This document shows, piece by piece, positions 1-64,000 of a stretch of 64,000 nt of DNA (position 1 is the stretch's first letter; every line of letters begins with the position of its first letter). This DNA comes from Flavobacterium cerinum. GTDB lineage: Bacteria; Bacteroidota; Bacteroidia; Flavobacteriales; Flavobacteriaceae. The stretch is from positions 124,001-188,000 of the forward strand of contig NZ_SBII01000009.1 of assembly GCF_004028155.1 (NCBI RefSeq), written 5' to 3'. A program made the translations under genes and the position numbers. Under the pieces are notes generated by a model, which ran no database searches, was not told the DNA's origin, and saw nothing but the letters and a program-made list of their open reading frames with translations.

Positions 1-387
1 ATTAGAAGGTAAAAATTTAGAGGAATTTAAAGCCAAAACCGTGTTAGCCTGTTTAAATTGCTGCATTTTTTTCTGCAGTCCATTTTCGATGTATAAATAA
101 CCTACGCAATCTCCATTATTCATGGCTTCCTGAGCATCTTCTAAATTGCTCACAATATAAACATTAGCGATTTGGAGTTTTTTTATCTGATCAATAAGCG
201 TTTGCGATAATGGTGTTTTATCATCGTCTACAATTGCAAGTGGCACCCTCTCCTCTTCCTTATATTGATAAATACTGCCATAAAAAAAAGCATATAAAAC
301 AGGGGCAATCATCAAAACCAGTAAGAGACTATGGTCTTTGCCGATCTTTTGGATCTCACGTAATAAAAGTTGTAGTATGGCTTTCAT
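1..387 (-). CDS. ABC-2 type transporter permease (partial, runs off window start)
   Basis: Inner-membrane subunit of a drug or lipid exporter of the YhhJ/YbhR (ABC-2) type. I translated the minus strand from the ATG at 387. The first 129 codons stay open to the window edge and give an N-terminal transmembrane segment (residues about 17-36, ending APVLYAFFYGSIY) followed by an extracytoplasmic stretch with VDDDKTPLSQTLIDQI. That motif parallels WDEDQSALSRELI in the next permease, so the two are paralogues. The start codon overlaps the stop of the upstream permease in ATGA style, which indicates translational coupling. The C-terminal membrane bundle lies outside the window. Confidence 0.85.
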   Translation of the reverse strand, partial: MKAILQLLLREIQKIGKDHSLLLVLMIAPVLYAFFYGSIYQYKEEERVPLAIVDDDKTPLSQTLIDQIKKLQIANVYIVSNLEDAQEAMNNGDCVGYLYIENGLQKKMQQFKQANTVLALNSSKFLPSN

Positions 388-1556
388 AACGCAGGTTTTA
401 ATTGTTGCCTTCTCATTTTACTTCCATACACCACATTAGCCAGTAAAAAGCTAAATACTATAAAAGCCAGCAAAATAGTTATTTCTTTGGTTACATACCG
501 TAAGGGCAAGTTCATGCTGCCAATCTTAAAGTAGGCATCTACAAAGTGCGTGTAAGGCATTAATACCGCATAATACTGATCATACCATGGCATTGCCCAT
601 CGGGGGAATGTAAACCCGCTAAAAACAAATGCAGGCGATGAAAAAAACAAAGCTACATCTGTAGTGAACATAATATCATCAAAAAGTGCCGAAACCAACA
701 TCCCCAATGCCAGGCATGCCGAAAGCATCAGCATCAGTAAAAAGAAGAATTTGAAACTGAGAAATTCGAATCCGAAACCAAACAATGGAAAAATAAGGAT
801 CGTAAGGATCAAATAATTAATGATCATTGGTACAAAATACGCCACAAACTTACCTCCTATAATTGCAAATACATTAAAGCCGGAAAGTTCCCGTAGTTCT
901 TTTTCGGTTTTTGTTTTCTTTTCATAGTTGATAACCAGTACACCTATTAATAAAAATACCATTTGAAGGGTTACAGAGGTAAGCCCCGGCAGCAGGTATT
1001 TTATATAGTTATACGTAGGATTAAATAACGGCAATGTATTAAGCTTTATAGGCTGGGCAAGAAACATCGCTGTCGATTTCTCCACCCCTTTTTTAGTGAG
1101 TTTCTTTAATATAACCCCACCGTTTGCCATGAGTAAAACCTGCATGGCATCTTTGTAGATCAGTTTACTGGGTACTAAGGACGCGGCATTGGTAAAAATA
1201 CCTACCGTAACCGCTTTGGTCCTTTTTATATCCCTCTCCATATCTTCAGGAAAATGAATCCCTCCATAAGCCTCTCCTGTATTAATAAGTTTTTCCATTT
1301 CTTTCCTGTCGGAAACAACATGGGTAAAATTGATCGACTCTGTTTGCTGAAGTAAAAAAATAAGTTCTCTCGATAGTGCCGACTGATCTTCATCCCAAAT
1401 AACAACGGGCAGATCCAGGACTTTTTCTTTACTGTAGATCAATCCGTAAAAACAAAACAGAAAAGGCGGAATAATAAAAAGCACGATATAAAATGCCGGT
1501 ATTGTAAAAATCCGACGAAGCTCACGTTTGCATATTTTTTGTAATGATTCTATCAT
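384..1556 (-). CDS. ABC-2 type transporter permease
   Basis: A 390-residue inner-membrane permease of the ABC-2 exporter family. One N-terminal transmembrane helix (about 17-38) is followed by a periplasmic domain of about 150 residues and then five or so hydrophobic helices from about 190 to 385. This is the usual layout of YhhJ/YbhS/YbhR permeases, which pair with an HlyD-type adaptor and a TolC channel. It overlaps the adaptor gene by one base and the following permease gene by four, so all belong to one operon. No ATPase gene is visible, so it presumably lies beyond the window start or elsewhere. The substrate cannot be read from sequence. Confidence 0.9.
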   Translation of the reverse strand: MIESLQKICKRELRRIFTIPAFYIVLFIIPPFLFCFYGLIYSKEKVLDLPVVIWDEDQSALSRELIFLLQQTESINFTHVVSDRKEMEKLINTGEAYGGIHFPEDMERDIKRTKAVTVGIFTNAASLVPSKLIYKDAMQVLLMANGGVILKKLTKKGVEKSTAMFLAQPIKLNTLPLFNPTYNYIKYLLPGLTSVTLQMVFLLIGVLVINYEKKTKTEKELRELSGFNVFAIIGGKFVAYFVPMIINYLILTILIFPLFGFGFEFLSFKFFFLLMLMLSACLALGMLVSALFDDIMFTTDVALFFSSPAFVFSGFTFPRWAMPWYDQYYAVLMPYTHFVDAYFKIGSMNLPLRYVTKEITILLAFIVFSFLLANVVYGSKMRRQQLKPAL

Positions 1557-2539
1557 TATATTTTCAAAGAAGCGGTCATTCCTGAACGCAGTCCTTTTAG
1601 TTTTTTTATGTTTTCAGGCTTAAGGACTACGGTAAATGTCCGCAACTCAAATTTTCCTTTGTCTTTAACCGGAACCCAGTTGGCAAATTCCAATGTAGGA
1701 TCAACTTCATCTACTACTACCTCAAATTCTTCGGGAGTAACTCCGGGAACTTCAACAGTAAACTTTTTGCCTACATGGAAATCCTTGATCTTATCCTGCC
1801 TTATGTTGAACTTAATTTTAAACGTGTTCAATTTTTGCAGCGACATCACCGGATAGCCAATAGAAGCCAACTCCCCTTCGCTCAATATGGTAGATACTAT
1901 AATACCATCGCTTGGTGCAGTTATTTTCGTTTTATCTTTAACCATTTCAGTAAGGCTAAGGCCTTCTTCTGCCTGTTTAAGTATCGCTTTGGCTGCAGTA
2001 ATTACTTCGGGACGAGTACCTTCTTTCAACATTTCAAGATTAAGCCTGGCTACAGACATTTCTTTTTTTGAAGCTTCATACTTAAAGTTAACGATATCCC
2101 TTTCCTGCCCCGAAACCACTCCGTCGTTGTATAAATTCTGGAATCTTTCATTAGTGTTTTTAAACAACCCGTACTGGTCTTTGGAGATATCCAATATGTT
2201 TTGTGTAGCATCCAGTAATTGAGGACGTGCCCCCGTTTGTAACAATAGTAGCTGAGCTTTCAATGCTTCAACCATAGAAAATGCCTGATTTTTAAAAACA
2301 TCAATTTCTTCAGAACTGATCTTAGCTAATACATCCCCTTTATGAACTGTATCACCTGTTTTTACATACAAGCTGTCCAATCGTCCCGGTACCTGAGAGG
2401 CCAAATCGATAAAATCGGCATCTACCATGCCTATAAACTGGTCTTTATAATGCTCTTTACGACTCATAAAGAAAATAAGGATAATAACAATAAGTAGTAC
2501 AGGTATGGAAACAACCCAGTATTTTTTTAGTGTTTTCAT
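1556..2539 (-). CDS. HlyD-family periplasmic adaptor (membrane fusion protein)
   Basis: Periplasmic adaptor linking the ABC-2 permeases to the TolC-like channel. The 327-residue protein has an N-terminal membrane anchor (about 8-25). A biotinyl/lipoyl-like half-motif follows (VPGRLDSLYVKTGDTVHKGDVLAKI, in part, residues about 50-74), then a helical hairpin with two similar TRP-containing segments (TGARPQLLDA and EGTRPEVITA), and then the second lipoyl half (ITAPSDGIIV, about 206-216) and a beta-barrel domain. The order matches YbhG/HlyD proteins. It sits 6 bases after the TolC gene and shares one base with the next permease. Confidence 0.93.
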   Translation of the reverse strand: MKTLKKYWVVSIPVLLIVIILIFFMSRKEHYKDQFIGMVDADFIDLASQVPGRLDSLYVKTGDTVHKGDVLAKISSEEIDVFKNQAFSMVEALKAQLLLLQTGARPQLLDATQNILDISKDQYGLFKNTNERFQNLYNDGVVSGQERDIVNFKYEASKKEMSVARLNLEMLKEGTRPEVITAAKAILKQAEEGLSLTEMVKDKTKITAPSDGIIVSTILSEGELASIGYPVMSLQKLNTFKIKFNIRQDKIKDFHVGKKFTVEVPGVTPEEFEVVVDEVDPTLEFANWVPVKDKGKFELRTFTVVLKPENIKKLKGLRSGMTASLKI

Positions 2540-2545
2540 ATCTTT

Positions 2546-4123
2546 TTAGTTTAAGATTTTAGTAATTTCATTCATTTCGCCATAATTAAAAAGATAATCG
2601 GCCACTGCTATATCATAGGCTAAAACAGCTGCATAGTAAATTTTAAACAAGCTATCCTGTATAATAACAGATTCGGTAACATCTTTGGGAGATGCCAGTT
2701 GGTTTTCCATCCTTTTGATAATGCTTCGGGTAGTTTCCTGAGACTGTTTTATTGCCCGCTGAATAGAATTAATATCATTTGATAACTTTTCGATGGTATT
2801 CCTGGCTATCAATACTTTCGATTTGATGATCTCCTGAGTCTTATTCTTAACGAGTATACTCTCTTCCAATACTAATTTACTGGCATTAACGCGTTTTCTC
2901 GTTTCACCGCCATCAAAAATCTGAAGCTTAAGATTGATCCCCACAATCCAGTTTGGAATAACAACCGGAAGGTTTTTTTGCAAAAACTGGTAATTACCCG
3001 TAGCAAAAAGATCTGGTAAAAAACCCGATTTATTCGCCTTATTATTAATCTCAGCAAGGCTTACAGCTGTTTCAACCACATGATAAGCAGGATGCCTTTC
3101 CCAGAAATTCTCACTTTCGTTTTTAATCATAAAAGGTAATTTCCTGATAGTATCGTTTACAACCAATAAAGTATCAAGCGGAAGCCCCATTAATTCATTA
3201 AGCTCTACAATAGTATTTTTCTTTGATAGTTCGAAATTACTTATCCTGCTTTCGGCATCTAATAAAGCTACAGATACCCATCCTTTTTGGTAAGGCGGTA
3301 GAATCTCATTTTTAACCAAAGACTCCGCATAATTCAGGTTTTTCTCTAAACTTACTTTTATTTTTTTACTGCTTTGTATCTGGCTGTTTAAACTCAGTAC
3401 TCTTAAATAATGCAGTGTAATAAGATAGTTAAGTGTGTATTGAGAGCTTTCAAGACCGGTTTTACTCGACTCCAGTTCAGTTTTCGCAACATCTTTTAGG
3501 CGTTGTAACTTGCCTCCCATATATAAGGGCATTATTACTGCTGCATTGGCCAGAAAATAACTTTGATCGCTTAAACGCAAATTCTCTTTAGGGTATAATT
3601 TTTCTGCAAGGGATTGCGAAAAATCCCGAACCTTATTGGCTAAAGGCTCCGGTAATGGGTTTCCTGTAATATCACTATAAAAATCATTGGCAATTTGAAG
3701 GTTAAGATCGGTAACCCCATTTACAACTCCGGGCTTTAAAGTCTGCACGTTAATTTCTAATGGATCACTTAAATAATAATAGCCTGAAAGAAAATCTACC
3801 TTAGGATAAAATGCAGCATTTTGTGCTTTTAGCATTTGTTCCTTAAAGCTGATCGACATTCTACCACGTTCCAGCGTAAGACTGTTATCATTAGCCATTT
3901 TAAACAATTGTTCTAATGTTACATCCTGTGCATAACCTTTTAAGGGGAGTATATATAGAATGGCATATAAAGCAACAATTATAGTCTTAAATAATAAGTT
4001 ATTGCTAATCAAAGATTTTAAAGAACCAATTCCTATAGATACTATGGCAATATCATCTATCAGGTAGCGATCTACCATTAATATCATTGGAATTAGGCGT
4101 GTTTTTTTTAGATTATTTGCCAT
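2546..4123 (-). CDS. TolC-family outer membrane efflux protein
   Basis: Outer-membrane channel component of the efflux system; the C-terminal half shows the long heptad-like helices of TolC/OEP proteins. I take the ATG at 4123 as start (525 residues), because the longer frame begins with GTG at 4162, only a few bases from the predicted transcription start. A hydrophobic signal-like stretch ending LPLKGYAQ lies unusually deep, near residue 50, so the true start may be an internal Met nearer to it. A TAnnTTTG box is at 4174-4181. First gene of the operon with HlyD and two permeases. Confidence 0.88.
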   Translation of the reverse strand: MANNLKKTRLIPMILMVDRYLIDDIAIVSIGIGSLKSLISNNLLFKTIIVALYAILYILPLKGYAQDVTLEQLFKMANDNSLTLERGRMSISFKEQMLKAQNAAFYPKVDFLSGYYYLSDPLEINVQTLKPGVVNGVTDLNLQIANDFYSDITGNPLPEPLANKVRDFSQSLAEKLYPKENLRLSDQSYFLANAAVIMPLYMGGKLQRLKDVAKTELESSKTGLESSQYTLNYLITLHYLRVLSLNSQIQSSKKIKVSLEKNLNYAESLVKNEILPPYQKGWVSVALLDAESRISNFELSKKNTIVELNELMGLPLDTLLVVNDTIRKLPFMIKNESENFWERHPAYHVVETAVSLAEINNKANKSGFLPDLFATGNYQFLQKNLPVVIPNWIVGINLKLQIFDGGETRKRVNASKLVLEESILVKNKTQEIIKSKVLIARNTIEKLSNDINSIQRAIKQSQETTRSIIKRMENQLASPKDVTESVIIQDSLFKIYYAAVLAYDIAVADYLFNYGEMNEITKILN

Positions 4124-4173
4124 GAATATAAATTTGAGGGTAGTTATCTTTAATTCAGACACTTATGTATTCT

Positions 4174-4181
4174 CAAATTTA
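4174..4181 (-). promoter_or_regulatory. -7 promoter box of the efflux operon
   Basis: Reading the minus strand gives TAAATTTG, an exact match to the Bacteroidota -7 consensus TAnnTTTG, about 50 bases before the chosen TolC start at 4123. No good TTG/TTTG is present 19-21 bases upstream, as would suit a weak, regulated promoter. Confidence 0.55.
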
Positions 4182-4191
4182 GAATAAACAT

Positions 4192-4260
4192 TTAACTTAA
4201 AAACATTCACGGCTATTGGTTATTTTAAAACTTTTCATTATTTTAACTTAAGTAAGTTAA
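4192..4260. promoter_or_regulatory. Palindromic operator candidate with extra half-site
   Basis: TTAACTTA at 4243-4250, AG, then TAAGTTAA at 4253-4260 form a perfect 8-bp inverted repeat. A further half-site TTAACTTA lies at 4192-4199, immediately upstream of the TolC -7 box. The arrangement between divergent genes resembles a site for a dimeric repressor of the TetR or MarR type, as is common for efflux operons. No regulator gene is in the window, so the binding protein is unknown. Confidence 0.5.
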
Positions 4261-4444
4261 AATGTTAATTATTACTAAAGTTATCCTCTAAATGATTAAT
4301 TATTTATTTTTCAGATAAAAAATATTCAACATCTGATTAACCCTTATTTCATGAGACTATCAACAAGATGAAACCCCTTAAAATGGCTTTAAGTTTTTTC
4401 ATTATCTTTCGGTCTTCTAATTCTTAACAAAACTACGAGTCAGC

Positions 4445-5017
4445 ATGTCTTTAAATTACTTGATCGATCAGGAAATAAGAAATACTATATACAGCCATCC
4501 TGATATTATGTACAAAGACTTTGAACGCTGTACATTTAAAAACTGTGATTTTACACAATGTGATTTTACCGGTGTTGCATTTACCGATTGTATTTTTATC
4601 TCCTGTAACTTTAATGAGGCAAAAATCAATTATGTATCATTACGGGATGCATCATTTACCGATTGCAATTTTAGCAGCGTAAATTTCTCCATGGTAGATT
4701 CCTTATTATTTGGTGTAGAATTTAAAGACTGTATTTTGGACTATGCTAAATTTTACACCTTAAAAATTAAAGGAACCATCTTTAGCAATTGCAGCCTTAC
4801 TGCTGTAGACTTCATGAGTACCGACTTAACTGGTGTTATTTTTGACAATTGTAACCTTCATAAAGCGGTTTTTGTAGATGCTGTTGCCAACAAAGCCGAC
4901 TTTACTACCAGCTATAACTTCTCTATTGACCCGGAAAGGAACGAACTAAAAAAGGCAATGTTCTCACAAGCAGGACTTAAGGGACTATTAGAAAAATATG
5001 ATATTATTGTGAAATAA
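4445..5017 (+). CDS. Pentapeptide-repeat protein
   Basis: 190-residue protein made almost wholly of A(D/N)LxX-type pentapeptide repeats, for example CTFKNCDFTQCDFTGVAF and ADFMS/LTGVIFDNCNL, with Phe or Leu at the central position. The family folds as a right-handed quadrilateral beta helix. Some members (Qnr, MfpA) mimic DNA and protect gyrase, but many have unknown roles. Many repeats carry Cys at the same step (CTF, CDF, CNF, CIL), which is common in Qnr-like members. It is divergent from the efflux operon and may share its operator. No signal peptide, so probably cytoplasmic. A link to drug resistance is only an inference. Confidence 0.85.
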   Translation: MSLNYLIDQEIRNTIYSHPDIMYKDFERCTFKNCDFTQCDFTGVAFTDCIFISCNFNEAKINYVSLRDASFTDCNFSSVNFSMVDSLLFGVEFKDCILDYAKFYTLKIKGTIFSNCSLTAVDFMSTDLTGVIFDNCNLHKAVFVDAVANKADFTTSYNFSIDPERNELKKAMFSQAGLKGLLEKYDIIVK

Positions 5018-5066
5018 AATATTCAAATTATTCCTGTATTTATGGTGAATAACTAAATATTTAGCT

Positions 5067-5150
5067 TACATTTGCAGTCTACTATAAACCATGTTACAAC
5101 GGTTAATAGTTTAAAGACCCAGGGGCTTCCACTCACGGGTCTTTTTTATT
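5067..5150 (+). ncRNA. Candidate small structured RNA with promoter box and terminator
   Basis: A -7 box TACATTTG is at 5067-5074. Downstream, CTATAAACC (5082-5090) can pair with GGTTAATAG (5101-5109), with one A-A mismatch, around a 10-base loop. A second hairpin, AAAGACCC (5113-5120) with GGGTCTTT (5137-5144), has a 16-base loop and ends in a T run, as a Rho-independent terminator does. The expected transcript is about 70 bases and has no convincing ORF. The upstream TTG element is not obvious. It could instead be a stand-alone terminator of the pentapeptide gene, but the preceding promoter box and first hairpin favour an RNA gene. It might belong to a known flavobacterial RNA family; I cannot test that here. 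Confidence 0.5.
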
Positions 5151-5260
5151 TATATACCTCTGCGATTCTTTTTTTCGCTACAGCACAATCCTTATTTTAC
5201 AATAAAAAACCCAGTACCTTTTCAGATACCGGGCAAATTGTATTGCTATAATTGTACAGC

Positions 5261-5698
5261 CTATTTGTAAGCATTCATCACAGTAACCTCATAACCATTC
5301 TTTCCTAAAAACAATTGCAGTACAGAACCGTCTTTAGCATTCCAGGCAAGGTTTATTTTAGAATTACCTTTTTGTATAGAATTATTAAGCAAATCTGCAT
5401 TTCTAACATTTCCCTGAAGGTCTTTACCTTCTACACTTCTGTAAACATCCGGGTCAGAAAAAGTAAGTCCGTTATCTAATAGCATACCATCAACAAGCGC
5501 CATAGCTTCGTTTATACCTGTTGGCGTCTGAGCAAACTGTATTGTAGCTCTGGTGGAGTTTCCCTGCCTTTGCCACTGCCCCATTACAGGTTTAGAAGGA
5601 TCTAAAGTCCCTTTAACGCTTAACGCTGTAGATCCAAACGTTTGTGCATTTATAAACATTCCCGTTAATAGTAGTAAGGCTGTGCATAATCTTTTCAT
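5261..5698 (-). CDS. Small secreted protein of unknown function
   Basis: 145 residues from the ATG at 5698. A longer reading to 5764 would only add residues before a good signal peptide (KRLCTALLLLTGMFINAQ), whose cleavage after AQ is typical of Bacteroidota. The mature part of about 125 residues is rich in G, N and T and has no recognised motif, Cys or lipobox. A terminator separates it from glyA upstream, so it is probably transcribed alone. Periplasmic or secreted location is inferred from the signal peptide only. Confidence 0.75.
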   Translation of the reverse strand: MKRLCTALLLLTGMFINAQTFGSTALSVKGTLDPSKPVMGQWQRQGNSTRATIQFAQTPTGINEAMALVDGMLLDNGLTFSDPDVYRSVEGKDLQGNVRNADLLNNSIQKGNSKINLAWNAKDGSVLQLFLGKNGYEVTVMNAYK

Positions 5699-5770
5699 AA
5701 TAAATGGTTTAAAGTTATTTTTAAAATTACCAAAACCATTTTGCCGAGAAAAGACATTTAACAAAACAAG

Positions 5771-5796
5771 AAAATCCCTCCGAAGAGGGATTTTTA
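5771..5796 (-). terminator. Terminator after glyA
   Basis: AAAATCCCTC, CGAA loop, then GAGGGATTTT form a perfect 10-bp stem at 5771-5794 with T or A runs on both sides. It lies just past the glyA stop and before the next minus-strand gene. Confidence 0.9.
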
Positions 5797-5815
5797 ATTA
5801 TATATGTATGAGATA

Positions 5816-7090
5816 TTAGAAAACGAAAATCGGTCTTTCGCTCATCATATCGTTTACTTCGTCAGCAATTTGCTCAAGTAATTCTTCATTTGTATGATCC
5901 ACAACCACACGGTCAATAAAATCAACGATAGTTTCCATATCAGCTTCTACAAGGCCACGAGTTGTGATTGCAGCTGTACCCACACGGATACCTGAAGTTA
6001 CAAATGGAGATTTATCATCAAATGGAACCATGTTTTTGTTTACAGTGATCTCTGCTTTAACCAATGCATTCTCTGCCTCTTTACCAGAAATATTTTTATT
6101 TCTAAGATCAATAAGCATCATGTGGTTATCTGTACCCCCAGAAATGATATCATATCCACGTTTAACGAATGCTTCAGCCATAGCTTTAGCATTTTTACGT
6201 ATCTGCATAGCATATTGGAAGAATTCATCAGATAATGCTTCACCAAAAGCAACCGCTTTAGCAGCGATAATGTGCTCTAATGGTCCGCCCTGATTGCCGG
6301 GAAAAACAGCAGCATCAAGTAAAGAAGACATCATTCTTGTTTCTCCTTTTGGTGTTTTGATTCCAAATGGATTTTCAAAATCTTTACCCATTAATATAAG
6401 TCCGCCTCTTGGCCCACGAAGGGTTTTATGCGTAGTTGTAGTAACAACGTGGCAATGAGGAATTGGATCATTCATAAGTCCTTTAGCAATAAGACCTGCA
6501 GGGTGAGATATATCTGCAAATAAGAATGCACCAACGCTATCAGCAATTTTCCTGAAACGCTCAAAGTCCATATCACGAGAGTAAGCCGAAGCTCCTGCAA
6601 TGATCATTTTTGGTTTTTCTCTTTCAGCAATTTCCTGAATCTTGTCATAGTCTAAACGACCCGTTTCTTTTTCAACACCATAAAATACCGGTACATATAA
6701 CCTTCCTGAGAAGTTTACAGGAGAACCGTGAGTTAAGTGACCACCATGAGATAGGTCGAATCCTAAAATTTTATCGCCAGGTTTAAGGAATGCATGGTAA
6801 ACAGAAGCATTAGCCTGAGAACCAGAGTGTGGCTGTACGTTAGCATACTCTGCACCAAATAAGGCTTTAGCCCTGTCAATAGCCAGCTGCTCGATAACAT
6901 CTACCACTTCGCAGCCTCCATAATACCTTCTTCCAGGATACCCTTCAGCATATTTATTTGTAAGCACAGAACCTGCTGCTTCCATTACCTGGTCGCTAAC
7001 AAAGTTTTCTGATGCAATAAGTTCCAAACCGTGTATTTGCCTGTCTTGTTCTTCAAGAATAAGGTCGAAAATTTGTTCGTCGCGTTGCAT
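5816..7090 (-). CDS. glyA: Serine hydroxymethyltransferase
   Basis: PLP enzyme that converts serine and tetrahydrofolate to glycine and 5,10-methylene-tetrahydrofolate; cytoplasmic, main source of one-carbon units. 424 residues from the ATG at 7090 ([10 protein letters not shown]), the usual family size. Visible are [10 protein letters not shown] near the N-terminus, the YYGGCEVVD segment and the PLP lysine in [16 protein letters not shown] (about residue 225). A longer open frame to 7327 would run into the divergent fumarylacetoacetase gene and is not coding. A -7 box TACTTTTG is on the minus strand at 7117-7124. It ends at a strong terminator, so it is a single-gene unit. Confidence 0.97.
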
Positions 7091-7116
7091 TTTATAATAT
7101 TTCGTTAATTTGCCGT

Positions 7117-7124
7117 CAAAAGTA
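7117..7124 (-). promoter_or_regulatory. -7 promoter box of glyA
   Basis: The minus strand reads TACTTTTG, matching TAnnTTTG, 27 bases before the glyA start codon. No well-spaced -33 element is evident. Confidence 0.5.
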
Positions 7125-7133
7125 CGAAAAACG

Positions 7134-7164
7134 TTTGGTAAAACGACAGACAAAGCTATATTTG
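7134..7164 (+). promoter_or_regulatory. Promoter of the fumarylacetoacetase gene
   Basis: TTTG at 7134-7137, a 19-base spacer, then TATATTTG at 7157-7164: an exact match to the Bacteroidota TTTG/TAnnTTTG promoter. Transcription should begin near 7171, about 30 bases before the ATG at 7200. Confidence 0.75.
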
Positions 7165-7199
7165 ATAATTCAAAAAAACAAAAAAATACAACAGCAAAT

Positions 7200-8486
7200 A
7201 TGCCACTAACAGCAAACGATCCTTCAAGGAAGTCATGGCTTAATGTACATAAAGACAGTGATTTCCCTATACAAAATATTCCATTTGGAGTATTCATAAC
7301 CAAAGATGATGTGGTAACGATAGGCACAAGAATTGGCGATTACGCCATCGATCTTGGCGCTCTTCAGCAGCTAAATTACTTTGAAGGCATTGAACTTACA
7401 GACGATATGTTCATGCAGGACACCCTAAATGACTTTATATCTGACGGAAAAAAGACATGGAGACTGGTACGTAACCGTATAGCAGATCTTTTTGATATAA
7501 ATAATACTACACTTAAAAATAACGAAGACCACAAAGCAGTCGTTATCTTTAACATACAGGACGTAGAAATGCAGCTTCCTGTACTTATAGGTGATTATAC
7601 CGATTTTTACTCAAGCCGTGAACATGCTACAAACGTAGGTACTATGTTCCGTGACCCGGAAAATGCTTTATTCCCTAACTGGCTGCACTTACCAGTAGGA
7701 TACCACGGAAGATCGTCTACTATAGTACCTTCAGGCATACCTGTACACCGCCCAATGGGACAAACATTGCCTAACGGAGAAACCAAACCGGTTTTTGGCC
7801 CATCTAAACTGGTAGATTTTGAACTTGAAATGGCATTTATCACTACCGATGCTAATGTTATGGGTGAGCAGATCCCGGTTGAAGAAGCAGAAGACCATAT
7901 CTTCGGAATGGTGCTGTTTAACGACTGGAGTGCACGTGATATTCAGAAATGGGAATATGTGCCGCTAGGACCCTTCTTAGCTAAAAACTTTGCATCGTCT
8001 GTATCACCATGGATCGTTACGCTTGATGCTTTAGAGCCTTTCCGTACAGCAGGTCCTTCTCAAAAAGAACCTGAACTTTTAGACTACCTTAAACTTGAAG
8101 GCAATCACTCTTTCGATATTAAATTACAGGTTGCTATCGAACCGGAAAATGGTGAAGAAACAGTAATTTCGAATTCGAACTTTAAATATATGTACTGGAG
8201 CATGGCGCAACAGCTGGCGCACCATACAGTAAACGGATGTCGTGTAAACTCTGGTGACCTTATGGGAAGCGGAACGATATCAGGCCCTACTGCGGACAGT
8301 TACGGTTCTATGCTGGAACTAAGCTGGGGAGGTAAAAACCCATTGACACTAAAAGATGGGACTGAACGTAAATTTATTAATGATGGTGATACTGTGATAA
8401 TGCGCGGTCATTGCCAAAACGATGAAGTACGTATTGGTTTTGGAGAAGTATGCAGTAAGCTTCTTCCTCCATACATCAAAAAATAA
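7200..8486 (+). CDS. fahA: Fumarylacetoacetase
   Basis: Last enzyme of tyrosine and homogentisate degradation; hydrolyses 4-fumarylacetoacetate to fumarate and acetoacetate in the cytoplasm. 428 residues from the ATG at 7200, chosen because the promoter at 7134-7164 lies inside the longer open frame. Family signatures include [16 protein letters not shown], the metal-binding acidic residues in VDFELEMAF, and [19 protein letters not shown] with its conserved Asp and Lys. Length matches the eukaryote-like FAH family. No other homogentisate-pathway gene is in the window. Confidence 0.96.
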
Positions 8487-8494
8487 TACAACTT

Positions 8495-8520
8495 AAAACG
8501 CCCCAATTGGGGCGTTTTTT
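8495..8520 (+). terminator. Terminator after fahA
   Basis: AAAACGCCCC (8495-8504), AATT, GGGGCGTTTTTT (8509-8520): a perfect GC-rich stem with a T tail just past the fumarylacetoacetase stop. It may also serve the convergent ytxJ gene. Confidence 0.92.
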
Positions 8521-8575
8521 TATTCAAGCTAATCTATTTTCCGTTTTGCCAAAGGAAGATTTTTTTTATACTATT

Positions 8576-8968
8576 TTAAAGTTTATCTTTTACTATAGCT
8601 GCATCAATATCACTATGTGAACTATTGTAAACCGCTTTACCATTTTTAATTAAAAGTAGCTGTGGCGACTGGTGCTGTACTTCAAAACGTGAGGCTATCT
8701 CATTAGAGATATCTCTATGTTCCAATAAATCTAAAAAATAAGGCTTCGCCTTACCCTCTTCAACAGCATATTCCCTTTCAAAATTTTTAAGCGCCATACG
8801 GCTGATACTACAACGGGTACTATGCTTAAAGATAACAACCGGGGTTTCTGCTGATTCTTCAATGATATCTTCCAATTGCTTCAATTGTGTTAAATCGCTC
8901 CATACTATGTTTGAAGATGCTGTATCTTTACTTGTAGAATCCCCGAATAATTTATTAAACATACTCAT
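8576..8968 (-). CDS. ytxJ: YtxJ-like bacillithiol-system thioredoxin-fold protein
   Basis: 130 residues with a thioredoxin-like fold. After VVIFKHST comes a monothiol active site RCSISRMAL (one Cys, then Ser where a dithiol enzyme would have the second Cys), typical of YtxJ proteins proposed to take part in bacillithiol redox chemistry. FEVQHQSPQLLLIKNGK near residue 100 carries the cis-Pro region. Two possible starts (8968 and 8962) differ by two codons. Convergent with fahA and divergent from clpB; a shared inverted repeat lies between it and clpB. Confidence 0.85.
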   Translation of the reverse strand: MSMFNKLFGDSTSKDTASSNIVWSDLTQLKQLEDIIEESAETPVVIFKHSTRCSISRMALKNFEREYAVEEGKAKPYFLDLLEHRDISNEIASRFEVQHQSPQLLLIKNGKAVYNSSHSDIDAAIVKDKL

Positions 8969-8981
8969 ATTGACAATTTTA

Positions 8982-9029
8982 AGACATTTTGTCTGTTAAA
9001 TTAAGAGATTTCAAGCTCAAAACAGACAA
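8982..9029. promoter_or_regulatory. Inverted repeats between divergent ytxJ and clpB
   Basis: TTGTCTGTT (8989-8997) and AACAGACAA (9021-9029) are perfect inverted copies 23 bases apart. AGACA (8982-8986) and TGTCT (8990-8994) add a smaller overlapping repeat. Their placement between two divergent stress-type genes suggests an operator. No TAnnTTTG box was found for either gene, so the promoter class is unclear. Confidence 0.4.
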
Positions 9030-9094
9030 TTAGTCATATTTATCATACTGGAACGTAAATTGAAATCATTAATCAAAAATAAATAAATTAGATT

Positions 9095-11704
9095 ATGAAC
9101 TTTGCCAATTTTACCATAAAATCACAAGAGGCCATACAAAGGGCGCAGCAACTCGCTCAAAGCTTTGGCCACCAGCAGATAGAGAACGAACATATCGTAA
9201 AAGCCATTTTGGAAGTTGACGAGAACGTAACTCCTTTTCTGCTAAAAAAATTAAATGTTAACTTAGGTTTATTCCAGCAAATACTGGACAGTACCCTACA
9301 AAGCTTCCCCAAAGTTTCGGGAGGTGAAATGACACTTTCACGCGATGCGAGTACTGCACTTAACGAAGCCTCCAATATTGCCCGTAAAATGAACGATGAA
9401 TTTGTTTCTATCGAACATTTACTACTTGCAATATTTGCTTCAAAAAGTAAGGTAGCCCAAATATTAAAAGACCAGGGTGTAACCGAAAAAGGCTTTAAGG
9501 CCGCTATAGAAGAATTGCGTAAGGGTGAAAGAGTAACTTCTGCAAGTGCTGAAGAAACCTATAACTCACTTAACAAATATGCTAAGAACCTCAACCAGAT
9601 GGCCAATGACGGCAAGCTGGATCCTATTATTGGACGTGATGAGGAGATCAGGCGTGTGTTACAAATATTATCACGACGTACCAAGAATAACCCAATGCTT
9701 GTAGGTGAACCCGGTGTGGGTAAAACCGCAATTGCAGAAGGACTGGCACATCGTATTATTCAGGGCGACGTTCCTGAAAACCTTAAAAACAAAGTAGTAT
9801 ACTCCCTGGATATGGGTGCACTAATTGCAGGTGCAAAATACAAAGGTGAGTTTGAAGAGCGATTAAAATCGGTGGTAAAAGAAGTGACCTCTGCCGAAGG
9901 TGATATCGTACTCTTTATAGATGAGATACATACTCTTGTAGGTGCCGGCGGTGGTGAAGGTGCTATGGATGCCGCCAACATATTAAAACCTGCCCTTGCC
10001 CGCGGAGAACTTCGTGCCATAGGTGCTACAACGCTTGATGAGTATCAAAAATATTTTGAAAAAGATAAAGCCCTTGAGCGTCGTTTCCAAAAGGTAATGG
10101 TAAACGAACCGGATACCGAAAGTGCTATATCGATGCTTCGTGGTATCAAAGAAAAATATGAAACACACCACCAGGTGCGAATTAAGGACGAAGCTATTAT
10201 TGCAGCGGTTGAATTATCGCAGCGTTATATAACTAATCGTTTCCTTCCGGATAAAGCGATTGACCTTATGGATGAAGCAGCGTCTAAACTGCGTATGGAG
10301 ATCAATTCCAAACCGGAAGAACTGGATGTACTGGATCGTAAGGTCATGCAGCTGGAGATTGAGATTGAAGCCATAAAACGTGAGAACGATGAAGCAAAAT
10401 TGAAATCGTTAGGAATGGATCTTGCCAATCTTAAAGAAGAACGTAACGAGGTTTATGCGCGCTGGAAAAGCGAAAAAGATATTGTAGACAACATACAGGC
10501 TGCTAAAACAGATATTGAGAACTTTAAGCTTGAAGCTGAAAGAGCCGAACGTGATGGCGATTACGGTAAAGTAGCCGAAATTCGTTATGGCAAGATAAAA
10601 GATGCTCAGGAAAAACTGAACCAAATGGAACAGCATCTTGCAGAAAACCAAAATGGTCAGAGTCTTATTAAAGAAGAAGTAACCAGAGAGGATATTGCTG
10701 AAGTAGTTGCAAAATGGACCGGTATCCCTGTAACAAAAATGCTTCAGGGTGATCGTGAAAAACTGCTTAAGCTGGAAGATGAGCTGCACAGACGTGTAGT
10801 GGGGCAGGAAGAGGCTATCGAAGCAGTAAGCGATGCGGTGAGAAGGAGCCGTGCCGGTTTACAGGATCAGAAAAAACCAATAGGTTCGTTCCTATTTCTT
10901 GGTACAACCGGTGTTGGTAAAACAGAGTTAGCAAAAGCACTTGCCGCTTACTTGTTTGACGATGAGAATGCCATGACCCGTATTGATATGAGTGAATATC
11001 AGGAACGTCACAGTGTGAGCCGATTGGTTGGTGCACCTCCTGGATATGTAGGTTATGATGAAGGTGGTCAGCTTACAGAAGCCGTAAGGAGAAAACCTTA
11101 CTCAGTAGTATTACTGGATGAGATCGAGAAAGCCCACCCGGATACATTTAACATACTGTTACAGGTATTGGACGAAGGCCGACTTACAGACAATAAAGGT
11201 CGTGTGGCCGACTTTAAGAATACGATTATCATTATGACGTCCAACATGGGTAGCAGCATCATACAGGAGAAATTCGAAACGCTGAAAGGCGATGTTGAAA
11301 GTGCTATTGAAGCTGCAAAAGTTGAAGTACTGGGCTTACTGAAACAAACAGTTCGTCCTGAGTTCATCAACCGTATAGATGACATTGTAATGTTTACACC
11401 GCTGAGTGCCGATAACATCAAAGAGATCGTTGGTTTACAGATAAAATCGGTTACAAAATTATTAGCACAGCAAAACATTACACTCGATGCAACACCGGAG
11501 GCTATAGAATACCTTTCTAAAAAAGGTTATGACCCGGACTTTGGTGCGCGTCCGGTAAAACGAGTTATTCAGAAAGAAGTTATGAACGAATTATCGAAAC
11601 AAATACTTTCCGGTAAAGTCACAACAGACAGTATTATATTACTGGATAGTTTTGATGGAAACCTTGTCTTTAGAAATCAGTCTGATCTGGTTGACAAAGA
11701 ATAA
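9095..11704 (+). CDS. clpB: ATP-dependent chaperone ClpB
   Basis: Hexameric AAA+ disaggregase that works with DnaK to recover aggregated proteins after heat stress. 869 residues, usual length. Order: Clp_N repeats (about 1-145), first AAA+ domain with Walker [16 protein letters not shown] (about 205) and Walker [13 protein letters not shown], the coiled-coil M domain (about 400-540), then a second AAA+ domain with [15 protein letters not shown] (about 610) and [11 protein letters not shown]. The M domain distinguishes it from ClpA and ClpC. Monocistronic, with a strong terminator. Confidence 0.98.
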
Positions 11705-11724
11705 GATTAGTAATTAGCAAATAC

Positions 11725-11754
11725 AAAAACACCCCGCGATTGCGGGGTGTTTTT
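11725..11754 (+). terminator. Terminator after clpB
   Basis: ACACCCCGC, GATT loop, GCGGGGTGT (9-bp GC-rich stem, extended by A/T pairs to 11725-11754). T run on the plus strand and A run upstream, so it could also end the convergent small membrane gene. Confidence 0.93.
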
Positions 11755-11773
11755 ATTAGGTGCTCCTATCATT

Positions 11774-12016
11774 TTAGCGGGCACTTTTATATTCATAGTA
11801 TTGTCGTATGGTTTGGATGTCTTTGTTAAGATGTTTTCTTCTAATTGCAATAAAATATATTGAAACCCCTACAGCAAGGCAGGATAAAAACAGGATAAAC
11901 AATGTATTGATAAGATAATCACTAAAGGTTATATTATCAAAATTAAAGTCATTTATAAAAAGATAACCCGTAAACAGAAGGATGACCAATAAAAACAGAT
12001 AGTACAGTGGTTTCAT
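11774..12016 (-). CDS. Small membrane protein of unknown function
   Basis: 80 residues with two hydrophobic segments (about 4-22 and 35-58), followed by a basic cytoplasmic tail (RRKHLNKDIQTIRQYYEYK). No conserved motif recognised. ATG at 12016; no strong promoter box. Its coding status rests on good length, two clean transmembrane helices and placement between a terminator and an intergenic region. Could be an inner-membrane accessory protein; function unknown. Confidence 0.6.
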   Translation of the reverse strand: MKPLYYLFLLVILLFTGYLFINDFNFDNITFSDYLINTLFILFLSCLAVGVSIYFIAIRRKHLNKDIQTIRQYYEYKSAR

Positions 12017-12291
12017 ACACGTAAATATTAATCGTTAGACATTCGCTCAAAACACGATACAAGTTCGGGATTTAATTTACCATACTGTATAACTTTGTGA
12101 CGCTATAACTTTTGATTATGTTTTTTTTTGTAGCCTTTGTAGTATATGTTAAACTAAAACCTTTTTAAAACAAAGCATTAACACAAAATCTGACTTTAAA
12201 CATCATTTGTGTTAATATTTTTTTAATCACACATAATAATACTCTATTTAGTCTCAAATTTGTAATCACACCTTTAACCTGTTTAACTGCA
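12017..12291. other. Intergenic region upstream of the hydrolase lipoprotein
   Basis: AT-rich stretch. A plus-strand TAACTTTG at 12090-12097 matches the -7 consensus and would give a leader of about 190 bases for the gene at 12292, but no well-spaced -33 element accompanies it. No ORF or strong hairpin seen. Confidence 0.4.
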
Positions 12292-13236
12292 ATGAAAAGA
12301 TACATATCCCTTTTACTACTTCCTTTCTTTTTACTAAGCTGTTCTGCAGCCAAAGACAAAAGCAACCATGCTTTATTCAAATCAAAAAAAGAAGAACAAA
12401 AGTATATTAAGGCGTATAACAAAAGTCTTAAACTGTGGCCGGTACCTTTTGAAGAAAAAGACGTTACTACAAGCTTTGGTACTGCCCACATCATAATTAG
12501 TGGCCCTAAAAATGGTGAGCCCCTTGTATTACTTCATGGTATGGATGCTACTTCTACCATGTGGTACCCTAATATAAAAGCATTCGCTAAAGAGTATAGA
12601 ATTTACGCTATTGACTATATAATGGAAGCGGGAAAATCTGTGCTTAAAGAAAATAAGAACCTCAACAGTGAAGAGATCGTTACCTGGTACAATGAGATCT
12701 TTGATAACCTGAAATTAAAAAACATCAATTTATTAGGCACATCACGCGGAGGATGGAATGCAACACTCTATACGATCAAACATCCCGATAGAGTCAAAAA
12801 GTTATTATTACTGGCTCCTGTACAAACCTTTGGAATGATTAGTATGAAACCTGATCTGATAAATGCCGCTAACTTTAAAATTGCTCCCAACAGGAGACGT
12901 TTAAAAAAACTTATTGAAGATTTTTCATTGTATCCTGAAAAAATTGACCCCATTATAAAAGAACAAATCTATTTAGGTAATGACTATAGCAAAACCAAAT
13001 TGGACTTATTTGCTATGAAACCATTTAGTGATGAAGAACTAAAAAGCCTGAATCTTCCTGTGTTAGTTTTAGTAGGCGATCATGATATTTTAAATCCTAT
13101 AGATATTATAAAAACTGCTGCAGAGAAAATACCAAATGCACATGGAGCAGTAATTGAGAGCGCAGGCCATTTTCTTACTATAGACCGACCCGAGGATGTA
13201 AATAAAAGAGTACTTGATTTTTTAAAAGAAAAATAA
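12292..13236 (+). CDS. Alpha/beta-hydrolase lipoprotein
   Basis: 314 residues. Signal peptide with lipobox LLSC (Cys about 17), so anchored in a membrane. Alpha/beta-hydrolase fold: oxyanion-type LLHGMDATSTMW, nucleophile elbow GTSRGG (Ser near 151), acid in LVGDHDILNP and His in SAGHFLTIDRP near the C-terminus, so the full triad is present. Related proteins hydrolyse esters or act as haloperoxidase-like enzymes; substrate unknown. Stands alone, with the next gene 125 bases downstream. Confidence 0.88.
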   Translation: MKRYISLLLLPFFLLSCSAAKDKSNHALFKSKKEEQKYIKAYNKSLKLWPVPFEEKDVTTSFGTAHIIISGPKNGEPLVLLHGMDATSTMWYPNIKAFAKEYRIYAIDYIMEAGKSVLKENKNLNSEEIVTWYNEIFDNLKLKNINLLGTSRGGWNATLYTIKHPDRVKKLLLLAPVQTFGMISMKPDLINAANFKIAPNRRRLKKLIEDFSLYPEKIDPIIKEQIYLGNDYSKTKLDLFAMKPFSDEELKSLNLPVLVLVGDHDILNPIDIIKTAAEKIPNAHGAVIESAGHFLTIDRPEDVNKRVLDFLKEK

Positions 13237-13361
13237 AATTTCAAGAAGTAAACAATAAAACGCTATAGCGCTAAATAACAATCAAATTGGTAACAATTCC
13301 TTCATTATTTCTAATCATTTCCCGAGGATTATTTCTGTAAAATTGCCGCAAAATATTCTAC

Positions 13362-14303
13362 ATGAGAAAAATAATACCTTTGGTTTTTTTATCAGTTTGT
13401 TCTTTTCTATTAATAAGCAGCTGCAGTGACAGCAATGACGACAAAATAAAATGCACAGATATTACAGCCTTTGAGATCGTACAGCAGGCAAATCAGATAA
13501 ACTTTTCTATTACGGCTTCAAATGCACTTACCTACGAAGTAAGCTATATCTTGAGCGGAAGCAGTTACGACCCCAACAACGGTACTATAATAACCTCTAA
13601 TTCTCCTATCGGATCGATACCTGCGAATTTATTAAACACACACGATTATCTTTTTTATGCGCGAACCGTTTGCGACGGCAGTAATAAAGGTAAATGGATA
13701 GGGCCAAAAAAAATTACGCTACAGCAATACTGCGATACTCCTTCTGATCTTTATATAACAAGTCAGTTCTTTAGATGGAACGAGTCACATCTGTATGGTG
13801 AAGAAGCTTCAAATTATCAGATTGAGTATGGCCCTCTGGGTTTTACTCATGGTACAGGTACGATTGTAACCGTTAATAACAGTGTTTTTTCAGGTTACAC
13901 ACTTACCGCAGGACAGCATTATGATTTCTATGTAAGAGCATATTGTAAAAACAATGTAGGATATGGCAACTGGGCAGGACCTATTTCATATTATGCAGGC
14001 AATGGCGTGAATCAATGTGAATCTCCAAAAAACATAAGTTATGAAACGACAAGCATACAGCCATCTTACAGTAAGGTAGCAGTAAAATGGAGTGTAGATA
14101 TTTTTAATGGTCCGTTTAACTATGAATACACTTTAGTACCTAAAAACGAAGTAATAAAAGAAGGAGACATCCGTACCAGCAAATCGGGAGAATTCCCGGT
14201 TTACAATAATTTATACAATGGTATTGACTATGATTTTTATGTAAGAGCAAAATGTAATGATGATAAGAAAAGTGAATGGACTAAAAAAACAATAGTATTT
14301 TAA
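13362..14303 (+). CDS. Fibronectin-type-III-like lipoprotein
   Basis: 313 residues. Signal peptide and lipobox LISSC at about 21, followed by SDSNDDK, the acidic/Ser-rich tail often seen on exported Bacteroidota lipoproteins. The rest holds three units of about 95 residues that resemble fibronectin III modules, each ending in a pattern such as YDFYVRAYCKNN...GNWAGP. The same wording occurs in the FN3 modules of the two large T9SS proteins downstream. Probably a surface-exposed binding protein; ligand unknown. Confidence 0.75.
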   Translation: MRKIIPLVFLSVCSFLLISSCSDSNDDKIKCTDITAFEIVQQANQINFSITASNALTYEVSYILSGSSYDPNNGTIITSNSPIGSIPANLLNTHDYLFYARTVCDGSNKGKWIGPKKITLQQYCDTPSDLYITSQFFRWNESHLYGEEASNYQIEYGPLGFTHGTGTIVTVNNSVFSGYTLTAGQHYDFYVRAYCKNNVGYGNWAGPISYYAGNGVNQCESPKNISYETTSIQPSYSKVAVKWSVDIFNGPFNYEYTLVPKNEVIKEGDIRTSKSGEFPVYNNLYNGIDYDFYVRAKCNDDKKSEWTKKTIVF

Positions 14304-14324
14304 CACGTCTAATATATCCAACAG

Positions 14325-14349
14325 AAGAGTGCTCAAGGGCACTCTTTTG
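14325..14349 (+). terminator. Terminator after the FN3 lipoprotein
   Basis: AAGAGTGC (14325-14332) pairs with GCACTCTT (14339-14346) around a six-base loop; T-rich downstream sequence follows. Confidence 0.8.
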
Positions 14350-14415
14350 CTTTTTATACAGTATTTAATTGATCCAAAATAGTAATTTTGACGAACTACA
14401 TCTAAAAACACTATT

Positions 14416-15267
14416 TTGAACATTACAATTAAAAACGAACTGCTAACTGCAACCATTAATCCACAGGGTGCAGAACTCAACTCCTTAAAAAGCGATAGCC
14501 ATGAATACATATGGGAAGGAAATCCTGAATTTTGGGGAAAGCACTCCCCTATCTTGTTCCCTATTGTGGGTACACTTAAAAACAATTTGTACACTTACAA
14601 GGATGATGCCTATCACATGACCCGTCATGGTTTTGCGCGTGATAATCAATTTACAATAAAACATCACACTGATAATAGTATAGTCTTCTCTTTAACTTCA
14701 AATCAAGATACCTTAAAAATGTATCCGTTTGAATTTGAACTGGAACTAAAATATACTTTAGTAAACACTACGCTGACATTAGATTATATGGTAACAAACA
14801 AAGGAATCGACAGTATGCCTTTTTCTATAGGTGCACATCCTGCTTTTGCATTACCCGGCAATTTTGATGATTATAGCCTTACATTCGAAAAGGATAAAAC
14901 GTTAGTAAGTACACAGTTAGAAAATGACCTGTTATCAAATAAAACGATTAGTTTGCCTACACATGGCGGAAAATTGCCACTATCTTACAACCTTTTTAAA
15001 AATGATGCCCTTATTTTAAAAAGCACATCTTCAAATTATGTTGACATTGCTAAAAACGACGATCCGTTTTTAAGAGTTACTTATAATGATTTTCCGCATC
15101 TGGGAATATGGACAAAAGAAAACGCTCCCTTTTTATGTATCGAACCATGGCAGGGATATTCTGATTCATTCGACTCTAATGGAAATATTTTAGATAAAGA
15201 AGGTATCATTCTATTAAAATCGGCAGAAAAATTCAATGCCGGCTTTTCTATACAGATATTCCATTAA
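14416..15267 (+). CDS. Aldose 1-epimerase family protein (LacX/GalM-like)
   Basis: 283-residue galactose-mutarotase-fold protein, probably interconverting anomers of a hexose or hexose-6-phosphate. Motifs include NPQGAELNSLKS near the N-terminus, the HGFARDNQF segment (catalytic His), SIGAHPAFALP (second His) and the C-terminal CIEPWQGYSD with the catalytic-type Glu. The start is a TTG (14416-14418): no ATG fits, and the conserved NITIKNELLTATI directly follows. A TAATTTTG box is at 14383-14390. Cytoplasmic, no signal peptide. Confidence 0.87.
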   Translation: MNITIKNELLTATINPQGAELNSLKSDSHEYIWEGNPEFWGKHSPILFPIVGTLKNNLYTYKDDAYHMTRHGFARDNQFTIKHHTDNSIVFSLTSNQDTLKMYPFEFELELKYTLVNTTLTLDYMVTNKGIDSMPFSIGAHPAFALPGNFDDYSLTFEKDKTLVSTQLENDLLSNKTISLPTHGGKLPLSYNLFKNDALILKSTSSNYVDIAKNDDPFLRVTYNDFPHLGIWTKENAPFLCIEPWQGYSDSFDSNGNILDKEGIILLKSAEKFNAGFSIQIFH

Positions 15268-15327
15268 ATTTTGTGTAGTCAACGCAACTTCTTTATTAAA
15301 TTTACATCTAAACAAAAATCAGAATAC

Positions 15328-15732
15328 ATGAAAACTATAAAATTTAAATTCATTGCTTTTTTAATTGTCCTTGCAAGTATAAGTGCCTGCTCTACTGAAA
15401 AAAATGAAGGCTACTGTTTCAGATCAGTATATACTGCTGTAAAATCGGTTGCCGGACCTGAGACAACTGCTGTAAATACAGCTATTACAATAAATGTAAC
15501 TTATGTACCATTAGGCACATGTGGAAAATTCAAGCAATTTACAGAGTCAACTACATTCCCAAAAGAAATTAAAGTACTTGTAGATTATGAAGGCTGTAAT
15601 TGTTTACCTACGGAAAAAGAGGAAACAATACCTTATTCTTTTACAGCAACTACAGCCGGGGAATATATTTTAAAATTTCAAACGGCCGACCCAAGTTCTC
15701 CGGTTACCAAAAAAATTACAGTTACAGAATAA
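15328..15732 (+). CDS. Small lipoprotein, unknown function
   Basis: 134 residues from the ATG at 15328; the longer frame upstream would add residues ahead of a clear signal peptide. Lipobox ASISAC then STEKNEGYCF. The mature part reads as a single beta-sandwich with TTAVNTAITINVTYVP and a C-terminal PVTKKITVTE, resembling small immunoglobulin-like lipoproteins. It holds four further Cys after the lipobox (GYCF, GTCGK, GCNC), so disulfides are likely. Ends at a terminator. Confidence 0.75.
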   Translation: MKTIKFKFIAFLIVLASISACSTEKNEGYCFRSVYTAVKSVAGPETTAVNTAITINVTYVPLGTCGKFKQFTESTTFPKEIKVLVDYEGCNCLPTEKEETIPYSFTATTAGEYILKFQTADPSSPVTKKITVTE

Positions 15733-15736
15733 TACT

Positions 15737-15765
15737 AAAAAATCTTCCGTTATGGAAGATTTTTT
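15737..15765 (+). terminator. Terminator after the small lipoprotein
   Basis: AAAAAATCTTCC (15737-15748), five-base loop, GGAAGATTTTTT (15754-15765). Perfect 12-bp stem ending in T. Confidence 0.85.
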
Positions 15766-15787
15766 AATTTTGTAAGAACTTCTTTAA

Positions 15788-15795
15788 TATATTTG
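15788..15795 (+). promoter_or_regulatory. -7 promoter box of the ABC ATPase gene
   Basis: TATATTTG, with TTTG at 15769-15772 upstream (15-base spacer, a little short). Start of transcription near 15802 leaves about 12 bases before the ATG at 15814 and argues against the upstream TTG start at 15793. Confidence 0.5.
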
Positions 15796-15813
15796 AGAAC
15801 CTACCTACACATT

Positions 15814-16965
15814 ATGAATGACTTTCAAAAAAGTTTTGAAGAAGTAAAAGATCTTATAAAATTTGGAGATTATGCTCTGGCAATAAAACGACTCCTGGAT
15901 TTTACACTTGACACGCAAAACATCGAATTTTATAAAAAAACCGATCAGTTTCTGGATTGGATAGATGAGAATCAAAATAGCACTACATTACCCGAAAAGA
16001 TTTTGACTTTAGTTAATGATCTCTATGCTTTTTTATCTGACAAACCCTTAAAAACTAAAGAAAAGATACTCGAAGCAAATGGGTTAATCAAGAAGTATTC
16101 TTCTTCATTTTCCCTTGGCCCAATAAATCTGGAACTTTTTGAAGGAGATATTGTAGGTCTTGTAGGTGAAAATGGAAATGGAAAAACCACTCTCTTACGA
16201 TTATTATGTGGTGAACTTTACAATTCATCAGGAAGCATTAAATATAATTTTGATTACGAAGATCACTATGATCTTAGGACCAAGCTTGTATACATACCAC
16301 AACGCACTGATACCTGGCATGGTTCTATGTATGAGAATCTTGTATTTACAGCCGCATATTATGGATACACTCCCGAAGAAAACAACCTTATCGTTAATCT
16401 CACTATTGCCCGTCTTGGACTGAGAAAGTTTCGAAATCATAAATGGAAAGATCTTTCTTCAGGCTATAAGATGCGCTTTGAATTGGCAAGGATGCTTTTA
16501 AGAAAACCGCGAGTATTGCTTATAGATGAACCTTTGGCGAATCTGGATATACTGGCGCAGCAAACCATACTAGAAGATTTCAAAGCAATAGCTAAATCAC
16601 CTTTCAGGCCTATCGGAATAATTCTGAGTTCACAACAACTGTATGAAGTTGAAAAAACATCCGATCAGGTTATTTTTCTAAAAAACGGTATTCAAAAAAA
16701 CCTACATAATACTACAATAAATGATAGTGAAAAAGAAAACGATCTTATAATTGAATTTGACAGTGAATGGAGTCAAGGCAGCCTAAATAAAGTTTTATCA
16801 CAAAAAAAGCTTATATCACTTCAGTTTAATGGAGGTACCTATATAGCGACCTTCGATAATACAAAAACCATGAATGACTTCATGGGTGATATTATCGAAA
16901 ATAACATTCCCGTAAATTACATGAGAAACATATCAAATTCAACAAGACGTTTTTTCGTTTCATAA
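15814..16965 (+). CDS. ABC transporter ATP-binding protein with N-terminal extension
   Basis: 383 residues. An N-terminal helical region of about 90 residues has no recognised fold. It precedes a normal ABC ATPase: Walker A GENGNGKTTLLRLL (about 117-130), a Q-loop-like YIPQRTDTW, the signature as LSSGYKMR instead of LSGGQ, and Walker B VLLIDEPLANLD. The C-terminal 90 residues follow the H-loop region, where SSQQL stands in place of the usual His-containing SSH, so the switch His seems to be missing. It is followed after 10 bases by a membrane gene that could be its permease. Substrate unknown. Confidence 0.85.
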   Translation: MNDFQKSFEEVKDLIKFGDYALAIKRLLDFTLDTQNIEFYKKTDQFLDWIDENQNSTTLPEKILTLVNDLYAFLSDKPLKTKEKILEANGLIKKYSSSFSLGPINLELFEGDIVGLVGENGNGKTTLLRLLCGELYNSSGSIKYNFDYEDHYDLRTKLVYIPQRTDTWHGSMYENLVFTAAYYGYTPEENNLIVNLTIARLGLRKFRNHKWKDLSSGYKMRFELARMLLRKPRVLLIDEPLANLDILAQQTILEDFKAIAKSPFRPIGIILSSQQLYEVEKTSDQVIFLKNGIQKNLHNTTINDSEKENDLIIEFDSEWSQGSLNKVLSQKKLISLQFNGGTYIATFDNTKTMNDFMGDIIENNIPVNYMRNISNSTRRFFVS

Positions 16966-16975
16966 CAATAGTAAA

Positions 16976-18526
16976 ATGCTTAAAAAAACACAAAATTACC
17001 TCCTGCTGAACCATCCACTTTTGTGGAACATAAAATTTGTCCCTGTATTTATTATAGCAGCTATTATAAATCTATTCTTCTTTTTTGGTGGATATATATA
17101 TGGCGTTATAGACTTTACTAAAATAAAAGACTCTTACAGATATAATGACAGCACTCCTGTATTTGTAATATTCCTGAGCATTATTCTCTCACTCTTAGTT
17201 CTTATAATTTGGATTGTATACTACATTCGAAATAATGCTTTTAAAACTTTTTATCCAAAAAAAAGGATGTCTCTATTTAAAGAATGGGGACTTATTTTTA
17301 TATTATGCATAGTAAATTGTTCTTATTTTATTTCTTTCACCTATGCGTATGAATTGCGGGCCAGACATTACTATGAAAAAAATGAATTGGTAAAAAGACT
17401 GGATATATTATCTAAAGCTTCAATATTTACTCAGGGAGGTTACGACAGATCCGAAGACACTATAATAAACCAGCAGGATATAAAAAGAAAAAACTTTATT
17501 TATTTTGGAAAAAAATATCAATTTGGTTCGTTGCTTAATAAATCTATGGAGAATTTTACACTCCAGAGCCGGGAAAAAGACTCCATTAATAAAAGAACAG
17601 TGATGCACTGGCTTGTAGAAAACAGGAAAGATTCTGTTAAAAATATTTTGACACAATTCCAGAATATATCTACTGAGCACAATCTCAAAAGCAACATTTC
17701 GACTGAGCAGTGGATGGATTTAGTATATAATTATCCCGAATTTATAAATTATAAGGTTGTTGGTAATGACAGTTTTAGTCCTGTATATGGATACAATTCA
17801 AATTATATTTATGATGAGTATAATGACGAATATAATTACACACAAAACACTATTGACCTTTCGATAAACATTCGGAAAATTGTAAAAAAAGATACTATTT
17901 ATTACCCTAAATATTATGTTCCTTTAAGTCAGCTAAAATCAGCCTATAGTAAAATGTCGAAAGCGTGGGTAAATCCTGAAGCTAATACAACTGTTTTATT
18001 AGGGCTTTTATATTTTGCATTAGGCTTATCGGTTCTTATATTTTCTTTCAGGGTAACATCCGGAAGAAGTTGGCTTATTGCAGCTGTGTCTGGTGGTATT
18101 CTTGTAGTTATTACTGCTTTAATTTCCGTAATAATCTCCGAAACATTAGGTAGAGAGAGATTGCTATTAAGAAATGAATACCTTTTTATTGCCATCTGGG
18201 CGGTACTCACAATTATTTTATTGATATACTACTGTATAGCTTTAAGAAAAAAATCGAAAGGAATTTTGGGGATTGTCTTAAACTTACTGCTATGGCTTAT
18301 TCCTTTCCTATTACCTGTTATATATGATGTTTCACATAAATTAGCAGCATCCTTAAATACCGACTATATAAAAGATGAAGCTTATGTAATGGTAGAACAC
18401 CCATTATACATCTGGCTGGACCAATATATGGGCATAATGTTTTTTGCTAATTTAATATTTGTAATTTTATCTATGTATTACTTTACTATTTCTATAAAAA
18501 AGTGGAAAGGAATAGCAGAAGGATAA
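16976..18526 (+). CDS. Multi-spanning membrane protein, probable partner of the upstream ABC ATPase
   Basis: 516 residues. Transmembrane segments appear near 20-42, 60-85 and 108-125. A soluble loop of about 200 residues (extracytoplasmic by inference, rich in Tyr and Asn, YNSNYIYDEYNDEYNY) follows, and then about five helices from 345 to 510. Two or three helices, large loop, then more helices is the layout of many ABC-2 type permeases, though no family motif was recognised. Gene order and the 10-base gap tie it to the ATPase. It ends one base from the convergent VF530 gene. Confidence 0.7.
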   Translation: MLKKTQNYLLLNHPLLWNIKFVPVFIIAAIINLFFFFGGYIYGVIDFTKIKDSYRYNDSTPVFVIFLSIILSLLVLIIWIVYYIRNNAFKTFYPKKRMSLFKEWGLIFILCIVNCSYFISFTYAYELRARHYYEKNELVKRLDILSKASIFTQGGYDRSEDTIINQQDIKRKNFIYFGKKYQFGSLLNKSMENFTLQSREKDSINKRTVMHWLVENRKDSVKNILTQFQNISTEHNLKSNISTEQWMDLVYNYPEFINYKVVGNDSFSPVYGYNSNYIYDEYNDEYNYTQNTIDLSINIRKIVKKDTIYYPKYYVPLSQLKSAYSKMSKAWVNPEANTTVLLGLLYFALGLSVLIFSFRVTSGRSWLIAAVSGGILVVITALISVIISETLGRERLLLRNEYLFIAIWAVLTIILLIYYCIALRKKSKGILGIVLNLLLWLIPFLLPVIYDVSHKLAASLNTDYIKDEAYVMVEHPLYIWLDQYMGIMFFANLIFVILSMYYFTISIKKWKGIAEG

Positions 18527-18754
18527 CTATTTTAGTTTAGGTAAAGTCCTTATGTACAGCTCTTCTACTTTTTTACGTGCCCAATCAGTTTTTCGTAAAA
18601 AGGTAAGACTGGATTTAACGCTAGGGTTCTCTATAAAACATTTAATTTTTATCAGTTCACCGAGTGTATCAAACCCATAATAAGCTACAAGGTCTTCGAG
18701 TATTTTTTTAAGTGTGATACCGTGGAGCGGATCTTTTGAAGTCGTATTTTCCAT
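18527..18754 (-). CDS. VF530 family (DUF2132) DNA-binding-like protein
   Basis: 75 residues. Strong match to the remembered VF530/DUF2132 pattern: DPLHGITLKKILEDLV, YYGFDTLGELI, then CFIENPSVKSSLTFLRKT and DWARKKVEELYI. The family is small, basic and helical and has a solved structure suggesting nucleic-acid binding, but its cellular role is not established. It is tail-to-tail with the membrane gene, with no room for a terminator between them. Confidence 0.9.
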   Translation of the reverse strand: MENTTSKDPLHGITLKKILEDLVAYYGFDTLGELIKIKCFIENPSVKSSLTFLRKTDWARKKVEELYIRTLPKLK

Positions 18755-18871
18755 GCTGTAAATGTAGCAAATAAAAAAGACACTTTTCTTTACACAAGGT
18801 TATCCAAATCAGCTTTAAAGTAAAGAACCCTATGTTTTGAAAAATTATAAAAATTGTAACTTACTATACAG

Positions 18872-18902
18872 TTGCGCCTTTGAACTATTGTGCTTACATT
18901 TG
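18872..18902 (+). promoter_or_regulatory. Promoter of smpB
   Basis: TTG at 18872-18874, 20-base spacer, TACATTTG at 18895-18902. Transcription should begin near 18908-18910, right at the ATG of smpB (18911). Confidence 0.7.
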
Positions 18903-18910
18903 CAATCCTT

Positions 18911-19366
18911 ATGCAAAAAACGGTTAACATACTAAACAAAAGAGCCAGGTTCGATTATGAGATCCTGGACCGCTATACTGCGGGTATTGTTTTAGCTGGA
19001 TCTGAGATAAAATCGATCCGTTTAGGTAAAGCTTCAATTGCAGAAAGTTTTTGCGAATTCCATGAACATGAGCTATTTGCAATAAACACGAACATTGAAG
19101 AATATGCTTACAGCCGAAGCTTTAGCCATACACCAAAAAGCGAACGTAAACTGCTGCTGAATAAAAAAGAGCTTAAAAGCCTTTTGAAAAGTGTCCAGAA
19201 CAAAGGACTTACTATTATCCCTCTTCGACTGTTTACTAACGAAAAAGGTATTGCCAAACTGGAAATTGGTCTTGGCCGCGGTAGAAAAAACTACGATAAG
19301 CGTGAAAATATGAAAGAACAGGACGTGAAACGCGACATAGCAAGAATCAAAAAAGAATACAAATAA
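18911..19366 (+). CDS. smpB: SsrA-binding protein SmpB
   Basis: Partner of tmRNA in trans-translation; binds the tRNA-like domain and rescues stalled ribosomes. 151 residues from the ATG at 18911 (MQKTVNILNKRARFDYEI), matching family N-termini; the longer frame from 18890 would place the promoter inside the gene. Motifs: AGIVLAGSEIKSIRLGKASI, HTPKSERKLLLNKKE and a basic C-terminal tail (RENMKEQDVKRDIARIKKEYK, in part) that enters the ribosome. The transcript appears nearly leaderless. No ssrA gene in the window. Confidence 0.97.
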   Translation: MQKTVNILNKRARFDYEILDRYTAGIVLAGSEIKSIRLGKASIAESFCEFHEHELFAINTNIEEYAYSRSFSHTPKSERKLLLNKKELKSLLKSVQNKGLTIIPLRLFTNEKGIAKLEIGLGRGRKNYDKRENMKEQDVKRDIARIKKEYK

Positions 19367-19368
19367 AA

Positions 19369-19390
19369 AAAGGCCTCAATTGAGGCCTTT
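19369..19390. terminator. Bidirectional terminator between smpB and the TPR/transglutaminase gene
   Basis: Perfect self-complementary stretch AAAGGCCTCAATTGAGGCCTTT (11-bp arms) with A tracts upstream and T tracts downstream, between convergent genes. Confidence 0.9.
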
Positions 19391-19400
19391 AATTTTTATA

Positions 19401-22400
19401 CTATTTAAATCCTACAATTTCTTCTTCGGATGCAATAACTTCTTCAACGAATTTTTTAAACTCTGGGTAGTCTACAGGCTGTATATTATTCCATGAAGTC
19501 TTTACTTTTCTGACAACTTTTAGCTGGTTAGGTTTAACCAACTCATAAGTAACATCATAAATATGTCCTTTATATTTTAAATTTTTAGTTTGGGGTATTT
19601 CAGTAAACTTTTTATCTGGAGGTATATTAAGGATAACTTCTGTTTTATAATTGTTCACACGCTCATAGGTAGCATACTCAATATCAAAATTTCTTTTATC
19701 TGTAGTAATAATATCTCTTGTGTATGGTTTATCAATATAAGGGATTTCTAATATTTTTAAGCTACCCACAGATTGCAGCTTTTCCGATATTAAAAATTTA
19801 GTTTCATATTTAATTTCTTCACCAAATCTCTCATTTGCTATTAGCTTAAAAGATTCAAGTGAAATCACCTTATTGAGTCCATTCTTTAATTCTTCCTCAA
19901 ATTCTTTCTTTCTTACATCTTCAGTAGTTGCCTGAGAAAATAATTCATTGTAATATGATTTATTACTTCCTGAACAAATATGAGTATTTGTAAATTTTTT
20001 CAAATTGTCTTCAATAGTGATTACACTTACAGTTTCAATTTTATTTTCAAGAGCATTATCAGATGGTATATTGATAATTCCTGATTTTTCATTCTCATTC
20101 TTATCAAAAGATACAACCAGAGCCTTTGCTTTATAGAGAGTGGATGGCATTGCCATAAAAGGTAAATAATTATCCGTCATCTCTACAAAAATATCTTTAT
20201 TGTCAATTGTTAATCTGACTATGCAGTGATTAAAATTAATAGACGGTAATTTTAAGGATTGTGTACCATTATCGTTTGTTTGTACCAATACCAAATTTGC
20301 TTTTAATCCTGCACGTTCAGCCATAGCTACAAACAATGTTGAAACGTCTTTACAATCTCCTAATTTAGTATTTATTGTTTTGGATGGCTTTTGAGGTACG
20401 TATCCGCTTTGTCTAAAATCAAGAGAACTGTAAGTAATATTTTCGCCTACATATTTATATATCTTATAAGCAATTTGATACTGAGTTAAACCGCCAACTC
20501 CTTCAGGAAAAATTTCATTATAAGTTTTTATGGATATATAATCCATTTTAATGTTTTTCTTAACCAAATCTGCATACCAATTAGAAATATCAGACCATGA
20601 TTTAATAGAAGATATTCTTACCTGATTTACTAAATCAGATGAACTTGGTGAAAAACTTTCATCAAGCGGCATTGCCGGAATATTTTTTCTTTCCCAAGAT
20701 ATATAAGTATTCTTATTATTGATTTTTTTTGTTTTTGAAGGAATCTCTCCATTCATTACATCATAGGAGAATTTTGCTTCAATCGGATGTATAATGCCAA
20801 ATATGCTTTGCTGTGAAGGATATACTCCATTAAAATAATAAGAGATATTAAAATCTTTATAAAAACGTCCATACCCATTATCGGAAGTTTCATATTCAAC
20901 ATAAATAACATCATTTACCTTAAGGTTAGTAAATATAACAGTATTATAATTTTTTTCACCAGGAACAATACTACCATCTGGCTTAACAATTTCTGCTTTA
21001 AGAATATTTAAGTTATTTCCATTAATTTTATATTCTTTTAGCTCTTCAATACCGTTTTCAGCAATAACTTCATACAGGTTTATCACTTTTGCTCTTCTTC
21101 CGCCTTCAGGTAATATGCTAGCAATATATTCATCTAACAATACATTTACACCATAATCACACTGCATTTTAGATTTCCTTCTTTGCTTTATAATAGCATA
21201 AATATCTTTTGATGCTACCTGCTCTATTTCGTCTGGCACTTTTGTAATATCATAAAGTATTTTTCTTAAGGAAGAGTTAGCAGAATAATAAACTAGAGCT
21301 TCTTTAAAAAGTTTCTCAGCTTCATTTATTTTTTTCTGGGAATTGTATGCCTTTCCTTTTTCTTCCATAAAAAGGAAGGAGTAAGGGAAATTACCAAGAG
21401 CTATATCTGCATATTTTACTGATTTTTCATAATCACTATCATTATTAGCATAGGATATTCCTGAATTATACACATAGTTAAAATAAGGATATCGTTGAAT
21501 TCTCTGATCAATTAGTTTTTTAGCATCTTCTTTTCTACCAGATGAATTATAATTGCTAATAAGTAAATCCTGGGCAGTAGAATTATCCCTTTTACTCACT
21601 ATTTCTTCAAGCATTGAAATAGTTTTTGCTTTATCATTTTTAAAAGTCGTATATAATGGTGAAAAAAGAGTTACAAATAATTCATTATTATATGACTGCC
21701 CAATTATCTCCTCCATCTTTTTTATACTTAAATCAATATCAGAATTTCTAATAAGTATCATATATTCATACAATAAGGCATACAGATTTGAATGTAACTT
21801 TTTTGATTTTTCTCTGTATTTCTCAAGTTCACTTATATTAGCTTTTCCTAACCAGCCTTCATCCTGAAATTTATAGATAATACTATAATAATAGTCTTCA
21901 TCATTTAGTTCAATATTCTTTCTTATTTCCTCAGATTTCTGAACGTCTTCCATTCCATTATAGTAACCTATTAATTTTACATTAAGCAATGAACTGTTTG
22001 GATATTTTGCGATAAGACCTTCTATAACATCATATGCCTTTTCATATTTATGATTATTCATATAGGCATCAAATAGTAATAACGTATTTAATATATTACC
22101 CGGGTCTTTAATTAACTTTTGCTGCAAAAAATCCTCATAATAAGGATTTGCCTCTACAGGGTTTATTTCTGCAATAGTAGATTTATTATAAGGTTTATAT
22201 ACATCTGAGAATGATAGCGATTCAATTTCATTTTGGTTGATATCTTTTATCGCTGCATAAAAATAATCGACAGCACCATGGATAGATGATTTTAATACAA
22301 GTCTATTGGTTCCTTTTTTTAAATTGAATTTAAGATGATAAGAATTAATGTCTGAGTTACTGATATTATCATTAACATAAATTTCAACATCATTCAGAAA

Positions 22401-23147
22401 TATCTTTAAAGGACCACTCCCTCCAAAATTCAAAATTACCTGTCTGTCTGTATCTGAATCGATAAATGTTTGTGCATACATAATCCCATCTCCGTACTCT
22501 TTTTCATTTAAATAATAATGGCAGGCTTCATTTTGTTTTATTACGGGTATATACCATCTCACAAAACCATTACTATTAGCATTAAATGTTTTGTCATTCT
22601 TAGCGTAATATTCTGCTTCATATTCAGTTTCAAGACCACTACCATTCATGTTCTCAAAAACACCACAAAACTGCCATTTGGATATTATTCCGAGTTTTTT
22701 AATATAACTATCATATGAGGTATAATTTTGTCTCCTTCTTTCAAATACTGACTTAAAATAAATAATAAAAGGATCGTTACTATATTCAATATTATTAGAA
22801 ACAAAATCCATTTTTTCAAAAGTAAGATCATCAAATCCGTCAGACTTTACATTTCCTATTACAAAAGGCTGGTACCATAATGGATATAAATAATTTTTAC
22901 TTTCTTTAAATTTTGATAATTTTTCCAAAAAAGCTTTATCATAAGATAATCTGCCCTGCTCTTTATCTAATAGGGCATCAAGAATAAGTAAATCAATATC
23001 GCTATCTTTTTTCTTACCAAAATCTTTATTGAATAGCTTCCTTGCTTCTTCTCTTTTATTGACAAGTAAGAGGTCCCATACTTTCTGAATGTTTTGAGCA
23101 TGGGTAAGATTACATGCCAATAATAACACAAGTAGAATTTTTTTCAT
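19401..23147 (-). CDS. Large secreted TPR protein with DUF3857 and transglutaminase-like domains
   Basis: 1248 residues, with an N-terminal signal peptide ending LTHAQ. Residues about 330-650 contain TPR-like helical pairs (NPYYEDFLQQKLI, ALGNFPYSFLFMEEKGKAY). A DUF3857 domain follows (about 655-850, including KINGNNLNILKAEIVKPDG), then a transglutaminase-like domain with Cys in KLGDCKDVSTLF (about 930) and His in FNHCIVRL (about 975). The C-terminal 200 residues are beta-rich. DUF3857/transglutaminase proteins are common in Bacteroidota envelopes, but the reaction is unknown. Unusual here is the long N-terminal part joined to the core. Confidence 0.82.
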   Translation of the reverse strand: MKKILLVLLLACNLTHAQNIQKVWDLLLVNKREEARKLFNKDFGKKKDSDIDLLILDALLDKEQGRLSYDKAFLEKLSKFKESKNYLYPLWYQPFVIGNVKSDGFDDLTFEKMDFVSNNIEYSNDPFIIYFKSVFERRRQNYTSYDSYIKKLGIISKWQFCGVFENMNGSGLETEYEAEYYAKNDKTFNANSNGFVRWYIPVIKQNEACHYYLNEKEYGDGIMYAQTFIDSDTDRQVILNFGGSGPLKIFLNDVEIYVNDNISNSDINSYHLKFNLKKGTNRLVLKSSIHGAVDYFYAAIKDINQNEIESLSFSDVYKPYNKSTIAEINPVEANPYYEDFLQQKLIKDPGNILNTLLLFDAYMNNHKYEKAYDVIEGLIAKYPNSSLLNVKLIGYYNGMEDVQKSEEIRKNIELNDEDYYYSIIYKFQDEGWLGKANISELEKYREKSKKLHSNLYALLYEYMILIRNSDIDLSIKKMEEIIGQSYNNELFVTLFSPLYTTFKNDKAKTISMLEEIVSKRDNSTAQDLLISNYNSSGRKEDAKKLIDQRIQRYPYFNYVYNSGISYANNDSDYEKSVKYADIALGNFPYSFLFMEEKGKAYNSQKKINEAEKLFKEALVYYSANSSLRKILYDITKVPDEIEQVASKDIYAIIKQRRKSKMQCDYGVNVLLDEYIASILPEGGRRAKVINLYEVIAENGIEELKEYKINGNNLNILKAEIVKPDGSIVPGEKNYNTVIFTNLKVNDVIYVEYETSDNGYGRFYKDFNISYYFNGVYPSQQSIFGIIHPIEAKFSYDVMNGEIPSKTKKINNKNTYISWERKNIPAMPLDESFSPSSSDLVNQVRISSIKSWSDISNWYADLVKKNIKMDYISIKTYNEIFPEGVGGLTQYQIAYKIYKYVGENITYSSLDFRQSGYVPQKPSKTINTKLGDCKDVSTLFVAMAERAGLKANLVLVQTNDNGTQSLKLPSINFNHCIVRLTIDNKDIFVEMTDNYLPFMAMPSTLYKAKALVVSFDKNENEKSGIINIPSDNALENKIETVSVITIEDNLKKFTNTHICSGSNKSYYNELFSQATTEDVRKKEFEEELKNGLNKVISLESFKLIANERFGEEIKYETKFLISEKLQSVGSLKILEIPYIDKPYTRDIITTDKRNFDIEYATYERVNNYKTEVILNIPPDKKFTEIPQTKNLKYKGHIYDVTYELVKPNQLKVVRKVKTSWNNIQPVDYPEFKKFVEEVIASEEEIVGFK

Positions 23148-23185
23148 ACAATAACAAGGTAAAAGATTGGGGGGGTTAGATCTTT

Positions 23186-23827
23186 TTAATTTTTATTTTC
23201 TAACAATGGTACAAACCTGAATTCTCCAAATTCATGTTTTTCGAATTGTGTTTCATTTTTACGGATAAGCAATGTCATGATCTGCGGATCCTCACCGACA
23301 GGAATAACCAGCCTGCCTCCAATTTTTAACTGTGCTAATAATGGATTAGGTATCATTGGTGCGCCTGCAGTAACAATTATACTATCAAAAGGAGCATCAT
23401 TAGGCAGTCCTTTATAACCATCACCAAACATAAGTAGCTTAGGACGTATGCCTAGTTTAGGCAATAACAATGAGGTACTTTTAAATAGTTCGTTTTGCCT
23501 TTCTATACTAAAAACTTTAGCGCCCATAGCACAAAGTACTGCCGTTTGGTAACCTGACCCGGTACCAATTTCCAATACCTGATGTCCTTTCTCAACTTCT
23601 AATAGCTGCGACTGGAACGCTACTGTATAAGGTTGGGAAATGGTTTGCCCTGCACCGATAGGAAAAGCTTTATCCTGATAAGCATAATCTTCAAAGCTCG
23701 AATTTAAAAAAAGGTGTCGGGGCACTTTTTTAATGGCTTGAAGAACATTTTTATCGGTAATGCCTTTTTTCTCCAAAACGGCTGCAAGTTGATTGCGAAG
23801 ACCTTGGTGTTTGGCTGTATCTTTCAA
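23186..23827 (-). CDS. pcm: Protein-L-isoaspartate O-methyltransferase
   Basis: 213 residues. Repairs isoaspartyl residues in aged proteins with S-adenosylmethionine. The signature LEIGTGSGYQTAVLCAMG (SAM-binding motif I) is near 80, preceded by the family sequence FPIGAGQTISQPYTVAFQSQLL, and the post-motif DAPFDSIIVTAGAP follows. Length is typical. It precedes the TPR/transglutaminase gene on the same strand, with a 38-base gap. Confidence 0.96.
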   Translation of the reverse strand: MKDTAKHQGLRNQLAAVLEKKGITDKNVLQAIKKVPRHLFLNSSFEDYAYQDKAFPIGAGQTISQPYTVAFQSQLLEVEKGHQVLEIGTGSGYQTAVLCAMGAKVFSIERQNELFKSTSLLLPKLGIRPKLLMFGDGYKGLPNDAPFDSIIVTAGAPMIPNPLLAQLKIGGRLVIPVGEDPQIMTLLIRKNETQFEKHEFGEFRFVPLLENKN

Positions 23828-23948
23828 TGTAAGGGGATTATTTTTTGGTAAAAATAGAAAACAATAATGGCATTGTCAAACCCAAAACAGCTTATTCTAC
23901 TATTTAAAAATGCATCAAAATAAAGGTCTTTTTTTTGATTGGGTGTTA

Positions 23949-23980
23949 TTGTAATATCAAAACAAATAATGTTATTTTTG
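23949..23980 (+). promoter_or_regulatory. Promoter of the Gfo/Idh/MocA gene
   Basis: TTG at 23949-23951, 21-base spacer, TATTTTTG at 23973-23980, with the start codon at 23997. A close match to the Bacteroidota consensus; the predicted leader is about 10 bases. Confidence 0.65.
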
Positions 23981-23996
23981 TTTAAAATATATTTTT

Positions 23997-24962
23997 ATGC
24001 TAAAAGTTGGAGTATTAGGTGCCGGGCATCTTGGAAAGATACATTTGCGTTTGCTCAACCAGTCCCAAAAATATAACCTTGTGGGCTTTTATGACCCAAA
24101 TAATGAAAATGCAGAAAAGGTTGCTGCCGAATTTGGTTATCAAAAATTTAATACCATCAGCGAGCTTATAGCAGCCGTAGATGTTGTAGATATTGTTACT
24201 CCTACCCTTTCTCACTATGACTGCGCTAAAGAAGCCATACAGGCAGGAAAACATGTTTTTATAGAAAAGCCTATCTCTAACACCATAGAAGAAGCCGAAG
24301 AACTTATTACACTTACTAAAAAACATAATGTTAAAGGTCAGGTAGGTCATGTAGAGCGTTTTAATCCTGCTTTCATTGCCACTAAAAACATGATCGTAAA
24401 CCCAATGTTTATAGAAACACACCGTTTAGCAGAATTTAATCCACGTGGTACAGATGTTCCTGTAGTACTGGATTTAATGATACATGATATCGATGCTATT
24501 CTTAGTGTGGTAAAATCTAAAGTTAAATCTATTAATGCCAGTGGTGTTTCGGTTATTAGCGACACCCCGGATATTGCCAATGCCCGTATCGAGTTTGAGA
24601 ACGGTTGTGTAGCAAACCTTACTTCGAGCAGGATCTCATTAAAGAACATGCGCAAATCCAGGTTTTTTCAAAAGGATGCTTACATCTCTGTCGATTTTCT
24701 TGATAAGGTCTGTGAAGTGGTAAAAATGAAAGATGCTCCAGAAGTTCCCGGTGATTTTGATATGATACTTCAAAATGCAGAAGGCGTTAAAAAGCAAATT
24801 TATTTTGAAAACCCTGATGTTGAAAGTAACAATGCCATACTTGACGAACTTGAAACGTTTGCCGATGCAATTAACAACAACACAACTCCGGTAGTGACTT
24901 TAGAAGACGGTACCGAAGCCTTAAGAATTGCTTACCAGATTATTGATTGCTTTAAAAAATAA
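23997..24962 (+). CDS. Gfo/Idh/MocA family NAD(P)-dependent oxidoreductase
   Basis: 321 residues. Rossmann fold start VGVLGAGHLGKIHLRLL with GxGxxG; conserved EKPIS (Lys of the active-site EKP motif, near 97) and a second domain with DLMIHDIDAILS, whose His-Asp is typical of the family. The family acts on sugars, inositols or biliverdin-like compounds; the substrate is not predictable. It heads a group with a secreted protein and 3-hydroxybutyryl-CoA dehydrogenase (gaps of 11 and 14 bases), which look co-transcribed. Confidence 0.9.
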   Translation: MLKVGVLGAGHLGKIHLRLLNQSQKYNLVGFYDPNNENAEKVAAEFGYQKFNTISELIAAVDVVDIVTPTLSHYDCAKEAIQAGKHVFIEKPISNTIEEAEELITLTKKHNVKGQVGHVERFNPAFIATKNMIVNPMFIETHRLAEFNPRGTDVPVVLDLMIHDIDAILSVVKSKVKSINASGVSVISDTPDIANARIEFENGCVANLTSSRISLKNMRKSRFFQKDAYISVDFLDKVCEVVKMKDAPEVPGDFDMILQNAEGVKKQIYFENPDVESNNAILDELETFADAINNNTTPVVTLEDGTEALRIAYQIIDCFKK

Positions 24963-24973
24963 ATCATAACAAC

Positions 24974-26167
24974 ATGGCTAAAAAACTACTTACAGTACTT
25001 ATAGTTCTATTTCTTGCAAATACAGCTATCGCTCAAAATTTGCAGATTAAAGGAGTTGTAAAAGACTTAATTACTAATGAAGTTATTGGCCAGGTATCCA
25101 TAACTACCCAAGACCAGAAGTACGGTACCGTTTCTAACGACGAAGGTGCTTTTTCCTTATCAAGCCCAGAGAGCAGCAAAGCAATTACATTAACACACTT
25201 AAACTATACCACTCTAAGTGTTGATGCAAACAAACTGCCTGCTGACGGAATCTTTTTAATGGAACCTCAGCAGTTAATGCTCGATGAGATCGTTATTATG
25301 GGAGAACCCATCCAGGATGTCCTTAATAAACTTATTACAACATCTATGGCACGATTTACTGCTCCTTTACTGTTAAGTACTTATTACAGGGAGTTTGTAA
25401 AAATAAATGACAACTATACCAAATTTGCCGATGCGCTTATTGATTATAATGCGCGAAGAAAAGGTAAAAAACTGGATACAGAAGTTGTTGTAAAACAAAG
25501 CCGTGCAGCAAAGCTGCCTGGTGAAGACGAAGAAAACATAGATATTGTTTCTCCACTGGATGTAAGAAAAGCGGTTGAAAAAGATTATAATTTTGCAGGG
25601 ATACACAATGTATTACTGGACAAGAAAGAATACAAAAAATATGACTTTTTAGTTAAGGTGCAGCAAGGTAAAGAAGGCCAGAAAACCCACAGTATAATTG
25701 TACAGCCTAAAGATGATGTACAGGAGGCTTTATTTGAAGGAACTATAACCTATGACCCTGAGCAGTTCCTTATCCTGAATGTAGACCTCTCCATGGCGGA
25801 ATCGCATAAAAAATATATTAAAGAGCGTAATTTCCTTATCATAAAAGCCAGCCTTGAAGATATGGAGTACAAAAGTGCTTTTAAAATAGTAGATGATAAA
25901 TACCTGCTTTCGTTTTCTTCAAGAAACGGTACAGTTCATATTCGCAATAAGCGAACATACAATGATAACATTACATTTAAAAGTGACCTTATTGTAACTA
26001 ATTTTACATCTGACCTGTCTTCTTTCAATAAAAAAGAACGCTACAAAGACAAAGCCTTATACGATCACGGCAGTAATTACACCGAGAATTTCTGGCTAAA
26101 AAACAACTCCCTGCTTTTAACGAAAGAGGAAGAACGAATTATTAAATCAATAGAGAACAAACAATAG
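24974..26167 (+). CDS. Secreted protein with carboxypeptidase-like regulatory domain
   Basis: 397 residues. Signal peptide ends NTAIAQ. Residues about 24-95 form a carboxypeptidase D regulatory-like beta-sandwich (QIKGVVKDLITNEVIGQVSI, then GAFSL), commonly found at the N-terminus of TonB-dependent receptors and other Bacteroidota surface proteins. The rest (about 110-397) is a beta-rich domain of unknown fold, with repeated YKSAFKIVDDKYLLSFSS-like strands. No TonB box or barrel, so not a receptor. Placed between an oxidoreductase and hbd in a likely operon. Confidence 0.8.
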   Translation: MAKKLLTVLIVLFLANTAIAQNLQIKGVVKDLITNEVIGQVSITTQDQKYGTVSNDEGAFSLSSPESSKAITLTHLNYTTLSVDANKLPADGIFLMEPQQLMLDEIVIMGEPIQDVLNKLITTSMARFTAPLLLSTYYREFVKINDNYTKFADALIDYNARRKGKKLDTEVVVKQSRAAKLPGEDEENIDIVSPLDVRKAVEKDYNFAGIHNVLLDKKEYKKYDFLVKVQQGKEGQKTHSIIVQPKDDVQEALFEGTITYDPEQFLILNVDLSMAESHKKYIKERNFLIIKASLEDMEYKSAFKIVDDKYLLSFSSRNGTVHIRNKRTYNDNITFKSDLIVTNFTSDLSSFNKKERYKDKALYDHGSNYTENFWLKNNSLLLTKEEERIIKSIENKQ

Positions 26168-26181
26168 AATTTATATACAAA

Positions 26182-27066
26182 ATGAAAAACATTGCAGTTA
26201 TAGGTGCAGGAACAATGGGTAATGGTATTGCCCACACTTTTGCTCAAAGCGGATTCAGCGTTAAACTAATTGACATATCTGAAAAATCATTAGATAAAGG
26301 AATGGCTACTATTGCCGCTAACCTTGACAGGATGGTTGCAAAAGGTTCTATCACCGAAGAAGATAAAGCGAAGACCATTGGTAATATTATTACGTATACC
26401 GATATTAAAGACGGTGTTGTTAATGCTGACCTGGTTGTTGAAGCTGCTACAGAAAATGTAGATCTTAAACTAAAAATATTTAAAGACCTTGATGGTTTTT
26501 GCGAAGAGAAAACAATCCTGGCAACAAATACTTCATCTATCTCTATTACCCAGATCGCTGCGGTAACAAACAGACAGGATAAAGTAATTGGTATGCACTT
26601 TATGAACCCGGTGCCTATCATGAAACTGGTAGAAATTATCCGTGGATACAATACATCAGACGAGGTTACAAAACAAATCATGGAACTTTCTGAAAAACTT
26701 GGGAAAGTACCCGTAGAAGTTAACGATTATCCTGGTTTTGTGGCTAATCGTATCTTAATGCCAATGATCAATGAGGCTATCGAAACACTTTACAATGGTG
26801 TTGCAGGTGTTTATGAAATTGACACGGTAATGAAATTAGGTATGGCACACCCAATGGGTCCGTTGCAACTTGCCGATTTTATTGGTCTTGATGTATGCCT
26901 TTCTATCCTAAATGTAATGTATGACGGATTTAAAAATCCTAAATATGCACCATGCCCATTATTAGTAAACATGGTAAGAGCCGGTAAACTTGGTGTAAAA
27001 TCCGGTGAAGGTTTCTATGATTATTCAGAAAGTAAAAAAGCTGAAAAAGTCGCTTACAAAAAATAA
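26182..27066 (+). CDS. hbd: 3-hydroxybutyryl-CoA dehydrogenase
   Basis: 294 residues. Catalyses NAD(P)-dependent interconversion of 3-hydroxyacyl-CoA and acetoacetyl-CoA. N-terminal Rossmann fold (VIGAGTMGNGIAHTFAQSG), the catalytic dyad region TSSISITQIA...GMHFMNPVPIMKLVEII, and NDYPGFVANRILMPMINEA preceding the C-terminal helical domain. Length fits the short, single-function HBDH rather than the fused FadB type. Probably fatty-acid or amino-acid degradation. Confidence 0.95.
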   Translation: MKNIAVIGAGTMGNGIAHTFAQSGFSVKLIDISEKSLDKGMATIAANLDRMVAKGSITEEDKAKTIGNIITYTDIKDGVVNADLVVEAATENVDLKLKIFKDLDGFCEEKTILATNTSSISITQIAAVTNRQDKVIGMHFMNPVPIMKLVEIIRGYNTSDEVTKQIMELSEKLGKVPVEVNDYPGFVANRILMPMINEAIETLYNGVAGVYEIDTVMKLGMAHPMGPLQLADFIGLDVCLSILNVMYDGFKNPKYAPCPLLVNMVRAGKLGVKSGEGFYDYSESKKAEKVAYKK

Positions 27067-27070
27067 TTAT

Positions 27071-27150
27071 TTGCCATTCTGAACAGAGTGCAGCAAAGTC
27101 GAAGAATCTCACTAATTTAGATTAATGAGATTCTTCTTCATTTACAATGA
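27071..27150. repeat. Palindromic intergenic (REP/MITE-like) element
   Basis: GAAGAATCTCA (27101-27111) pairs with TGAGATTCTTC (27126-27136) around a 14-base loop. The flanks carry partial complementarity (GCCATTCTGAA side and ACAATGACA side). Hairpins beginning with CATTCTGAAC...GTCGAAGAATCTCA are a type I recall as common between flavobacterial genes. It can also act as an ending structure for hbd, but the T run is weak. Confidence 0.6.
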
Positions 27151-27176
27151 CACAACACTAACCAATACGTATAAAA

Positions 27177-28391
27177 TTGGCCAAAATAGTTCCTTTTAAA
27201 GCAGTACGTCCCGCCCGAGATAAGGTAAGCCTTGTAGTATCGCGTTCTTATGACGATTATAATCCCGCCGAGCTTGCTTCGCAATTGGATTATAATCCGT
27301 TTTCATTTTTACATGTGCTCAATCCGGCTTATATAAATTTATTAAAGGCATCAGCAGAAACACGATTTAAATCGGTACACAATAAGTATGCTGAATTTAA
27401 GGAAGAACACGTACTTAAAAAGGAGGCTGACGCTGTTTTTTATTTGTATGAGATCCATAGCAAAAACCGTGTTTATACAGGAATAATTGCCGGAACTTCT
27501 ATAGAGGACTATCAAAACAATGTTATAAAAAAGCACGAAGATACCCTGCCCTACCGTGTAGAATACTTTAAGGATTATTTACACATGACAGGGTTTAATA
27601 CAGAGCCTGTGCTTATAACCTATCCTGAGAATAAAGAACTGGAACAATGGATTGGCGTTAAAAAACAAAAGAGGCCATTGTACCTGTTCACTACTCTTAA
27701 CAGGGATAAACATACCTTGTGGCGTGTAAAAGACAAAGCAGAAATACTTTGGATTCAGGAACAGTTTGCCGCTATGGAAAGCCTTTATATCGCCGATGGA
27801 CACCACCGTTCGGCTTCAGCAGAAATGCTGTATGAAGAAGACAAGATATCGGGTAATGGAAACCTGAACTACTTTATGAGTTTTCTTATTTCAGAAAACG
27901 ATTTGAAAATTTACGAATACAACCGTATTATCCACGACCTGAACGGACTCACAAAACACCAGTTTCTTCATGCTCTCGCAAAAGATTTTATTGTAGAGAA
28001 TAAAGCACAGGAACTATGGAAGCCTGATGCTAAATTTAGCTTTGGAATGTATCTGGACAGTGAGTTTTATGCCCTGCGTTTAAAAGAGACACAATTTGGA
28101 TCGGTACTGGAAGCGCTGGATGCGCAGATACTATACGAAAAAGTGCTTCATCCATTGCTTGGTATAACCGACTTGCGTAATGATTCACGTATTGAATACA
28201 TTCCCGGCAGTAAACCTATCACGCAAATAAAACAAATGGTAGATGAAGAAGAATATGAAGTAGGCTTTATGCTTTTCCCTGCCAGCATTAGTGAAATAAA
28301 AGAACTGGCAGACAACAACCTTATCATGCCGCCAAAAAGTACCTATATCGAACCAAAAATAAGGAGTGGTCTAGTTGTTTATGAACTTTGA
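27177..28391 (+). CDS. DUF1015 family protein
   Basis: 404 residues, start TTG at 27177. The conserved opening AKIVPFKAVRPARDKVSLVVSRSYD is exactly what DUF1015 proteins show, so TTG is the real start. ADGHHRSASAEM (about 204-215) is the hallmark His-rich motif. In related bacteria the gene often sits beside serine biosynthesis or PLP genes; here YggS follows after one interposed gene. Enzymatic activity is not established. Confidence 0.9.
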   Translation: MAKIVPFKAVRPARDKVSLVVSRSYDDYNPAELASQLDYNPFSFLHVLNPAYINLLKASAETRFKSVHNKYAEFKEEHVLKKEADAVFYLYEIHSKNRVYTGIIAGTSIEDYQNNVIKKHEDTLPYRVEYFKDYLHMTGFNTEPVLITYPENKELEQWIGVKKQKRPLYLFTTLNRDKHTLWRVKDKAEILWIQEQFAAMESLYIADGHHRSASAEMLYEEDKISGNGNLNYFMSFLISENDLKIYEYNRIIHDLNGLTKHQFLHALAKDFIVENKAQELWKPDAKFSFGMYLDSEFYALRLKETQFGSVLEALDAQILYEKVLHPLLGITDLRNDSRIEYIPGSKPITQIKQMVDEEEYEVGFMLFPASISEIKELADNNLIMPPKSTYIEPKIRSGLVVYEL

Positions 28392-28402
28392 GAGTAAATA
28401 CT

Positions 28403-28918
28403 ATGGAGCTTAACAAGAGTGAAAAAATACTATGGCAAGGAGTTCCTAAACAGGGGTTTAAAATCATTTTACAAGATTTAATTATCATTCCATTTTTACT
28501 ACTTTTCATTTGTGCATCAATATTTATGCTTTATATAAATTTCATTGGTATATTTTTTGTCATATTTACTGTCTATGTTATATACACAAGATATATACGA
28601 GATATCATTGATAGGAAAAACACAAAATATTATATTACAGAACAACATGTAATACTCTGTAAACCAAAAAATACTGTTACCATTCCATTTAAGGAGATAA
28701 AAAAGATTAGTTACACTGATCATCCATTTAAATTTATCTATGGTTCAATTATTTTTGGAGAAGAAGAAAATATTTTTGGTGATCCAAATGAAGAATTTTC
28801 ATTTGGTTATAAAGGAGGATTAAATTTAACAAGAGATAAAACAGTAATTGAATATATTAAAGATTATAAAGAAGTATATCAATTAATTCAGGAAAAAATT
28901 AAAGAAAGTAAATCTTAA
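28403..28918 (+). CDS. Membrane protein with bacterial PH-like domain
   Basis: 171 residues from the ATG at 28403. Opens with SEKILWQGVPKQG, typical of PH-like bPH membrane proteins. Then two transmembrane segments (about 22-46 and 50-66) and a beta-rich C-terminal region (ITEQHVILCKPKNTVTIPFKEIKKISY) like YdbS/DUF304 domains. It is very AT-rich and Lys/Ile-rich compared with its neighbours, and it sits between DUF1015 and yggS with gaps of only 11 and 2 bases, so it may be a later insertion. Confidence 0.72.
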   Translation: MELNKSEKILWQGVPKQGFKIILQDLIIIPFLLLFICASIFMLYINFIGIFFVIFTVYVIYTRYIRDIIDRKNTKYYITEQHVILCKPKNTVTIPFKEIKKISYTDHPFKFIYGSIIFGEEENIFGDPNEEFSFGYKGGLNLTRDKTVIEYIKDYKEVYQLIQEKIKESKS

Positions 28919-28920
28919 GC

Positions 28921-29583
28921 ATGTCAATAAAAAATAACCTTCTCGAAATAAAATCATCTTTACCGGAACACGTGACGCTTGTAGCGGTTTCTAAAACCAA
29001 ACCTGTGCCCGATCTTATGGAAGCCTATGAAGCTGGGCAACGTATTTTTGGGGAGAATAAAATTCAGGAAATGGCCGATAAATATGAGCAGCTTCCTAAA
29101 GACATTGAATGGCATATGATTGGTCATGTACAAACCAATAAGGTGAAGTATATGGCTCCTTTTGTAAGTCTTGTCCATGGTGTAGACAGTATGAAGTTAT
29201 TGGCAGAAATAAACAAACAAGCAGCTAAAAACAATCGTGTTATAGACTGTTTGCTTCAGGTACACATTGCCGAAGAAGAAACTAAATTTGGTATGGATCA
29301 AAAGGAACTTACAGCAGTAATTACTTCTGATGATTTTCAACAAATGAAAAACATACGTGTAACCGGACTTATGGGTATGGCTACTTTTACTGAAGATGAA
29401 ACCCAGATCAAAAAAGAATTTGATCATCTTAAATCTATTTTTGACAATTTGGACCAACAACGTGAAGCTGCAAACCTGAAACCTAAAACACTGAGTATGG
29501 GTATGAGTGGCGACTATAAGTTAGCTATTGCCTGTGGAAGTACTATGGTTAGGATTGGCAGTAGTATTTTTGGACATAGATAA
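28921..29583 (+). CDS. yggS: YggS-family PLP homeostasis protein
   Basis: 220 residues, TIM-barrel fold resembling the N-terminal domain of alanine racemase. The PLP Lys is in LVAVSKTKP (about 25), and GENKIQEMADKYEQLP, EWHMIGHVQTNK and LSMGMSGDYKLAI are family motifs. It binds PLP and helps keep its level and amino-acid balance; no catalytic activity is known. Two bases after the PH-like gene, so translationally linked. Confidence 0.93.
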   Translation: MSIKNNLLEIKSSLPEHVTLVAVSKTKPVPDLMEAYEAGQRIFGENKIQEMADKYEQLPKDIEWHMIGHVQTNKVKYMAPFVSLVHGVDSMKLLAEINKQAAKNNRVIDCLLQVHIAEEETKFGMDQKELTAVITSDDFQQMKNIRVTGLMGMATFTEDETQIKKEFDHLKSIFDNLDQQREAANLKPKTLSMGMSGDYKLAIACGSTMVRIGSSIFGHR

Positions 29584-29688
29584 TTGTAAATGTGACAATT
29601 AGGTAATTTGATTATTTGAACGTGTGAAATGATTAAAATTTACGTACTTTGTAACCTAAACATTGAACTTTAAATCTTAGAAAAATCT

Positions 29689-31053
29689 TTGTACGCAATA
29701 CTTGACATAGAGACGACGGGGGGACAATATAATGAAGAAGGAATAACCGAGATTGCCATTTACAAATTTGACGGGCATGAAGTGGTAGACCAGTTTATTA
29801 GTCTTATAAATCCCGAAATACCCATACAGCCCTTTGTGGTAAAACTAACCGGTATAAGTAATGCCATGCTTCAAAGTGCTCCAAAGTTTTTTGAAGTCGC
29901 CAAACGTATTATAGAAATTACCGAAGGTTGCGTTTTAGTCGCACATAATGCACAGTTTGACTATCGTGTACTGCGAACAGAGTTCAACCGTTTAGGATAT
30001 AACTTTGAAAGTCAGACACTCTGCACTGTAGAGTTATCACAAAAATTACTACCCGAACAAAAATCGCATAGTCTTGGTAAACTAGTTCGCGCACTGGGAA
30101 TACCCATGAGCGACAGGCATCGTGCCTCTGGAGATGCACAGGCAACGGTTCAGTTGTTTAAGTTGCTTCTTGCCAAAGACACCGAAAAAGAAATACTTAC
30201 CAGCTTAATAAAAAGCGATACCAAAAAAGGTATATCTCCTAAACTGATGGATCTCTTAGAAGGACTTCCGTCAACCACAGGATTGTATTATATATACAAC
30301 GAAAAAGGTGAGATCATTTACCTTGGTAAAAGCAAAAATATTAAAAAGAGGGTTAATCAGCATTTTACAAGTACTGCAAGAAAATCCAAGCGAATTCAGC
30401 GTGAAGCTTTTAGCGTACAATATGAAGCAACCGGCAGTGAGCTAATTGCCTTACTTAAAGAATGTCAGGAAATAAAGGTAAATAAGCCTGCTTATAACCG
30501 GGCACTTAAAAAAACCATTTTTCCGTGGTCACTTTATGCCGAAAAAAATCCTCAGGGCTATCTTGCACTCAAACTGCAAAAAACTGATGGACGTAAAAAA
30601 GAAATCGTCTCTTTTCCCGGAATTGTAGAAGGACGAAATGCTCTTTTTGCTATTATTGAGAAATATAAACTGTGCCAAAAAATAAACGGAATTGACGCCT
30701 CTGATAAAGAAAACTGCTTTGCTTTAGACCTCGAAAATTGTAATGGTGCCTGTGTTAGTAAAGAGATGCCCGATGAGTATAACGAGCGGGTTATGGAATT
30801 TATAAACAACAACAGCTTTAATAATCAAAGCATGATTATAATAGATCGTGGCCGCAGTGTTGAAGAACGAAGCGCTGTACTAATAGAAAATGGCGTTTAT
30901 AAAGGCTATGCTTTTTACAACCTCAACTATCAAATAACGAATATTGATATCCTTAAGAATATTATAGTTCCGATGGAAAATAATAAGGATGTAAAAGTGA
31001 TTATCCAAAACTATATCCGAAAAAAGAAAGCCTTAAAAATAGTACGTCTATAA
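29689..31053 (+). CDS. DnaQ-like exonuclease fused to a GIY-YIG endonuclease
   Basis: 454 residues, TTG start at 29689 (the next Met lies well past the first motif). Residues 1-165 are a DEDDh 3'-5' exonuclease: ILDIETTGG (DxE), HNAQFDYRVL, then HRASGDAQAT with the His-Asp. Residues about 195-280 are a GIY-YIG nuclease in the UvrC/Cho style (GLYYIYNEKGEIIYLGKSKNIKKRVNQHF), followed by a C-terminal domain with CFALDLENCNGACV. The combination occurs in the DinG/Cho-like fusions of Bacteroidota and Actinobacteria. Probably DNA repair or proofreading; not an essential Pol III epsilon. Confidence 0.88.
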   Translation: MYAILDIETTGGQYNEEGITEIAIYKFDGHEVVDQFISLINPEIPIQPFVVKLTGISNAMLQSAPKFFEVAKRIIEITEGCVLVAHNAQFDYRVLRTEFNRLGYNFESQTLCTVELSQKLLPEQKSHSLGKLVRALGIPMSDRHRASGDAQATVQLFKLLLAKDTEKEILTSLIKSDTKKGISPKLMDLLEGLPSTTGLYYIYNEKGEIIYLGKSKNIKKRVNQHFTSTARKSKRIQREAFSVQYEATGSELIALLKECQEIKVNKPAYNRALKKTIFPWSLYAEKNPQGYLALKLQKTDGRKKEIVSFPGIVEGRNALFAIIEKYKLCQKINGIDASDKENCFALDLENCNGACVSKEMPDEYNERVMEFINNNSFNNQSMIIIDRGRSVEERSAVLIENGVYKGYAFYNLNYQITNIDILKNIIVPMENNKDVKVIIQNYIRKKKALKIVRL

Positions 31054-31093
31054 GAGATTTGTTATTTTTGATAGACGCAAAAAAACCAATCTA

Positions 31094-31921
31094 TTGAAAA
31101 ACGGTATTATATCCGAAGATTTTCGCAAAAAGCTACACACTATAATCTATGAAGCCGATACTAAGGCAGGTCGTTTTTTTGACCTTGCTTTATTAGCCAT
31201 CATTCTTATAAGTGTTGTTGCTGTAATGCTGGAAAGTGTTGCGAGTATTAAAATCAGATACGGGTATGAACTTGCCGTAATAGAATGGATTGTAACCATA
31301 TTTTTTACGCTGGAATATATAGCAAGGCTTATCGCAGTAAAACAGCCCTTAAAATATGCCTTAAGCTTTTATGGCCTAATCGACCTGCTGGCAACACTGC
31401 CTAAATATGTTGGACTCCTATTCCCTGGAACAGGCTTTTTCATTGCCATACGTGCCATTCGGTTTTTAAGGATATTCAGGATACTTAAACTAACCCATTT
31501 TGTAGGAGCTTCTAACCAATTGGTAGTTGCACTTAGAACAAGCAGAGCAAAAATTGCTGTATTTCTATTTTGTGTATTAGTGATTTGTACCATACTTGGA
31601 ACTATAATGTACATGATAGAAGGTCCTGAACATGGTTTTACAAGTATACCTGTAAGTATCTATTGGACAATTGTAACTCTTACTACTGTTGGCTTTGGAG
31701 ACATTACCCCTACCACTCCTTTAGGACAGCTGGTATCTGTTGTTATTATGATATTAGGTTATGGTATAATTGCTGTACCAACAGGGCTTGTTACTGCTGA
31801 GTTAATGCGCGGTGAAAAAAAAGTAAATCTTAACACACAGGTGTGCCCTAATTGCAGTGCAGATAAACACAGGGATGATGCAAAGTACTGCTATAGATGT
31901 GGCCACTCCCTTCACGAATAA
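31094..31921 (+). CDS. Voltage-gated potassium channel with C-terminal zinc ribbon
   Basis: 275 residues, TTG start at 31094 (the next in-frame Met is inside S1). Six transmembrane segments; S4 is Arg-rich (FIAIRAIRFLRIFRILKL) and the pore filter TLTTVGFGDITP marks a K+-selective channel. After S6, a zinc-ribbon-like tail (CPNCSADKHRDDAKYCYRCGH; CxxC twice) is an unusual cytoplasmic add-on. It overlaps miaA by one base (TAATG). A box TATTTTTG is at 31063-31070. Confidence 0.93.
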   Translation: MKNGIISEDFRKKLHTIIYEADTKAGRFFDLALLAIILISVVAVMLESVASIKIRYGYELAVIEWIVTIFFTLEYIARLIAVKQPLKYALSFYGLIDLLATLPKYVGLLFPGTGFFIAIRAIRFLRIFRILKLTHFVGASNQLVVALRTSRAKIAVFLFCVLVICTILGTIMYMIEGPEHGFTSIPVSIYWTIVTLTTVGFGDITPTTPLGQLVSVVIMILGYGIIAVPTGLVTAELMRGEKKVNLNTQVCPNCSADKHRDDAKYCYRCGHSLHE

Positions 31922-32835
31922 TGAATACTACTCCTCAAAAATATTTAATTACTGTAATTGGCCCTACAGCCATAGGTAAAACGGCTCTCGCTATAGAAAT
32001 TGCAAAACATTTTAAATGCGATATCATTTCTGCCGATAGCAGGCAGTTTTTTAAGGAAATGAACATTGGTACCGCCGTACCCTCAAAAGACGAACTGGAA
32101 GAAGCAAATCATCATTTTATCCAAAACATAAGCATCTTTGATGAATATACCGTAGGTGATTTTGAACGCGAAGCTATAACAAAGCTGGATGAACTCTACA
32201 AAACGAGCGATTTTGCCGTTATGGTAGGCGGATCCGGACTATACATTGATGCGGTACTGAAAGGTTTTGATGATTTTCCTGATATTGATCCATCTATAAG
32301 AGCAGAACTGGTTACTAATTATGAACAGCATGGATTAGAATATTTACAGCAGGAACTGGAAAAACGCGATCCTGTACATTATGAGAAAGTAGCCAAAGAG
32401 AATCCGCAGCGATTAATGCGTGCACTTGAAGTATCCATTGGAACCGGTAAGCCGTACTCTTCGTTTTTAAATCAGAAGAAGAACACACGAAACTTTACTC
32501 CAATTATCATTGGACTTGAAGCTGACAGAGAGTTAATGTACAACCGTATTAACCAAAGGGTAGATATAATGGTTAATAACGGATTGCTGGAAGAAGCAAA
32601 AACTTTATATCCGCATAAAAAACTGAATGCTCTGCAAACAGTAGGTTACAGGGAATTATTTGCACATTTTGATGACGACTGTACGCTTGATTTTGCTCTT
32701 GAAGAAATAAAGAAAAATACACGTAGGTTTGCCAAAAGGCAGATGACATGGTTTAAACGCAATGAGGCCGCTGCATGGTTTGACTTTAAAACAGTCCCTC
32801 AGGAGATTATTAATTATATTGAAATGAAACGCTAA
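31921..32835 (+). CDS. miaA: tRNA dimethylallyltransferase
   Basis: 304 residues from the ATG at 31921. Transfers dimethylallyl to A37 of tRNAs reading UNN codons. P-loop GPTAIGKTALAIEIA, then ISADSRQFFKEMNIGTAVPS, MVGGSGLYIDAVLKGFDD and the C-terminal QTVGYRELFAHF plus TRRFAKRQMTWFKR, all family signatures. Starts overlapping the channel stop and is followed, again with a one-base overlap, by the thioesterase gene, so the three are co-translated. Confidence 0.97.
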   Translation: MNTTPQKYLITVIGPTAIGKTALAIEIAKHFKCDIISADSRQFFKEMNIGTAVPSKDELEEANHHFIQNISIFDEYTVGDFEREAITKLDELYKTSDFAVMVGGSGLYIDAVLKGFDDFPDIDPSIRAELVTNYEQHGLEYLQQELEKRDPVHYEKVAKENPQRLMRALEVSIGTGKPYSSFLNQKKNTRNFTPIIIGLEADRELMYNRINQRVDIMVNNGLLEEAKTLYPHKKLNALQTVGYRELFAHFDDDCTLDFALEEIKKNTRRFAKRQMTWFKRNEAAAWFDFKTVPQEIINYIEMKR

Positions 32836-33575
32836 TGCCAATATCTGATAAATTCACATCGATATATTCGCACGACTGGGAAATAAACTTTCTTCAGTGT
32901 ACACCAAACGGATTACTTAAACATACCGAGCTTTGTAACCTTTTACAGCTTACAGCAGGCCACCATGCCGAGATAGGCGGAATAAGCTTTACCGACATGC
33001 AGCAATTTGATCAGGCATGGGTATTAAGCCGAATGAGGGTTGAAATTGATGAATTACCCAAGTGGGGAGATACTGTAACTGTAAAAACCTGGATCTATGA
33101 CTTACAGGGTTCACGTTCCATAAGGGCTTTGGAAATGTATGTTGGAGATAAAAAAATTGTAGGTTCTACAACCTATTGGGCTGTATTCAATACAAAGCTG
33201 AGAAAAGCAGAAACGCTGGCCTTAGCGCATGAACATTTTGAAAAATATCCTGAGATGGAAGCTACGGCAGAATCATTCAAAAAAATAAACCTGCAAAGGG
33301 AATTGACATTGAATTCTCAAAAAAAAGTAGTGCTGTCTGACCTTGACATTGTTTTTCATGCTAACAATGTAAAATACCTGGAATGGTGTCTTGATGCTAT
33401 AGACCACCGACCTATCTTAAAACAACAACTATTAAGTTTTGACATGAACTATATGCGTGAACTGATGCTGGGAGATGAGATAGAGTTATTCTCTGGTACA
33501 GAAGAAAAGCAAACCTACTTTACCGTAAATAAAAAAGAAAGCCCCTGCTTTGCGCTGGAGCTTAATTGGAAATAA
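32835..33575 (+). CDS. Acyl-ACP thioesterase-like protein
   Basis: 246 residues. Double hot-dog fold of the acyl-ACP thioesterase (PF01643) type: QAWVLSRMRVEIDELPKWGDTV in the first half, and in the second half DIVFHANNVKYLEWCLDAI, with the Asn-His-type residues of the active site. Likely releases fatty acids from ACP in the cytoplasm. Last gene of the channel-miaA group; ends at a bidirectional terminator. Confidence 0.85.
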   Translation: MPISDKFTSIYSHDWEINFLQCTPNGLLKHTELCNLLQLTAGHHAEIGGISFTDMQQFDQAWVLSRMRVEIDELPKWGDTVTVKTWIYDLQGSRSIRALEMYVGDKKIVGSTTYWAVFNTKLRKAETLALAHEHFEKYPEMEATAESFKKINLQRELTLNSQKKVVLSDLDIVFHANNVKYLEWCLDAIDHRPILKQQLLSFDMNYMRELMLGDEIELFSGTEEKQTYFTVNKKESPCFALELNWK

Positions 33576-33605
33576 AAAAAGCCCCTCGATAACGAGGGGC
33601 TTTTT
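33576..33605. terminator. Bidirectional terminator between thioesterase and response regulator
   Basis: GCCCCTCG (33581-33588), ATAA, CGAGGGGC (33593-33600), with A run before and T run after. Convergent genes end on either side. Confidence 0.93.
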
Positions 33606-33609
33606 AATA

Positions 33610-34329
33610 CTATTTCTCTTCAACTTTGTTTTTTATAACAAGTCTAAATCCTTCACCATGAATGTTTAGTATCTCTACATCTTCATCCGGTTTTAGGTAT
33701 TTTCTTAATTTAGCGATGTAAACGTCCATACTTCTTGAAGTAAAGTAGTTATCATCTCTCCAAATTTTTGTAAGAGCAAGCTCTCTTGGCATCAAATCGT
33801 TTTCGTGAAGCGCAAGCATTTTAAGCAATTCGTTTTCTTTTGGAGAAAGCTTAATAGGCTCATCTTTATCAAAAGTAAGGAAGCGCAATTTTGAATTCAG
33901 GTGGAATTTACCAATCTGGAACTCAAATTTAGAATTATCTGTTTTAGTTTCTGATGCTTTTCTTTGGATAATCGCTTTAATTTTCATTAAAAGCACCTCA
34001 GAATCAAAAGGCTTATTCAGGTAATCATCTGCTCCTACTTTGTATCCTTTTAATACATCTTCCTTCATTGATTTTGCTGTAAGGAAAATGATAGGCACTT
34101 CTTTATTTTTTTCTCTGATCTCTCTTGCAAGTGTATATCCGTCTTTGTAAGGCATCATTACATCAAGAATACATAAGTCGAAATTATCTTTCTTGAATTT
34201 CTCAAAACCTTCCATTCCGTTTTTAGCTAACGTAACATCAAAATCGTTGATTAACAGGTAGTCTTTTAAAACTGCTCCAAAGTTTGGATCATCTTCAACT
34301 AACAGAATCTTTTTGTTTACTTCTTCCAT
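33610..34329 (-). CDS. rprY: OmpR-family response regulator (RprY-like)
   Basis: 239 residues. Receiver domain with acidic pocket LLVEDDPN, phospho-acceptor Asp in LCILDVMMPYKDG (about 55) and Lys in FLTAKSMKEDVLKG; then a winged-helix Trans_reg_C domain (ALTKIWRDDNYFTSRSMDVYIAKLRKYL). The receiver resembles RprY of Bacteroides. The gene is seven bases after the histidine kinase and so forms a two-component pair. Targets are not visible here. Confidence 0.93.
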   Translation of the reverse strand: MEEVNKKILLVEDDPNFGAVLKDYLLINDFDVTLAKNGMEGFEKFKKDNFDLCILDVMMPYKDGYTLAREIREKNKEVPIIFLTAKSMKEDVLKGYKVGADDYLNKPFDSEVLLMKIKAIIQRKASETKTDNSKFEFQIGKFHLNSKLRFLTFDKDEPIKLSPKENELLKMLALHENDLMPRELALTKIWRDDNYFTSRSMDVYIAKLRKYLKPDEDVEILNIHGEGFRLVIKNKVEEK

Positions 34330-34336
34330 ATTTTTT

Positions 34337-35866
34337 TTAATTTATTAATGGCATTTTTATTATAAAGGTGCTCCCCTTTCCTTTTTCACTTTCCACATAA
34401 ATGTGGCAATTATGGTCGTCTATAATTCTCTTTACATAGGCCAGTCCTAAACCGTGCCCTTTTACGTTGTGAATATCTCCTGTATGTTCTCTATAAAATT
34501 TCTCAAATATCCTTTTTTGAGAAATCTTAGACATTCCTAACCCGTTGTCTTTTATCTTAATAAGTATAAAATCTTTAACATTCTCAGTGTATATATCTAT
34601 AACGGGCTCATCCGGAGAATATTTGATAGCATTATCAAGAATGTTAACCAAAACATTGGTAAAATGTACATCATTTAATAAAGCTGTAGTGCGTTGTGCA
34701 CCAAAGTGTCTTGTTAGCGTACCGTGTCTTGCTTCTATAATAAGGTCTACGTGTTCTATAGCTCCTTCAATTACATCATGTATGTCTGCCTGGTCTTTTG
34801 TGATCTCTAATTCTCGTTTATCGAGTTTAGATATCTGTAATACGTTTTCAACCTGTGCATGCATTCTTTTATTTTCCTCTCTTATCATCTGGAGGTACCG
34901 CTGTACCTTCTCTTTATCATCAAATATCTTTGGGCTCTTTATCGCATCCAGTGCTAAATTAATAGTAGCTATAGGCGTTTTGAACTCGTGCGTCATGTTA
35001 TTAATAAAATCGGTTTTAATTTCCGATATCTGCTTTTGTTTGATAAGCTGATTGATAGCACTTAAATAAGCAATAATAATAACCAGTGTAAATATGATAG
35101 ACAATGATGTTATTCCTAATATAGATGAAAACAAAAATGTTTTCTTTTTAGGAAAATTCAGTAAAAGCCTATAACCGCTAGTATCTGTGTCACCTCCTAA
35201 AATCTGACGCTCATAAAAATTGGTTTTATCATAAGCGAAATTATTTGACTTTATCTTAGTTGGCAATCCATTATTGTAAATAGCAAATTCAAATTTCGTG
35301 TCTACACCATTTTGTTTAAGTTCAGCATAAAGCATCTCCTGAACTCTGTCTTTTGTTAACCATGACTCTAGTGAATTAAAATTTCTAAAATCATTTACAT
35401 AGAGCTCAAAGTTAAACAACTTCATGGGTTGACTGTACCCTAATGCTCTATATTTAAAATCATTGACGCTTTCGCCATTCTCTTTCCTGGCTTTACTTCT
35501 TGCCAAATTTTCAACATCATCTTTATCAAAGAACAAATCCCGGTAATCTCCACCGGTAATATTATCTGAATATATTATATTCTCATTCTTACCGCCTGCA
35601 TTGCGCTCATAAAACGGATACATCTCTTTTCTAGAGGGCGGATGACCAATACTATCTTTATAATGATTGTAAAGTTTTAAAAACTCGTACCCTTCCTGTC
35701 TTTCTAGATTTTCAGAAGTTTTCCCCAGAGTTTGCTGAACATTGAGTCTGAACTGTTCATCGTTATTTTTTAAAGAAGAATTAACCCAATAAAGTTGTAC
35801 TAGTATAATCCCCACAAGGGATAAGCTCATAAAAAATACCAGTAAACGAAATCTAGTTTTATTCAT
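34337..35866 (-). CDS. rprX: Sensor histidine kinase (RprX-like)
   Basis: 509 residues. Two transmembrane helices (about 7-28 and 250-275) enclose a sensor region of about 220 residues. The H-box FINNMTHEFKTPIATINLALD carries the phospho-His, and an HATPase domain follows (LLNDVHFTNVLVNILDNAIKYS, KDNGLGM and GHGLGLAYVKR). Co-transcribed with the response regulator gene. Ligand unknown. Confidence 0.93.
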   Translation of the reverse strand: MNKTRFRLLVFFMSLSLVGIILVQLYWVNSSLKNNDEQFRLNVQQTLGKTSENLERQEGYEFLKLYNHYKDSIGHPPSRKEMYPFYERNAGGKNENIIYSDNITGGDYRDLFFDKDDVENLARSKARKENGESVNDFKYRALGYSQPMKLFNFELYVNDFRNFNSLESWLTKDRVQEMLYAELKQNGVDTKFEFAIYNNGLPTKIKSNNFAYDKTNFYERQILGGDTDTSGYRLLLNFPKKKTFLFSSILGITSLSIIFTLVIIIAYLSAINQLIKQKQISEIKTDFINNMTHEFKTPIATINLALDAIKSPKIFDDKEKVQRYLQMIREENKRMHAQVENVLQISKLDKRELEITKDQADIHDVIEGAIEHVDLIIEARHGTLTRHFGAQRTTALLNDVHFTNVLVNILDNAIKYSPDEPVIDIYTENVKDFILIKIKDNGLGMSKISQKRIFEKFYREHTGDIHNVKGHGLGLAYVKRIIDDHNCHIYVESEKGKGSTFIIKMPLIN

Positions 35867-35931
35867 CCTTACAAAATTAACATTTTAACATTTAAAGCCT
35901 AAAAATATTAACCAAAGATTAACAACGGGCC

Positions 35932-36525
35932 TTAATTTAAAATTTTTTTTAAAGTATTCAGTATTTTAAGTGCTTCTTTTTTAGCATTCTCTAAATCAAT
36001 ATTATTAATAATGTAATCACTAAGCTTAGTTTTTTTTTCATCTTCCCACTGGGCATTCATTCTTTCTAATACTTTTTCCCGGGTTACTCCGTCGCGCTGC
36101 ATTACCCTGTCAACCCTGACCTCTTTAGGTGCAGTTACCAGAATTATCTTATCACAGTCTTTATAGCTGCCGCTTTCAAATAAAATTGCCGCTTCTTTAA
36201 TTATAAATTTTGTGTCTTTTTGTTTTTCCAGCCACTCTTTAAAATGCTCAAGTACTTTTGGGTGAATTATACTATTCAGTATTTGCAATTTATCAGGCGA
36301 ATTAAAAACCAAAGCTGCTATTTTGGCTCTATCCGGCAAACCTCCTGTTAATACACTTTCTCCAAATGCATTTACAATATCTTTTACTGCATTTGGCGTG
36401 TTTAATATTTTCTTTGCCTCATCATCTGCAATATATAATGGAACTCCCTGCGACTTAAAATACTGAGCAATGGTAGTTTTACCACTTCCTATACCACCTG
36501 TCAGTCCTATAATTTTTGTTATCAT
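35932..36525 (-). CDS. coaE: Dephospho-CoA kinase
   Basis: 197 residues. Last step of CoA synthesis: phosphorylates the 3'-OH of dephospho-CoA. P-loop GLTGGIGSGKTTIAQYF, YIADDEAKKIL, and HPKVLEHFKEWL are family marks. Length typical. Its start overlaps the stop of the upstream glycosyltransferase gene (ATGA-like), so translation may be coupled. The other CoA gene in the window, coaBC, lies about 23 kb away. Confidence 0.95.
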   Translation of the reverse strand: MITKIIGLTGGIGSGKTTIAQYFKSQGVPLYIADDEAKKILNTPNAVKDIVNAFGESVLTGGLPDRAKIAALVFNSPDKLQILNSIIHPKVLEHFKEWLEKQKDTKFIIKEAAILFESGSYKDCDKIILVTAPKEVRVDRVMQRDGVTREKVLERMNAQWEDEKKTKLSDYIINNIDLENAKKEALKILNTLKKILN

Positions 36526-37520
36526 TACTTAAAAAATAGCTCTGGGAATACTTTTTTAGGGTCCATCTTTAAAATTTGAACCAAAATCAGTGATTTTAGA
36601 TATCCAGTTCCGTATCCATAGAACTGTATTAGGGCAGAAATGACCGAAAAACCTCCTATTTTAATACTCTTTGTTTGCAAAGATGATACCACAAATACTA
36701 AAACTACGTACAAAATATAAATATATAAGAAGAAATAAATATTAATTAACAATAAGATAAGAGAACTGGCTAAACCAATGATAAATAACGATGGAAATAA
36801 AAAGGTTATTTTTTTATATTCTGGGTGCCATTGATCTAATACTGGTCTAGCTTTTCCAAATTTATTTACCTGGCGATAAAATTTATCCCAATCAATTCTT
36901 CGTTTATGATAAACAAAAGAATTTGTAAACAATTTAGTTTTATAGCCTAGTTTCCATAATCGTATTGAAAGATCCGGATCTTCTCCCGGATGAATATTAC
37001 CAAATCCACCTGAAGTCTCAAAAGCCTCTTTAGAAAGTCCCATATTGAAACTTCTTGGTTGAAATTTTTCTAACTTTTCAGATTTTCCTCTTATCCCTCC
37101 TGTCGTTATAAATGATGTCATCGAAAAATTTATCGCCTTTTGTATATCACTAAAAGAGTCTAATGCTGCATCGGGACCTCCAAAACAATCTACATAATCT
37201 TTTCTAAGATTTTGAGATACACTTTCAAGATAATTTGGAGGAATGATACAATCTGAATCCAAAATAATAAAGTAATCCCCTTTTGCTATTGCCATTCCAT
37301 AGTTTCTGGAATCCCCCGGTCCACTATTTTCTTTAAAATAATAAGATATATTCAGCCTTTCGCTGTATGCAATTACTATTTCGCTACAGGTTACTGTAGA
37401 ACCGTCTTCAATTATAACGACTTCATATTTCTCCTTAAATGACTGTAGAGTAAGACTGGCAAGTAATTCTTCTATTTCATCAGGTCTATTGTAAACAGGA
37501 ATTATTAATGAAAAAAGCAT
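36525..37520 (-). CDS. Family 2 glycosyltransferase, membrane-bound
   Basis: 331 residues. GT-A fold: SLIIPVYNRPDEIEELLASL, VVIIEDGST, and DSDCIIPPNYL as the DxD-type metal site, then GGFGNIHPGEDPDLSIRLW carrying the acceptor-side ED. Hydrophobic segments near the C-terminus (about 245-275 and further) suggest membrane attachment. Probably builds a cell-surface polysaccharide or glycosylates envelope material; flavobacterial T9SS substrates are often glycosylated, but no link is visible in the sequence. Confidence 0.88.
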   Translation of the reverse strand: MLFSLIIPVYNRPDEIEELLASLTLQSFKEKYEVVIIEDGSTVTCSEIVIAYSERLNISYYFKENSGPGDSRNYGMAIAKGDYFIILDSDCIIPPNYLESVSQNLRKDYVDCFGGPDAALDSFSDIQKAINFSMTSFITTGGIRGKSEKLEKFQPRSFNMGLSKEAFETSGGFGNIHPGEDPDLSIRLWKLGYKTKLFTNSFVYHKRRIDWDKFYRQVNKFGKARPVLDQWHPEYKKITFLFPSLFIIGLASSLILLLINIYFFLYIYILYVVLVFVVSSLQTKSIKIGGFSVISALIQFYGYGTGYLKSLILVQILKMDPKKVFPELFFK

Positions 37521-37559
37521 TGATCTTATTTTTTAACAAAGTTACTCTTTATAATAAAA

Positions 37560-37615
37560 AAAGCCACCAAAAATTGGTGGCTTTAAATTTAAACCGGTAT
37601 TAATACTACCGGTTT
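37560..37615 (-). terminator. Two tandem hairpins after the 3009-residue T9SS protein gene
   Basis: AAAGCCACCAA / TTGGTGGCTTT (37560-37584) with a T run on the minus strand is the terminator. Between it and the stop codon, AAACCGGTA (37591-37599) pairs with TACCGGTTT (37607-37615). The first hairpin closely resembles the one after the 1193-residue gene. Confidence 0.85.
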
Positions 37616-37622
37616 AGTACAA

Positions 37623-40600
37623 CTATTGTTTTTTAATGACTTTAATTGTTTTAATAGTACTTCCTGAAGTTACATTAACGATATAAGCACCATCAGCAAG
37701 TGATGACATATCAATTTTAACTTCACCAGCATTTGGCTGTTGAGATATAACCTGCTGGCCCAATAAATTGAATACTGCAATAGAAGTCATATCCGAAGTA
37801 TAAGAAAGATTAAGTATATCTTTTACCGGGTTAGGGTAATATGTAAATATATCTTTATTGAAAGTATCTCTTCCCAGTACAACATCTATAGTAACTTTAA
37901 GAGTTAATATACTTGTACATGTACCTATGGTTTGAGTTGCAAAATAGTCTTCTCCATCTACAAGCTCTGTAGTAGCCGGTAAAGGATTTGTACCGTTAGA
38001 AGCATCTTCTTCAGTAGCATACCATGTAATTGTTCCTCCTGCATCAAGAGTAACTACGATATCCGCAATTGTAGCCTCTCCAGGTGTAGTAACGCTGATA
38101 GTTTGTGTAGCTGCTCCTTGTGGTGCTGGTACATTAGCTATCGTTACAACAAATGAACTTTCGGCTGTACAAACAGGGTTTGTACCTACTGAAGTAAACA
38201 CATAAAGTGTTGTTGTTTGTGTAATAACTCCACCTGCGTTAAGCGGTGTACCTGTTCCGTTTGGTCCTGTAAAATAAGAACCGTTTGTTAAAACAGGCAG
38301 CGTGTATTGAGAACATTCGCTTACATCAGCAAGATCATCAACTATTGCAGGAGTAATCATACCCTGAACAGCAAGTCTTGTTATACCTTCACATCCATCA
38401 ATATTCTGAGAAGCATAGTAGGTAGTACCACTAACTATAGGAGTAGTCACAGCCACAATATTTCCACCAATTGCTTCGTCATACCATACAATTGCATTTC
38501 CAGTAACAGTAAGATTACCTACTGTACTTGCACTACAAAATGCTTGTGTAGCATTACCTGTAGGAGCAGGAATTACATTTATGTTTACTGTAAGAGCAGT
38601 TCTGGCAGCACTTTCACATGTACCTATAGTTTGTGAAGCATAATAGATCGTATCATCTATAAGCGATGCTGAAGACTCTAAAGCTGTTCCACCTGTAGCA
38701 GCTGCATACCATTTAATATTTATTCCTGAATCAGTGATAAGTTCACCTACAGCACCCGAATTACATATCTGCTGAACAAGTGCAGGAACCGTTGGTGCAG
38801 GAACAATACTAACATTTGCTGTAAGCGCTGTTCTAGCAGTACTTTCACATGTATCTATAGTTTGAGATGCATAGTAAGTTGTACCGTTAACAAGTTGTGT
38901 AGTAGTAGCTAAAGCTGTTCCACCTGTAGCAGCTGCATACCATTTTATAGCAGTACCTGTAGCAGTAAGATCTGCAACAGTAGCTGCACTACAGAAATTC
39001 TGTGTTGGAGCAGCAACAGTTGGCGCATTTACTAAAGTGATATTAACTATAAGCGCAGTCCTTGCAGGGCTAACACATGTACCTGCTGTAGATTCTGCAT
39101 AATAAGTAGTATCATCTACAAGAGCAGTTGTAGCTAATAAAGCTGTACCACCGGTAGCAGCTGTATACCATTTTATACCTGTCCCTGTAGCAATAAGATC
39201 TGCAATTGTGCTTGCACTACAAAACTGCTGCATTGGAGCAGGAACTGTAGGAGTAGGAGCTAAATTAATGTTTGCTGTAAGTGCAATTCTAGTAGCACTT
39301 TCGCATGTTCCTACTGTTTGTGATGCATAATAAACAGCATCATCTACAAGAGCTACCGTAGGTAATAAAGCAGTACCGCCTGTAGCAGCTGCATACCATT
39401 TTATACCTGTTCCTGTAGCAATAAGATTTGCAACAGTACCTGAGTTACAGAATTCCTGTATTGGAGCAGGAACTGTAGGAGCATTCACTACAGTAATATT
39501 TACTGTACGAGCTACCCTTCCTGCACTTTCACATCCGCCCACCGTTTGTGATGCATAGTAAATAGTTCCGTTAACAAGAGCTGTTGTAGCCACTAAAGCT
39601 GTACCGCCTGTAGAAGCAGCATACCATTTTATACCCGTTCCTGTAGCAACAAGATTTGCAACAGTACCTCCATTACAAATATCCTGTGTTGGAGCCGGAA
39701 CAGTTGGAGCTGCTACTACATTTATTGTAACAGCTACCGGAGCAGTTACTGAACATCCTGCCGGAGATGAAGACGTTACAGTATATGATGCCGCTGCAGT
39801 TGGCTTAACAAATACAGTTCCTAACGATTGTCCTGTATAAGGAACAGTAGCAGCTGCATCTGTATATAAATTAGTCACTGGAGACCAAACAAGATTACTT
39901 TTTAGACCGGTTATTTTTAAATTATCAATTAACCAACCATAATAAAGTGTAGAAACCTCTGCAGTATATCTGAAACGTACTCTAAACTGATTCGTTAAAG
40001 CCGCTGCAGGAATATTAATTGTTTCGGTTTTCCACAGTGATGTTGAATTTGGTAACGATGTAGCTCCTGTAAACTGGGTAATCCAGTCAGGATAACTCTT
40101 CGTTGAAAAAATCACACCATCAACAGGATTGGTTGTTCCCTGAGTAGTTATTAAAGTACCAGAACCAGCATAACTAGATGCAGGGAATGTTACCCATGTA
40201 GTTCCACCATCAGAAGAATACTGAACATATCCTAAATCCCAAGAAGTTGCACTTCCTTCTATAGCCGCAATATGAGAGAATGTTAATTGTGCACCTCCAT
40301 ATGTCGTAAGATCAATATTTGCATTTGAACTATAGCTTACATCAGAACTGTTACCTGTTGGCGTAAATAACACAGATCCTGTTCCTTGCGAGAAATAAGT
40401 AGTGTTCAATGCTGCACTAGCCGTTCCTGTAACACTAGCTGTTGTAAACTGTGTAGACAAGACATCAAAAGTCTCTTGTCCCACTGGTGTAGGATTTAAA
40501 CCTCCTGTAGCTACTAAAGCCTGAGCAGTACCTTCACAAACAGCCACTGTAGGAGCAGTTACTATTGCACTTGGCAATGGATTAATAGCGATATTAACTG

Positions 40601-43600
40601 TTACAGGGATAGCAACACACATTGTTCCTGTAGTACTGCTTGCCTGTAATGAATATACTGTAGATGCAGCAGGATTAAATGTCCATCCTGTTGTTGAATT
40701 TCCAGAAACACCTGTAGATGGTGTCCAAACGTATGTATCATAATCAGACGCACCTGTAACAATTGTTACAGCTGTTGTAGTTTGTCCAGAGCAAACAGCC
40801 GCTGGAGCCGCACTTAGTGTAATAGCCGGTGGCGTATTAACTGTTGCAACTACCGGTACTCTTGCTGAAGAACATCCGGCACTTGTTTTTAAATTATAAA
40901 AATAATAGTAAGTTCCTGTAGTTGTACCACCCCATTCACTTGAAGTAACACTTATGTTACTATTTGTGTAAGGAAAAGCAAGATCAGTACTTCCTCTAAC
41001 AAGGCTTACTCCACTATATGATTTAACTAATATTTTATAACCTGTACCTGCATTTACATTAAAATTAAGAGGTACAACAGTAGGTGTAGTAGTTCCTCCG
41101 GCAGTAACGTTGATAGTTCCTGTAGAGAACAATTCAGTACCTGCTGCGTTAGTAACTTTTACAGTAACCGTACCATCTGTTGTAGAATAAATATCTACAG
41201 AATTAAGAGTGACATTCTGTAAAGCACTAAATACAATACCCCAATCGGTGAAAGTTGAACCACCCCATGTTCCGTCCGGAGTTATTCTTCCACCTGGAAC
41301 AGGTGCGCCACCAGTAGATTCTGCTGCTGCATAATAAGTTGTAGTAGCATTAATTGATGGGGTTACAAAAGGTGAGCCTGAAGCAATTGAAGAACCTCCT
41401 GTTACTGCAGTATACCATTTTACTGTTGTTCCTGCACTTCCTGTAGCTGCTAAAGATACAGTTCCTGCACCACATCTTACTCCCGGAGTTGAAGTTAGAA
41501 CATTATTAGAAAAAGTAATCTGAACCGGTGTAGATGTGCCTGTAGCAGGTCCTGACGCACAAGTTACTTTTAGCTGATAATATAATGAAGCTAAAGGTGT
41601 AGTAACATAAGTTGCTGATGTAGCTAATGCTATATCAGTATATGTTACATTATCCGGAGAACTTTGCCATTGATATGTTACTCCTGAACCAAGAGTAGCA
41701 TTTTGTACTGATAAAGTTACTGATGCCCCTGCACAAATAGCATTAGTTGAAGCTATAGTATTGCCAGGAACAGGTGTACCAGCACAAAGGTTAGATTTCG
41801 CATAAGAAATAAATCCTGTATAGTTTGCAGCTGTTACAGCAGTATTAGACTGTATGGTATTTGGTGTTCCCGCAACAAATGTTGAAGTACTACCAAATAA
41901 ACCTGTATATATACCGTCAGCAGCCGGAGCCATTACCGGTATGTTTTCATTTGTGAAAACAGCATCTGCTAATCTTACATTTAATGCAGTCATAGTTCCA
42001 GATACTAATGGTGCTTCCCATCTTCTATTAGCTGCTAAGTTGATTATTGATGCATCCTGAGTTCCTGCATTTGTATCAAACGCTTCTGCTTTCATTACCG
42101 AAACAGCTGTTGTAGCCGGAGATAATAAAATAGGAGCATAAGCTGCTTTTCCTACAGGGAATAAAATATAGCTTGTATTTGTATTAGCTATAGTTCTTGC
42201 TATAGGACCTGTAACATATGCAGTAGCACTACCGCCTGATAATGTTCCTGCAGCTGCAGCTGTACCTAAAGTAAGTAAATTAGCTGTAGTTGTGTTTAAT
42301 TTACCTGCTGTAAGTGTTAAAGTACCGCTAAGAGATAATGGTACATTTAATGTTACACCCGCAACATTAGTATTGTTTAGTGTCATAGAAACTAAATTTG
42401 CAGTAGGCGTTGAAGCCGAATTAGCAAATGTTCCTGTTCCAGAAACTGTTTGTGCAAGAGTAGATGCTGCAGCAGTACCTCCTAAATAAGTACCAAATAC
42501 CAAAGTTCCTGTTCCTACATATGTTCCATTATTTTGAAGATTACCTGTAACATAAGTAGATACAGCGTTATCTCTATATTCACTATTAGCATTTACAGTC
42601 ATATTAGCATTTACACCAAAAGTACTTGCTGTTGTAACATAACGGTTTGTACCTATTCCTCCATTAACAATTAAGTTATTGAATGATATTCTTCCAGCAC
42701 CTGCAAATGTGTTTATACGGAAACCATTTGTAGCATTTCCTCCTACATCTGTTGATACACCATCTCCAAAACGTATTGTATGGCCTGATGTAATATTAAC
42801 ATTGGTTGACGAGTTATATGCAAACGAGTTAGTTGCTGTAGCATTAGCATGTGGGTCAACAATTGTAAGTGTACCTCCTGTCCAGTTTAACAATGGTGTA
42901 TTAATCTGAACAATAGCTGTACCTGAAGCAACTGAAGTTGCAGGAACACCTATATCACTTCCATCAACATTGATGTCACCTCCACTTTGATTAAATGCAG
43001 CAGTAGCATTATGAAGCATATTACCATTAACAGTAAGTGTACCTCCTGTAACGGTAAGTGTACCATTATTTACTAAACTATTGTTTTTTAATGTACATCC
43101 TACAGTAAGGTCGCCAGAGGCAACTGTTAAAGTACCGCCAGTAGCGATCGTTGTATTTTTAGAAACAGCACCAACTGTATTAACTGTAACAGTTGTTCCT
43201 GAAGTAATGTTAACCAGATCTGTACATGCAGGTACTGCATTTTTATTCCAGGTAGCAGGACTGTTCCAGTCACCGTTTGCTACAGAAGCAAAAGGAACAT
43301 CAACAGCCGCAGTAGCCATACTGAAAGGACCAGCAAGCAGCTCAGTCGCAGTAAGTACTCTTTGTGCTCCTGGAGTAATAGTTCCCGCCTGATAAGTACC
43401 TACTAAAGACGCTCCCTGAATAATCCTTGCTGTTGGAGTTACAGTTACACCTCCAAAGATACCTGGAGCAAGCAATTGTAATTCAAATGATGTAGCTGCA
43501 GTTGGCGTACCGCTAATCGCAGAAACTGTCCATGTATCATTGGCTTTAGTATCAACCACGAAGTTAGGGGTTGAACTGGTATCTGTTACATTTATTGCAG

Positions 43601-46600
43601 TTGTTCCTGCAATGTTATTATAGGTAACACCTAATACACCTGCTGCTGCAACTGGCGTATTTCTTTCTACAAATGTAGATCTGTCTTGATTAAGTGAGTT
43701 TACAAAAGGATATCTTGATGTAGTAGCTGAAGCGTCAGTACCAGCTGCTATTGGGCTACCTGTTCCGGTAGCTGTAAACCATCTTCCAAAAGTAACACCT
43801 GAAGCAAATCCACCTGCAGTATACGATAGCGTTCCTAATGTTGTAGTAGAAACTCCTAATATAAACGATGCATTACCCACAGTACTTATTTTACCAGAAA
43901 CAAATGTTAATGTTCCACTAACTGAAACTGAATTTGCCGGTTGAGTTGCAATATTCGATGCTCCTGCAAAAGTAACACCTGCCGGATTGCTGTTATTTAC
44001 TGATAAAGAAGCAATATTAGCCGTAGCAGCTGTAGCTGCATTAACAAATATACCTGTTCCTGTAACTGTTTGTGCTAATGTAGATGCTCCTGCGGTACCA
44101 TTTAAAAAAGTACTAAAAGACAAGGTTCCTGTTGCTACATATGTTCCATTATTTACAAGATTACCTGTAATATTAACAGCAACACCATTATCTCTATATT
44201 CACTATTAGCGTTTATTGTCATGTTACCGTTTATACCAAAAGCATGAGTCGATGTAACATAACGATTTGTACCTGTACCTCCATTAACAACAAAGTTGTT
44301 AAACGATATCCTGTTTGAACCAGGGAATGTAGATACACGGAAACCATTAGCTGCATTTCCACCTGCATCTGTTGATACACCATTACCAAAACGTATTGTA
44401 TGCCCAGCTGTAATATTTACGTGGGTTGACGAGTTAGTATATGTAAACGAATTTGATGCAGTTGAATTAGCATGAGGATCGACGATAGTTAACATACCGC
44501 CTGTCCAGTTTAACAATGGTGTATTGATCTGAACAATTGATACACCTGAAGCAACCGAAGTTGCAGCAGCACCTGCATCGTTTCCATCAACATTAATATC
44601 ACCACCACTTTGATTAAATGTAGCTCCGGCATTATGCTGCATGCTACCATTAACATTAAGTGTCCCTCCTGTTACGGTAAGTGTCCCGTTATTTACAAAA
44701 CTATTGTTTTTTAATGTACAACCAACTGTAAGGTCGCCAGAGGCAACTGTTAATGTACCATCTAAAAGAATAGACATATTTTTCACAACATTAGCTGCAG
44801 AATTTACTGTAACATTTGTTCCGGCTGCAATGACAACAGTACTTGTACATAAAGGCACAGCTCCTCTATTCCAAGTTGCAGCATTGTTCCAGTCACCGTT
44901 TACTATAGAAACATAAGGAGTATCCTCAGTATCAAAGCCCATATATAAACCTGTTGCAGCAGTAACATCAGCAGTTAGAACACCGCTTCTTTGAGCTGAT
45001 GGTACAGATGAAGTGTTTACATGCGTACCACTTACTACGGCACTCTGACCTAAAATTCTACTGTTTCCATAAGCAGTTACATAAGCATTTGGTGCGAAAA
45101 TTGTAACCCAGTTTGATGCAGCTACGGGAGATGTAGCCTCAGTAGTTACAACAAAATTACCATTCCATCTGTTTGTAACAGTATATGCGCCATCAACAAT
45201 TGAAAGCCCTGTTGTTACAGTCGTTGCATCGTTATATGACACAGCATATATACCTCCAACTGTTGGAGTAGTTCTTCCTAGAAAAAAAACTCTCTGCTGA
45301 CCATCTGCAGCATAAAAAGGATATCTTCCTTCAGGTGCAGTTGGTAAAGAAGTTGGTCCCGAAGTAACATAACCTGTTGTGGTGTTACCCCACCATCTTG
45401 CAAATTTTCCAGTACCCATAAAACCTCCATTAGTAATCGTAAAAGTATTACCTGCTGAGGTAAGGCTTGTACCATATGTAAACTTGTTTGTTCCTAAGTT
45501 AATTTTAGCATTAGAAATATTAAGGTTATAATCAACACTTAAATTGTTCATTTGCCAATTAATGTTTGGTATAACAGTACTTGTGTTCGAAAAAGTAAGA
45601 TTTCTTATTGTGTTATTAACAAAAGATCCTGTTCCACTTAATGTCTGAACAGCTGAACCATTAAAAATAAGGCTACCTGCTGTAGTTGTACCTACAGAAA
45701 CATCTATAGATCCATTATTAATAATATTACCTCCTACAGTTAATGTTTTACCTGTAGTTCCATTAAATACATTAACTAATCCTCCTGATGCTACGGTTAA
45801 ATTACCGCCTATTATAAATGAACCAGGTGCAGTACCATAAGCTAATGTTCCATTTACTATAGTGTTTGGACTAGATTGTCCGGCTGCATTTACTGTAACA
45901 GTATGTCCAGCCGTTATAGTTACACTAGCATCTCCACTATCAGGAACTGAATTTAAGTTCCATGTAGATGGTGAATCCCAGTTTCCTGAAGCAATAGAAA
46001 TATAGTTACCCGGAATACGTGATACTAATGATATATTATCTATAGCCGCAGGTGGTGGTGTTCCAACGCTATCATCGCTTTTCCACGAAAAAATAATCCT
46101 GAATGTTGTTCCTGCTAATGAAGCAGGTAAGCTGTAAGTTACTGACTGCACTCCTGTTTGAGGAGATCCGTTACCAATGTAAGTTGCACCAGCAATTCCT
46201 GCAGGTACACCATTAGTAGATGCAACTCCAGGGTGAGTTGCAGAAGCGACAGGGTTTACTGTAACAGGTGCAAAAAACACCTGCCACATATCCCAATCTG
46301 TTTCTCCCTGGCTTCCCCAGTTAAAACTAAGTGTGATTTTTGTTTCTCCTGCAGGAACTGTTACATCCCTCCAAAAGAAGTTTGTAGCCGGAGAAGAATT
46401 GCTATAGGTGTAAGTTGCACCGTTTACAGCACTGGAAATATACGCAACATTTCCAGTCATTACTCCTGAAGCAGCAACAGGCCCCACATACCAGGGATTG
46501 TTTGCTGAATTTGCTACAGTCCATCCATTAGCAGCAAAGGTAGCGCCATTGGCAAACCCTCCTCCTCCTGCAGGATCAATTAACACTGTTTGTGCATATG

Positions 46601-46652
46601 CTCCCGTTATTAGGGAGAGCAGAAATGCAATTAAAAATGTAATTTTTTTCAT
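37623..46652 (-). CDS. Giant T9SS-secreted mosaic repeat protein (3009 residues)
   Basis: Predicted cell-surface or secreted protein; signal peptide ends GAYAQ. Order: jelly-roll-like domain (about 22-210); three G8-like beta units starting WxxxxTW at about 216, 575 and 1120, the last two being about 540 residues apart and nearly alike; Ig/PKD-like modules (about 1620-2050); a jelly-roll or MAM-like domain (about 2058-2255); five Ig-like repeats of 75 residues (about 2313-2700) plus divergent ones; then a T9SS type A sorting domain (about 2933-3009) with YYPNPVKDILNLSY and FNLLGQQV. Probably an adhesin; no enzyme motif seen. Confidence 0.9.
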   Translation of the reverse strand: MKKITFLIAFLLSLITGAYAQTVLIDPAGGGGFANGATFAANGWTVANSANNPWYVGPVAASGVMTGNVAYISSAVNGATYTYSNSSPATNFFWRDVTVPAGETKITLSFNWGSQGETDWDMWQVFFAPVTVNPVASATHPGVASTNGVPAGIAGATYIGNGSPQTGVQSVTYSLPASLAGTTFRIIFSWKSDDSVGTPPPAAIDNISLVSRIPGNYISIASGNWDSPSTWNLNSVPDSGDASVTITAGHTVTVNAAGQSSPNTIVNGTLAYGTAPGSFIIGGNLTVASGGLVNVFNGTTGKTLTVGGNIINNGSIDVSVGTTTAGSLIFNGSAVQTLSGTGSFVNNTIRNLTFSNTSTVIPNINWQMNNLSVDYNLNISNAKINLGTNKFTYGTSLTSAGNTFTITNGGFMGTGKFARWWGNTTTGYVTSGPTSLPTAPEGRYPFYAADGQQRVFFLGRTTPTVGGIYAVSYNDATTVTTGLSIVDGAYTVTNRWNGNFVVTTEATSPVAASNWVTIFAPNAYVTAYGNSRILGQSAVVSGTHVNTSSVPSAQRSGVLTADVTAATGLYMGFDTEDTPYVSIVNGDWNNAATWNRGAVPLCTSTVVIAAGTNVTVNSAANVVKNMSILLDGTLTVASGDLTVGCTLKNNSFVNNGTLTVTGGTLNVNGSMQHNAGATFNQSGGDINVDGNDAGAAATSVASGVSIVQINTPLLNWTGGMLTIVDPHANSTASNSFTYTNSSTHVNITAGHTIRFGNGVSTDAGGNAANGFRVSTFPGSNRISFNNFVVNGGTGTNRYVTSTHAFGINGNMTINANSEYRDNGVAVNITGNLVNNGTYVATGTLSFSTFLNGTAGASTLAQTVTGTGIFVNAATAATANIASLSVNNSNPAGVTFAGASNIATQPANSVSVSGTLTFVSGKISTVGNASFILGVSTTTLGTLSYTAGGFASGVTFGRWFTATGTGSPIAAGTDASATTSRYPFVNSLNQDRSTFVERNTPVAAAGVLGVTYNNIAGTTAINVTDTSSTPNFVVDTKANDTWTVSAISGTPTAATSFELQLLAPGIFGGVTVTPTARIIQGASLVGTYQAGTITPGAQRVLTATELLAGPFSMATAAVDVPFASVANGDWNSPATWNKNAVPACTDLVNITSGTTVTVNTVGAVSKNTTIATGGTLTVASGDLTVGCTLKNNSLVNNGTLTVTGGTLTVNGNMLHNATAAFNQSGGDINVDGSDIGVPATSVASGTAIVQINTPLLNWTGGTLTIVDPHANATATNSFAYNSSTNVNITSGHTIRFGDGVSTDVGGNATNGFRINTFAGAGRISFNNLIVNGGIGTNRYVTTASTFGVNANMTVNANSEYRDNAVSTYVTGNLQNNGTYVGTGTLVFGTYLGGTAAASTLAQTVSGTGTFANSASTPTANLVSMTLNNTNVAGVTLNVPLSLSGTLTLTAGKLNTTTANLLTLGTAAAAGTLSGGSATAYVTGPIARTIANTNTSYILFPVGKAAYAPILLSPATTAVSVMKAEAFDTNAGTQDASIINLAANRRWEAPLVSGTMTALNVRLADAVFTNENIPVMAPAADGIYTGLFGSTSTFVAGTPNTIQSNTAVTAANYTGFISYAKSNLCAGTPVPGNTIASTNAICAGASVTLSVQNATLGSGVTYQWQSSPDNVTYTDIALATSATYVTTPLASLYYQLKVTCASGPATGTSTPVQITFSNNVLTSTPGVRCGAGTVSLAATGSAGTTVKWYTAVTGGSSIASGSPFVTPSINATTTYYAAAESTGGAPVPGGRITPDGTWGGSTFTDWGIVFSALQNVTLNSVDIYSTTDGTVTVKVTNAAGTELFSTGTINVTAGGTTTPTVVPLNFNVNAGTGYKILVKSYSGVSLVRGSTDLAFPYTNSNISVTSSEWGGTTTGTYYYFYNLKTSAGCSSARVPVVATVNTPPAITLSAAPAAVCSGQTTTAVTIVTGASDYDTYVWTPSTGVSGNSTTGWTFNPAASTVYSLQASSTTGTMCVAIPVTVNIAINPLPSAIVTAPTVAVCEGTAQALVATGGLNPTPVGQETFDVLSTQFTTASVTGTASAALNTTYFSQGTGSVLFTPTGNSSDVSYSSNANIDLTTYGGAQLTFSHIAAIEGSATSWDLGYVQYSSDGGTTWVTFPASSYAGSGTLITTQGTTNPVDGVIFSTKSYPDWITQFTGATSLPNSTSLWKTETINIPAAALTNQFRVRFRYTAEVSTLYYGWLIDNLKITGLKSNLVWSPVTNLYTDAAATVPYTGQSLGTVFVKPTAAASYTVTSSSPAGCSVTAPVAVTINVVAAPTVPAPTQDICNGGTVANLVATGTGIKWYAASTGGTALVATTALVNGTIYYASQTVGGCESAGRVARTVNITVVNAPTVPAPIQEFCNSGTVANLIATGTGIKWYAAATGGTALLPTVALVDDAVYYASQTVGTCESATRIALTANINLAPTPTVPAPMQQFCSASTIADLIATGTGIKWYTAATGGTALLATTALVDDTTYYAESTAGTCVSPARTALIVNITLVNAPTVAAPTQNFCSAATVADLTATGTAIKWYAAATGGTALATTTQLVNGTTYYASQTIDTCESTARTALTANVSIVPAPTVPALVQQICNSGAVGELITDSGINIKWYAAATGGTALESSASLIDDTIYYASQTIGTCESAARTALTVNINVIPAPTGNATQAFCSASTVGNLTVTGNAIVWYDEAIGGNIVAVTTPIVSGTTYYASQNIDGCEGITRLAVQGMITPAIVDDLADVSECSQYTLPVLTNGSYFTGPNGTGTPLNAGGVITQTTTLYVFTSVGTNPVCTAESSFVVTIANVPAPQGAATQTISVTTPGEATIADIVVTLDAGGTITWYATEEDASNGTNPLPATTELVDGEDYFATQTIGTCTSILTLKVTIDVVLGRDTFNKDIFTYYPNPVKDILNLSYTSDMTSIAVFNLLGQQVISQQPNAGEVKIDMSSLADGAYIVNVTSGSTIKTIKVIKKQ
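38390..39716 (-). repeat. Tandem 225-bp coding repeats (Ig-like) in the 3009-residue gene
   Basis: Five close copies and one diverged copy of a unit of about 75 codons, each with TVPAPxQxxC, IKWYAAATGGTAL, YYASQTxGxCES and TALTxNI. Two further distant relatives precede the C-terminal domain. Conservation at the DNA level (for example the repeated GCATACCATTTTAT on the plus strand) indicates recent duplication or gene conversion. Confidence 0.85.
42290..44930 (-). repeat. Tandem duplication of about 1.62 kb within the 3009-residue gene
   Basis: Two homologous arms of about 1.0 kb: 42.29-43.30 kb and 43.9-44.93 kb. Corresponding points are offset by about 1.62 kb, for example CTATTGTTTTTTAATGTAC near 43,080 and near 44,700. 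The DNA and the encoded residues (NGDW...ATW...AVPxC, DPHANxTA, GHTIRFG) are closely alike. Confidence 0.85.
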
Positions 46653-47004
46653 AAAATATTATTAATTAATTAAAAGTTAATAAAAATATAAAATTTATAT
46701 ATGCAAATAAGACAATAGTCTATAGACGTGATATTTTTATACAAAAAACCGTATATGTTATATTTAATTAACTTTAATGCAATAAATTTTATTTTTTCTA
46801 TAAAAAACACCTTTTTTAATGGAAAAATATGTTAAAGCAACAATTCATTACCTTTATTTTTCTGTTAAATAATGTAGATTACCTAATTAAAAATTAAATA
46901 ACCAGAGCAATATTTTGCTTTTAACAAAAAAACACCAATAAAAAAAGCCACCATAAATGGTGGCTTAATAGTGAAAGGTTTTGTAACCCTAACATTAGGT
47001 CATA
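46653..47004. other. Non-coding region between the 3009- and 1193-residue T9SS genes
   Basis: 352 bases with no ORF. From the 3009-gene side it holds an A/T-rich leader resembling those of the two sister genes, a 10-bp palindrome GTCTATAGAC (46718-46727) and a stretch near 46733-46790 similar to one upstream of the 1399-residue gene. The 1193-gene side holds its terminator at 46945-46966 and a weak hairpin near 46977 (GGTT/AACC). No exact TAnnTTTG box found. Confidence 0.5.
46945..46966 (-). terminator. Terminator after the 1193-residue T9SS protein gene
   Basis: AAGCCACCA (46945-46953), TAAA, TGGTGGCTT (46958-46966), with a T run on the minus strand. Close in sequence to the terminator at 37560. 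Confidence 0.88.
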
Positions 47005-50000
47005 TTATTTTTTTACAATCTTAATTGTTTTTACAGTGTTATTGGCCGCACCTATCTTAATTAGATATATGCCTTCAATACATGATGTCATATCAACTTT
47101 TACTTCTAATGCATTAGGCTGATCAAAGCTAATTTGCTGTCCTAACAAATTAAATATACCAACAGAAGTTATTTCGGTAATTGAAGAAAGATTAAGAACA
47201 TTATTAACCGGGTTTGGATAGTATGTAAACTGATCTTTATTAAACTGATCTCTTCCCATAATAATACCTACAGTTACATTTAAAACTTCTTCACTTACAC
47301 ACGCTTCTATCACCTGTACACCAAAGTAATTTTCACCATCTATTAACTGTGTATACGCTTCAAGAGGATCCTCATTATTCACAGCATTATTAAGGGTATT
47401 ATACCAAACTACTGTTCCTCTTTCTTCAAGGATAACTTCTATATCTTCTATTGTAGCCACACTGTCTCCATTTAAAGTAATGGTTTGTATAATTTCGCCT
47501 TTTGGAGCTGGTGGCAGCTCATTTATATGTACAGTAAGAGGTGTTCTTAAAACGCCCTCACAATTATCTATTGTTTGTGAGGCATAATAAATAACATTGT
47601 CTTCTAAAATTGTTGTAGATGCTAAAACTATTCCTCCTGCAGCACTAGCATACCATTTTATATCTGTTCCATAATCAGTAATTAATTCTGCTATAGTGCC
47701 GGAATTACAAAAAACCTGAACAGCTGCAGGAACAGTTGGCGCCGCAACTTCTTTTACTATAACATCTATCCCTGCTGTTACTGCACACCCTACTACAGAT
47801 GAAGAACTTGTAACTATATAAGACCTTGAGATATCAGACTTAACATAAACGGTTTCTGATGGCTCTCCTGTATAAGGTATTGTTGCAGCTTCATCACTAT
47901 ATAAGTCTGTAACCGGAGACCATACCAGATTATTCCCAATACCAGTTACTTTTAAGTTATCAATCAGCCAGCCATAAAATAATGATGAGAAATCTGAAGT
48001 ATATTTAAAACGGACTCTAAAATCATTTGTTAAGGCAGCTACCGGAATGTTTATTGTTTCTGTCTTCCAAAGTGACGGATCGTCTGGTAATGAATTATCC
48101 CCTATAAATTTAAGGGCCCAGTCTGCATAACTTTTTGAGGAAAAAATCACACCATTTACAGCTACATTTTCCCCTTGGATTGTTACTAAATCTCCCTCTC
48201 CTGCATAGCTTGATGCAGGAAATGTAACCCAGGTTGTTCCTCCATCAGAAGAATACTGTACATAACCCAAATCATGAGATTTAACCGGACCATCTAAAGC
48301 CGCAATATGTGAAAATGTTAATTGTGCAACAGTATATCCTGAAAGATTAATGTTTGTATTCATACTATAGCATACATCTGCATTATTTGATGTTGCTTTA
48401 AACAATACAGATCCTGTTCCCTGAAAAGCGTACGAAGTATTTAGGGCTGCACTTGATGTTCCTGCAAAATCTTGTGTGATAAATTGTGTCGAAGCAATAT
48501 CAAAAGTATCCTTAAATAATTGTTTAGCAACTACACCTCCTTCAGCGGTCATGACTTGTATACTCCCCGGACAAACACTGATTTCGGGAGTCGTAATTAT
48601 CGCTGTTGGTAATGAGTGAACAACAATATTTACTGTTAATGGGTTTGCTGAACACAGTGTTCCTGTAGATTGTGATGCATGAAGCACATATTCAGTTGTT
48701 ACATCTGTATCAAATACCCATCCTGAAGCGGCATTTCCTGACACGCCTTCTGAAGGAGTCCATACATAAGTATCATAATCATCTGCACCTTCGGCCACTG
48801 TAACCACAGCTGCTTCATTCGCGCAAACAATGACATTTGAAGCACTTAAGGATAACACAGGTGATACACTTAAAGCTGCCAATACAGGAACCCTTGGCGA
48901 CGAGCAGCTGCCAAAAACAATATTTGGCCTTAGTGATGATAGTTTACTTGTAATTCCGTTATTAACAAGAGCTGTATTACTACCTGTTGTTTCTGTATAA
49001 TAAGTTCGGGCATTATCATCGCTTCCTACCCCTTTATGACTAATTTCTACAACAATATTTGAAGATCCATCCCAAAAGTATGGTGTAGTGAAATTGATAA
49101 TCTGCCATCCGCTTGCTGTATGAGTGTATGTTTGAGGACCAAACACAGTGGTTAAACCTGTGGTTAAGAAAGTAGTAGTTGCAAAGGAAACTCCTGTAAC
49201 TGTACCCATTTTTACGATATAATCTTGATTTACTGCACTGCTGCCCAATGTTGCAATATTGAAACCTATGGATGTTAAATTTCCTTGTGTAAGGCCTGCC
49301 TCAATTAGCTCTCCTGCAGTATATATTATTTGAGCTTTATAATTTGACCAGCGATTACAAAAAGCCGTTGGTTGTAACTCCTGTGCGGCAATTAATGTTG
49401 TTGCTGTACCAATAATCCCAGAACCTGCCATTGCTTCGGCAGCTGCATAATAAGTAGTATTTGTATTAATTTCAGGTGTTATAAAACTATTACCCGCTGC
49501 CAAAGCTACACCGCCAGTAGGCGTATCATACCATTTTATTGTGCCTCCATTTGACACTGCTTCTAAAGTCACATTTCCTGCACCACATCTTGCACCTTCT
49601 ATGGTGGAAACTATGTCATTAGAATCACATAATGTCCTAAAGACAATTGGACCATTCCAATTGCTAAATGTTCCTGTAGAACAGTTTGATTTTATCCATA
49701 CATAATATACTGTGTTTGGATTAAGTCCAGAAATATTCGTAAAGCTATTACCAGCTGTTACAGTTCCTGTAGGACTTGTATTTACTAAGGGGGCTACACT
49801 ACTATCACTTTTATAATAAGAATATCCATTTGCAGGATTACTTGAGGATGCTCCCCAGTTAATTACTACAGAATTTTCAGTAATTACTGAAGTAGAAAAA
49901 GTTGTTGGTGCTACGCAGGATGGTTTCTGCATAAAAAATCTAACTCTGGGCTTTTTAGCCAGAGATCCATCGGCATGGGGAGTATTACATAAAACAATAT

Positions 50001-50586
50001 CATCCGATTCAGAATGAATATAACTATTTGCTACGCCATTATAATTCCACAGTTTTCCAAAGGTATCGCTATCTGAAAAATACATATTGTCAAAACAAAT
50101 ATCTATCACCACATTATCGATACCGTTCCAGTTAAAAGGACTATCAAATATAATATCATTAAAGCCTGTAGCCGGCATATAATCAAAAGGTGCTTTTACC
50201 TGTGTAAGATATGTAATGAAATTAGATCCAGAAATACCAGTTACCGTAGTATGTCCCATTTTTATAGTATAGTTTGGGAATCCCTCTTCGGCATCATTTG
50301 CTGCTATAATATCCCAGGCTAATCGTTGAATATTTCCTGCAGCAGCACCTCCGGCAAGCAGCTCCGCAGCCGAATAGATAATTTGAATTTTACGCCCTGC
50401 ATAAAATCCATTTACCGGACTGCTATTTTCATTACCGCTGTCTTGAATTTGTGCACCAAGCGTAACATAATCTTGTGCAGACACTATCTGTCCCAATGCT
50501 AAAAAGAAAAAGCATAAAGCAGTATTCAAATGCTTTATGCTTTTTCTTTTCACAGGAAAAGGACTTAAAACCATAGTTTTTTTCAT
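47005..50586 (-). CDS. T9SS-secreted FN3/Ig mosaic protein (1193 residues)
   Basis: Signal peptide has a long basic N-region and is cleaved after SAQ (about 38). A beta domain (about 39-222) is followed by FN3 (about 223-320), an Ig-like module, a second copy of the beta domain (about 385-565), a PKD/Ig-like module (about 575-655), a jelly-roll/MAM-like domain (about 680-880) nearly identical in parts to that of the 3009-residue protein, and an Ig repeat (about 945-1020). It ends in a type A sorting domain (about 1115-1193; YYPNPVNNVLNLSS, FNLLGQQ). Surface location inferred. A perfect inverted repeat lies in its signal-peptide codons. Confidence 0.9.
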   Translation of the reverse strand: MKKTMVLSPFPVKRKSIKHLNTALCFFFLALGQIVSAQDYVTLGAQIQDSGNENSSPVNGFYAGRKIQIIYSAAELLAGGAAAGNIQRLAWDIIAANDAEEGFPNYTIKMGHTTVTGISGSNFITYLTQVKAPFDYMPATGFNDIIFDSPFNWNGIDNVVIDICFDNMYFSDSDTFGKLWNYNGVANSYIHSESDDIVLCNTPHADGSLAKKPRVRFFMQKPSCVAPTTFSTSVITENSVVINWGASSSNPANGYSYYKSDSSVAPLVNTSPTGTVTAGNSFTNISGLNPNTVYYVWIKSNCSTGTFSNWNGPIVFRTLCDSNDIVSTIEGARCGAGNVTLEAVSNGGTIKWYDTPTGGVALAAGNSFITPEINTNTTYYAAAEAMAGSGIIGTATTLIAAQELQPTAFCNRWSNYKAQIIYTAGELIEAGLTQGNLTSIGFNIATLGSSAVNQDYIVKMGTVTGVSFATTTFLTTGLTTVFGPQTYTHTASGWQIINFTTPYFWDGSSNIVVEISHKGVGSDDNARTYYTETTGSNTALVNNGITSKLSSLRPNIVFGSCSSPRVPVLAALSVSPVLSLSASNVIVCANEAAVVTVAEGADDYDTYVWTPSEGVSGNAASGWVFDTDVTTEYVLHASQSTGTLCSANPLTVNIVVHSLPTAIITTPEISVCPGSIQVMTAEGGVVAKQLFKDTFDIASTQFITQDFAGTSSAALNTSYAFQGTGSVLFKATSNNADVCYSMNTNINLSGYTVAQLTFSHIAALDGPVKSHDLGYVQYSSDGGTTWVTFPASSYAGEGDLVTIQGENVAVNGVIFSSKSYADWALKFIGDNSLPDDPSLWKTETINIPVAALTNDFRVRFKYTSDFSSLFYGWLIDNLKVTGIGNNLVWSPVTDLYSDEAATIPYTGEPSETVYVKSDISRSYIVTSSSSVVGCAVTAGIDVIVKEVAAPTVPAAVQVFCNSGTIAELITDYGTDIKWYASAAGGIVLASTTILEDNVIYYASQTIDNCEGVLRTPLTVHINELPPAPKGEIIQTITLNGDSVATIEDIEVILEERGTVVWYNTLNNAVNNEDPLEAYTQLIDGENYFGVQVIEACVSEEVLNVTVGIIMGRDQFNKDQFTYYPNPVNNVLNLSSITEITSVGIFNLLGQQISFDQPNALEVKVDMTSCIEGIYLIKIGAANNTVKTIKIVKK
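50502..50550 (-). promoter_or_regulatory. 20-bp perfect inverted repeat within the signal-peptide codons
   Basis: Arms at 50502-50521 and 50531-50550 are exact reverse complements around a 9-base loop. In the mRNA the GCATAAAGCA/TGCTTTATGC core is followed by a U-rich stretch (codons for FFFL), as in a Rho-independent terminator, only about 35-85 bases after the ATG. This could attenuate or regulate expression of the 1193-residue protein. Confidence 0.55.
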
Positions 50587-50881
50587 GAAATAATTTTAAT
50601 TATAAAAGTTAATAAAATTATAAAATTTAATTGTAAAAATATAGCTACAACTTCTCTCCTATTATTTTTATATTATAAGTACCCCACACCTTCCTTTTAT
50701 AGTATTACACTACAAAAAACCTTCTTCTATTACAGCAATCGACAGTAAAACCATAAAAAAATATTGATACAATAATCCGATTTTTGAAAGGGATTAATTT
50801 ATTCCATAAAAAAAGCCCCATACTGGATGGGGCTTTATATTTAAATAAGACGCGTTAACGCCAATATATTATGTATTACAA
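50587..50881. other. Non-coding region between the 1193- and 1399-residue T9SS genes
   Basis: 295 bases, AT-rich, no ORF. The leader next to 50587 contains AAAGTTAATAAAATTATAAAATTTAA, in part the same as upstream of 46652. The far end holds the terminator of the 1399-residue gene at 50812-50836 and a palindrome GCGTTAACGC near 50852. No exact promoter box seen. Confidence 0.45.
50812..50836 (-). terminator. Terminator after the 1399-residue T9SS protein gene
   Basis: AAAGCCCCA (50812-50820) and TGGGGCTTT (50828-50836) with a 7-base loop and a minus-strand T run. A second self-complementary site, GCGTTAACGC, lies between it and the stop codon, mirroring the two-hairpin layout after the 3009-residue gene. 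Confidence 0.88.
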
Positions 50882-53800
50882 TTATTGTCTTTTAATAATC
50901 TTAATTGTTTTTACAGTATTTCCAGAAGCAACATTAACAACATACGCTCCATCTGCAAGTGATGACATATCAACCTTAACATCTGCAGCATTTGGCTGTT
51001 GAGAAATAACCTTCTGACCTAGTAAATTAAATACTGTGATAGAAGTTATCTCTGTTGAGTAAGAAAGATTAAGTACATCTTTTACAGGGTTAGGATGATA
51101 ATTAAACGCATCTTTATTGAAGATTTCTCTTCCAAGTACAACATCTATAACTACTACAAATATTTCAGTACTTGTACATTCTCCAATAGTCTGTGTAGCG
51201 AAATAATTCTCTCCGTTTACAAGTTGCGTATTAGCTGATAAAGGATTTTCTCCATTAGCAGCATCCTCTTGTGTCGCATACCAGGTAACAGTTCCACCAT
51301 CTTCAAGATCAATTACTATATCTTCAATTGTAGCATTAGCAGCAACGTCTGCATTAATAGTCTGCGTAGCGTCTCCTGTAGGAGCCGGTACATTTGTTAT
51401 TGTAACTACAAACGAGCTCTCCGCTGTACAAACAGGGTTTGTACCTGCCGAAGCGAAAATGTAAATTGTTGAGGTTTGTGTAATAGCCGTTCCAGCTGTA
51501 ATAACCGTTCCAGCTCCTGCTGCTGCTGTATGGTAAGCACCATTACTTAAAGCAGGTAAAATGTATTGAGAACATGCATCTACATCTTCTATATCTTCAA
51601 CTGTAACTGTTGTTATTGCTACCTGAACAGCAAGTCTTGTTAAACCTTCGCAACCTCCAATACTTTGTGAAGCATAATATGTTGTACCGTTTACAAGTGC
51701 TGTAGCAGCAGCTACAAGATTTCCTCCAGCTGCAGCATCATGCCAAACAATTGAATCACCTGTAACAACAAGATCTGCTACAGTACCAGCTCCACAAAAC
51801 GTTTGTGCTGCTAATCCTGTAGGAGCAGGAGTTACGTTTATATTAGCTGTAAGAGCTGTTCTTAAACTTTCACATCCACCCAATGTTTGTGACACATAAT
51901 AAATTGTATCATCAACAAGAGGTGTTGTAGCAGCTAAAGCAGTTCCGCCAGTAGCAGCAGCATACCATTTTAAAGCCGTTCCTGTAGCATTAAGATTAGC
52001 AACAGTTCCTGCATTACACAAATCCTGTATCGGAGCAGGTACAGTTGGTACTGGAGTTACATTGATATTAACTGTAACTGCTGTTCTTGGACTTTCACAT
52101 CCATCAAGTGTTTGTGATACATAATAAACCGCATCATCAACAAGAGGTGTTGTAGCAGCTAAAGCTGTTCCTCCTGTAGTTGCAGCATACCATTTTAAAG
52201 CCGTTCCTGTAGCATTAAGATTAGCAACAGTTCCTGCATTACAAAATTCCTGTACCGGAGCCGGTACAGTTGGTGCAACAGTACTGCTTACAGTTACCGC
52301 TACCGTAGCTGTACGCACACAACTAGCACTTGAAGTTCCTGTGATAGTGTATGTTACAGCAGGAGCTGCTGTTGAAGACTTAAAGTATACTGTTTTTGCA
52401 TTTGTACCTGCTACATATGGAGTTGTCGCTGTTGCATTTGTATACAAATTGGTTACAGGCGACCATGCAATAGTTGTTGGCTGAGAAGACTGGAATTTAA
52501 CATTCAGCCTCTTTTTTGATAATGACCCTGAAGTTGTTGTAGAACTATCATATGAATACGTATAAAGCAGCGTATTATCAGCTGTTTCTGTATAGTAAGT
52601 TTGTGTATTATATGTACTATCAGCTCCATCATGTGTGATATTTACTACTATGTTTGAAACTCCATCCCATACATAAGGTGCAGTAAAAGTAATAAGTTGC
52701 CATCCACTCTCTGTATGTGTATAAGTTGTTGGCCCATAAACTGTTGAAAAGCCGGTGGTAGATAAAAAGTTGCTATCAGCAAAACTTACAGCATTAGTCG
52801 CACCTAATTTAATAGTATAATTATCATTTGTTGCTCCACTACCTAAGCTGGTAATGTTAAAAGATAATGAGGTTATGTTACCTGCCGTTAATCCTGCAGC
52901 TGTTAGTTCCTGAGCTGTATAGATTATTTGGTTCCAGTAATTTGGCCAACGGTTACAAAAAGCCGTTGGTTGCTCAGTGTCTCCTGTTAATGTTGTACCT
53001 AAACCTGTAACCGCTTCACTTTGCACAGTACCTCCATTAGCCGTTATAGGCAATATAGTCTCTGCACATGCAGATGCAGTTGCAGGAACTGTAATTGTAG
53101 AAGGTAAAAGATTAACTGTAATTTTTACAGTAACCGGTGTAGCTGCGCACATTGTACCAGTTGACTTAGAAGCATTTAATGTATAAGTAGTAGTTGCTGA
53201 CGGGTTAAATGTCCATCCTGTAACAGCATTTCCAGATACACCTGTAGAAGGAGTCCAAACATAAGTATCATAATCCGTAGCACCTGCAGTTATAGTAACA
53301 GCTGTAGAAGTCTGCCCTACACAAATTGCAGCCGATGCCGTACTTAAAGTTAATACCGGAGATGCTCCAACCGTTGCAAGAACAGCAGTTCTTACTGAAG
53401 CACAGCTACCAAACACAATATTTGGTCTTAAAGCCGAAAGTGTTCCAGCAGTAGTAGTAGTATTTAGATCAAAAAGAACTGTATCTGCGGTAGTAGTATA
53501 GTTAGTACTAGCATTATTTGTGCCATTAGCCCCTTTATGACTAATTTCTATAACAATGTTAGATGTACCATTCCATGCATATGGAGTTGTAAAGTTAATT
53601 GTTTGCCATCCGGTTGCTGTATGTGTATAGGTTTGAGGACCAAACACGGTTGTAAAACCAGTTGTTAAAAAGTTTGTATCAGCAAAAGTGCTACCAGTTG
53701 TTGATGCTATTCTAACAGTATAATCATCATTAAAAGCAGCATCACCTAATGTTGCAACATTAAACTTAAGAGATGTTAAAAAACCTGCAGTTAAACCAGC

Positions 53801-55081
53801 TGCAGTTAATTCTGCTGCCGTATACACCATTTGAGCCCTGTAATTTGCATAACGGTTACAAAATGCAGTTGGTTCATTATTACCTTGTACAGTAAAAGTT
53901 GTACCTGTACCAATAAGACCAGATCCGGCCATTACTTCGGCACTTGCATAATACGTAGTATTAGTACTGATAGAAGGTGTTACAAAAGAATTACCAGATC
54001 CTAATGCAAGCCCACCTGTAGCAGCTGAATACCATTTTATAGTACCTCCACTTGCCGTAGCTCCTAACGTTACAGTTCCCGGACCACATCTTGTACCTGC
54101 TGTAGTAGCAGTTATATCATAAGCATCACAAAGTGTTGCAAATAATACAGGACCTATCCATGAACTAGATGAGCCAGGACCACAATTTGCTTTTACCCAA
54201 ACATAATATGAAGTGCTTGCAGCTAAACCTGTAAGATTTACTGTTGTAACACCTGCCAAAACAGATCCGGTTGGTGTTGCTCCGGCTGTTGGCGGTGTAC
54301 CGCTCGTGCTTCTATAATAAGAATATCCATTAGCAGGAGTACTTGCTGATGCTCCCCAATTAATTGTTGCTGTATTTTCGCCAACTGTAGGAACGGTTAA
54401 AATTCCTGGAGGCAAACATGACGCCTGCTGCATATAGAATCTCACTCTTGGCTTTAAAGCTGAAGTATCTCCAGCAGTAAGATTTTCACAGGAGTCAACA
54501 CCATCCTCTTGTCTATGACGGTAGTTATTTGTTACACCTGCATAATTCCACGCTTGTCCATGCAGGTCAGAATCCAGAAATGGTGCATCACTAAAACAAA
54601 TTTCAACAAGTACATTACTAGTACCATTCCAGTTAAAAGGAGCATCAAATGTAATATCATTAAAACCTAAAGCAGGCGTATAACTAAATGCATTTTTTAC
54701 AACTGTGGCACCTGTAACAAAATCAGATGTAGGAATGTCTGGTGTTGTAATATGAGCCATTTTTATGGTGTAATTTGGTAATGCTTCTTCATATAAATCA
54801 GATACATCCCAAGCCAATCGCTGGATATTTCCTGCAGTTCCACCTTGTGCGATCAATTCAGCGGCAGTATAAACTACCTGAATACGTCGGCTTGTGTAAT
54901 ATCCACTAACAGGACTCGAGCTATAATTTCCACTTTTACTCACCTGTGTTCCCAAGGTGACATAACCTTGTGCAAATGTCATTTGTCCAATCAATAAAAA
55001 GAGCATACAACAGACAAAATTAACTTGTCTATTGAACTCCACTTTATTGATAAAAACTTTAAAAAGAATAGTTTTTTTCAT
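50882..55081 (-). CDS. T9SS-secreted FN3/Ig mosaic protein (1399 residues)
   Basis: Signal peptide ends TFAQ (about 38) after a long N-region. Beta domain (about 39-222), FN3 (about 223-320), Ig-like, a second beta-domain copy (about 385-560), PKD/Ig-like, then a third copy (about 690-864, TAFCNRWPNYWNQIIYTA). Two 75-residue Ig repeats (from about 938; LKWYAAATGGTAL) and divergent ones follow, then the type A sorting domain (about 1324-1399; HPNPVKDVLNLSY). Architecture is collinear with the 1193-residue protein up to the PKD module, so the two are paralogues. No catalytic motif; a binding or adhesion role is an inference. Confidence 0.9.
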   Translation of the reverse strand: MKKTILFKVFINKVEFNRQVNFVCCMLFLLIGQMTFAQGYVTLGTQVSKSGNYSSSPVSGYYTSRRIQVVYTAAELIAQGGTAGNIQRLAWDVSDLYEEALPNYTIKMAHITTPDIPTSDFVTGATVVKNAFSYTPALGFNDITFDAPFNWNGTSNVLVEICFSDAPFLDSDLHGQAWNYAGVTNNYRHRQEDGVDSCENLTAGDTSALKPRVRFYMQQASCLPPGILTVPTVGENTATINWGASASTPANGYSYYRSTSGTPPTAGATPTGSVLAGVTTVNLTGLAASTSYYVWVKANCGPGSSSSWIGPVLFATLCDAYDITATTAGTRCGPGTVTLGATASGGTIKWYSAATGGLALGSGNSFVTPSISTNTTYYASAEVMAGSGLIGTGTTFTVQGNNEPTAFCNRYANYRAQMVYTAAELTAAGLTAGFLTSLKFNVATLGDAAFNDDYTVRIASTTGSTFADTNFLTTGFTTVFGPQTYTHTATGWQTINFTTPYAWNGTSNIVIEISHKGANGTNNASTNYTTTADTVLFDLNTTTTAGTLSALRPNIVFGSCASVRTAVLATVGASPVLTLSTASAAICVGQTSTAVTITAGATDYDTYVWTPSTGVSGNAVTGWTFNPSATTTYTLNASKSTGTMCAATPVTVKITVNLLPSTITVPATASACAETILPITANGGTVQSEAVTGLGTTLTGDTEQPTAFCNRWPNYWNQIIYTAQELTAAGLTAGNITSLSFNITSLGSGATNDNYTIKLGATNAVSFADSNFLSTTGFSTVYGPTTYTHTESGWQLITFTAPYVWDGVSNIVVNITHDGADSTYNTQTYYTETADNTLLYTYSYDSSTTTSGSLSKKRLNVKFQSSQPTTIAWSPVTNLYTNATATTPYVAGTNAKTVYFKSSTAAPAVTYTITGTSSASCVRTATVAVTVSSTVAPTVPAPVQEFCNAGTVANLNATGTALKWYAATTGGTALAATTPLVDDAVYYVSQTLDGCESPRTAVTVNINVTPVPTVPAPIQDLCNAGTVANLNATGTALKWYAAATGGTALAATTPLVDDTIYYVSQTLGGCESLRTALTANINVTPAPTGLAAQTFCGAGTVADLVVTGDSIVWHDAAAGGNLVAAATALVNGTTYYASQSIGGCEGLTRLAVQVAITTVTVEDIEDVDACSQYILPALSNGAYHTAAAGAGTVITAGTAITQTSTIYIFASAGTNPVCTAESSFVVTITNVPAPTGDATQTINADVAANATIEDIVIDLEDGGTVTWYATQEDAANGENPLSANTQLVNGENYFATQTIGECTSTEIFVVVIDVVLGREIFNKDAFNYHPNPVKDVLNLSYSTEITSITVFNLLGQKVISQQPNAADVKVDMSSLADGAYVVNVASGNTVKTIKIIKRQ

Positions 55082-55195
55082 AAAATATTGTTGATAAATT
55101 AATAGAACATAAAATTATAGAAATTTAATATACGAATACACCAATAAGCATTACGAGTTATATTTTTATTGAAAAAACTGAATTTGTTATATTTT

Positions 55196-55222
55196 AATGA
55201 TTTTTATGCATTAAAAATCATT
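55196..55222. promoter_or_regulatory. 11-bp inverted repeat upstream of the 1399-residue gene
   Basis: AATGATTTTTA (55196-55206) and TAAAAATCATT (55212-55222) around TGCAT, with further ATGATT copies just downstream on the plus strand. It lies 115-140 bases before the start at 55081, in a region partly similar to the upstream DNA of the 3009-residue gene. It could be an operator; no terminator-like T run belongs to a known transcript. Confidence 0.4.
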
Positions 55223-55304
55223 ATCAATGATTATTTTGATGATTACATAATTTAATAGTGATAAATATTCAAATTACATTATGTATATTCTTAATTACAT
55301 TTTA

Positions 55305-55354
55305 CATATAACATAAAAAATAGCCCCAAATGGGGCTATTTTTTATGTTATATG
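55305..55354. terminator. Perfect 24-bp palindromic terminator after fabV
   Basis: Two exact 24-base arms (55305-55328 and 55331-55354) flank only AA. The core is TAGCCCCA/TGGGGCTA, bracketed by A6/T6 tracts. As a hairpin this is an unusually long terminator; it lies 7 bases past the fabV stop. Confidence 0.9.
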
Positions 55355-55361
55355 TCAGAAA

Positions 55362-56552
55362 TTATTTAATGCTTGGAATATTTACAAGCTCATTAGCTTC
55401 GGCTTTATAATCGACGTTTTCATAATCAAAACCAAACAAGTTATAAAAATCTTTTCTATAACCTTCAAGATCTCCAATTTCTGCTAAATTCTCAGTTGTT
55501 GCCTGATCCCATAATGCAGCTACTTTATTTTGGATATCTTCGCGCATTTCCCAATCATCAACTCTAATCCTGCCTTTTTCATCTGTAGGCACTTCGTTTC
55601 CAGTAAATAATCGTTGTTGATATAAGCGCTGAATCTGCTCAATTGTACCTTCATGAACACCTTCTGCTTTCATAACCTTATATAGTAATGATATATATAA
55701 AGGAATAACAGGAATTGCAGAACTCGCCTGAGTAACCAATGCTTTGTTTACAGATACATAAGCCTTACCGTTAATATCTTTAAGACTGTCAGTAATTTCA
55801 AAAGCTGTAGCTTCTAAATGGTCTTTAGCACGACCAATAGTACCTTTTCTATAAACTGCCTCTGTAAGTGATGGCCCAATATAAGAATAAGCGACTGTAG
55901 TAGCACCCGGAGCAAGAAGGTTTTCTGCTTTTAAAGCATCTATCCACATTGCCCAGTCTTCGCCCCCCATAACAGTGATAGTATTTTCTATATCATCTTC
56001 CTTACTTGGCTCAATAGAAACTTCAGATACTTTTCCTGTATGGAAATCTACAGTTTTATTTGAAAAAGTATCACCAATTGGCTTCAATACCGATCTGTGT
56101 GTTACTCCTGTTTTAGGATGTACCCTTACCGGAGATGCCAGGCTGTAAACTACAAGATCAACCTGCCCCAGGTCTTCTTTTATAAGATCAAGTGTTTGTT
56201 TTTTTATTTCGTCAGAGAAAGCATCGCCATTGATACTTTTTGCATATAAACCTGCTGCCTGAGCTTCTTTTTCAAATGCTGCTGTATTGTACCAGCCTGG
56301 TGATGCTGTTTTACCTTCCATAGGTGGCTTTTCAAAGAAAACGCCTATAGTAGCCGCATCGCTTCCAAAAGCACTTGTAATTCTTGAAGACAAACCAAAA
56401 CCGGTTGATGCTCCAATAACCAGCACTTTTTTAGCGCCTTCAATGTGGCCTTTAGATTTTACATATTCAATCTGGTTTTTTACATTTTGTTCTGCTCCTG
56501 CAGGATGTGCAGTAAGGCAGATAAATCCTCTCATTCTAGGTTCTATGATCAT
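55362..56552 (-). CDS. fabV: Enoyl-ACP reductase FabV (trans-2-enoyl-CoA reductase)
   Basis: 396 residues. NADH-dependent reductase of the last elongation step of type II fatty acid synthesis; FabV is usually resistant to triclosan. Family start MIIEPRMRGFICLTAHPAGAE, Rossmann motif VLVIGASTGFGLSSRI, and the catalytic region AYSYIGPSLTEAVYRKGTIGRAK with Tyr and Lys in the spacing expected for FabV. Length typical. Same strand as recN, 71 bases away. It may be the main enoyl reductase, as no fabI is in the window. Confidence 0.96.
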   Translation of the reverse strand: MIIEPRMRGFICLTAHPAGAEQNVKNQIEYVKSKGHIEGAKKVLVIGASTGFGLSSRITSAFGSDAATIGVFFEKPPMEGKTASPGWYNTAAFEKEAQAAGLYAKSINGDAFSDEIKKQTLDLIKEDLGQVDLVVYSLASPVRVHPKTGVTHRSVLKPIGDTFSNKTVDFHTGKVSEVSIEPSKEDDIENTITVMGGEDWAMWIDALKAENLLAPGATTVAYSYIGPSLTEAVYRKGTIGRAKDHLEATAFEITDSLKDINGKAYVSVNKALVTQASSAIPVIPLYISLLYKVMKAEGVHEGTIEQIQRLYQQRLFTGNEVPTDEKGRIRVDDWEMREDIQNKVAALWDQATTENLAEIGDLEGYRKDFYNLFGFDYENVDYKAEANELVNIPSIK

Positions 56553-56623
56553 ATCGCTGAAATTATATCTTTATCAATAAACAGGGTAATAATTGTAATT
56601 ACCCACAAATATAAATTGTTTTT

Positions 56624-58276
56624 TTAGTTAAGCAATGCTTCGGCATGTTTAAGAGCCGAATCGGATATATCCTTACCCGACAGCATTTCTGCTATCTCCC
56701 TCACTCTCTCTTCTTTATAGAGTAATTTAAGTTCCGATACCGTATTTTCGCCTTGTGTGGTTTTAAATACTTTATAGTGCTGATCGCCTTTTGCAGCTAT
56801 TTGCGGCAGGTGTGTAATAGCCAATACCTGCATACCACGGCTCATCACTTTCATAATATCACCCATCTTATGAGCAATTTCCCCAGAGACACCTGTGTCG
56901 ATCTCATCAAAAATAATGGTAGGCAGTTTAGAATATTCAGCCAATACTGCTTTTACAGCAAGCATTATCCTGGACATCTCTCCTCCTGAAGCTACTTTTT
57001 TAAGCAAACCAAAGTCGGTTCCCTTATTAGCAGAGAATAACAAACTCATCTCGTCTTTACCATTATTGTGGTAATTATCTGTTGCTTTTACTTCAAAATT
57101 AAATCGTGCATTTGGCATCCCCAGCTGTGCCAAAATAACTGTAATTTTATCGGTAAGCACAGGTATGGCTTTTTGTCTTTTATCAAATAGTAATACTGCA
57201 GTTTTATCAATAGCCGTTTTTACAGTTTCAATCTCGACAGTTAGTTTTTCTATAGAGGCTTCCAGTTCGTCAGCCATTACTACTTTGTTATCTAATGCTT
57301 CCTGAATAACCAGCAGCTCTTCTACAGTAGCTGCCTGATGTTTTTTCTGAAGACTGTATATAAGCTGTAATTTATGGTTTATCAGTTCTAACTGTTCCGG
57401 ATCGTTTATAAGTTTTTCGAAGTCGTGAGACAGTTCATCAGTAATATCATCAAACTCTATAAGCAGACTTGAAATACGTTCGAAAAAACCGGCATATTCA
57501 GAAGATATACCACTTACCTTTTGCAGCGCTGCTTTTATTTCCTTAAGGTTTTGCACAGCACCTATCTGTTCATCATTAGCTATGGACAATGCCCTGCCTA
57601 ATGATTCTTTTATAAACTCTACATTACTAAGCTTTTCAAGTTCGCTTTCAAGTTCCTGCTGTTCACCCGCTTTTAAATTTGCAGATAATAATTCCTGTAA
57701 TAGAAATGAATTATAGTCCTGCTCTTTTGTAAGTGCTTCTTTTTGTTCCTGAAGTTTTTTTAACTGTAACTGAATTGCTTTGTATCCTGTCAACTGCTTT
57801 TTATAAACAGCAACAGTATCGCTATTTCCTGCAACGGCATCCAGTATCTGCATTTGATACTGCTCATCAGATAGTTCACGGGTTTGCTGCTGCGAATGGA
57901 TATCTATAAGGTAAGTTCCTAATTCCTGAAGTTCCTGAAGATTTACCGGACTATCATTTACAAAAGCACGTGATTTTCCAGAAGGAAGAATTTCCCTTCT
58001 GATAATCGTTACATCCTCATAATCGAGGTCGTTTTGTGAAAAGAATTCCTGCAGGTTGTAATCGGCTATTTTAAAATAGGCCTCAACAACGCATTTTTGT
58101 TCTTTATCCTTTAGCGAAGTAAGATCGGCACGGTTTCCCAGTATCAATCCTAGTGCTCCTAAAAGAATCGATTTTCCTGCACCGGTTTCGCCCGTTATAA
58201 TGGACAACCTGTTAGAAAAATCAATATGCAGGTGCTCTATCAGAGCAAAGTTTTTTATATGTAATGTTTGCAGCAT
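56624..58276 (-). CDS. recN: DNA repair protein RecN
   Basis: 550 residues, SMC-like ATPase in double-strand-break repair. Walker A GETGAGKSILLGALGLILG near the N-terminus and Walker B IIFDEIDTGVSG near the C-terminus, separated by long coiled-coil arms (about 160-380) as usual in this family; the signature region reads KKVASGGEMSRIMLAVK. A terminator isolates it from the PorD-like gene upstream. No LexA-type box recognised. Confidence 0.97.
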   Translation of the reverse strand: MLQTLHIKNFALIEHLHIDFSNRLSIITGETGAGKSILLGALGLILGNRADLTSLKDKEQKCVVEAYFKIADYNLQEFFSQNDLDYEDVTIIRREILPSGKSRAFVNDSPVNLQELQELGTYLIDIHSQQQTRELSDEQYQMQILDAVAGNSDTVAVYKKQLTGYKAIQLQLKKLQEQKEALTKEQDYNSFLLQELLSANLKAGEQQELESELEKLSNVEFIKESLGRALSIANDEQIGAVQNLKEIKAALQKVSGISSEYAGFFERISSLLIEFDDITDELSHDFEKLINDPEQLELINHKLQLIYSLQKKHQAATVEELLVIQEALDNKVVMADELEASIEKLTVEIETVKTAIDKTAVLLFDKRQKAIPVLTDKITVILAQLGMPNARFNFEVKATDNYHNNGKDEMSLLFSANKGTDFGLLKKVASGGEMSRIMLAVKAVLAEYSKLPTIIFDEIDTGVSGEIAHKMGDIMKVMSRGMQVLAITHLPQIAAKGDQHYKVFKTTQGENTVSELKLLYKEERVREIAEMLSGKDISDSALKHAEALLN

Positions 58277-58386
58277 ATCAAATTGTGCATGTATAATAGC
58301 ATAACAAATATACTATTTAACCGCTAATTAAAAGAAGAAAAATGCTATACAATAGACTAAAATCAAATATATTATAAAATTAAAAA

Positions 58387-58413
58387 CCTGCAGTTCTTTA
58401 AAGAAACTGCAGG
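58387..58413 (-). terminator. Terminator after the PorD-like gene
   Basis: CCTGCAGTT and AACTGCAGG pair around a 9-base loop; on the minus strand a T-rich run follows. Located 24 bases past the stop at 58437. Confidence 0.85.
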
Positions 58414-58436
58414 CATTATTATACTATAGTTGTAAG

Positions 58437-59324
58437 TTACTTTATGTTATTCCACTTAGAAGAATTTAATGGAGAAACCCTATTTAGCAGTTCAATTAAA
58501 TCTGCATTAGCCATCATTGGCCCTCCAGAAAACATAGCTACTATTTCATCAGTTTTTGCATCAAAAAACATTCTGGTTAAAAGAGCATTTGGACGCACAT
58601 TCTGTACCTTAGCCAATGTTTTCAATGCTACAACTGCTTTTTCTTTACCTTCCTTTTGGTTGTCTGACATTTTATCAAGAGCACCATAATGATACTCAAA
58701 CAGTGATTCTCTAAACGGAGCATATGTATTAGACATAAGATCAGTAATTAAAAAATACCTGTTGTTATTTCCCCCATCCTGCTGGCTCCATCCTTTAGCT
58801 CCTCCTCCTGATGCAAGGCTAACCAAACTCTGGGCTGCCTGATAATAAGTCGTTCCTCCATTCTTTTGAAAAGAATCAGCATCTAAACCTATAATTACAT
58901 TAGCATAAAAAGCAATTACTGCAATTAAATTAGAGTCGTAGCTGTTAGGATTGTAATATAAATTTTCTCCCTCAGTATATCTAAAATTAAAATCCTTATC
59001 ATTAAAGTTAAGAACAGGTGATGAATAACTTGAATTAAAAATCGGTCTTGACGACTGTACCTGCAGCGTTGCCGTAAACGCATTAGAAGAATATGCAGAT
59101 ATGTTTATAAACATAGAACAATCTATACGTTCATTCCTTTCAAAATCCCTGGAAGTCCATTTTGTATTATTCACAAAGTCATTAAGCGATCTTTCGAGCG
59201 TTTTAAATATTTGCGGATTAGCATCTGTAATACGTTCAAAACTTATCTTCACAGTACAATTAAGTTCCTGCCCTTTAGCTGAAAAGGAGAAAACTAATAG
59301 TAGCAAACCTAGCCATTTATGCAT
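58437..59324 (-). CDS. porD: DUF4835 / PorD-like type IX secretion protein
   Basis: 295 residues, signal peptide ends SAKGQ. The mature part starts LNCTVKISFERITDANPQIFKTLERSLNDFVNNTKW (in part), the form of DUF4835; members are annotated PorD and linked to the T9SS in Bacteroidota. Also NVIIGLDADSFQKNGGTTYYQAAQ is conserved. It follows coaBC with an 8-base overlap, so it is part of the bamD-rpoZ-coaBC group. It fits the presence of T9SS substrates 4 kb away. Identification as PorD is from memory of the family. Confidence 0.75.
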   Translation of the reverse strand: MHKWLGLLLLVFSFSAKGQELNCTVKISFERITDANPQIFKTLERSLNDFVNNTKWTSRDFERNERIDCSMFINISAYSSNAFTATLQVQSSRPIFNSSYSSPVLNFNDKDFNFRYTEGENLYYNPNSYDSNLIAVIAFYANVIIGLDADSFQKNGGTTYYQAAQSLVSLASGGGAKGWSQQDGGNNNRYFLITDLMSNTYAPFRESLFEYHYGALDKMSDNQKEGKEKAVVALKTLAKVQNVRPNALLTRMFFDAKTDEIVAMFSGGPMMANADLIELLNRVSPLNSSKWNNIK

Positions 59325-60528
59325 TGTAATGGGATTTTATTTTATTTATAATATCTTTTGCAACTTCTTCTTTTGTTTTAAGCTCTAACGGTTCCAGATT
59401 AAAGTCCTTATCAATAAAAGTTACTTTATTTGTAGGCTTACCAAAACCGGCACCTTCATCATTCAATGAATTTAAAACAATCAAATCTAAGTTTTTTTTC
59501 TGTATTTTCAGCTTAGCATTCTCAATTTCATTTTCAGTCTCCAACGCAAATCCAATAAGGAATTGCTGTTTTTTAATCTGACCCAGTGAAAACAATATAT
59601 CTTTAGTCTTTTCCAATTCTAATGAAAAAGTACTGTCATTCTTCTTTATTTTTTGAGATGCAACAATTTTAGGCCTGTAATCTGCTACTGCAGCTGCAGC
59701 AATTGCAGCATCTACACCATCAAAATACTCATGACATGCATTATACATCTCTTCAGATGACGTTACATTCACCACTTTAACAGACGGATGGCCCAGCTTT
59801 AAGTGTGTTGGTCCAGCGACCAGTATTACCTCAGCTCCTTCGTTAGCAGCAGCAAGAGCAATATCAAAACCCATTTTTCCTGAAGAATGATTTCCTATAA
59901 AACGCACCGGGTCTATCGGTTCGTATGTAGGACCAGCCGTAACCAGTATTTTTTTCCCGCGAAGTGGTAATTTACTTTCCAAATCAGCTTCTAAAAAAGC
60001 AATAATATTTTCAGGCTCCGCCATTCTTCCTTCTCCTGAAAGACCGCTGGCAAGCTCACCGCTTTCAGCCGGAATCATTATATTACCATAAGACGCCAAA
60101 GCTTTAAAACTGGCTAATGTAGAAGGATGCTTATACATATCAAGATCCATTGCCGGAGCAAAATACACAGGACATTTAGCGGAAAGATAGGTTGCCAGAA
60201 GTAAATTATCTGAATTGCCCGATACCATTTTAGAAAGTGTATTGGCTGTAGCGGGTGCAATTAAAAAAAGGTCTGCCCATAAGGCAAGGTCCACGTGGTT
60301 GTTCCATACTGCATTTTCATCTTCTTCATTATAAAAAGAAGAATGCACAGGATTTTTAGAAAGTGTGGATAAAGTGAGGGGGGTAACAAAGTCTTTAGAA
60401 GCAGGCGTCATTATCACTTGGACATGAGCGCCTGCTTTAATAAAAAGCCTTACGAGTGAGGCTGTTTTATATGCGGCTATCCCCCCGGATATGCCGAGTA
60501 AAATTTTCTTACCGCTTAAAACAGTCAT
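59317..60528 (-). CDS. coaBC: Bifunctional phosphopantothenoylcysteine decarboxylase / phosphopantothenate-cysteine ligase
   Basis: 403 residues. CoaC half (1-180): GISGGIAAYKTASLVR, the HVDLALWADLFLIAPATANT FMN-binding region and catalytic-type FAPAMDLDMYKHP. CoaB half: LVTAGPTYEPIDPVRFIGNHSSGKMG and DAAIAAAAVADYRP, then KIKKNDSTFSLELEKTKDIL. It makes 4'-phosphopantetheine. Nine bases after rpoZ and overlapping porD. Confidence 0.97.
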   Translation of the reverse strand: MTVLSGKKILLGISGGIAAYKTASLVRLFIKAGAHVQVIMTPASKDFVTPLTLSTLSKNPVHSSFYNEEDENAVWNNHVDLALWADLFLIAPATANTLSKMVSGNSDNLLLATYLSAKCPVYFAPAMDLDMYKHPSTLASFKALASYGNIMIPAESGELASGLSGEGRMAEPENIIAFLEADLESKLPLRGKKILVTAGPTYEPIDPVRFIGNHSSGKMGFDIALAAANEGAEVILVAGPTHLKLGHPSVKVVNVTSSEEMYNACHEYFDGVDAAIAAAAVADYRPKIVASQKIKKNDSTFSLELEKTKDILFSLGQIKKQQFLIGFALETENEIENAKLKIQKKNLDLIVLNSLNDEGAGFGKPTNKVTFIDKDFNLEPLELKTKEEVAKDIINKIKSHYNA

Positions 60529-60537
60529 CTCTTTTAT

Positions 60538-60855
60538 TTATTTAGATTCTCTCTTGTACGAAATTTTTTCGTCAAGCCATTCCTGAACTGCCAAAGCATG
60601 CGGCTTTGGAAGTTTTTCATAAAATTTAGAAACCTCTATTTGTTCTTTGTTCTCAAAAATTTCCTCAAGGCTATCGTTGTAAGTAGCAAACTCCTCAAGC
60701 TTCTCGATCAATTCCTTTTTAATTTCGGTATTGATTTGGTTTGCTCTTTTTGCGATAATGGTAATTGCTTCGTAAACGTTACCTGTCGGCTCTTCTATCG
60801 TACTCTTGTTGTAGGTAATCGTGTTAACGGGAGCAGTTGTTTTCTTTAAATCCAT
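60538..60855 (-). CDS. rpoZ: RNA polymerase subunit omega (Bacteroidota type)
   Basis: 105 residues. Helical protein of the small Bacteroidota omega type: TGNVYEAITIIAKRANQINTEIKKEL, in part, matches the omega core (xxVxxAxxxAxRAxQI). C-terminal extension KPHALAVQEWLDEKISYKRE. Omega helps assemble RNA polymerase beta'. Conserved neighbourhood with bamD upstream and coaBC downstream supports the call. Confidence 0.9.
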   Translation of the reverse strand: MDLKKTTAPVNTITYNKSTIEEPTGNVYEAITIIAKRANQINTEIKKELIEKLEEFATYNDSLEEIFENKEQIEVSKFYEKLPKPHALAVQEWLDEKISYKRESK

Positions 60856-60862
60856 GACTCGT

Positions 60863-61669
60863 TTATTTAGAAATTTTTTGTAGTTCAGTGTCTATATTTG
60901 CAAGCATTTTATCTGCCTGCTCTTTGTATTTACTATCAGCTTTAAATTTAATCAGTGCATTATAATTTGCTTTTGCCGTTTGTAAACGGTCAAACATTTT
61001 TGATTCAACACTGTTTATTGCCAATTTATATGAAGCATCTAATTTATAGTATAATGCGTCTTCTTTGTATATTGTACCCGGAAAATCTAAAATAAAATTA
61101 TCAAGCGCCTTTATTGCAGCAGTATGATCATTATTATATTCAGATATATCATTGTACTGCTTTGCAATACTATATGCCTTTTTTTCCAGTTTCTCCCTAA
61201 GTTCTTTTACCAGCGTATTTGCCTCCGGCATGTACTGAGAATTAGGGTAATTATCGATAAACAGCTGTAATTTATCCAGTGCTTTGTATGTATCTACCTG
61301 ATCAAGCGAATAACTTGGAGATAACATATAGTAACTTTTAGCACTTAAAAAAGCAGCCTCTTCTACTTTTGTGCTTGTTGGATAATTTGCTGTAAAGCTA
61401 TCAAACTGATAACCTGCCGTATAGTACTGCTCTGTTTTATAATAAGACTGAGAATACATGTAAAACAATTTTTCTGCCTGTGGTTTACCTCGGTATGATG
61501 GTGCAATTTGTTCAAAAAGCCTAATAGCCTTAGTATATTTGCCTTTGTCATACATTTTTTCGGCTACTGTATATTTTTTGGCAATGTCATCATTTTTAAG
61601 AGCTTGCTGGTATTCACTACACGATGTAAGAGCTAATGCAAAAAAAAGTATATATAAGTATCTTCTCAT
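60863..61669 (-). CDS. bamD: Outer membrane assembly lipoprotein BamD
   Basis: 268 residues. Signal peptide with lipobox ALTSC (about 17), then TPR-type repeats (YDKGKYTKAIRLFEQI, AEKLFYMYSQSYYKTEQY, ALDKLQLFIDNYPNSQY). BamD (YfiO) helps insert beta-barrel proteins as part of the BAM complex. Ends seven bases before rpoZ, so it heads the rpoZ-coaBC-porD operon. No terminator occurs between these genes. Confidence 0.95.
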   Translation of the reverse strand: MRRYLYILFFALALTSCSEYQQALKNDDIAKKYTVAEKMYDKGKYTKAIRLFEQIAPSYRGKPQAEKLFYMYSQSYYKTEQYYTAGYQFDSFTANYPTSTKVEEAAFLSAKSYYMLSPSYSLDQVDTYKALDKLQLFIDNYPNSQYMPEANTLVKELREKLEKKAYSIAKQYNDISEYNNDHTAAIKALDNFILDFPGTIYKEDALYYKLDASYKLAINSVESKMFDRLQTAKANYNALIKFKADSKYKEQADKMLANIDTELQKISK

Positions 61670-61777
61670 ATTTGTTGGTTATGCTGTACGTCAGCGGCTA
61701 TTTTAAAGCAACTGCAAAATTAGTTAATAATTAGAGAATACAAAATCTTTTTTTACAGCTTGTTTGCTATAAAAAAA

Positions 61778-61799
61778 AGATGCCTTTAGCAGGCACCTT
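61778..61799 (-). terminator. Terminator after the ferritin gene
   Basis: GATGCCT/AGGCACC stem (one G-T wobble) with a run of eight T on the minus strand, 24 bases beyond the ferritin stop. Confidence 0.85.
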
Positions 61800-61822
61800 C
61801 TTAAAACTTAATTCTATCTTTT

Positions 61823-62335
61823 TTATTGCACTGTATTATGTGCATTTGCTGTAAAATTCTTCATGTCATTATCAAACATGTATAGCCCGCCCTTATCGTC
61901 ACCAATAAGGTCGATCTTATCTAAAATTACTTTAGCTGTAGCTTCTTCTTCAATTTGCTCAGACACATACCATTGTAAAAAGTTATGGGTCGCATAATCT
62001 TTTCCTGTAAGTGCTATATCTACTAATTCATTGATTGCTTCAGAAACTCTTACCTCATGTTCATATAACTGACGGAAAAGCGTTCTGAATGAGCTATAGT
62101 CAAGCCTTGGCTCTTCTAATGCTGATACAACAGCCTGGCCGCCACGCTGATTTATATATTTTAAAAGTTTAAGCATGTGTTGTCTTTCTTCGTCTGACTG
62201 CTTAAACATAAAAGTTGAAATACCTTCAAAGCCTTTAATTTCGGCCCATGAAGCCATTGCAAGGTATATTTGAGAAGACTCTGCCTCCATTTTTATCTGC
62301 GCATTGAGCGCTGCCTGCATTTTTTCCGATAGCAT
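61823..62335 (-). CDS. ftnA: Ferritin (bacterial non-heme)
   Basis: 170 residues. Iron storage and detoxification; four-helix bundle of the FtnA type. Ferroxidase ligands visible: KMEAESSQIYLAMASW (Glu near 17), SDEERQHMLKLLKYI (Glu-x-x-His near 50), ASVEEP-like ALEEPRLDYSSF, and EQIEEEATAKVIL (Glu near 126-130). No heme-binding Met or bfr features. Together with dapA, which lies 30 bases upstream, it may be part of one transcript. Confidence 0.95.
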   Translation of the reverse strand: MLSEKMQAALNAQIKMEAESSQIYLAMASWAEIKGFEGISTFMFKQSDEERQHMLKLLKYINQRGGQAVVSALEEPRLDYSSFRTLFRQLYEHEVRVSEAINELVDIALTGKDYATHNFLQWYVSEQIEEEATAKVILDKIDLIGDDKGGLYMFDNDMKNFTANAHNTVQ

Positions 62336-62365
62336 GGTGTGTCGTTTTAATGTTACCTATACAAA

Positions 62366-63244
62366 TTAACGGATTTTTTTGACAAAATCACCCAGACGGC
62401 CTGCTAAATCTTCGTTAACAGTAACCAATGGAAGCCTTACAGCATCTTCGCATAAGCCTAAATGTTTGAATACCGATTTGATACCTGCCGGATTACCCTG
62501 CTCAAATATCATATCTATAGAATCTGCTAATAAATAATGTAATTTATAAGCTTCGTCTACTTTCTTTTCAAGTCCTAAACGCACCATTGTAGAGAATTCT
62601 TTAGGAAATCCTTCTCCAATTACAGAGATTACTCCCGCTCCTCCGGCAAGAACCATTGGAAGTGTAACCATATCATCTCCTGATATTACAAGGAAACCTT
62701 CCGGTTTATTCTGGATCAATTTCATTGCCTGAACAATATCCCCGGCTGCTTCTTTGATCGCGACTACATTTTTAAAGTCATTTGCCAAACGAATAACTGT
62801 AGCCGGCAGCATATTGCTTGCTGTACGACCCGGTACATTATAAAGTATAACAGGAATTGGAGATGCCTCTGCAACTGCTTTAAAATGCTGGTAAATACCT
62901 TCCTGTGTTGGTTTATTATAATAAGGTGATACTGATAGTATCGCTACAAACGCCGATAAGTCACGGGTTTTAAGTTCTTCTACCACTTCAAGGGTATTAT
63001 TACCTCCAACACCTAAAACGACAGGTAACTTACCTGCATTAGCTTTTAGCACCGTCTTTATAACAAGTTCCTTTTCGTCCTTATTCAGCGTAGCGTTTTC
63101 GGCTGTAGTACCTAATACTACCAGGTAATTTATACCCCCGTCTATCTGATAATTCACAATTCTTTCTAACGCTTCTACGTCTACTGAAAGGTCTTTTTTA
63201 AAGGGTGTAATGAGCGCAACGCCCGTACCTATTAATGACTGCAT
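62366..63244 (-). CDS. dapA: 4-hydroxy-tetrahydrodipicolinate synthase
   Basis: 292 residues. First committed step of lysine and diaminopimelate synthesis; condenses aspartate semialdehyde with pyruvate. GTTAENATL (substrate-binding Thr-Thr), [18 protein letters not shown] with the catalytic Tyr (about 133), and the Schiff-base Lys in [10 protein letters not shown] (about 161). Usual length. Two bases after the DUF6913 gene. Confidence 0.96.
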
Positions 63245-63246
63245 GC

Positions 63247-63765
63247 TTATATTTTGTTTAAAATTTTCAAATATTTAATAAGTTCCGATACAAATTCGGG
63301 ATATTTTTCAGCCTGGCTGCTTATCATAAAATTATTAAAGCGGTTATCGATACTCGAAAAACCTACCTTAAATTTTGCTTTAGACTTTAACGTAGCCAGC
63401 AAAAGCGGAGCCTTCTCCACATCATAATAGCTTATAAGCATATCAAAGGGTTTATTGACAAAAGCTGCAGCAGCTTCTTTATCAAAAGTTCCTAATACTG
63501 ATATGTCTTTTCGGGTGTAAAAGTTATAATCTAAGACTTCCTTAGGTTTTACCTTCTCCTTAAAACTTAACGTTTCTATATTGTTAGCGGCAATGCCATT
63601 TGCTGCCAATTCTTTCATAAGACCATATTTTTCAAGAAAGTAGCTCTCGTCCAGCAGTATACCTACGGTAATTACAGGGTCTGGAGAAGATATCGGTTTA
63701 TATCCCGATAAACTTTTCTTAATAATCTTTTTAAGGCCAAAATCTTTAATAAACTTTAAAAACAT
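63247..63765 (-). CDS. DUF6913 family protein
   Basis: 172 residues from the ATG at 63765 ([18 protein letters not shown]). Longer frames upstream would contain the divergent promoter. The protein has [31 protein letters not shown], and [17 protein letters not shown]; this matches a conserved Flavobacteriia family of unknown function found beside dapA and 5'-nucleotidase genes. A -7 box TATTTTTG is at 63787-63794. Cytoplasmic by lack of signal. Confidence 0.78.
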
Positions 63766-63786
63766 AGTACTTTTACTTGTCGAATA

Positions 63787-63816
63787 CAAAAATAATTCAA
63801 ATAAAGGTCTTCGCAA
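63787..63816 (-). promoter_or_regulatory. Promoter of the DUF6913-dapA(-ferritin) group
   Basis: On the minus strand: TTG (63814-63816), 19-base spacer, TATTTTTG (63787-63794). The TTG overlaps the start codon of the divergent lipoprotein gene. Confidence 0.6.
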
Positions 63817-64000
63817 TGATAAACTTAAAAAAGTATACCACATACGTGCAAAGGTTTGTTTTATTTTTAACAATAACAAGCCTTATCTCCTGTAGCAGCA
63901 CGGGGTTGCGAAATACAAAGATCGAAGCAAAAAAAAATGCTATAACCGGCGATCTTACTGAAGAACAAAAAATTGAGGATTTTATTGCCCCTTACCGCAC
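63816..64000 (+). CDS. 5'-nucleotidase-like lipoprotein (partial, runs off window end)
   Basis: Only 61 codons are in the window. From the ATG at 63816 the frame gives INLKKYTTYVQRFVLFLTIT, a hydrophobic signal and lipobox LISC, then SSTGLRNTKIEAKKN and EEQKIEDFIAPYR, which looks like the N-terminus of 5'-nucleotidase C-terminal-domain lipoproteins of Flavobacteriia. It is divergent from DUF6913 in the order seen in relatives. The rest of the enzyme is outside the window, so the function is provisional. Confidence 0.6.
   Translation, partial: MINLKKYTTYVQRFVLFLTITSLISCSSTGLRNTKIEAKKNAITGDLTEEQKIEDFIAPYR

Follow-up and report, generated by a model that had tools for sequence, protein, structure and literature searches.

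Putative type IX-secreted adhesins of Flavobacterium carry different guest domains at two conserved positions of an Ig stalk

Results

Three giant genes lie side by side on the minus strand of the window (the whole 64-kb stretch of DNA analysed), and the question that they raise is whether this is a locus where secreted, adhesin-like proteins are assembled by duplication and module swapping, as the original prediction had it. They encode proteins A (37623..46652, 3009 aa), B (47005..50586, 1193 aa) and C (50882..55081, 1399 aa), and are bordered upstream by fabV (55362..56552, minus strand; NF043048, 647 bits) and downstream by a glycosyltransferase gene (36525..37520, minus strand) that adjoins coaE (35932-36525). 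That they are adjacent modular substrates of the type IX secretion system (T9SS) type is confirmed here by the open reading frames and by matches over cut-off to Por_Secre_tail/TIGR04183 and Ig_7. The C-terminal type A sorting domains of A (37629..37838), B (47008..47220) and C (50888..51094) scored 48.8, 36.9 and 49.4 bits, respectively (TIGR04183, cut-off 23), and the CHU_C-associated Ig_7 family (PF19081, gathering score 27.3) 184.1, 73.3 and 111.2 bits. Among the mixed modules announced, Ig_7 was found in all three proteins and the jelly-roll in A and B, but FN3 exceeded the Pfam cut-off of 25 only in C (54167..54412, minus strand, 25.7 bits), B being below it (22.2 bits) and A unlisted. 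The N-termini, where signal peptides had been announced, look basic-hydrophobic by eye (over roughly 38 aa for B and C), the genome encodes SprA (2764.9 bits) and PorV (528.2 bits, cut-off 250), and the expected PorD-like gene was indeed found close by, 3.4 kb from C (58437-59324; NF052317, 400 bits, cut-off 170). Export of A, B and C through the T9SS would fit the type A sorting domain, SprA, PorV and PorD.

B and C are collinear as predicted, with 44.5% amino acid identity across B 1-1098. The similarities are nevertheless lower than had been anticipated: the supposedly near-identical sorting domains, compared together with the last Ig_7, share only 69% (A/C), 50% (A/B) and 54% (B/C) of their amino acids, and the jelly-roll recurs in A and B but not nearly unchanged (65% amino acid and 69% DNA identity). 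Since dS is 0.66-1.90 in every segment shared by A, B and C, and amino acid identities are 50-69% in the C-terminal parts and 65% in the jelly-roll, the three proteins must be long diverged. The A/B jelly-roll is at least as old as its hosts (dS 1.25), and per-segment identity and dS gave no sign of recent exchange among the three. Of the outcome that the original prediction had set against itself, namely that the three genes are fixed and long diverged, the second half is thus borne out by dS.

A, B and C themselves define a two-slot scaffold, in the order h1N, slot 1, h1C-Ig2-Ig3N, slot 2, Ig3C, which can be read directly from all three. Slot 1 lies inside an Ig_7 and slot 2 inside the third Ig, at identical positions in the three proteins, and the guests (slot 1/slot 2) are X/X in C, X/J in B and Y/J in A. 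All the features that follow are on the minus strand. In C, an N-terminal X0 domain (aa 38-222, 54416..54970; X profile E 2e-40) precedes the N-terminal part of the slot-1 host Ig_7 (aa 330-382, 53936..54094), guest X (aa 383-558, 53408..53935), the segment made of the last strand of host 1, Ig2 and the N-part of Ig3 (aa 559-684, 53030..53407), a second guest X (aa 685-872, 52466..53029), the C-part of the Ig3 host (aa 873-933, 52283..52465) and a tandem Ig_7 pair (51828..52274; 2.0 copies of 225 bp, 89% matches). B is built likewise, with X0 (aa 38-222, 49921..50475; E 2.8e-38), slot-1 host N-terminal part (aa 332-384, 49435..49593), guest X (aa 385-559, 48910..49434), last strand of host 1 to Ig3 N-part (aa 560-684, 48535..48909), guest J (aa 685-888, 47923..48534) and Ig3 C-part (aa 889-947, 47746..47922). 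Domain X therefore occupies five places across B and C, including the N-terminal domain of both. In A the corresponding parts are the slot-1 host (aa 1725-1778, 41319..41480), guest Y (aa 1779-1925, 40878..41318), the middle segment (aa 1926-2051, 40500..40877), guest J (aa 2052-2255, 39888..40499) and the Ig3 C-part (aa 2256-2312, 39717..39887), followed by a tandem Ig_7 array (38584..39710; 4.9 copies of 228 bp, 74% matches). For the N-terminal half of A, B and C offer only matches of about 20-23%, none of them a good counterpart. That half begins with a tip domain (aa 21-212, 46017..46592) that has no Pfam family over its cut-off and by eye resembles the tip of an F. cheniae protein, and it holds an internal duplication of 951 bp (aa 579-895, 43968..44918, and aa 1120-1435, 42348..43295) whose copies are 78% identical in DNA. 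The three proteins do share modules, and specifically so: a middle-scaffold profile, built from rows that include the three, matched them in their own genome at E 1.6e-47 to 5.2e-44, and no other protein of that genome better than E 1.8e-6.

In the loci fetched we found 73 non-redundant scaffold rows. Both slots could be typed in 48, as X/X (15), Y/J (14), Y/X (12), X/J (2), X/Z3 (2), X/Z4 (2) and Y/Z4 (1), so that all four combinations of X or Y in slot 1 with X or J in slot 2 are directly observed. In two proteins of Flavobacterium sp. NKUCC04_CG slot 1 is unoccupied, with 9 and 11 aa. By sequence, X, Y, J and the rarer guest families appear to have no clear mutual relation (top hhalign probability between families, 1.02%), although the families were joined by single linkage, X is deeply branched, and two weak cross-matches blur the separation, one of the X profile to 52 residues within the J of B (E 6.7e-4) and one of the A tip domain to J (9.6% probability). 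As isolated domains, X and Y have no Pfam match over any cut-off, and no catalytic family exceeded its cut-off in A, B and C (Pfam and NCBIfam) or in eight isolated domains (Pfam).

Predicted models of C and A reached middling confidence (pLDDT 77.6 and 66.6, pTM 0.48 and 0.36, respectively). The structural likenesses come from a second look at Foldseek matches, families outside those listed being still possible. In the C model, the slot-2 X is a predicted beta-sandwich similar to a carbohydrate esterase N-domain (Z 11.1); in the A model, Y would be a PHR-like beta-sandwich (Z 14.2), and J a jelly-roll resembling reelin, MAM and several carbohydrate-binding jelly-rolls. The scaffold could be placed by comparison with GhpA, the grappling hook protein of Aureispira, which its profile also matches by sequence (E 1e-8), at positions from about residue 1300 to 4690 whose starts are mostly 81-85 aa, or multiples of this, apart and most of which are singly weak. 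The structure aligner gives only the first and last aligned residues, and on this measure the C model was longer than the aligned part of GhpA by about the length of the guests, spanning 354-367 residues extra in five of five three-Ig rows (guests total up to 364) and 175-176 extra in three of three two-Ig rows (guest 176). The A model spanned 348-350 extra in four of five three-Ig rows (guests 351) and 147-148 in three of three two-Ig rows (guest 147), the misfit being 9fls (rmsd 21.9). A weak sequence match of a C-region profile to Delta (E 0.0028) was treated as chance.

Because the genome collections hold one genome per species, module replacement was compared between species. In genome G033, the A-like protein adjoining fabV carries X/X, against Y/J in A. 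At a second locus, an otherwise well conserved orthologous gene was followed in seven genomes, and here replacement of modules is directly observed: slot 2 holds J in place of X in F. proteolyticum, slot 1 holds Y in place of X in UBA6195, and the N-terminal domain differs in F. cheniae, whose slot-2 X belongs to a distant X subfamily. The neighbours are conserved on both sides in F. proteolyticum and F. cheniae, and downstream alone in UBA6195. Between L164 and L122 the N-terminal domain is replaced in a background of roughly 97% amino acid identity. Duplication and module swapping had thus been proposed rightly in kind, since modules are replaced between species, but not as recent exchange among A, B and C. 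Where a guest is swapped, identity also drops in some of the surrounding host Ig, so the two may move as a unit. As for the number of events, parsimony on the scaffold trees gave 9 and 9 slot changes, which are soft because many forks are open and A, B and C fall in no starred clade; within separate starred clades only three slot-1 and two slot-2 changes were counted. Within the F. proteolyticum genome, two other matches to the J segment came up, one partial (query 165-284, 40%) and one long but weak (27%, E 1.4e-5); neither fits as its donor.

Of 113 syntenic genomes, 46 carry one to five cargo genes of type A at the junction between fabV and the glycosyltransferase gene. An exception is G025, whose 13.6-kb junction holds TamB-like, TamL, Mla-type transporter and FabI-type genes and no gene for a C-terminal sorting domain (CTD) protein. 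Independent acquisition of the cargo was not supported: by body matches of at least 80 aa the 79 CTD proteins of the hotspot form one set, and at 60% mutual coverage 10 sets (66, 3, 2, 2 and six single), under a single linkage that repeats may over-join. No tRNA that would point to tRNA-associated integration was found in the 64-kb window, and B found no match at E 1e-5 by tblastn against 50,697 phage records. Judged by titles and abstract openings, none of the literature matches listed deals with a two-slot scaffold or a fabV hotspot.

Discussion

We believe that A, B and C are probably paralogous T9SS surface adhesins with an Ig stalk, whose guest heads in two slots and whose tip have been replaced independently. 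Two Ig domains of the stalk would serve as hosts for guest beta-sandwich domains, which in slot 1 would sit ahead of the last strand of host 1 and in slot 2 past the first strands of the third Ig. Guests of binding-type folds and the N-terminal tip would have been replaced independently during evolution, most plausibly by homologous recombination in the conserved stretches of Ig on either side of each guest, and for that reason the piece exchanged would be the host Ig, whole or in part, with its guest. The folds suggest an adhesin-like nature, and the predicted function is that of a displayed surface adhesin with variable, ligand-binding heads on a constant stalk and anchor, from which a selective benefit may follow. 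A broader proposal, to which we give an even chance, is that Ig domains of a lineage shared with GhpA became sockets in flavobacteria, with lectin-like heads in two loops and at the tip, recombined between species into a combinatorial repertoire of surface recognition.

The dS values and the presence of scaffold genes at several loci within a genome group are also what would be expected of ordinary paralogues, born of an ancient tandem duplication followed by domain loss and gain, with no ongoing exchange and with slots that differ as paralogues differ. This explanation is unlikely, being contradicted at the second locus, where slot-2 and N-terminal modules were replaced between conserved neighbours and a slot-1 module next to conserved downstream ones, as well as by the existence of all four slot combinations and by the tip replacement between L164 and L122. 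Given the repeated Ig domains, the differences could alternatively be chimeras of short-read assembly; the repeats are long and a G033 contig ends within such a gene. Yet the F. proteolyticum J segment, which sits between conserved neighbours on a contig of 1.27 Mb, has no second close full-length copy in its genome, and we regard artefacts of this kind as very improbable.

The guests might instead be catalytic or enzyme-associated modules, and the giants degradative rather than adhesive. Many type A substrates are hydrolases, and the esterase-like X and the likeness of J to reelin, MAM and carbohydrate-binding jelly-rolls agree with such a role. No catalytic family exceeded its cut-off in the searches described above, however, and we consider a degradative role somewhat less probable still than long-diverged paralogues, although more probable than assembly chimeras.

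For independently replaced heads, the natural single-module replacements between close species provide protein pairs that differ mainly in one head, and the role of each head in binding, colonisation and cell contact can therefore be tested. The data also point to two domain families, X and Y, without Pfam match over cut-off, and to a conserved chromosomal junction that collects such genes. If the Ig domains are sockets, a surface-recognition repertoire could be read directly from genomes.

Among known systems, Bartonella BadA, a modular adhesin varied by recombination, and the repeat-length 'Periscope' proteins are anchored and vary in stalk or head, as would A, B and C; their secretion routes differ, and guests nested within Ig loops, which A, B and C have, are not apparent in the descriptions at hand. 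The TANFOR polymorphic toxins are modular Bacteroidetes proteins tied to T9SS neighbourhoods (PMC7073777), and are toxins with immunity genes. In A, B and C, no toxin family exceeded its cut-off (Pfam and NCBIfam) and the C-termini are sorting domains; the J of A alone gave weak, sub-cut-off toxin names (Pfam). RemA, described as a lectin-domain adhesin of type A (PMC12618676), and similar Flavobacterium type A substrates share with A, B and C the TIGR04183 sorting domain and the PorV/SprA route predicted for these three; compared by description only, the passages on RemA make no mention of an Ig scaffold whose two slots take exchangeable inserts. Aureispira GhpA (9flp and seven further PDB entries) has the Ig family in common by sequence and by structure, in two- and three-Ig stacks, but, to judge by the spacing of its mostly weak single matches, it is a largely uninterrupted Ig string, whereas the string of A, B and C carries inserted guests. 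Domain shuffling in adhesins is usually described for domains strung end to end; here different folds fill the same sites within stalk Ig domains that are themselves conserved.

Nested domains in A, B and C

The three long ORFs lie on the minus strand at the positions originally predicted, C (50882-55081) being transcribed first, B (47005-50586) second and A (37623-46652) third. The group is bordered beside C by fabV (55362-56552) and beside A by a glycosyltransferase gene (36525-37520) next to coaE, while PorD is encoded at 58437-59324 of the window and SprA and PorV in the F. cerinum genome (4.1 Mb, 31 contigs; 89 matches to TIGR04183 and 81 to Ig_7 at E 0.001). All three proteins contain Ig_7 domains and end in a type A C-terminal sorting domain (CTD). 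These sorting domains had been described as near-identical and a jelly-roll domain as nearly unchanged, neither of which was borne out when the segments shared by A, B and C, or by A and B, were compared. By eye, the signal-peptide-like N-termini of B (50473-50586) and C (54968-55081) are unusually long, about 38 aa, and that of a gene at a second locus treated below (L121 12554-12712) reaches about 53 aa. Large autotransporters carry extended signal peptides, which these N-termini recall.

Side-by-side reading of the sequences showed that the domains common to A, B and C are nested inside Ig hosts. In host 1, an Ig_7 domain, the Pfam match ends at model position 65-69 of 84, and the last strand ('C.S.R..V.A') resumes only beyond a guest of 147-176 aa (slot 1); an uninterrupted Ig2 follows directly, and Ig3 is broken after 'GG' by a second guest of 188-204 aa (slot 2) and continues at 'WSP.T.LY'. 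With guest families denoted by letters and written slot 1/slot 2, C is X/X, B is X/J and A is Y/J. Because B and C also have an X as their N-terminal domain (X0; profile E 2.8e-38 and 2e-40), this family occupies five places across the two proteins. Guests X, Y, J, Z3 and Z4 showed no relation to one another in profile comparison (top probability 1.02%, versus 99.92% for X0 with X), the weak cross-matches being those of the X profile with 52 residues inside the J of B (E 6.7e-4) and of the tip domain of A with J (9.6% in profile comparison). On its own, this two-slot anatomy is, as judged from sequence, very probably correct.

Within the F. cerinum genome, the middle scaffold part (the last strand of host 1, Ig2 and the N-terminal part of Ig3) was strong in A, B and C only, and its profile did not detect the two-slot scaffold in strength in other Ig_7-rich giants. 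Several such giants exist in this genome, for example at L086 (C25), L088 (C30) and L089 (C4), with open frames of up to about 3000 aa.

Slot states across loci

Profiles of the three scaffold parts, compared with ORFs of at least 400 aa in the longer loci of the compared genomes, yielded 90 scaffold rows, or 73 once rows with an identical part were removed. With guest families built by single linkage, the deeply branched X (n = 56) was found in both slots (23 in slot 1, 33 in slot 2), Y (n = 33) in slot 1 only and J (n = 22) in slot 2 only; Z3 (n = 4), Z4 (n = 3) and a singleton were rarer. Both slots were typed in 48 of the 73 scaffolds (X/X 15, Y/J 14, Y/X 12, X/J 2, X/Z3 2, X/Z4 2 and Y/Z4 1), the remaining 25 being without a typed guest in one or both. 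Since X and Y in slot 1 each occur together with both X and J in slot 2, recombination or repeated replacement is needed. Slot 1 was empty, leaving an uninterrupted Ig_7, in two proteins of Flavobacterium sp. NKUCC04_CG (9 and 11 aa); a third protein, from the same contig, has 25 aa at this position, partly host strand by eye, and a fourth short value, of 5 aa, was a secondary match.

The fewest changes on the host 1 plus Ig2 tree were 9 for each slot, and on the Ig3 tree 12 for slot 1 and 8 for slot 2, both trees having many open forks. A count by hand restricted to three separate starred clades in the former tree gave at least three slot-1 and at least two slot-2 changes; A, B and C fall outside every starred clade of the scaffold trees. 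A tree of 28 X domains gave at least five changes of slot.

Module replacement at two loci

The genome closest to F. cerinum by RecN (81%), probably that of Flavobacterium sp. AG291, encodes an A-like protein that adjoins fabV, is about 66% identical to A through its N-terminal half and is X/X where A is Y/J; its C-terminal end falls past the contig end. About 530 aa of a duplicated region of A are missing from this protein. This internal duplication (window 42348-44918; 78% DNA identity, dS 0.53) is the least diverged duplicate among those measured.

The clearest example of natural REPLACEMENTS was at the second locus, another site with an orthologous gene and conserved neighbours. The gene was taken from seven genomes (L144, F. 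sasangense; L147/L121, F. proteolyticum; L148; L155; L159/L122, F. cheniae; L164; L175), L155 and L175 starting within it, with its upstream side and complete N-terminus outside these loci. Between F. proteolyticum and F. cheniae, flanking coding DNA is 87-95% identical on both sides, the gene start plus intergenic stretch 79% and 3.9 kb of the gene 83%, and yet slot 2 holds J in the former and X in the latter, and some 300 N-terminal residues are unlike. Similarly, L175 has Y in place of the slot-1 X of L164 and L122, with matching gene and downstream stretches at 81-94% DNA identity; L164 and L122 share about 97% aa identity outside some 300 N-terminal residues. The other second-locus genes resemble L121 or L164 at their start by eye and are X/X wherever typed. 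As identity begins to drop near the start of the host Ig and recovers at its end or just past the guest, what is exchanged is apparently the host Ig, whole or in part, together with its guest, as would be expected if conserved Ig segments act as crossover sites. We found no other close copy of the J segment in the F. proteolyticum genome, which counts against misassembly and favours import. The nearest J domains among those compared were those of L128 (62% identity) and A (52%), and the slot-2 X of F. cheniae belongs to a distant X subfamily.

A cargo hotspot between fabV and the glycosyltransferase gene

We surveyed 150 genomes of a 'same genus' group wide enough to take in Paenimyroides viscosum and a MAG deposited under the name Chryseobacterium gleum. 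Both recN and coaE were present in 145 genomes and shared a contig in 120; in 113, F. cerinum included, they were found within 60 kb and in conserved order, and the interval was below 3 kb in 49 of these, 3-4 kb in 17 and at least 4 kb in 47. With a CTD profile built from the same loci, CTD genes were detected in 46 of the 47 intervals of at least 4 kb (one gene in 26, two in 12, three in 4, four in 3 and five in 1), the long interval of genome G025 having none. None was found in the 17 intervals of 3-4 kb or in four examined of the 49 shorter ones, the other 45 being counted by length, which leaves little space past two genes. The junction thus carries one to five type A cargo genes in 46 of 113 genomes, 79 in total (median 1139 aa). 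All 79 proteins join one set through body matches, a body match being common to 42 of 52 same-locus pairs versus 1860 of 3029 different-genome pairs, and the two-slot scaffold is just one among the architectures there.

The G025 interval (L050, C3:186984-200621) carries TamB-like, TamL, Mla-type transporter and FabI-type genes in place of T9SS cargo. Of the 17 intervals of 3-4 kb, 11 have a FabI-type gene, judged by the same start sequence, next to fabV (e.g. L209 1427-2233), and in L216 such a gene replaces fabV at the junction; in a family scan of L209 and L050 the FabI matches were below curated cut-offs.

Proposed mechanism and comparison with known systems

According to PMC12618676, PorV picks up type A CTD substrates at the SprA translocon, anchoring or release following. 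At the level of sequence, we regard the domain anatomy, slot positions, mixed slot states and module replacement as established. We further consider it probable, as a whole, that these are stalk proteins whose guests are swapped by homologous recombination following transfer: A, B and C would be exported via the T9SS, the guests would be displayed as binding heads, and the benefit may lie in varied binding. Modular adhesins and their recombination are already known. In a search largely confined to non-subscription literature, and judged from titles and opening lines of abstracts, we found no description of different heads nested at fixed Ig positions and swapped.

Structures were predicted with AlphaFold for C 318-945 (pLDDT 77.6, pTM 0.48) and A 1712-2325 (pLDDT 66.6, pTM 0.36; parts of J below 50), and the models were aligned to experimentally solved ones. 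X has a fold like that of the N-terminal domain of the carbohydrate esterase PbeAcXE (Z 11.1 over 157 residues at 3.2 A) and like that of a Cwp84 region named lectin-like in an entry title (Z 9.6). Y is similar to PHR domains (Z 14.2 over 137 residues at 2.7 A), and J to the jelly-rolls of reelin and MAM (for reelin 3a7q, Z 11.1 over 136 residues at 3.2 A). Isolated J domains scored 27.9 (A, just above) and 25.3 (B, just below) against the Pfam Reelin_subrepeat-B cut-off of 27, and A and B as whole proteins were both below it. Such likeness of fold does not by itself demonstrate function.

The Ig hosts of both models aligned with consecutive Ig domains of GhpA from Aureispira. For C, all five three-Ig GhpA rows aligned over 236-240 residues at 3.9-4.6 A, the span in the model exceeding that in GhpA by 354-367 residues (guests sum to 364), and all three two-Ig rows over 159-162 residues at 3.6 A, with an excess of 175-176 (slot-1 guest, 176). 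In the A model, four of the five three-Ig rows aligned over 235-240 residues at 4.1-4.5 A (excess 348-350, guests 351), the fifth, 9fls, giving no fit (rmsd 21.9), and the three two-Ig rows had an excess of 147-148 (guest, 147). This agreement with guest length is one of arithmetic only, because the aligner gives just the first and last aligned residues. The GhpA sequence also matches the scaffold profile (E 1e-8 overall, a single stretch alone passing 0.001), and the starts of its matches are mostly spaced by 81-85 aa, or by multiples of this, between about residues 1300 and 4690.
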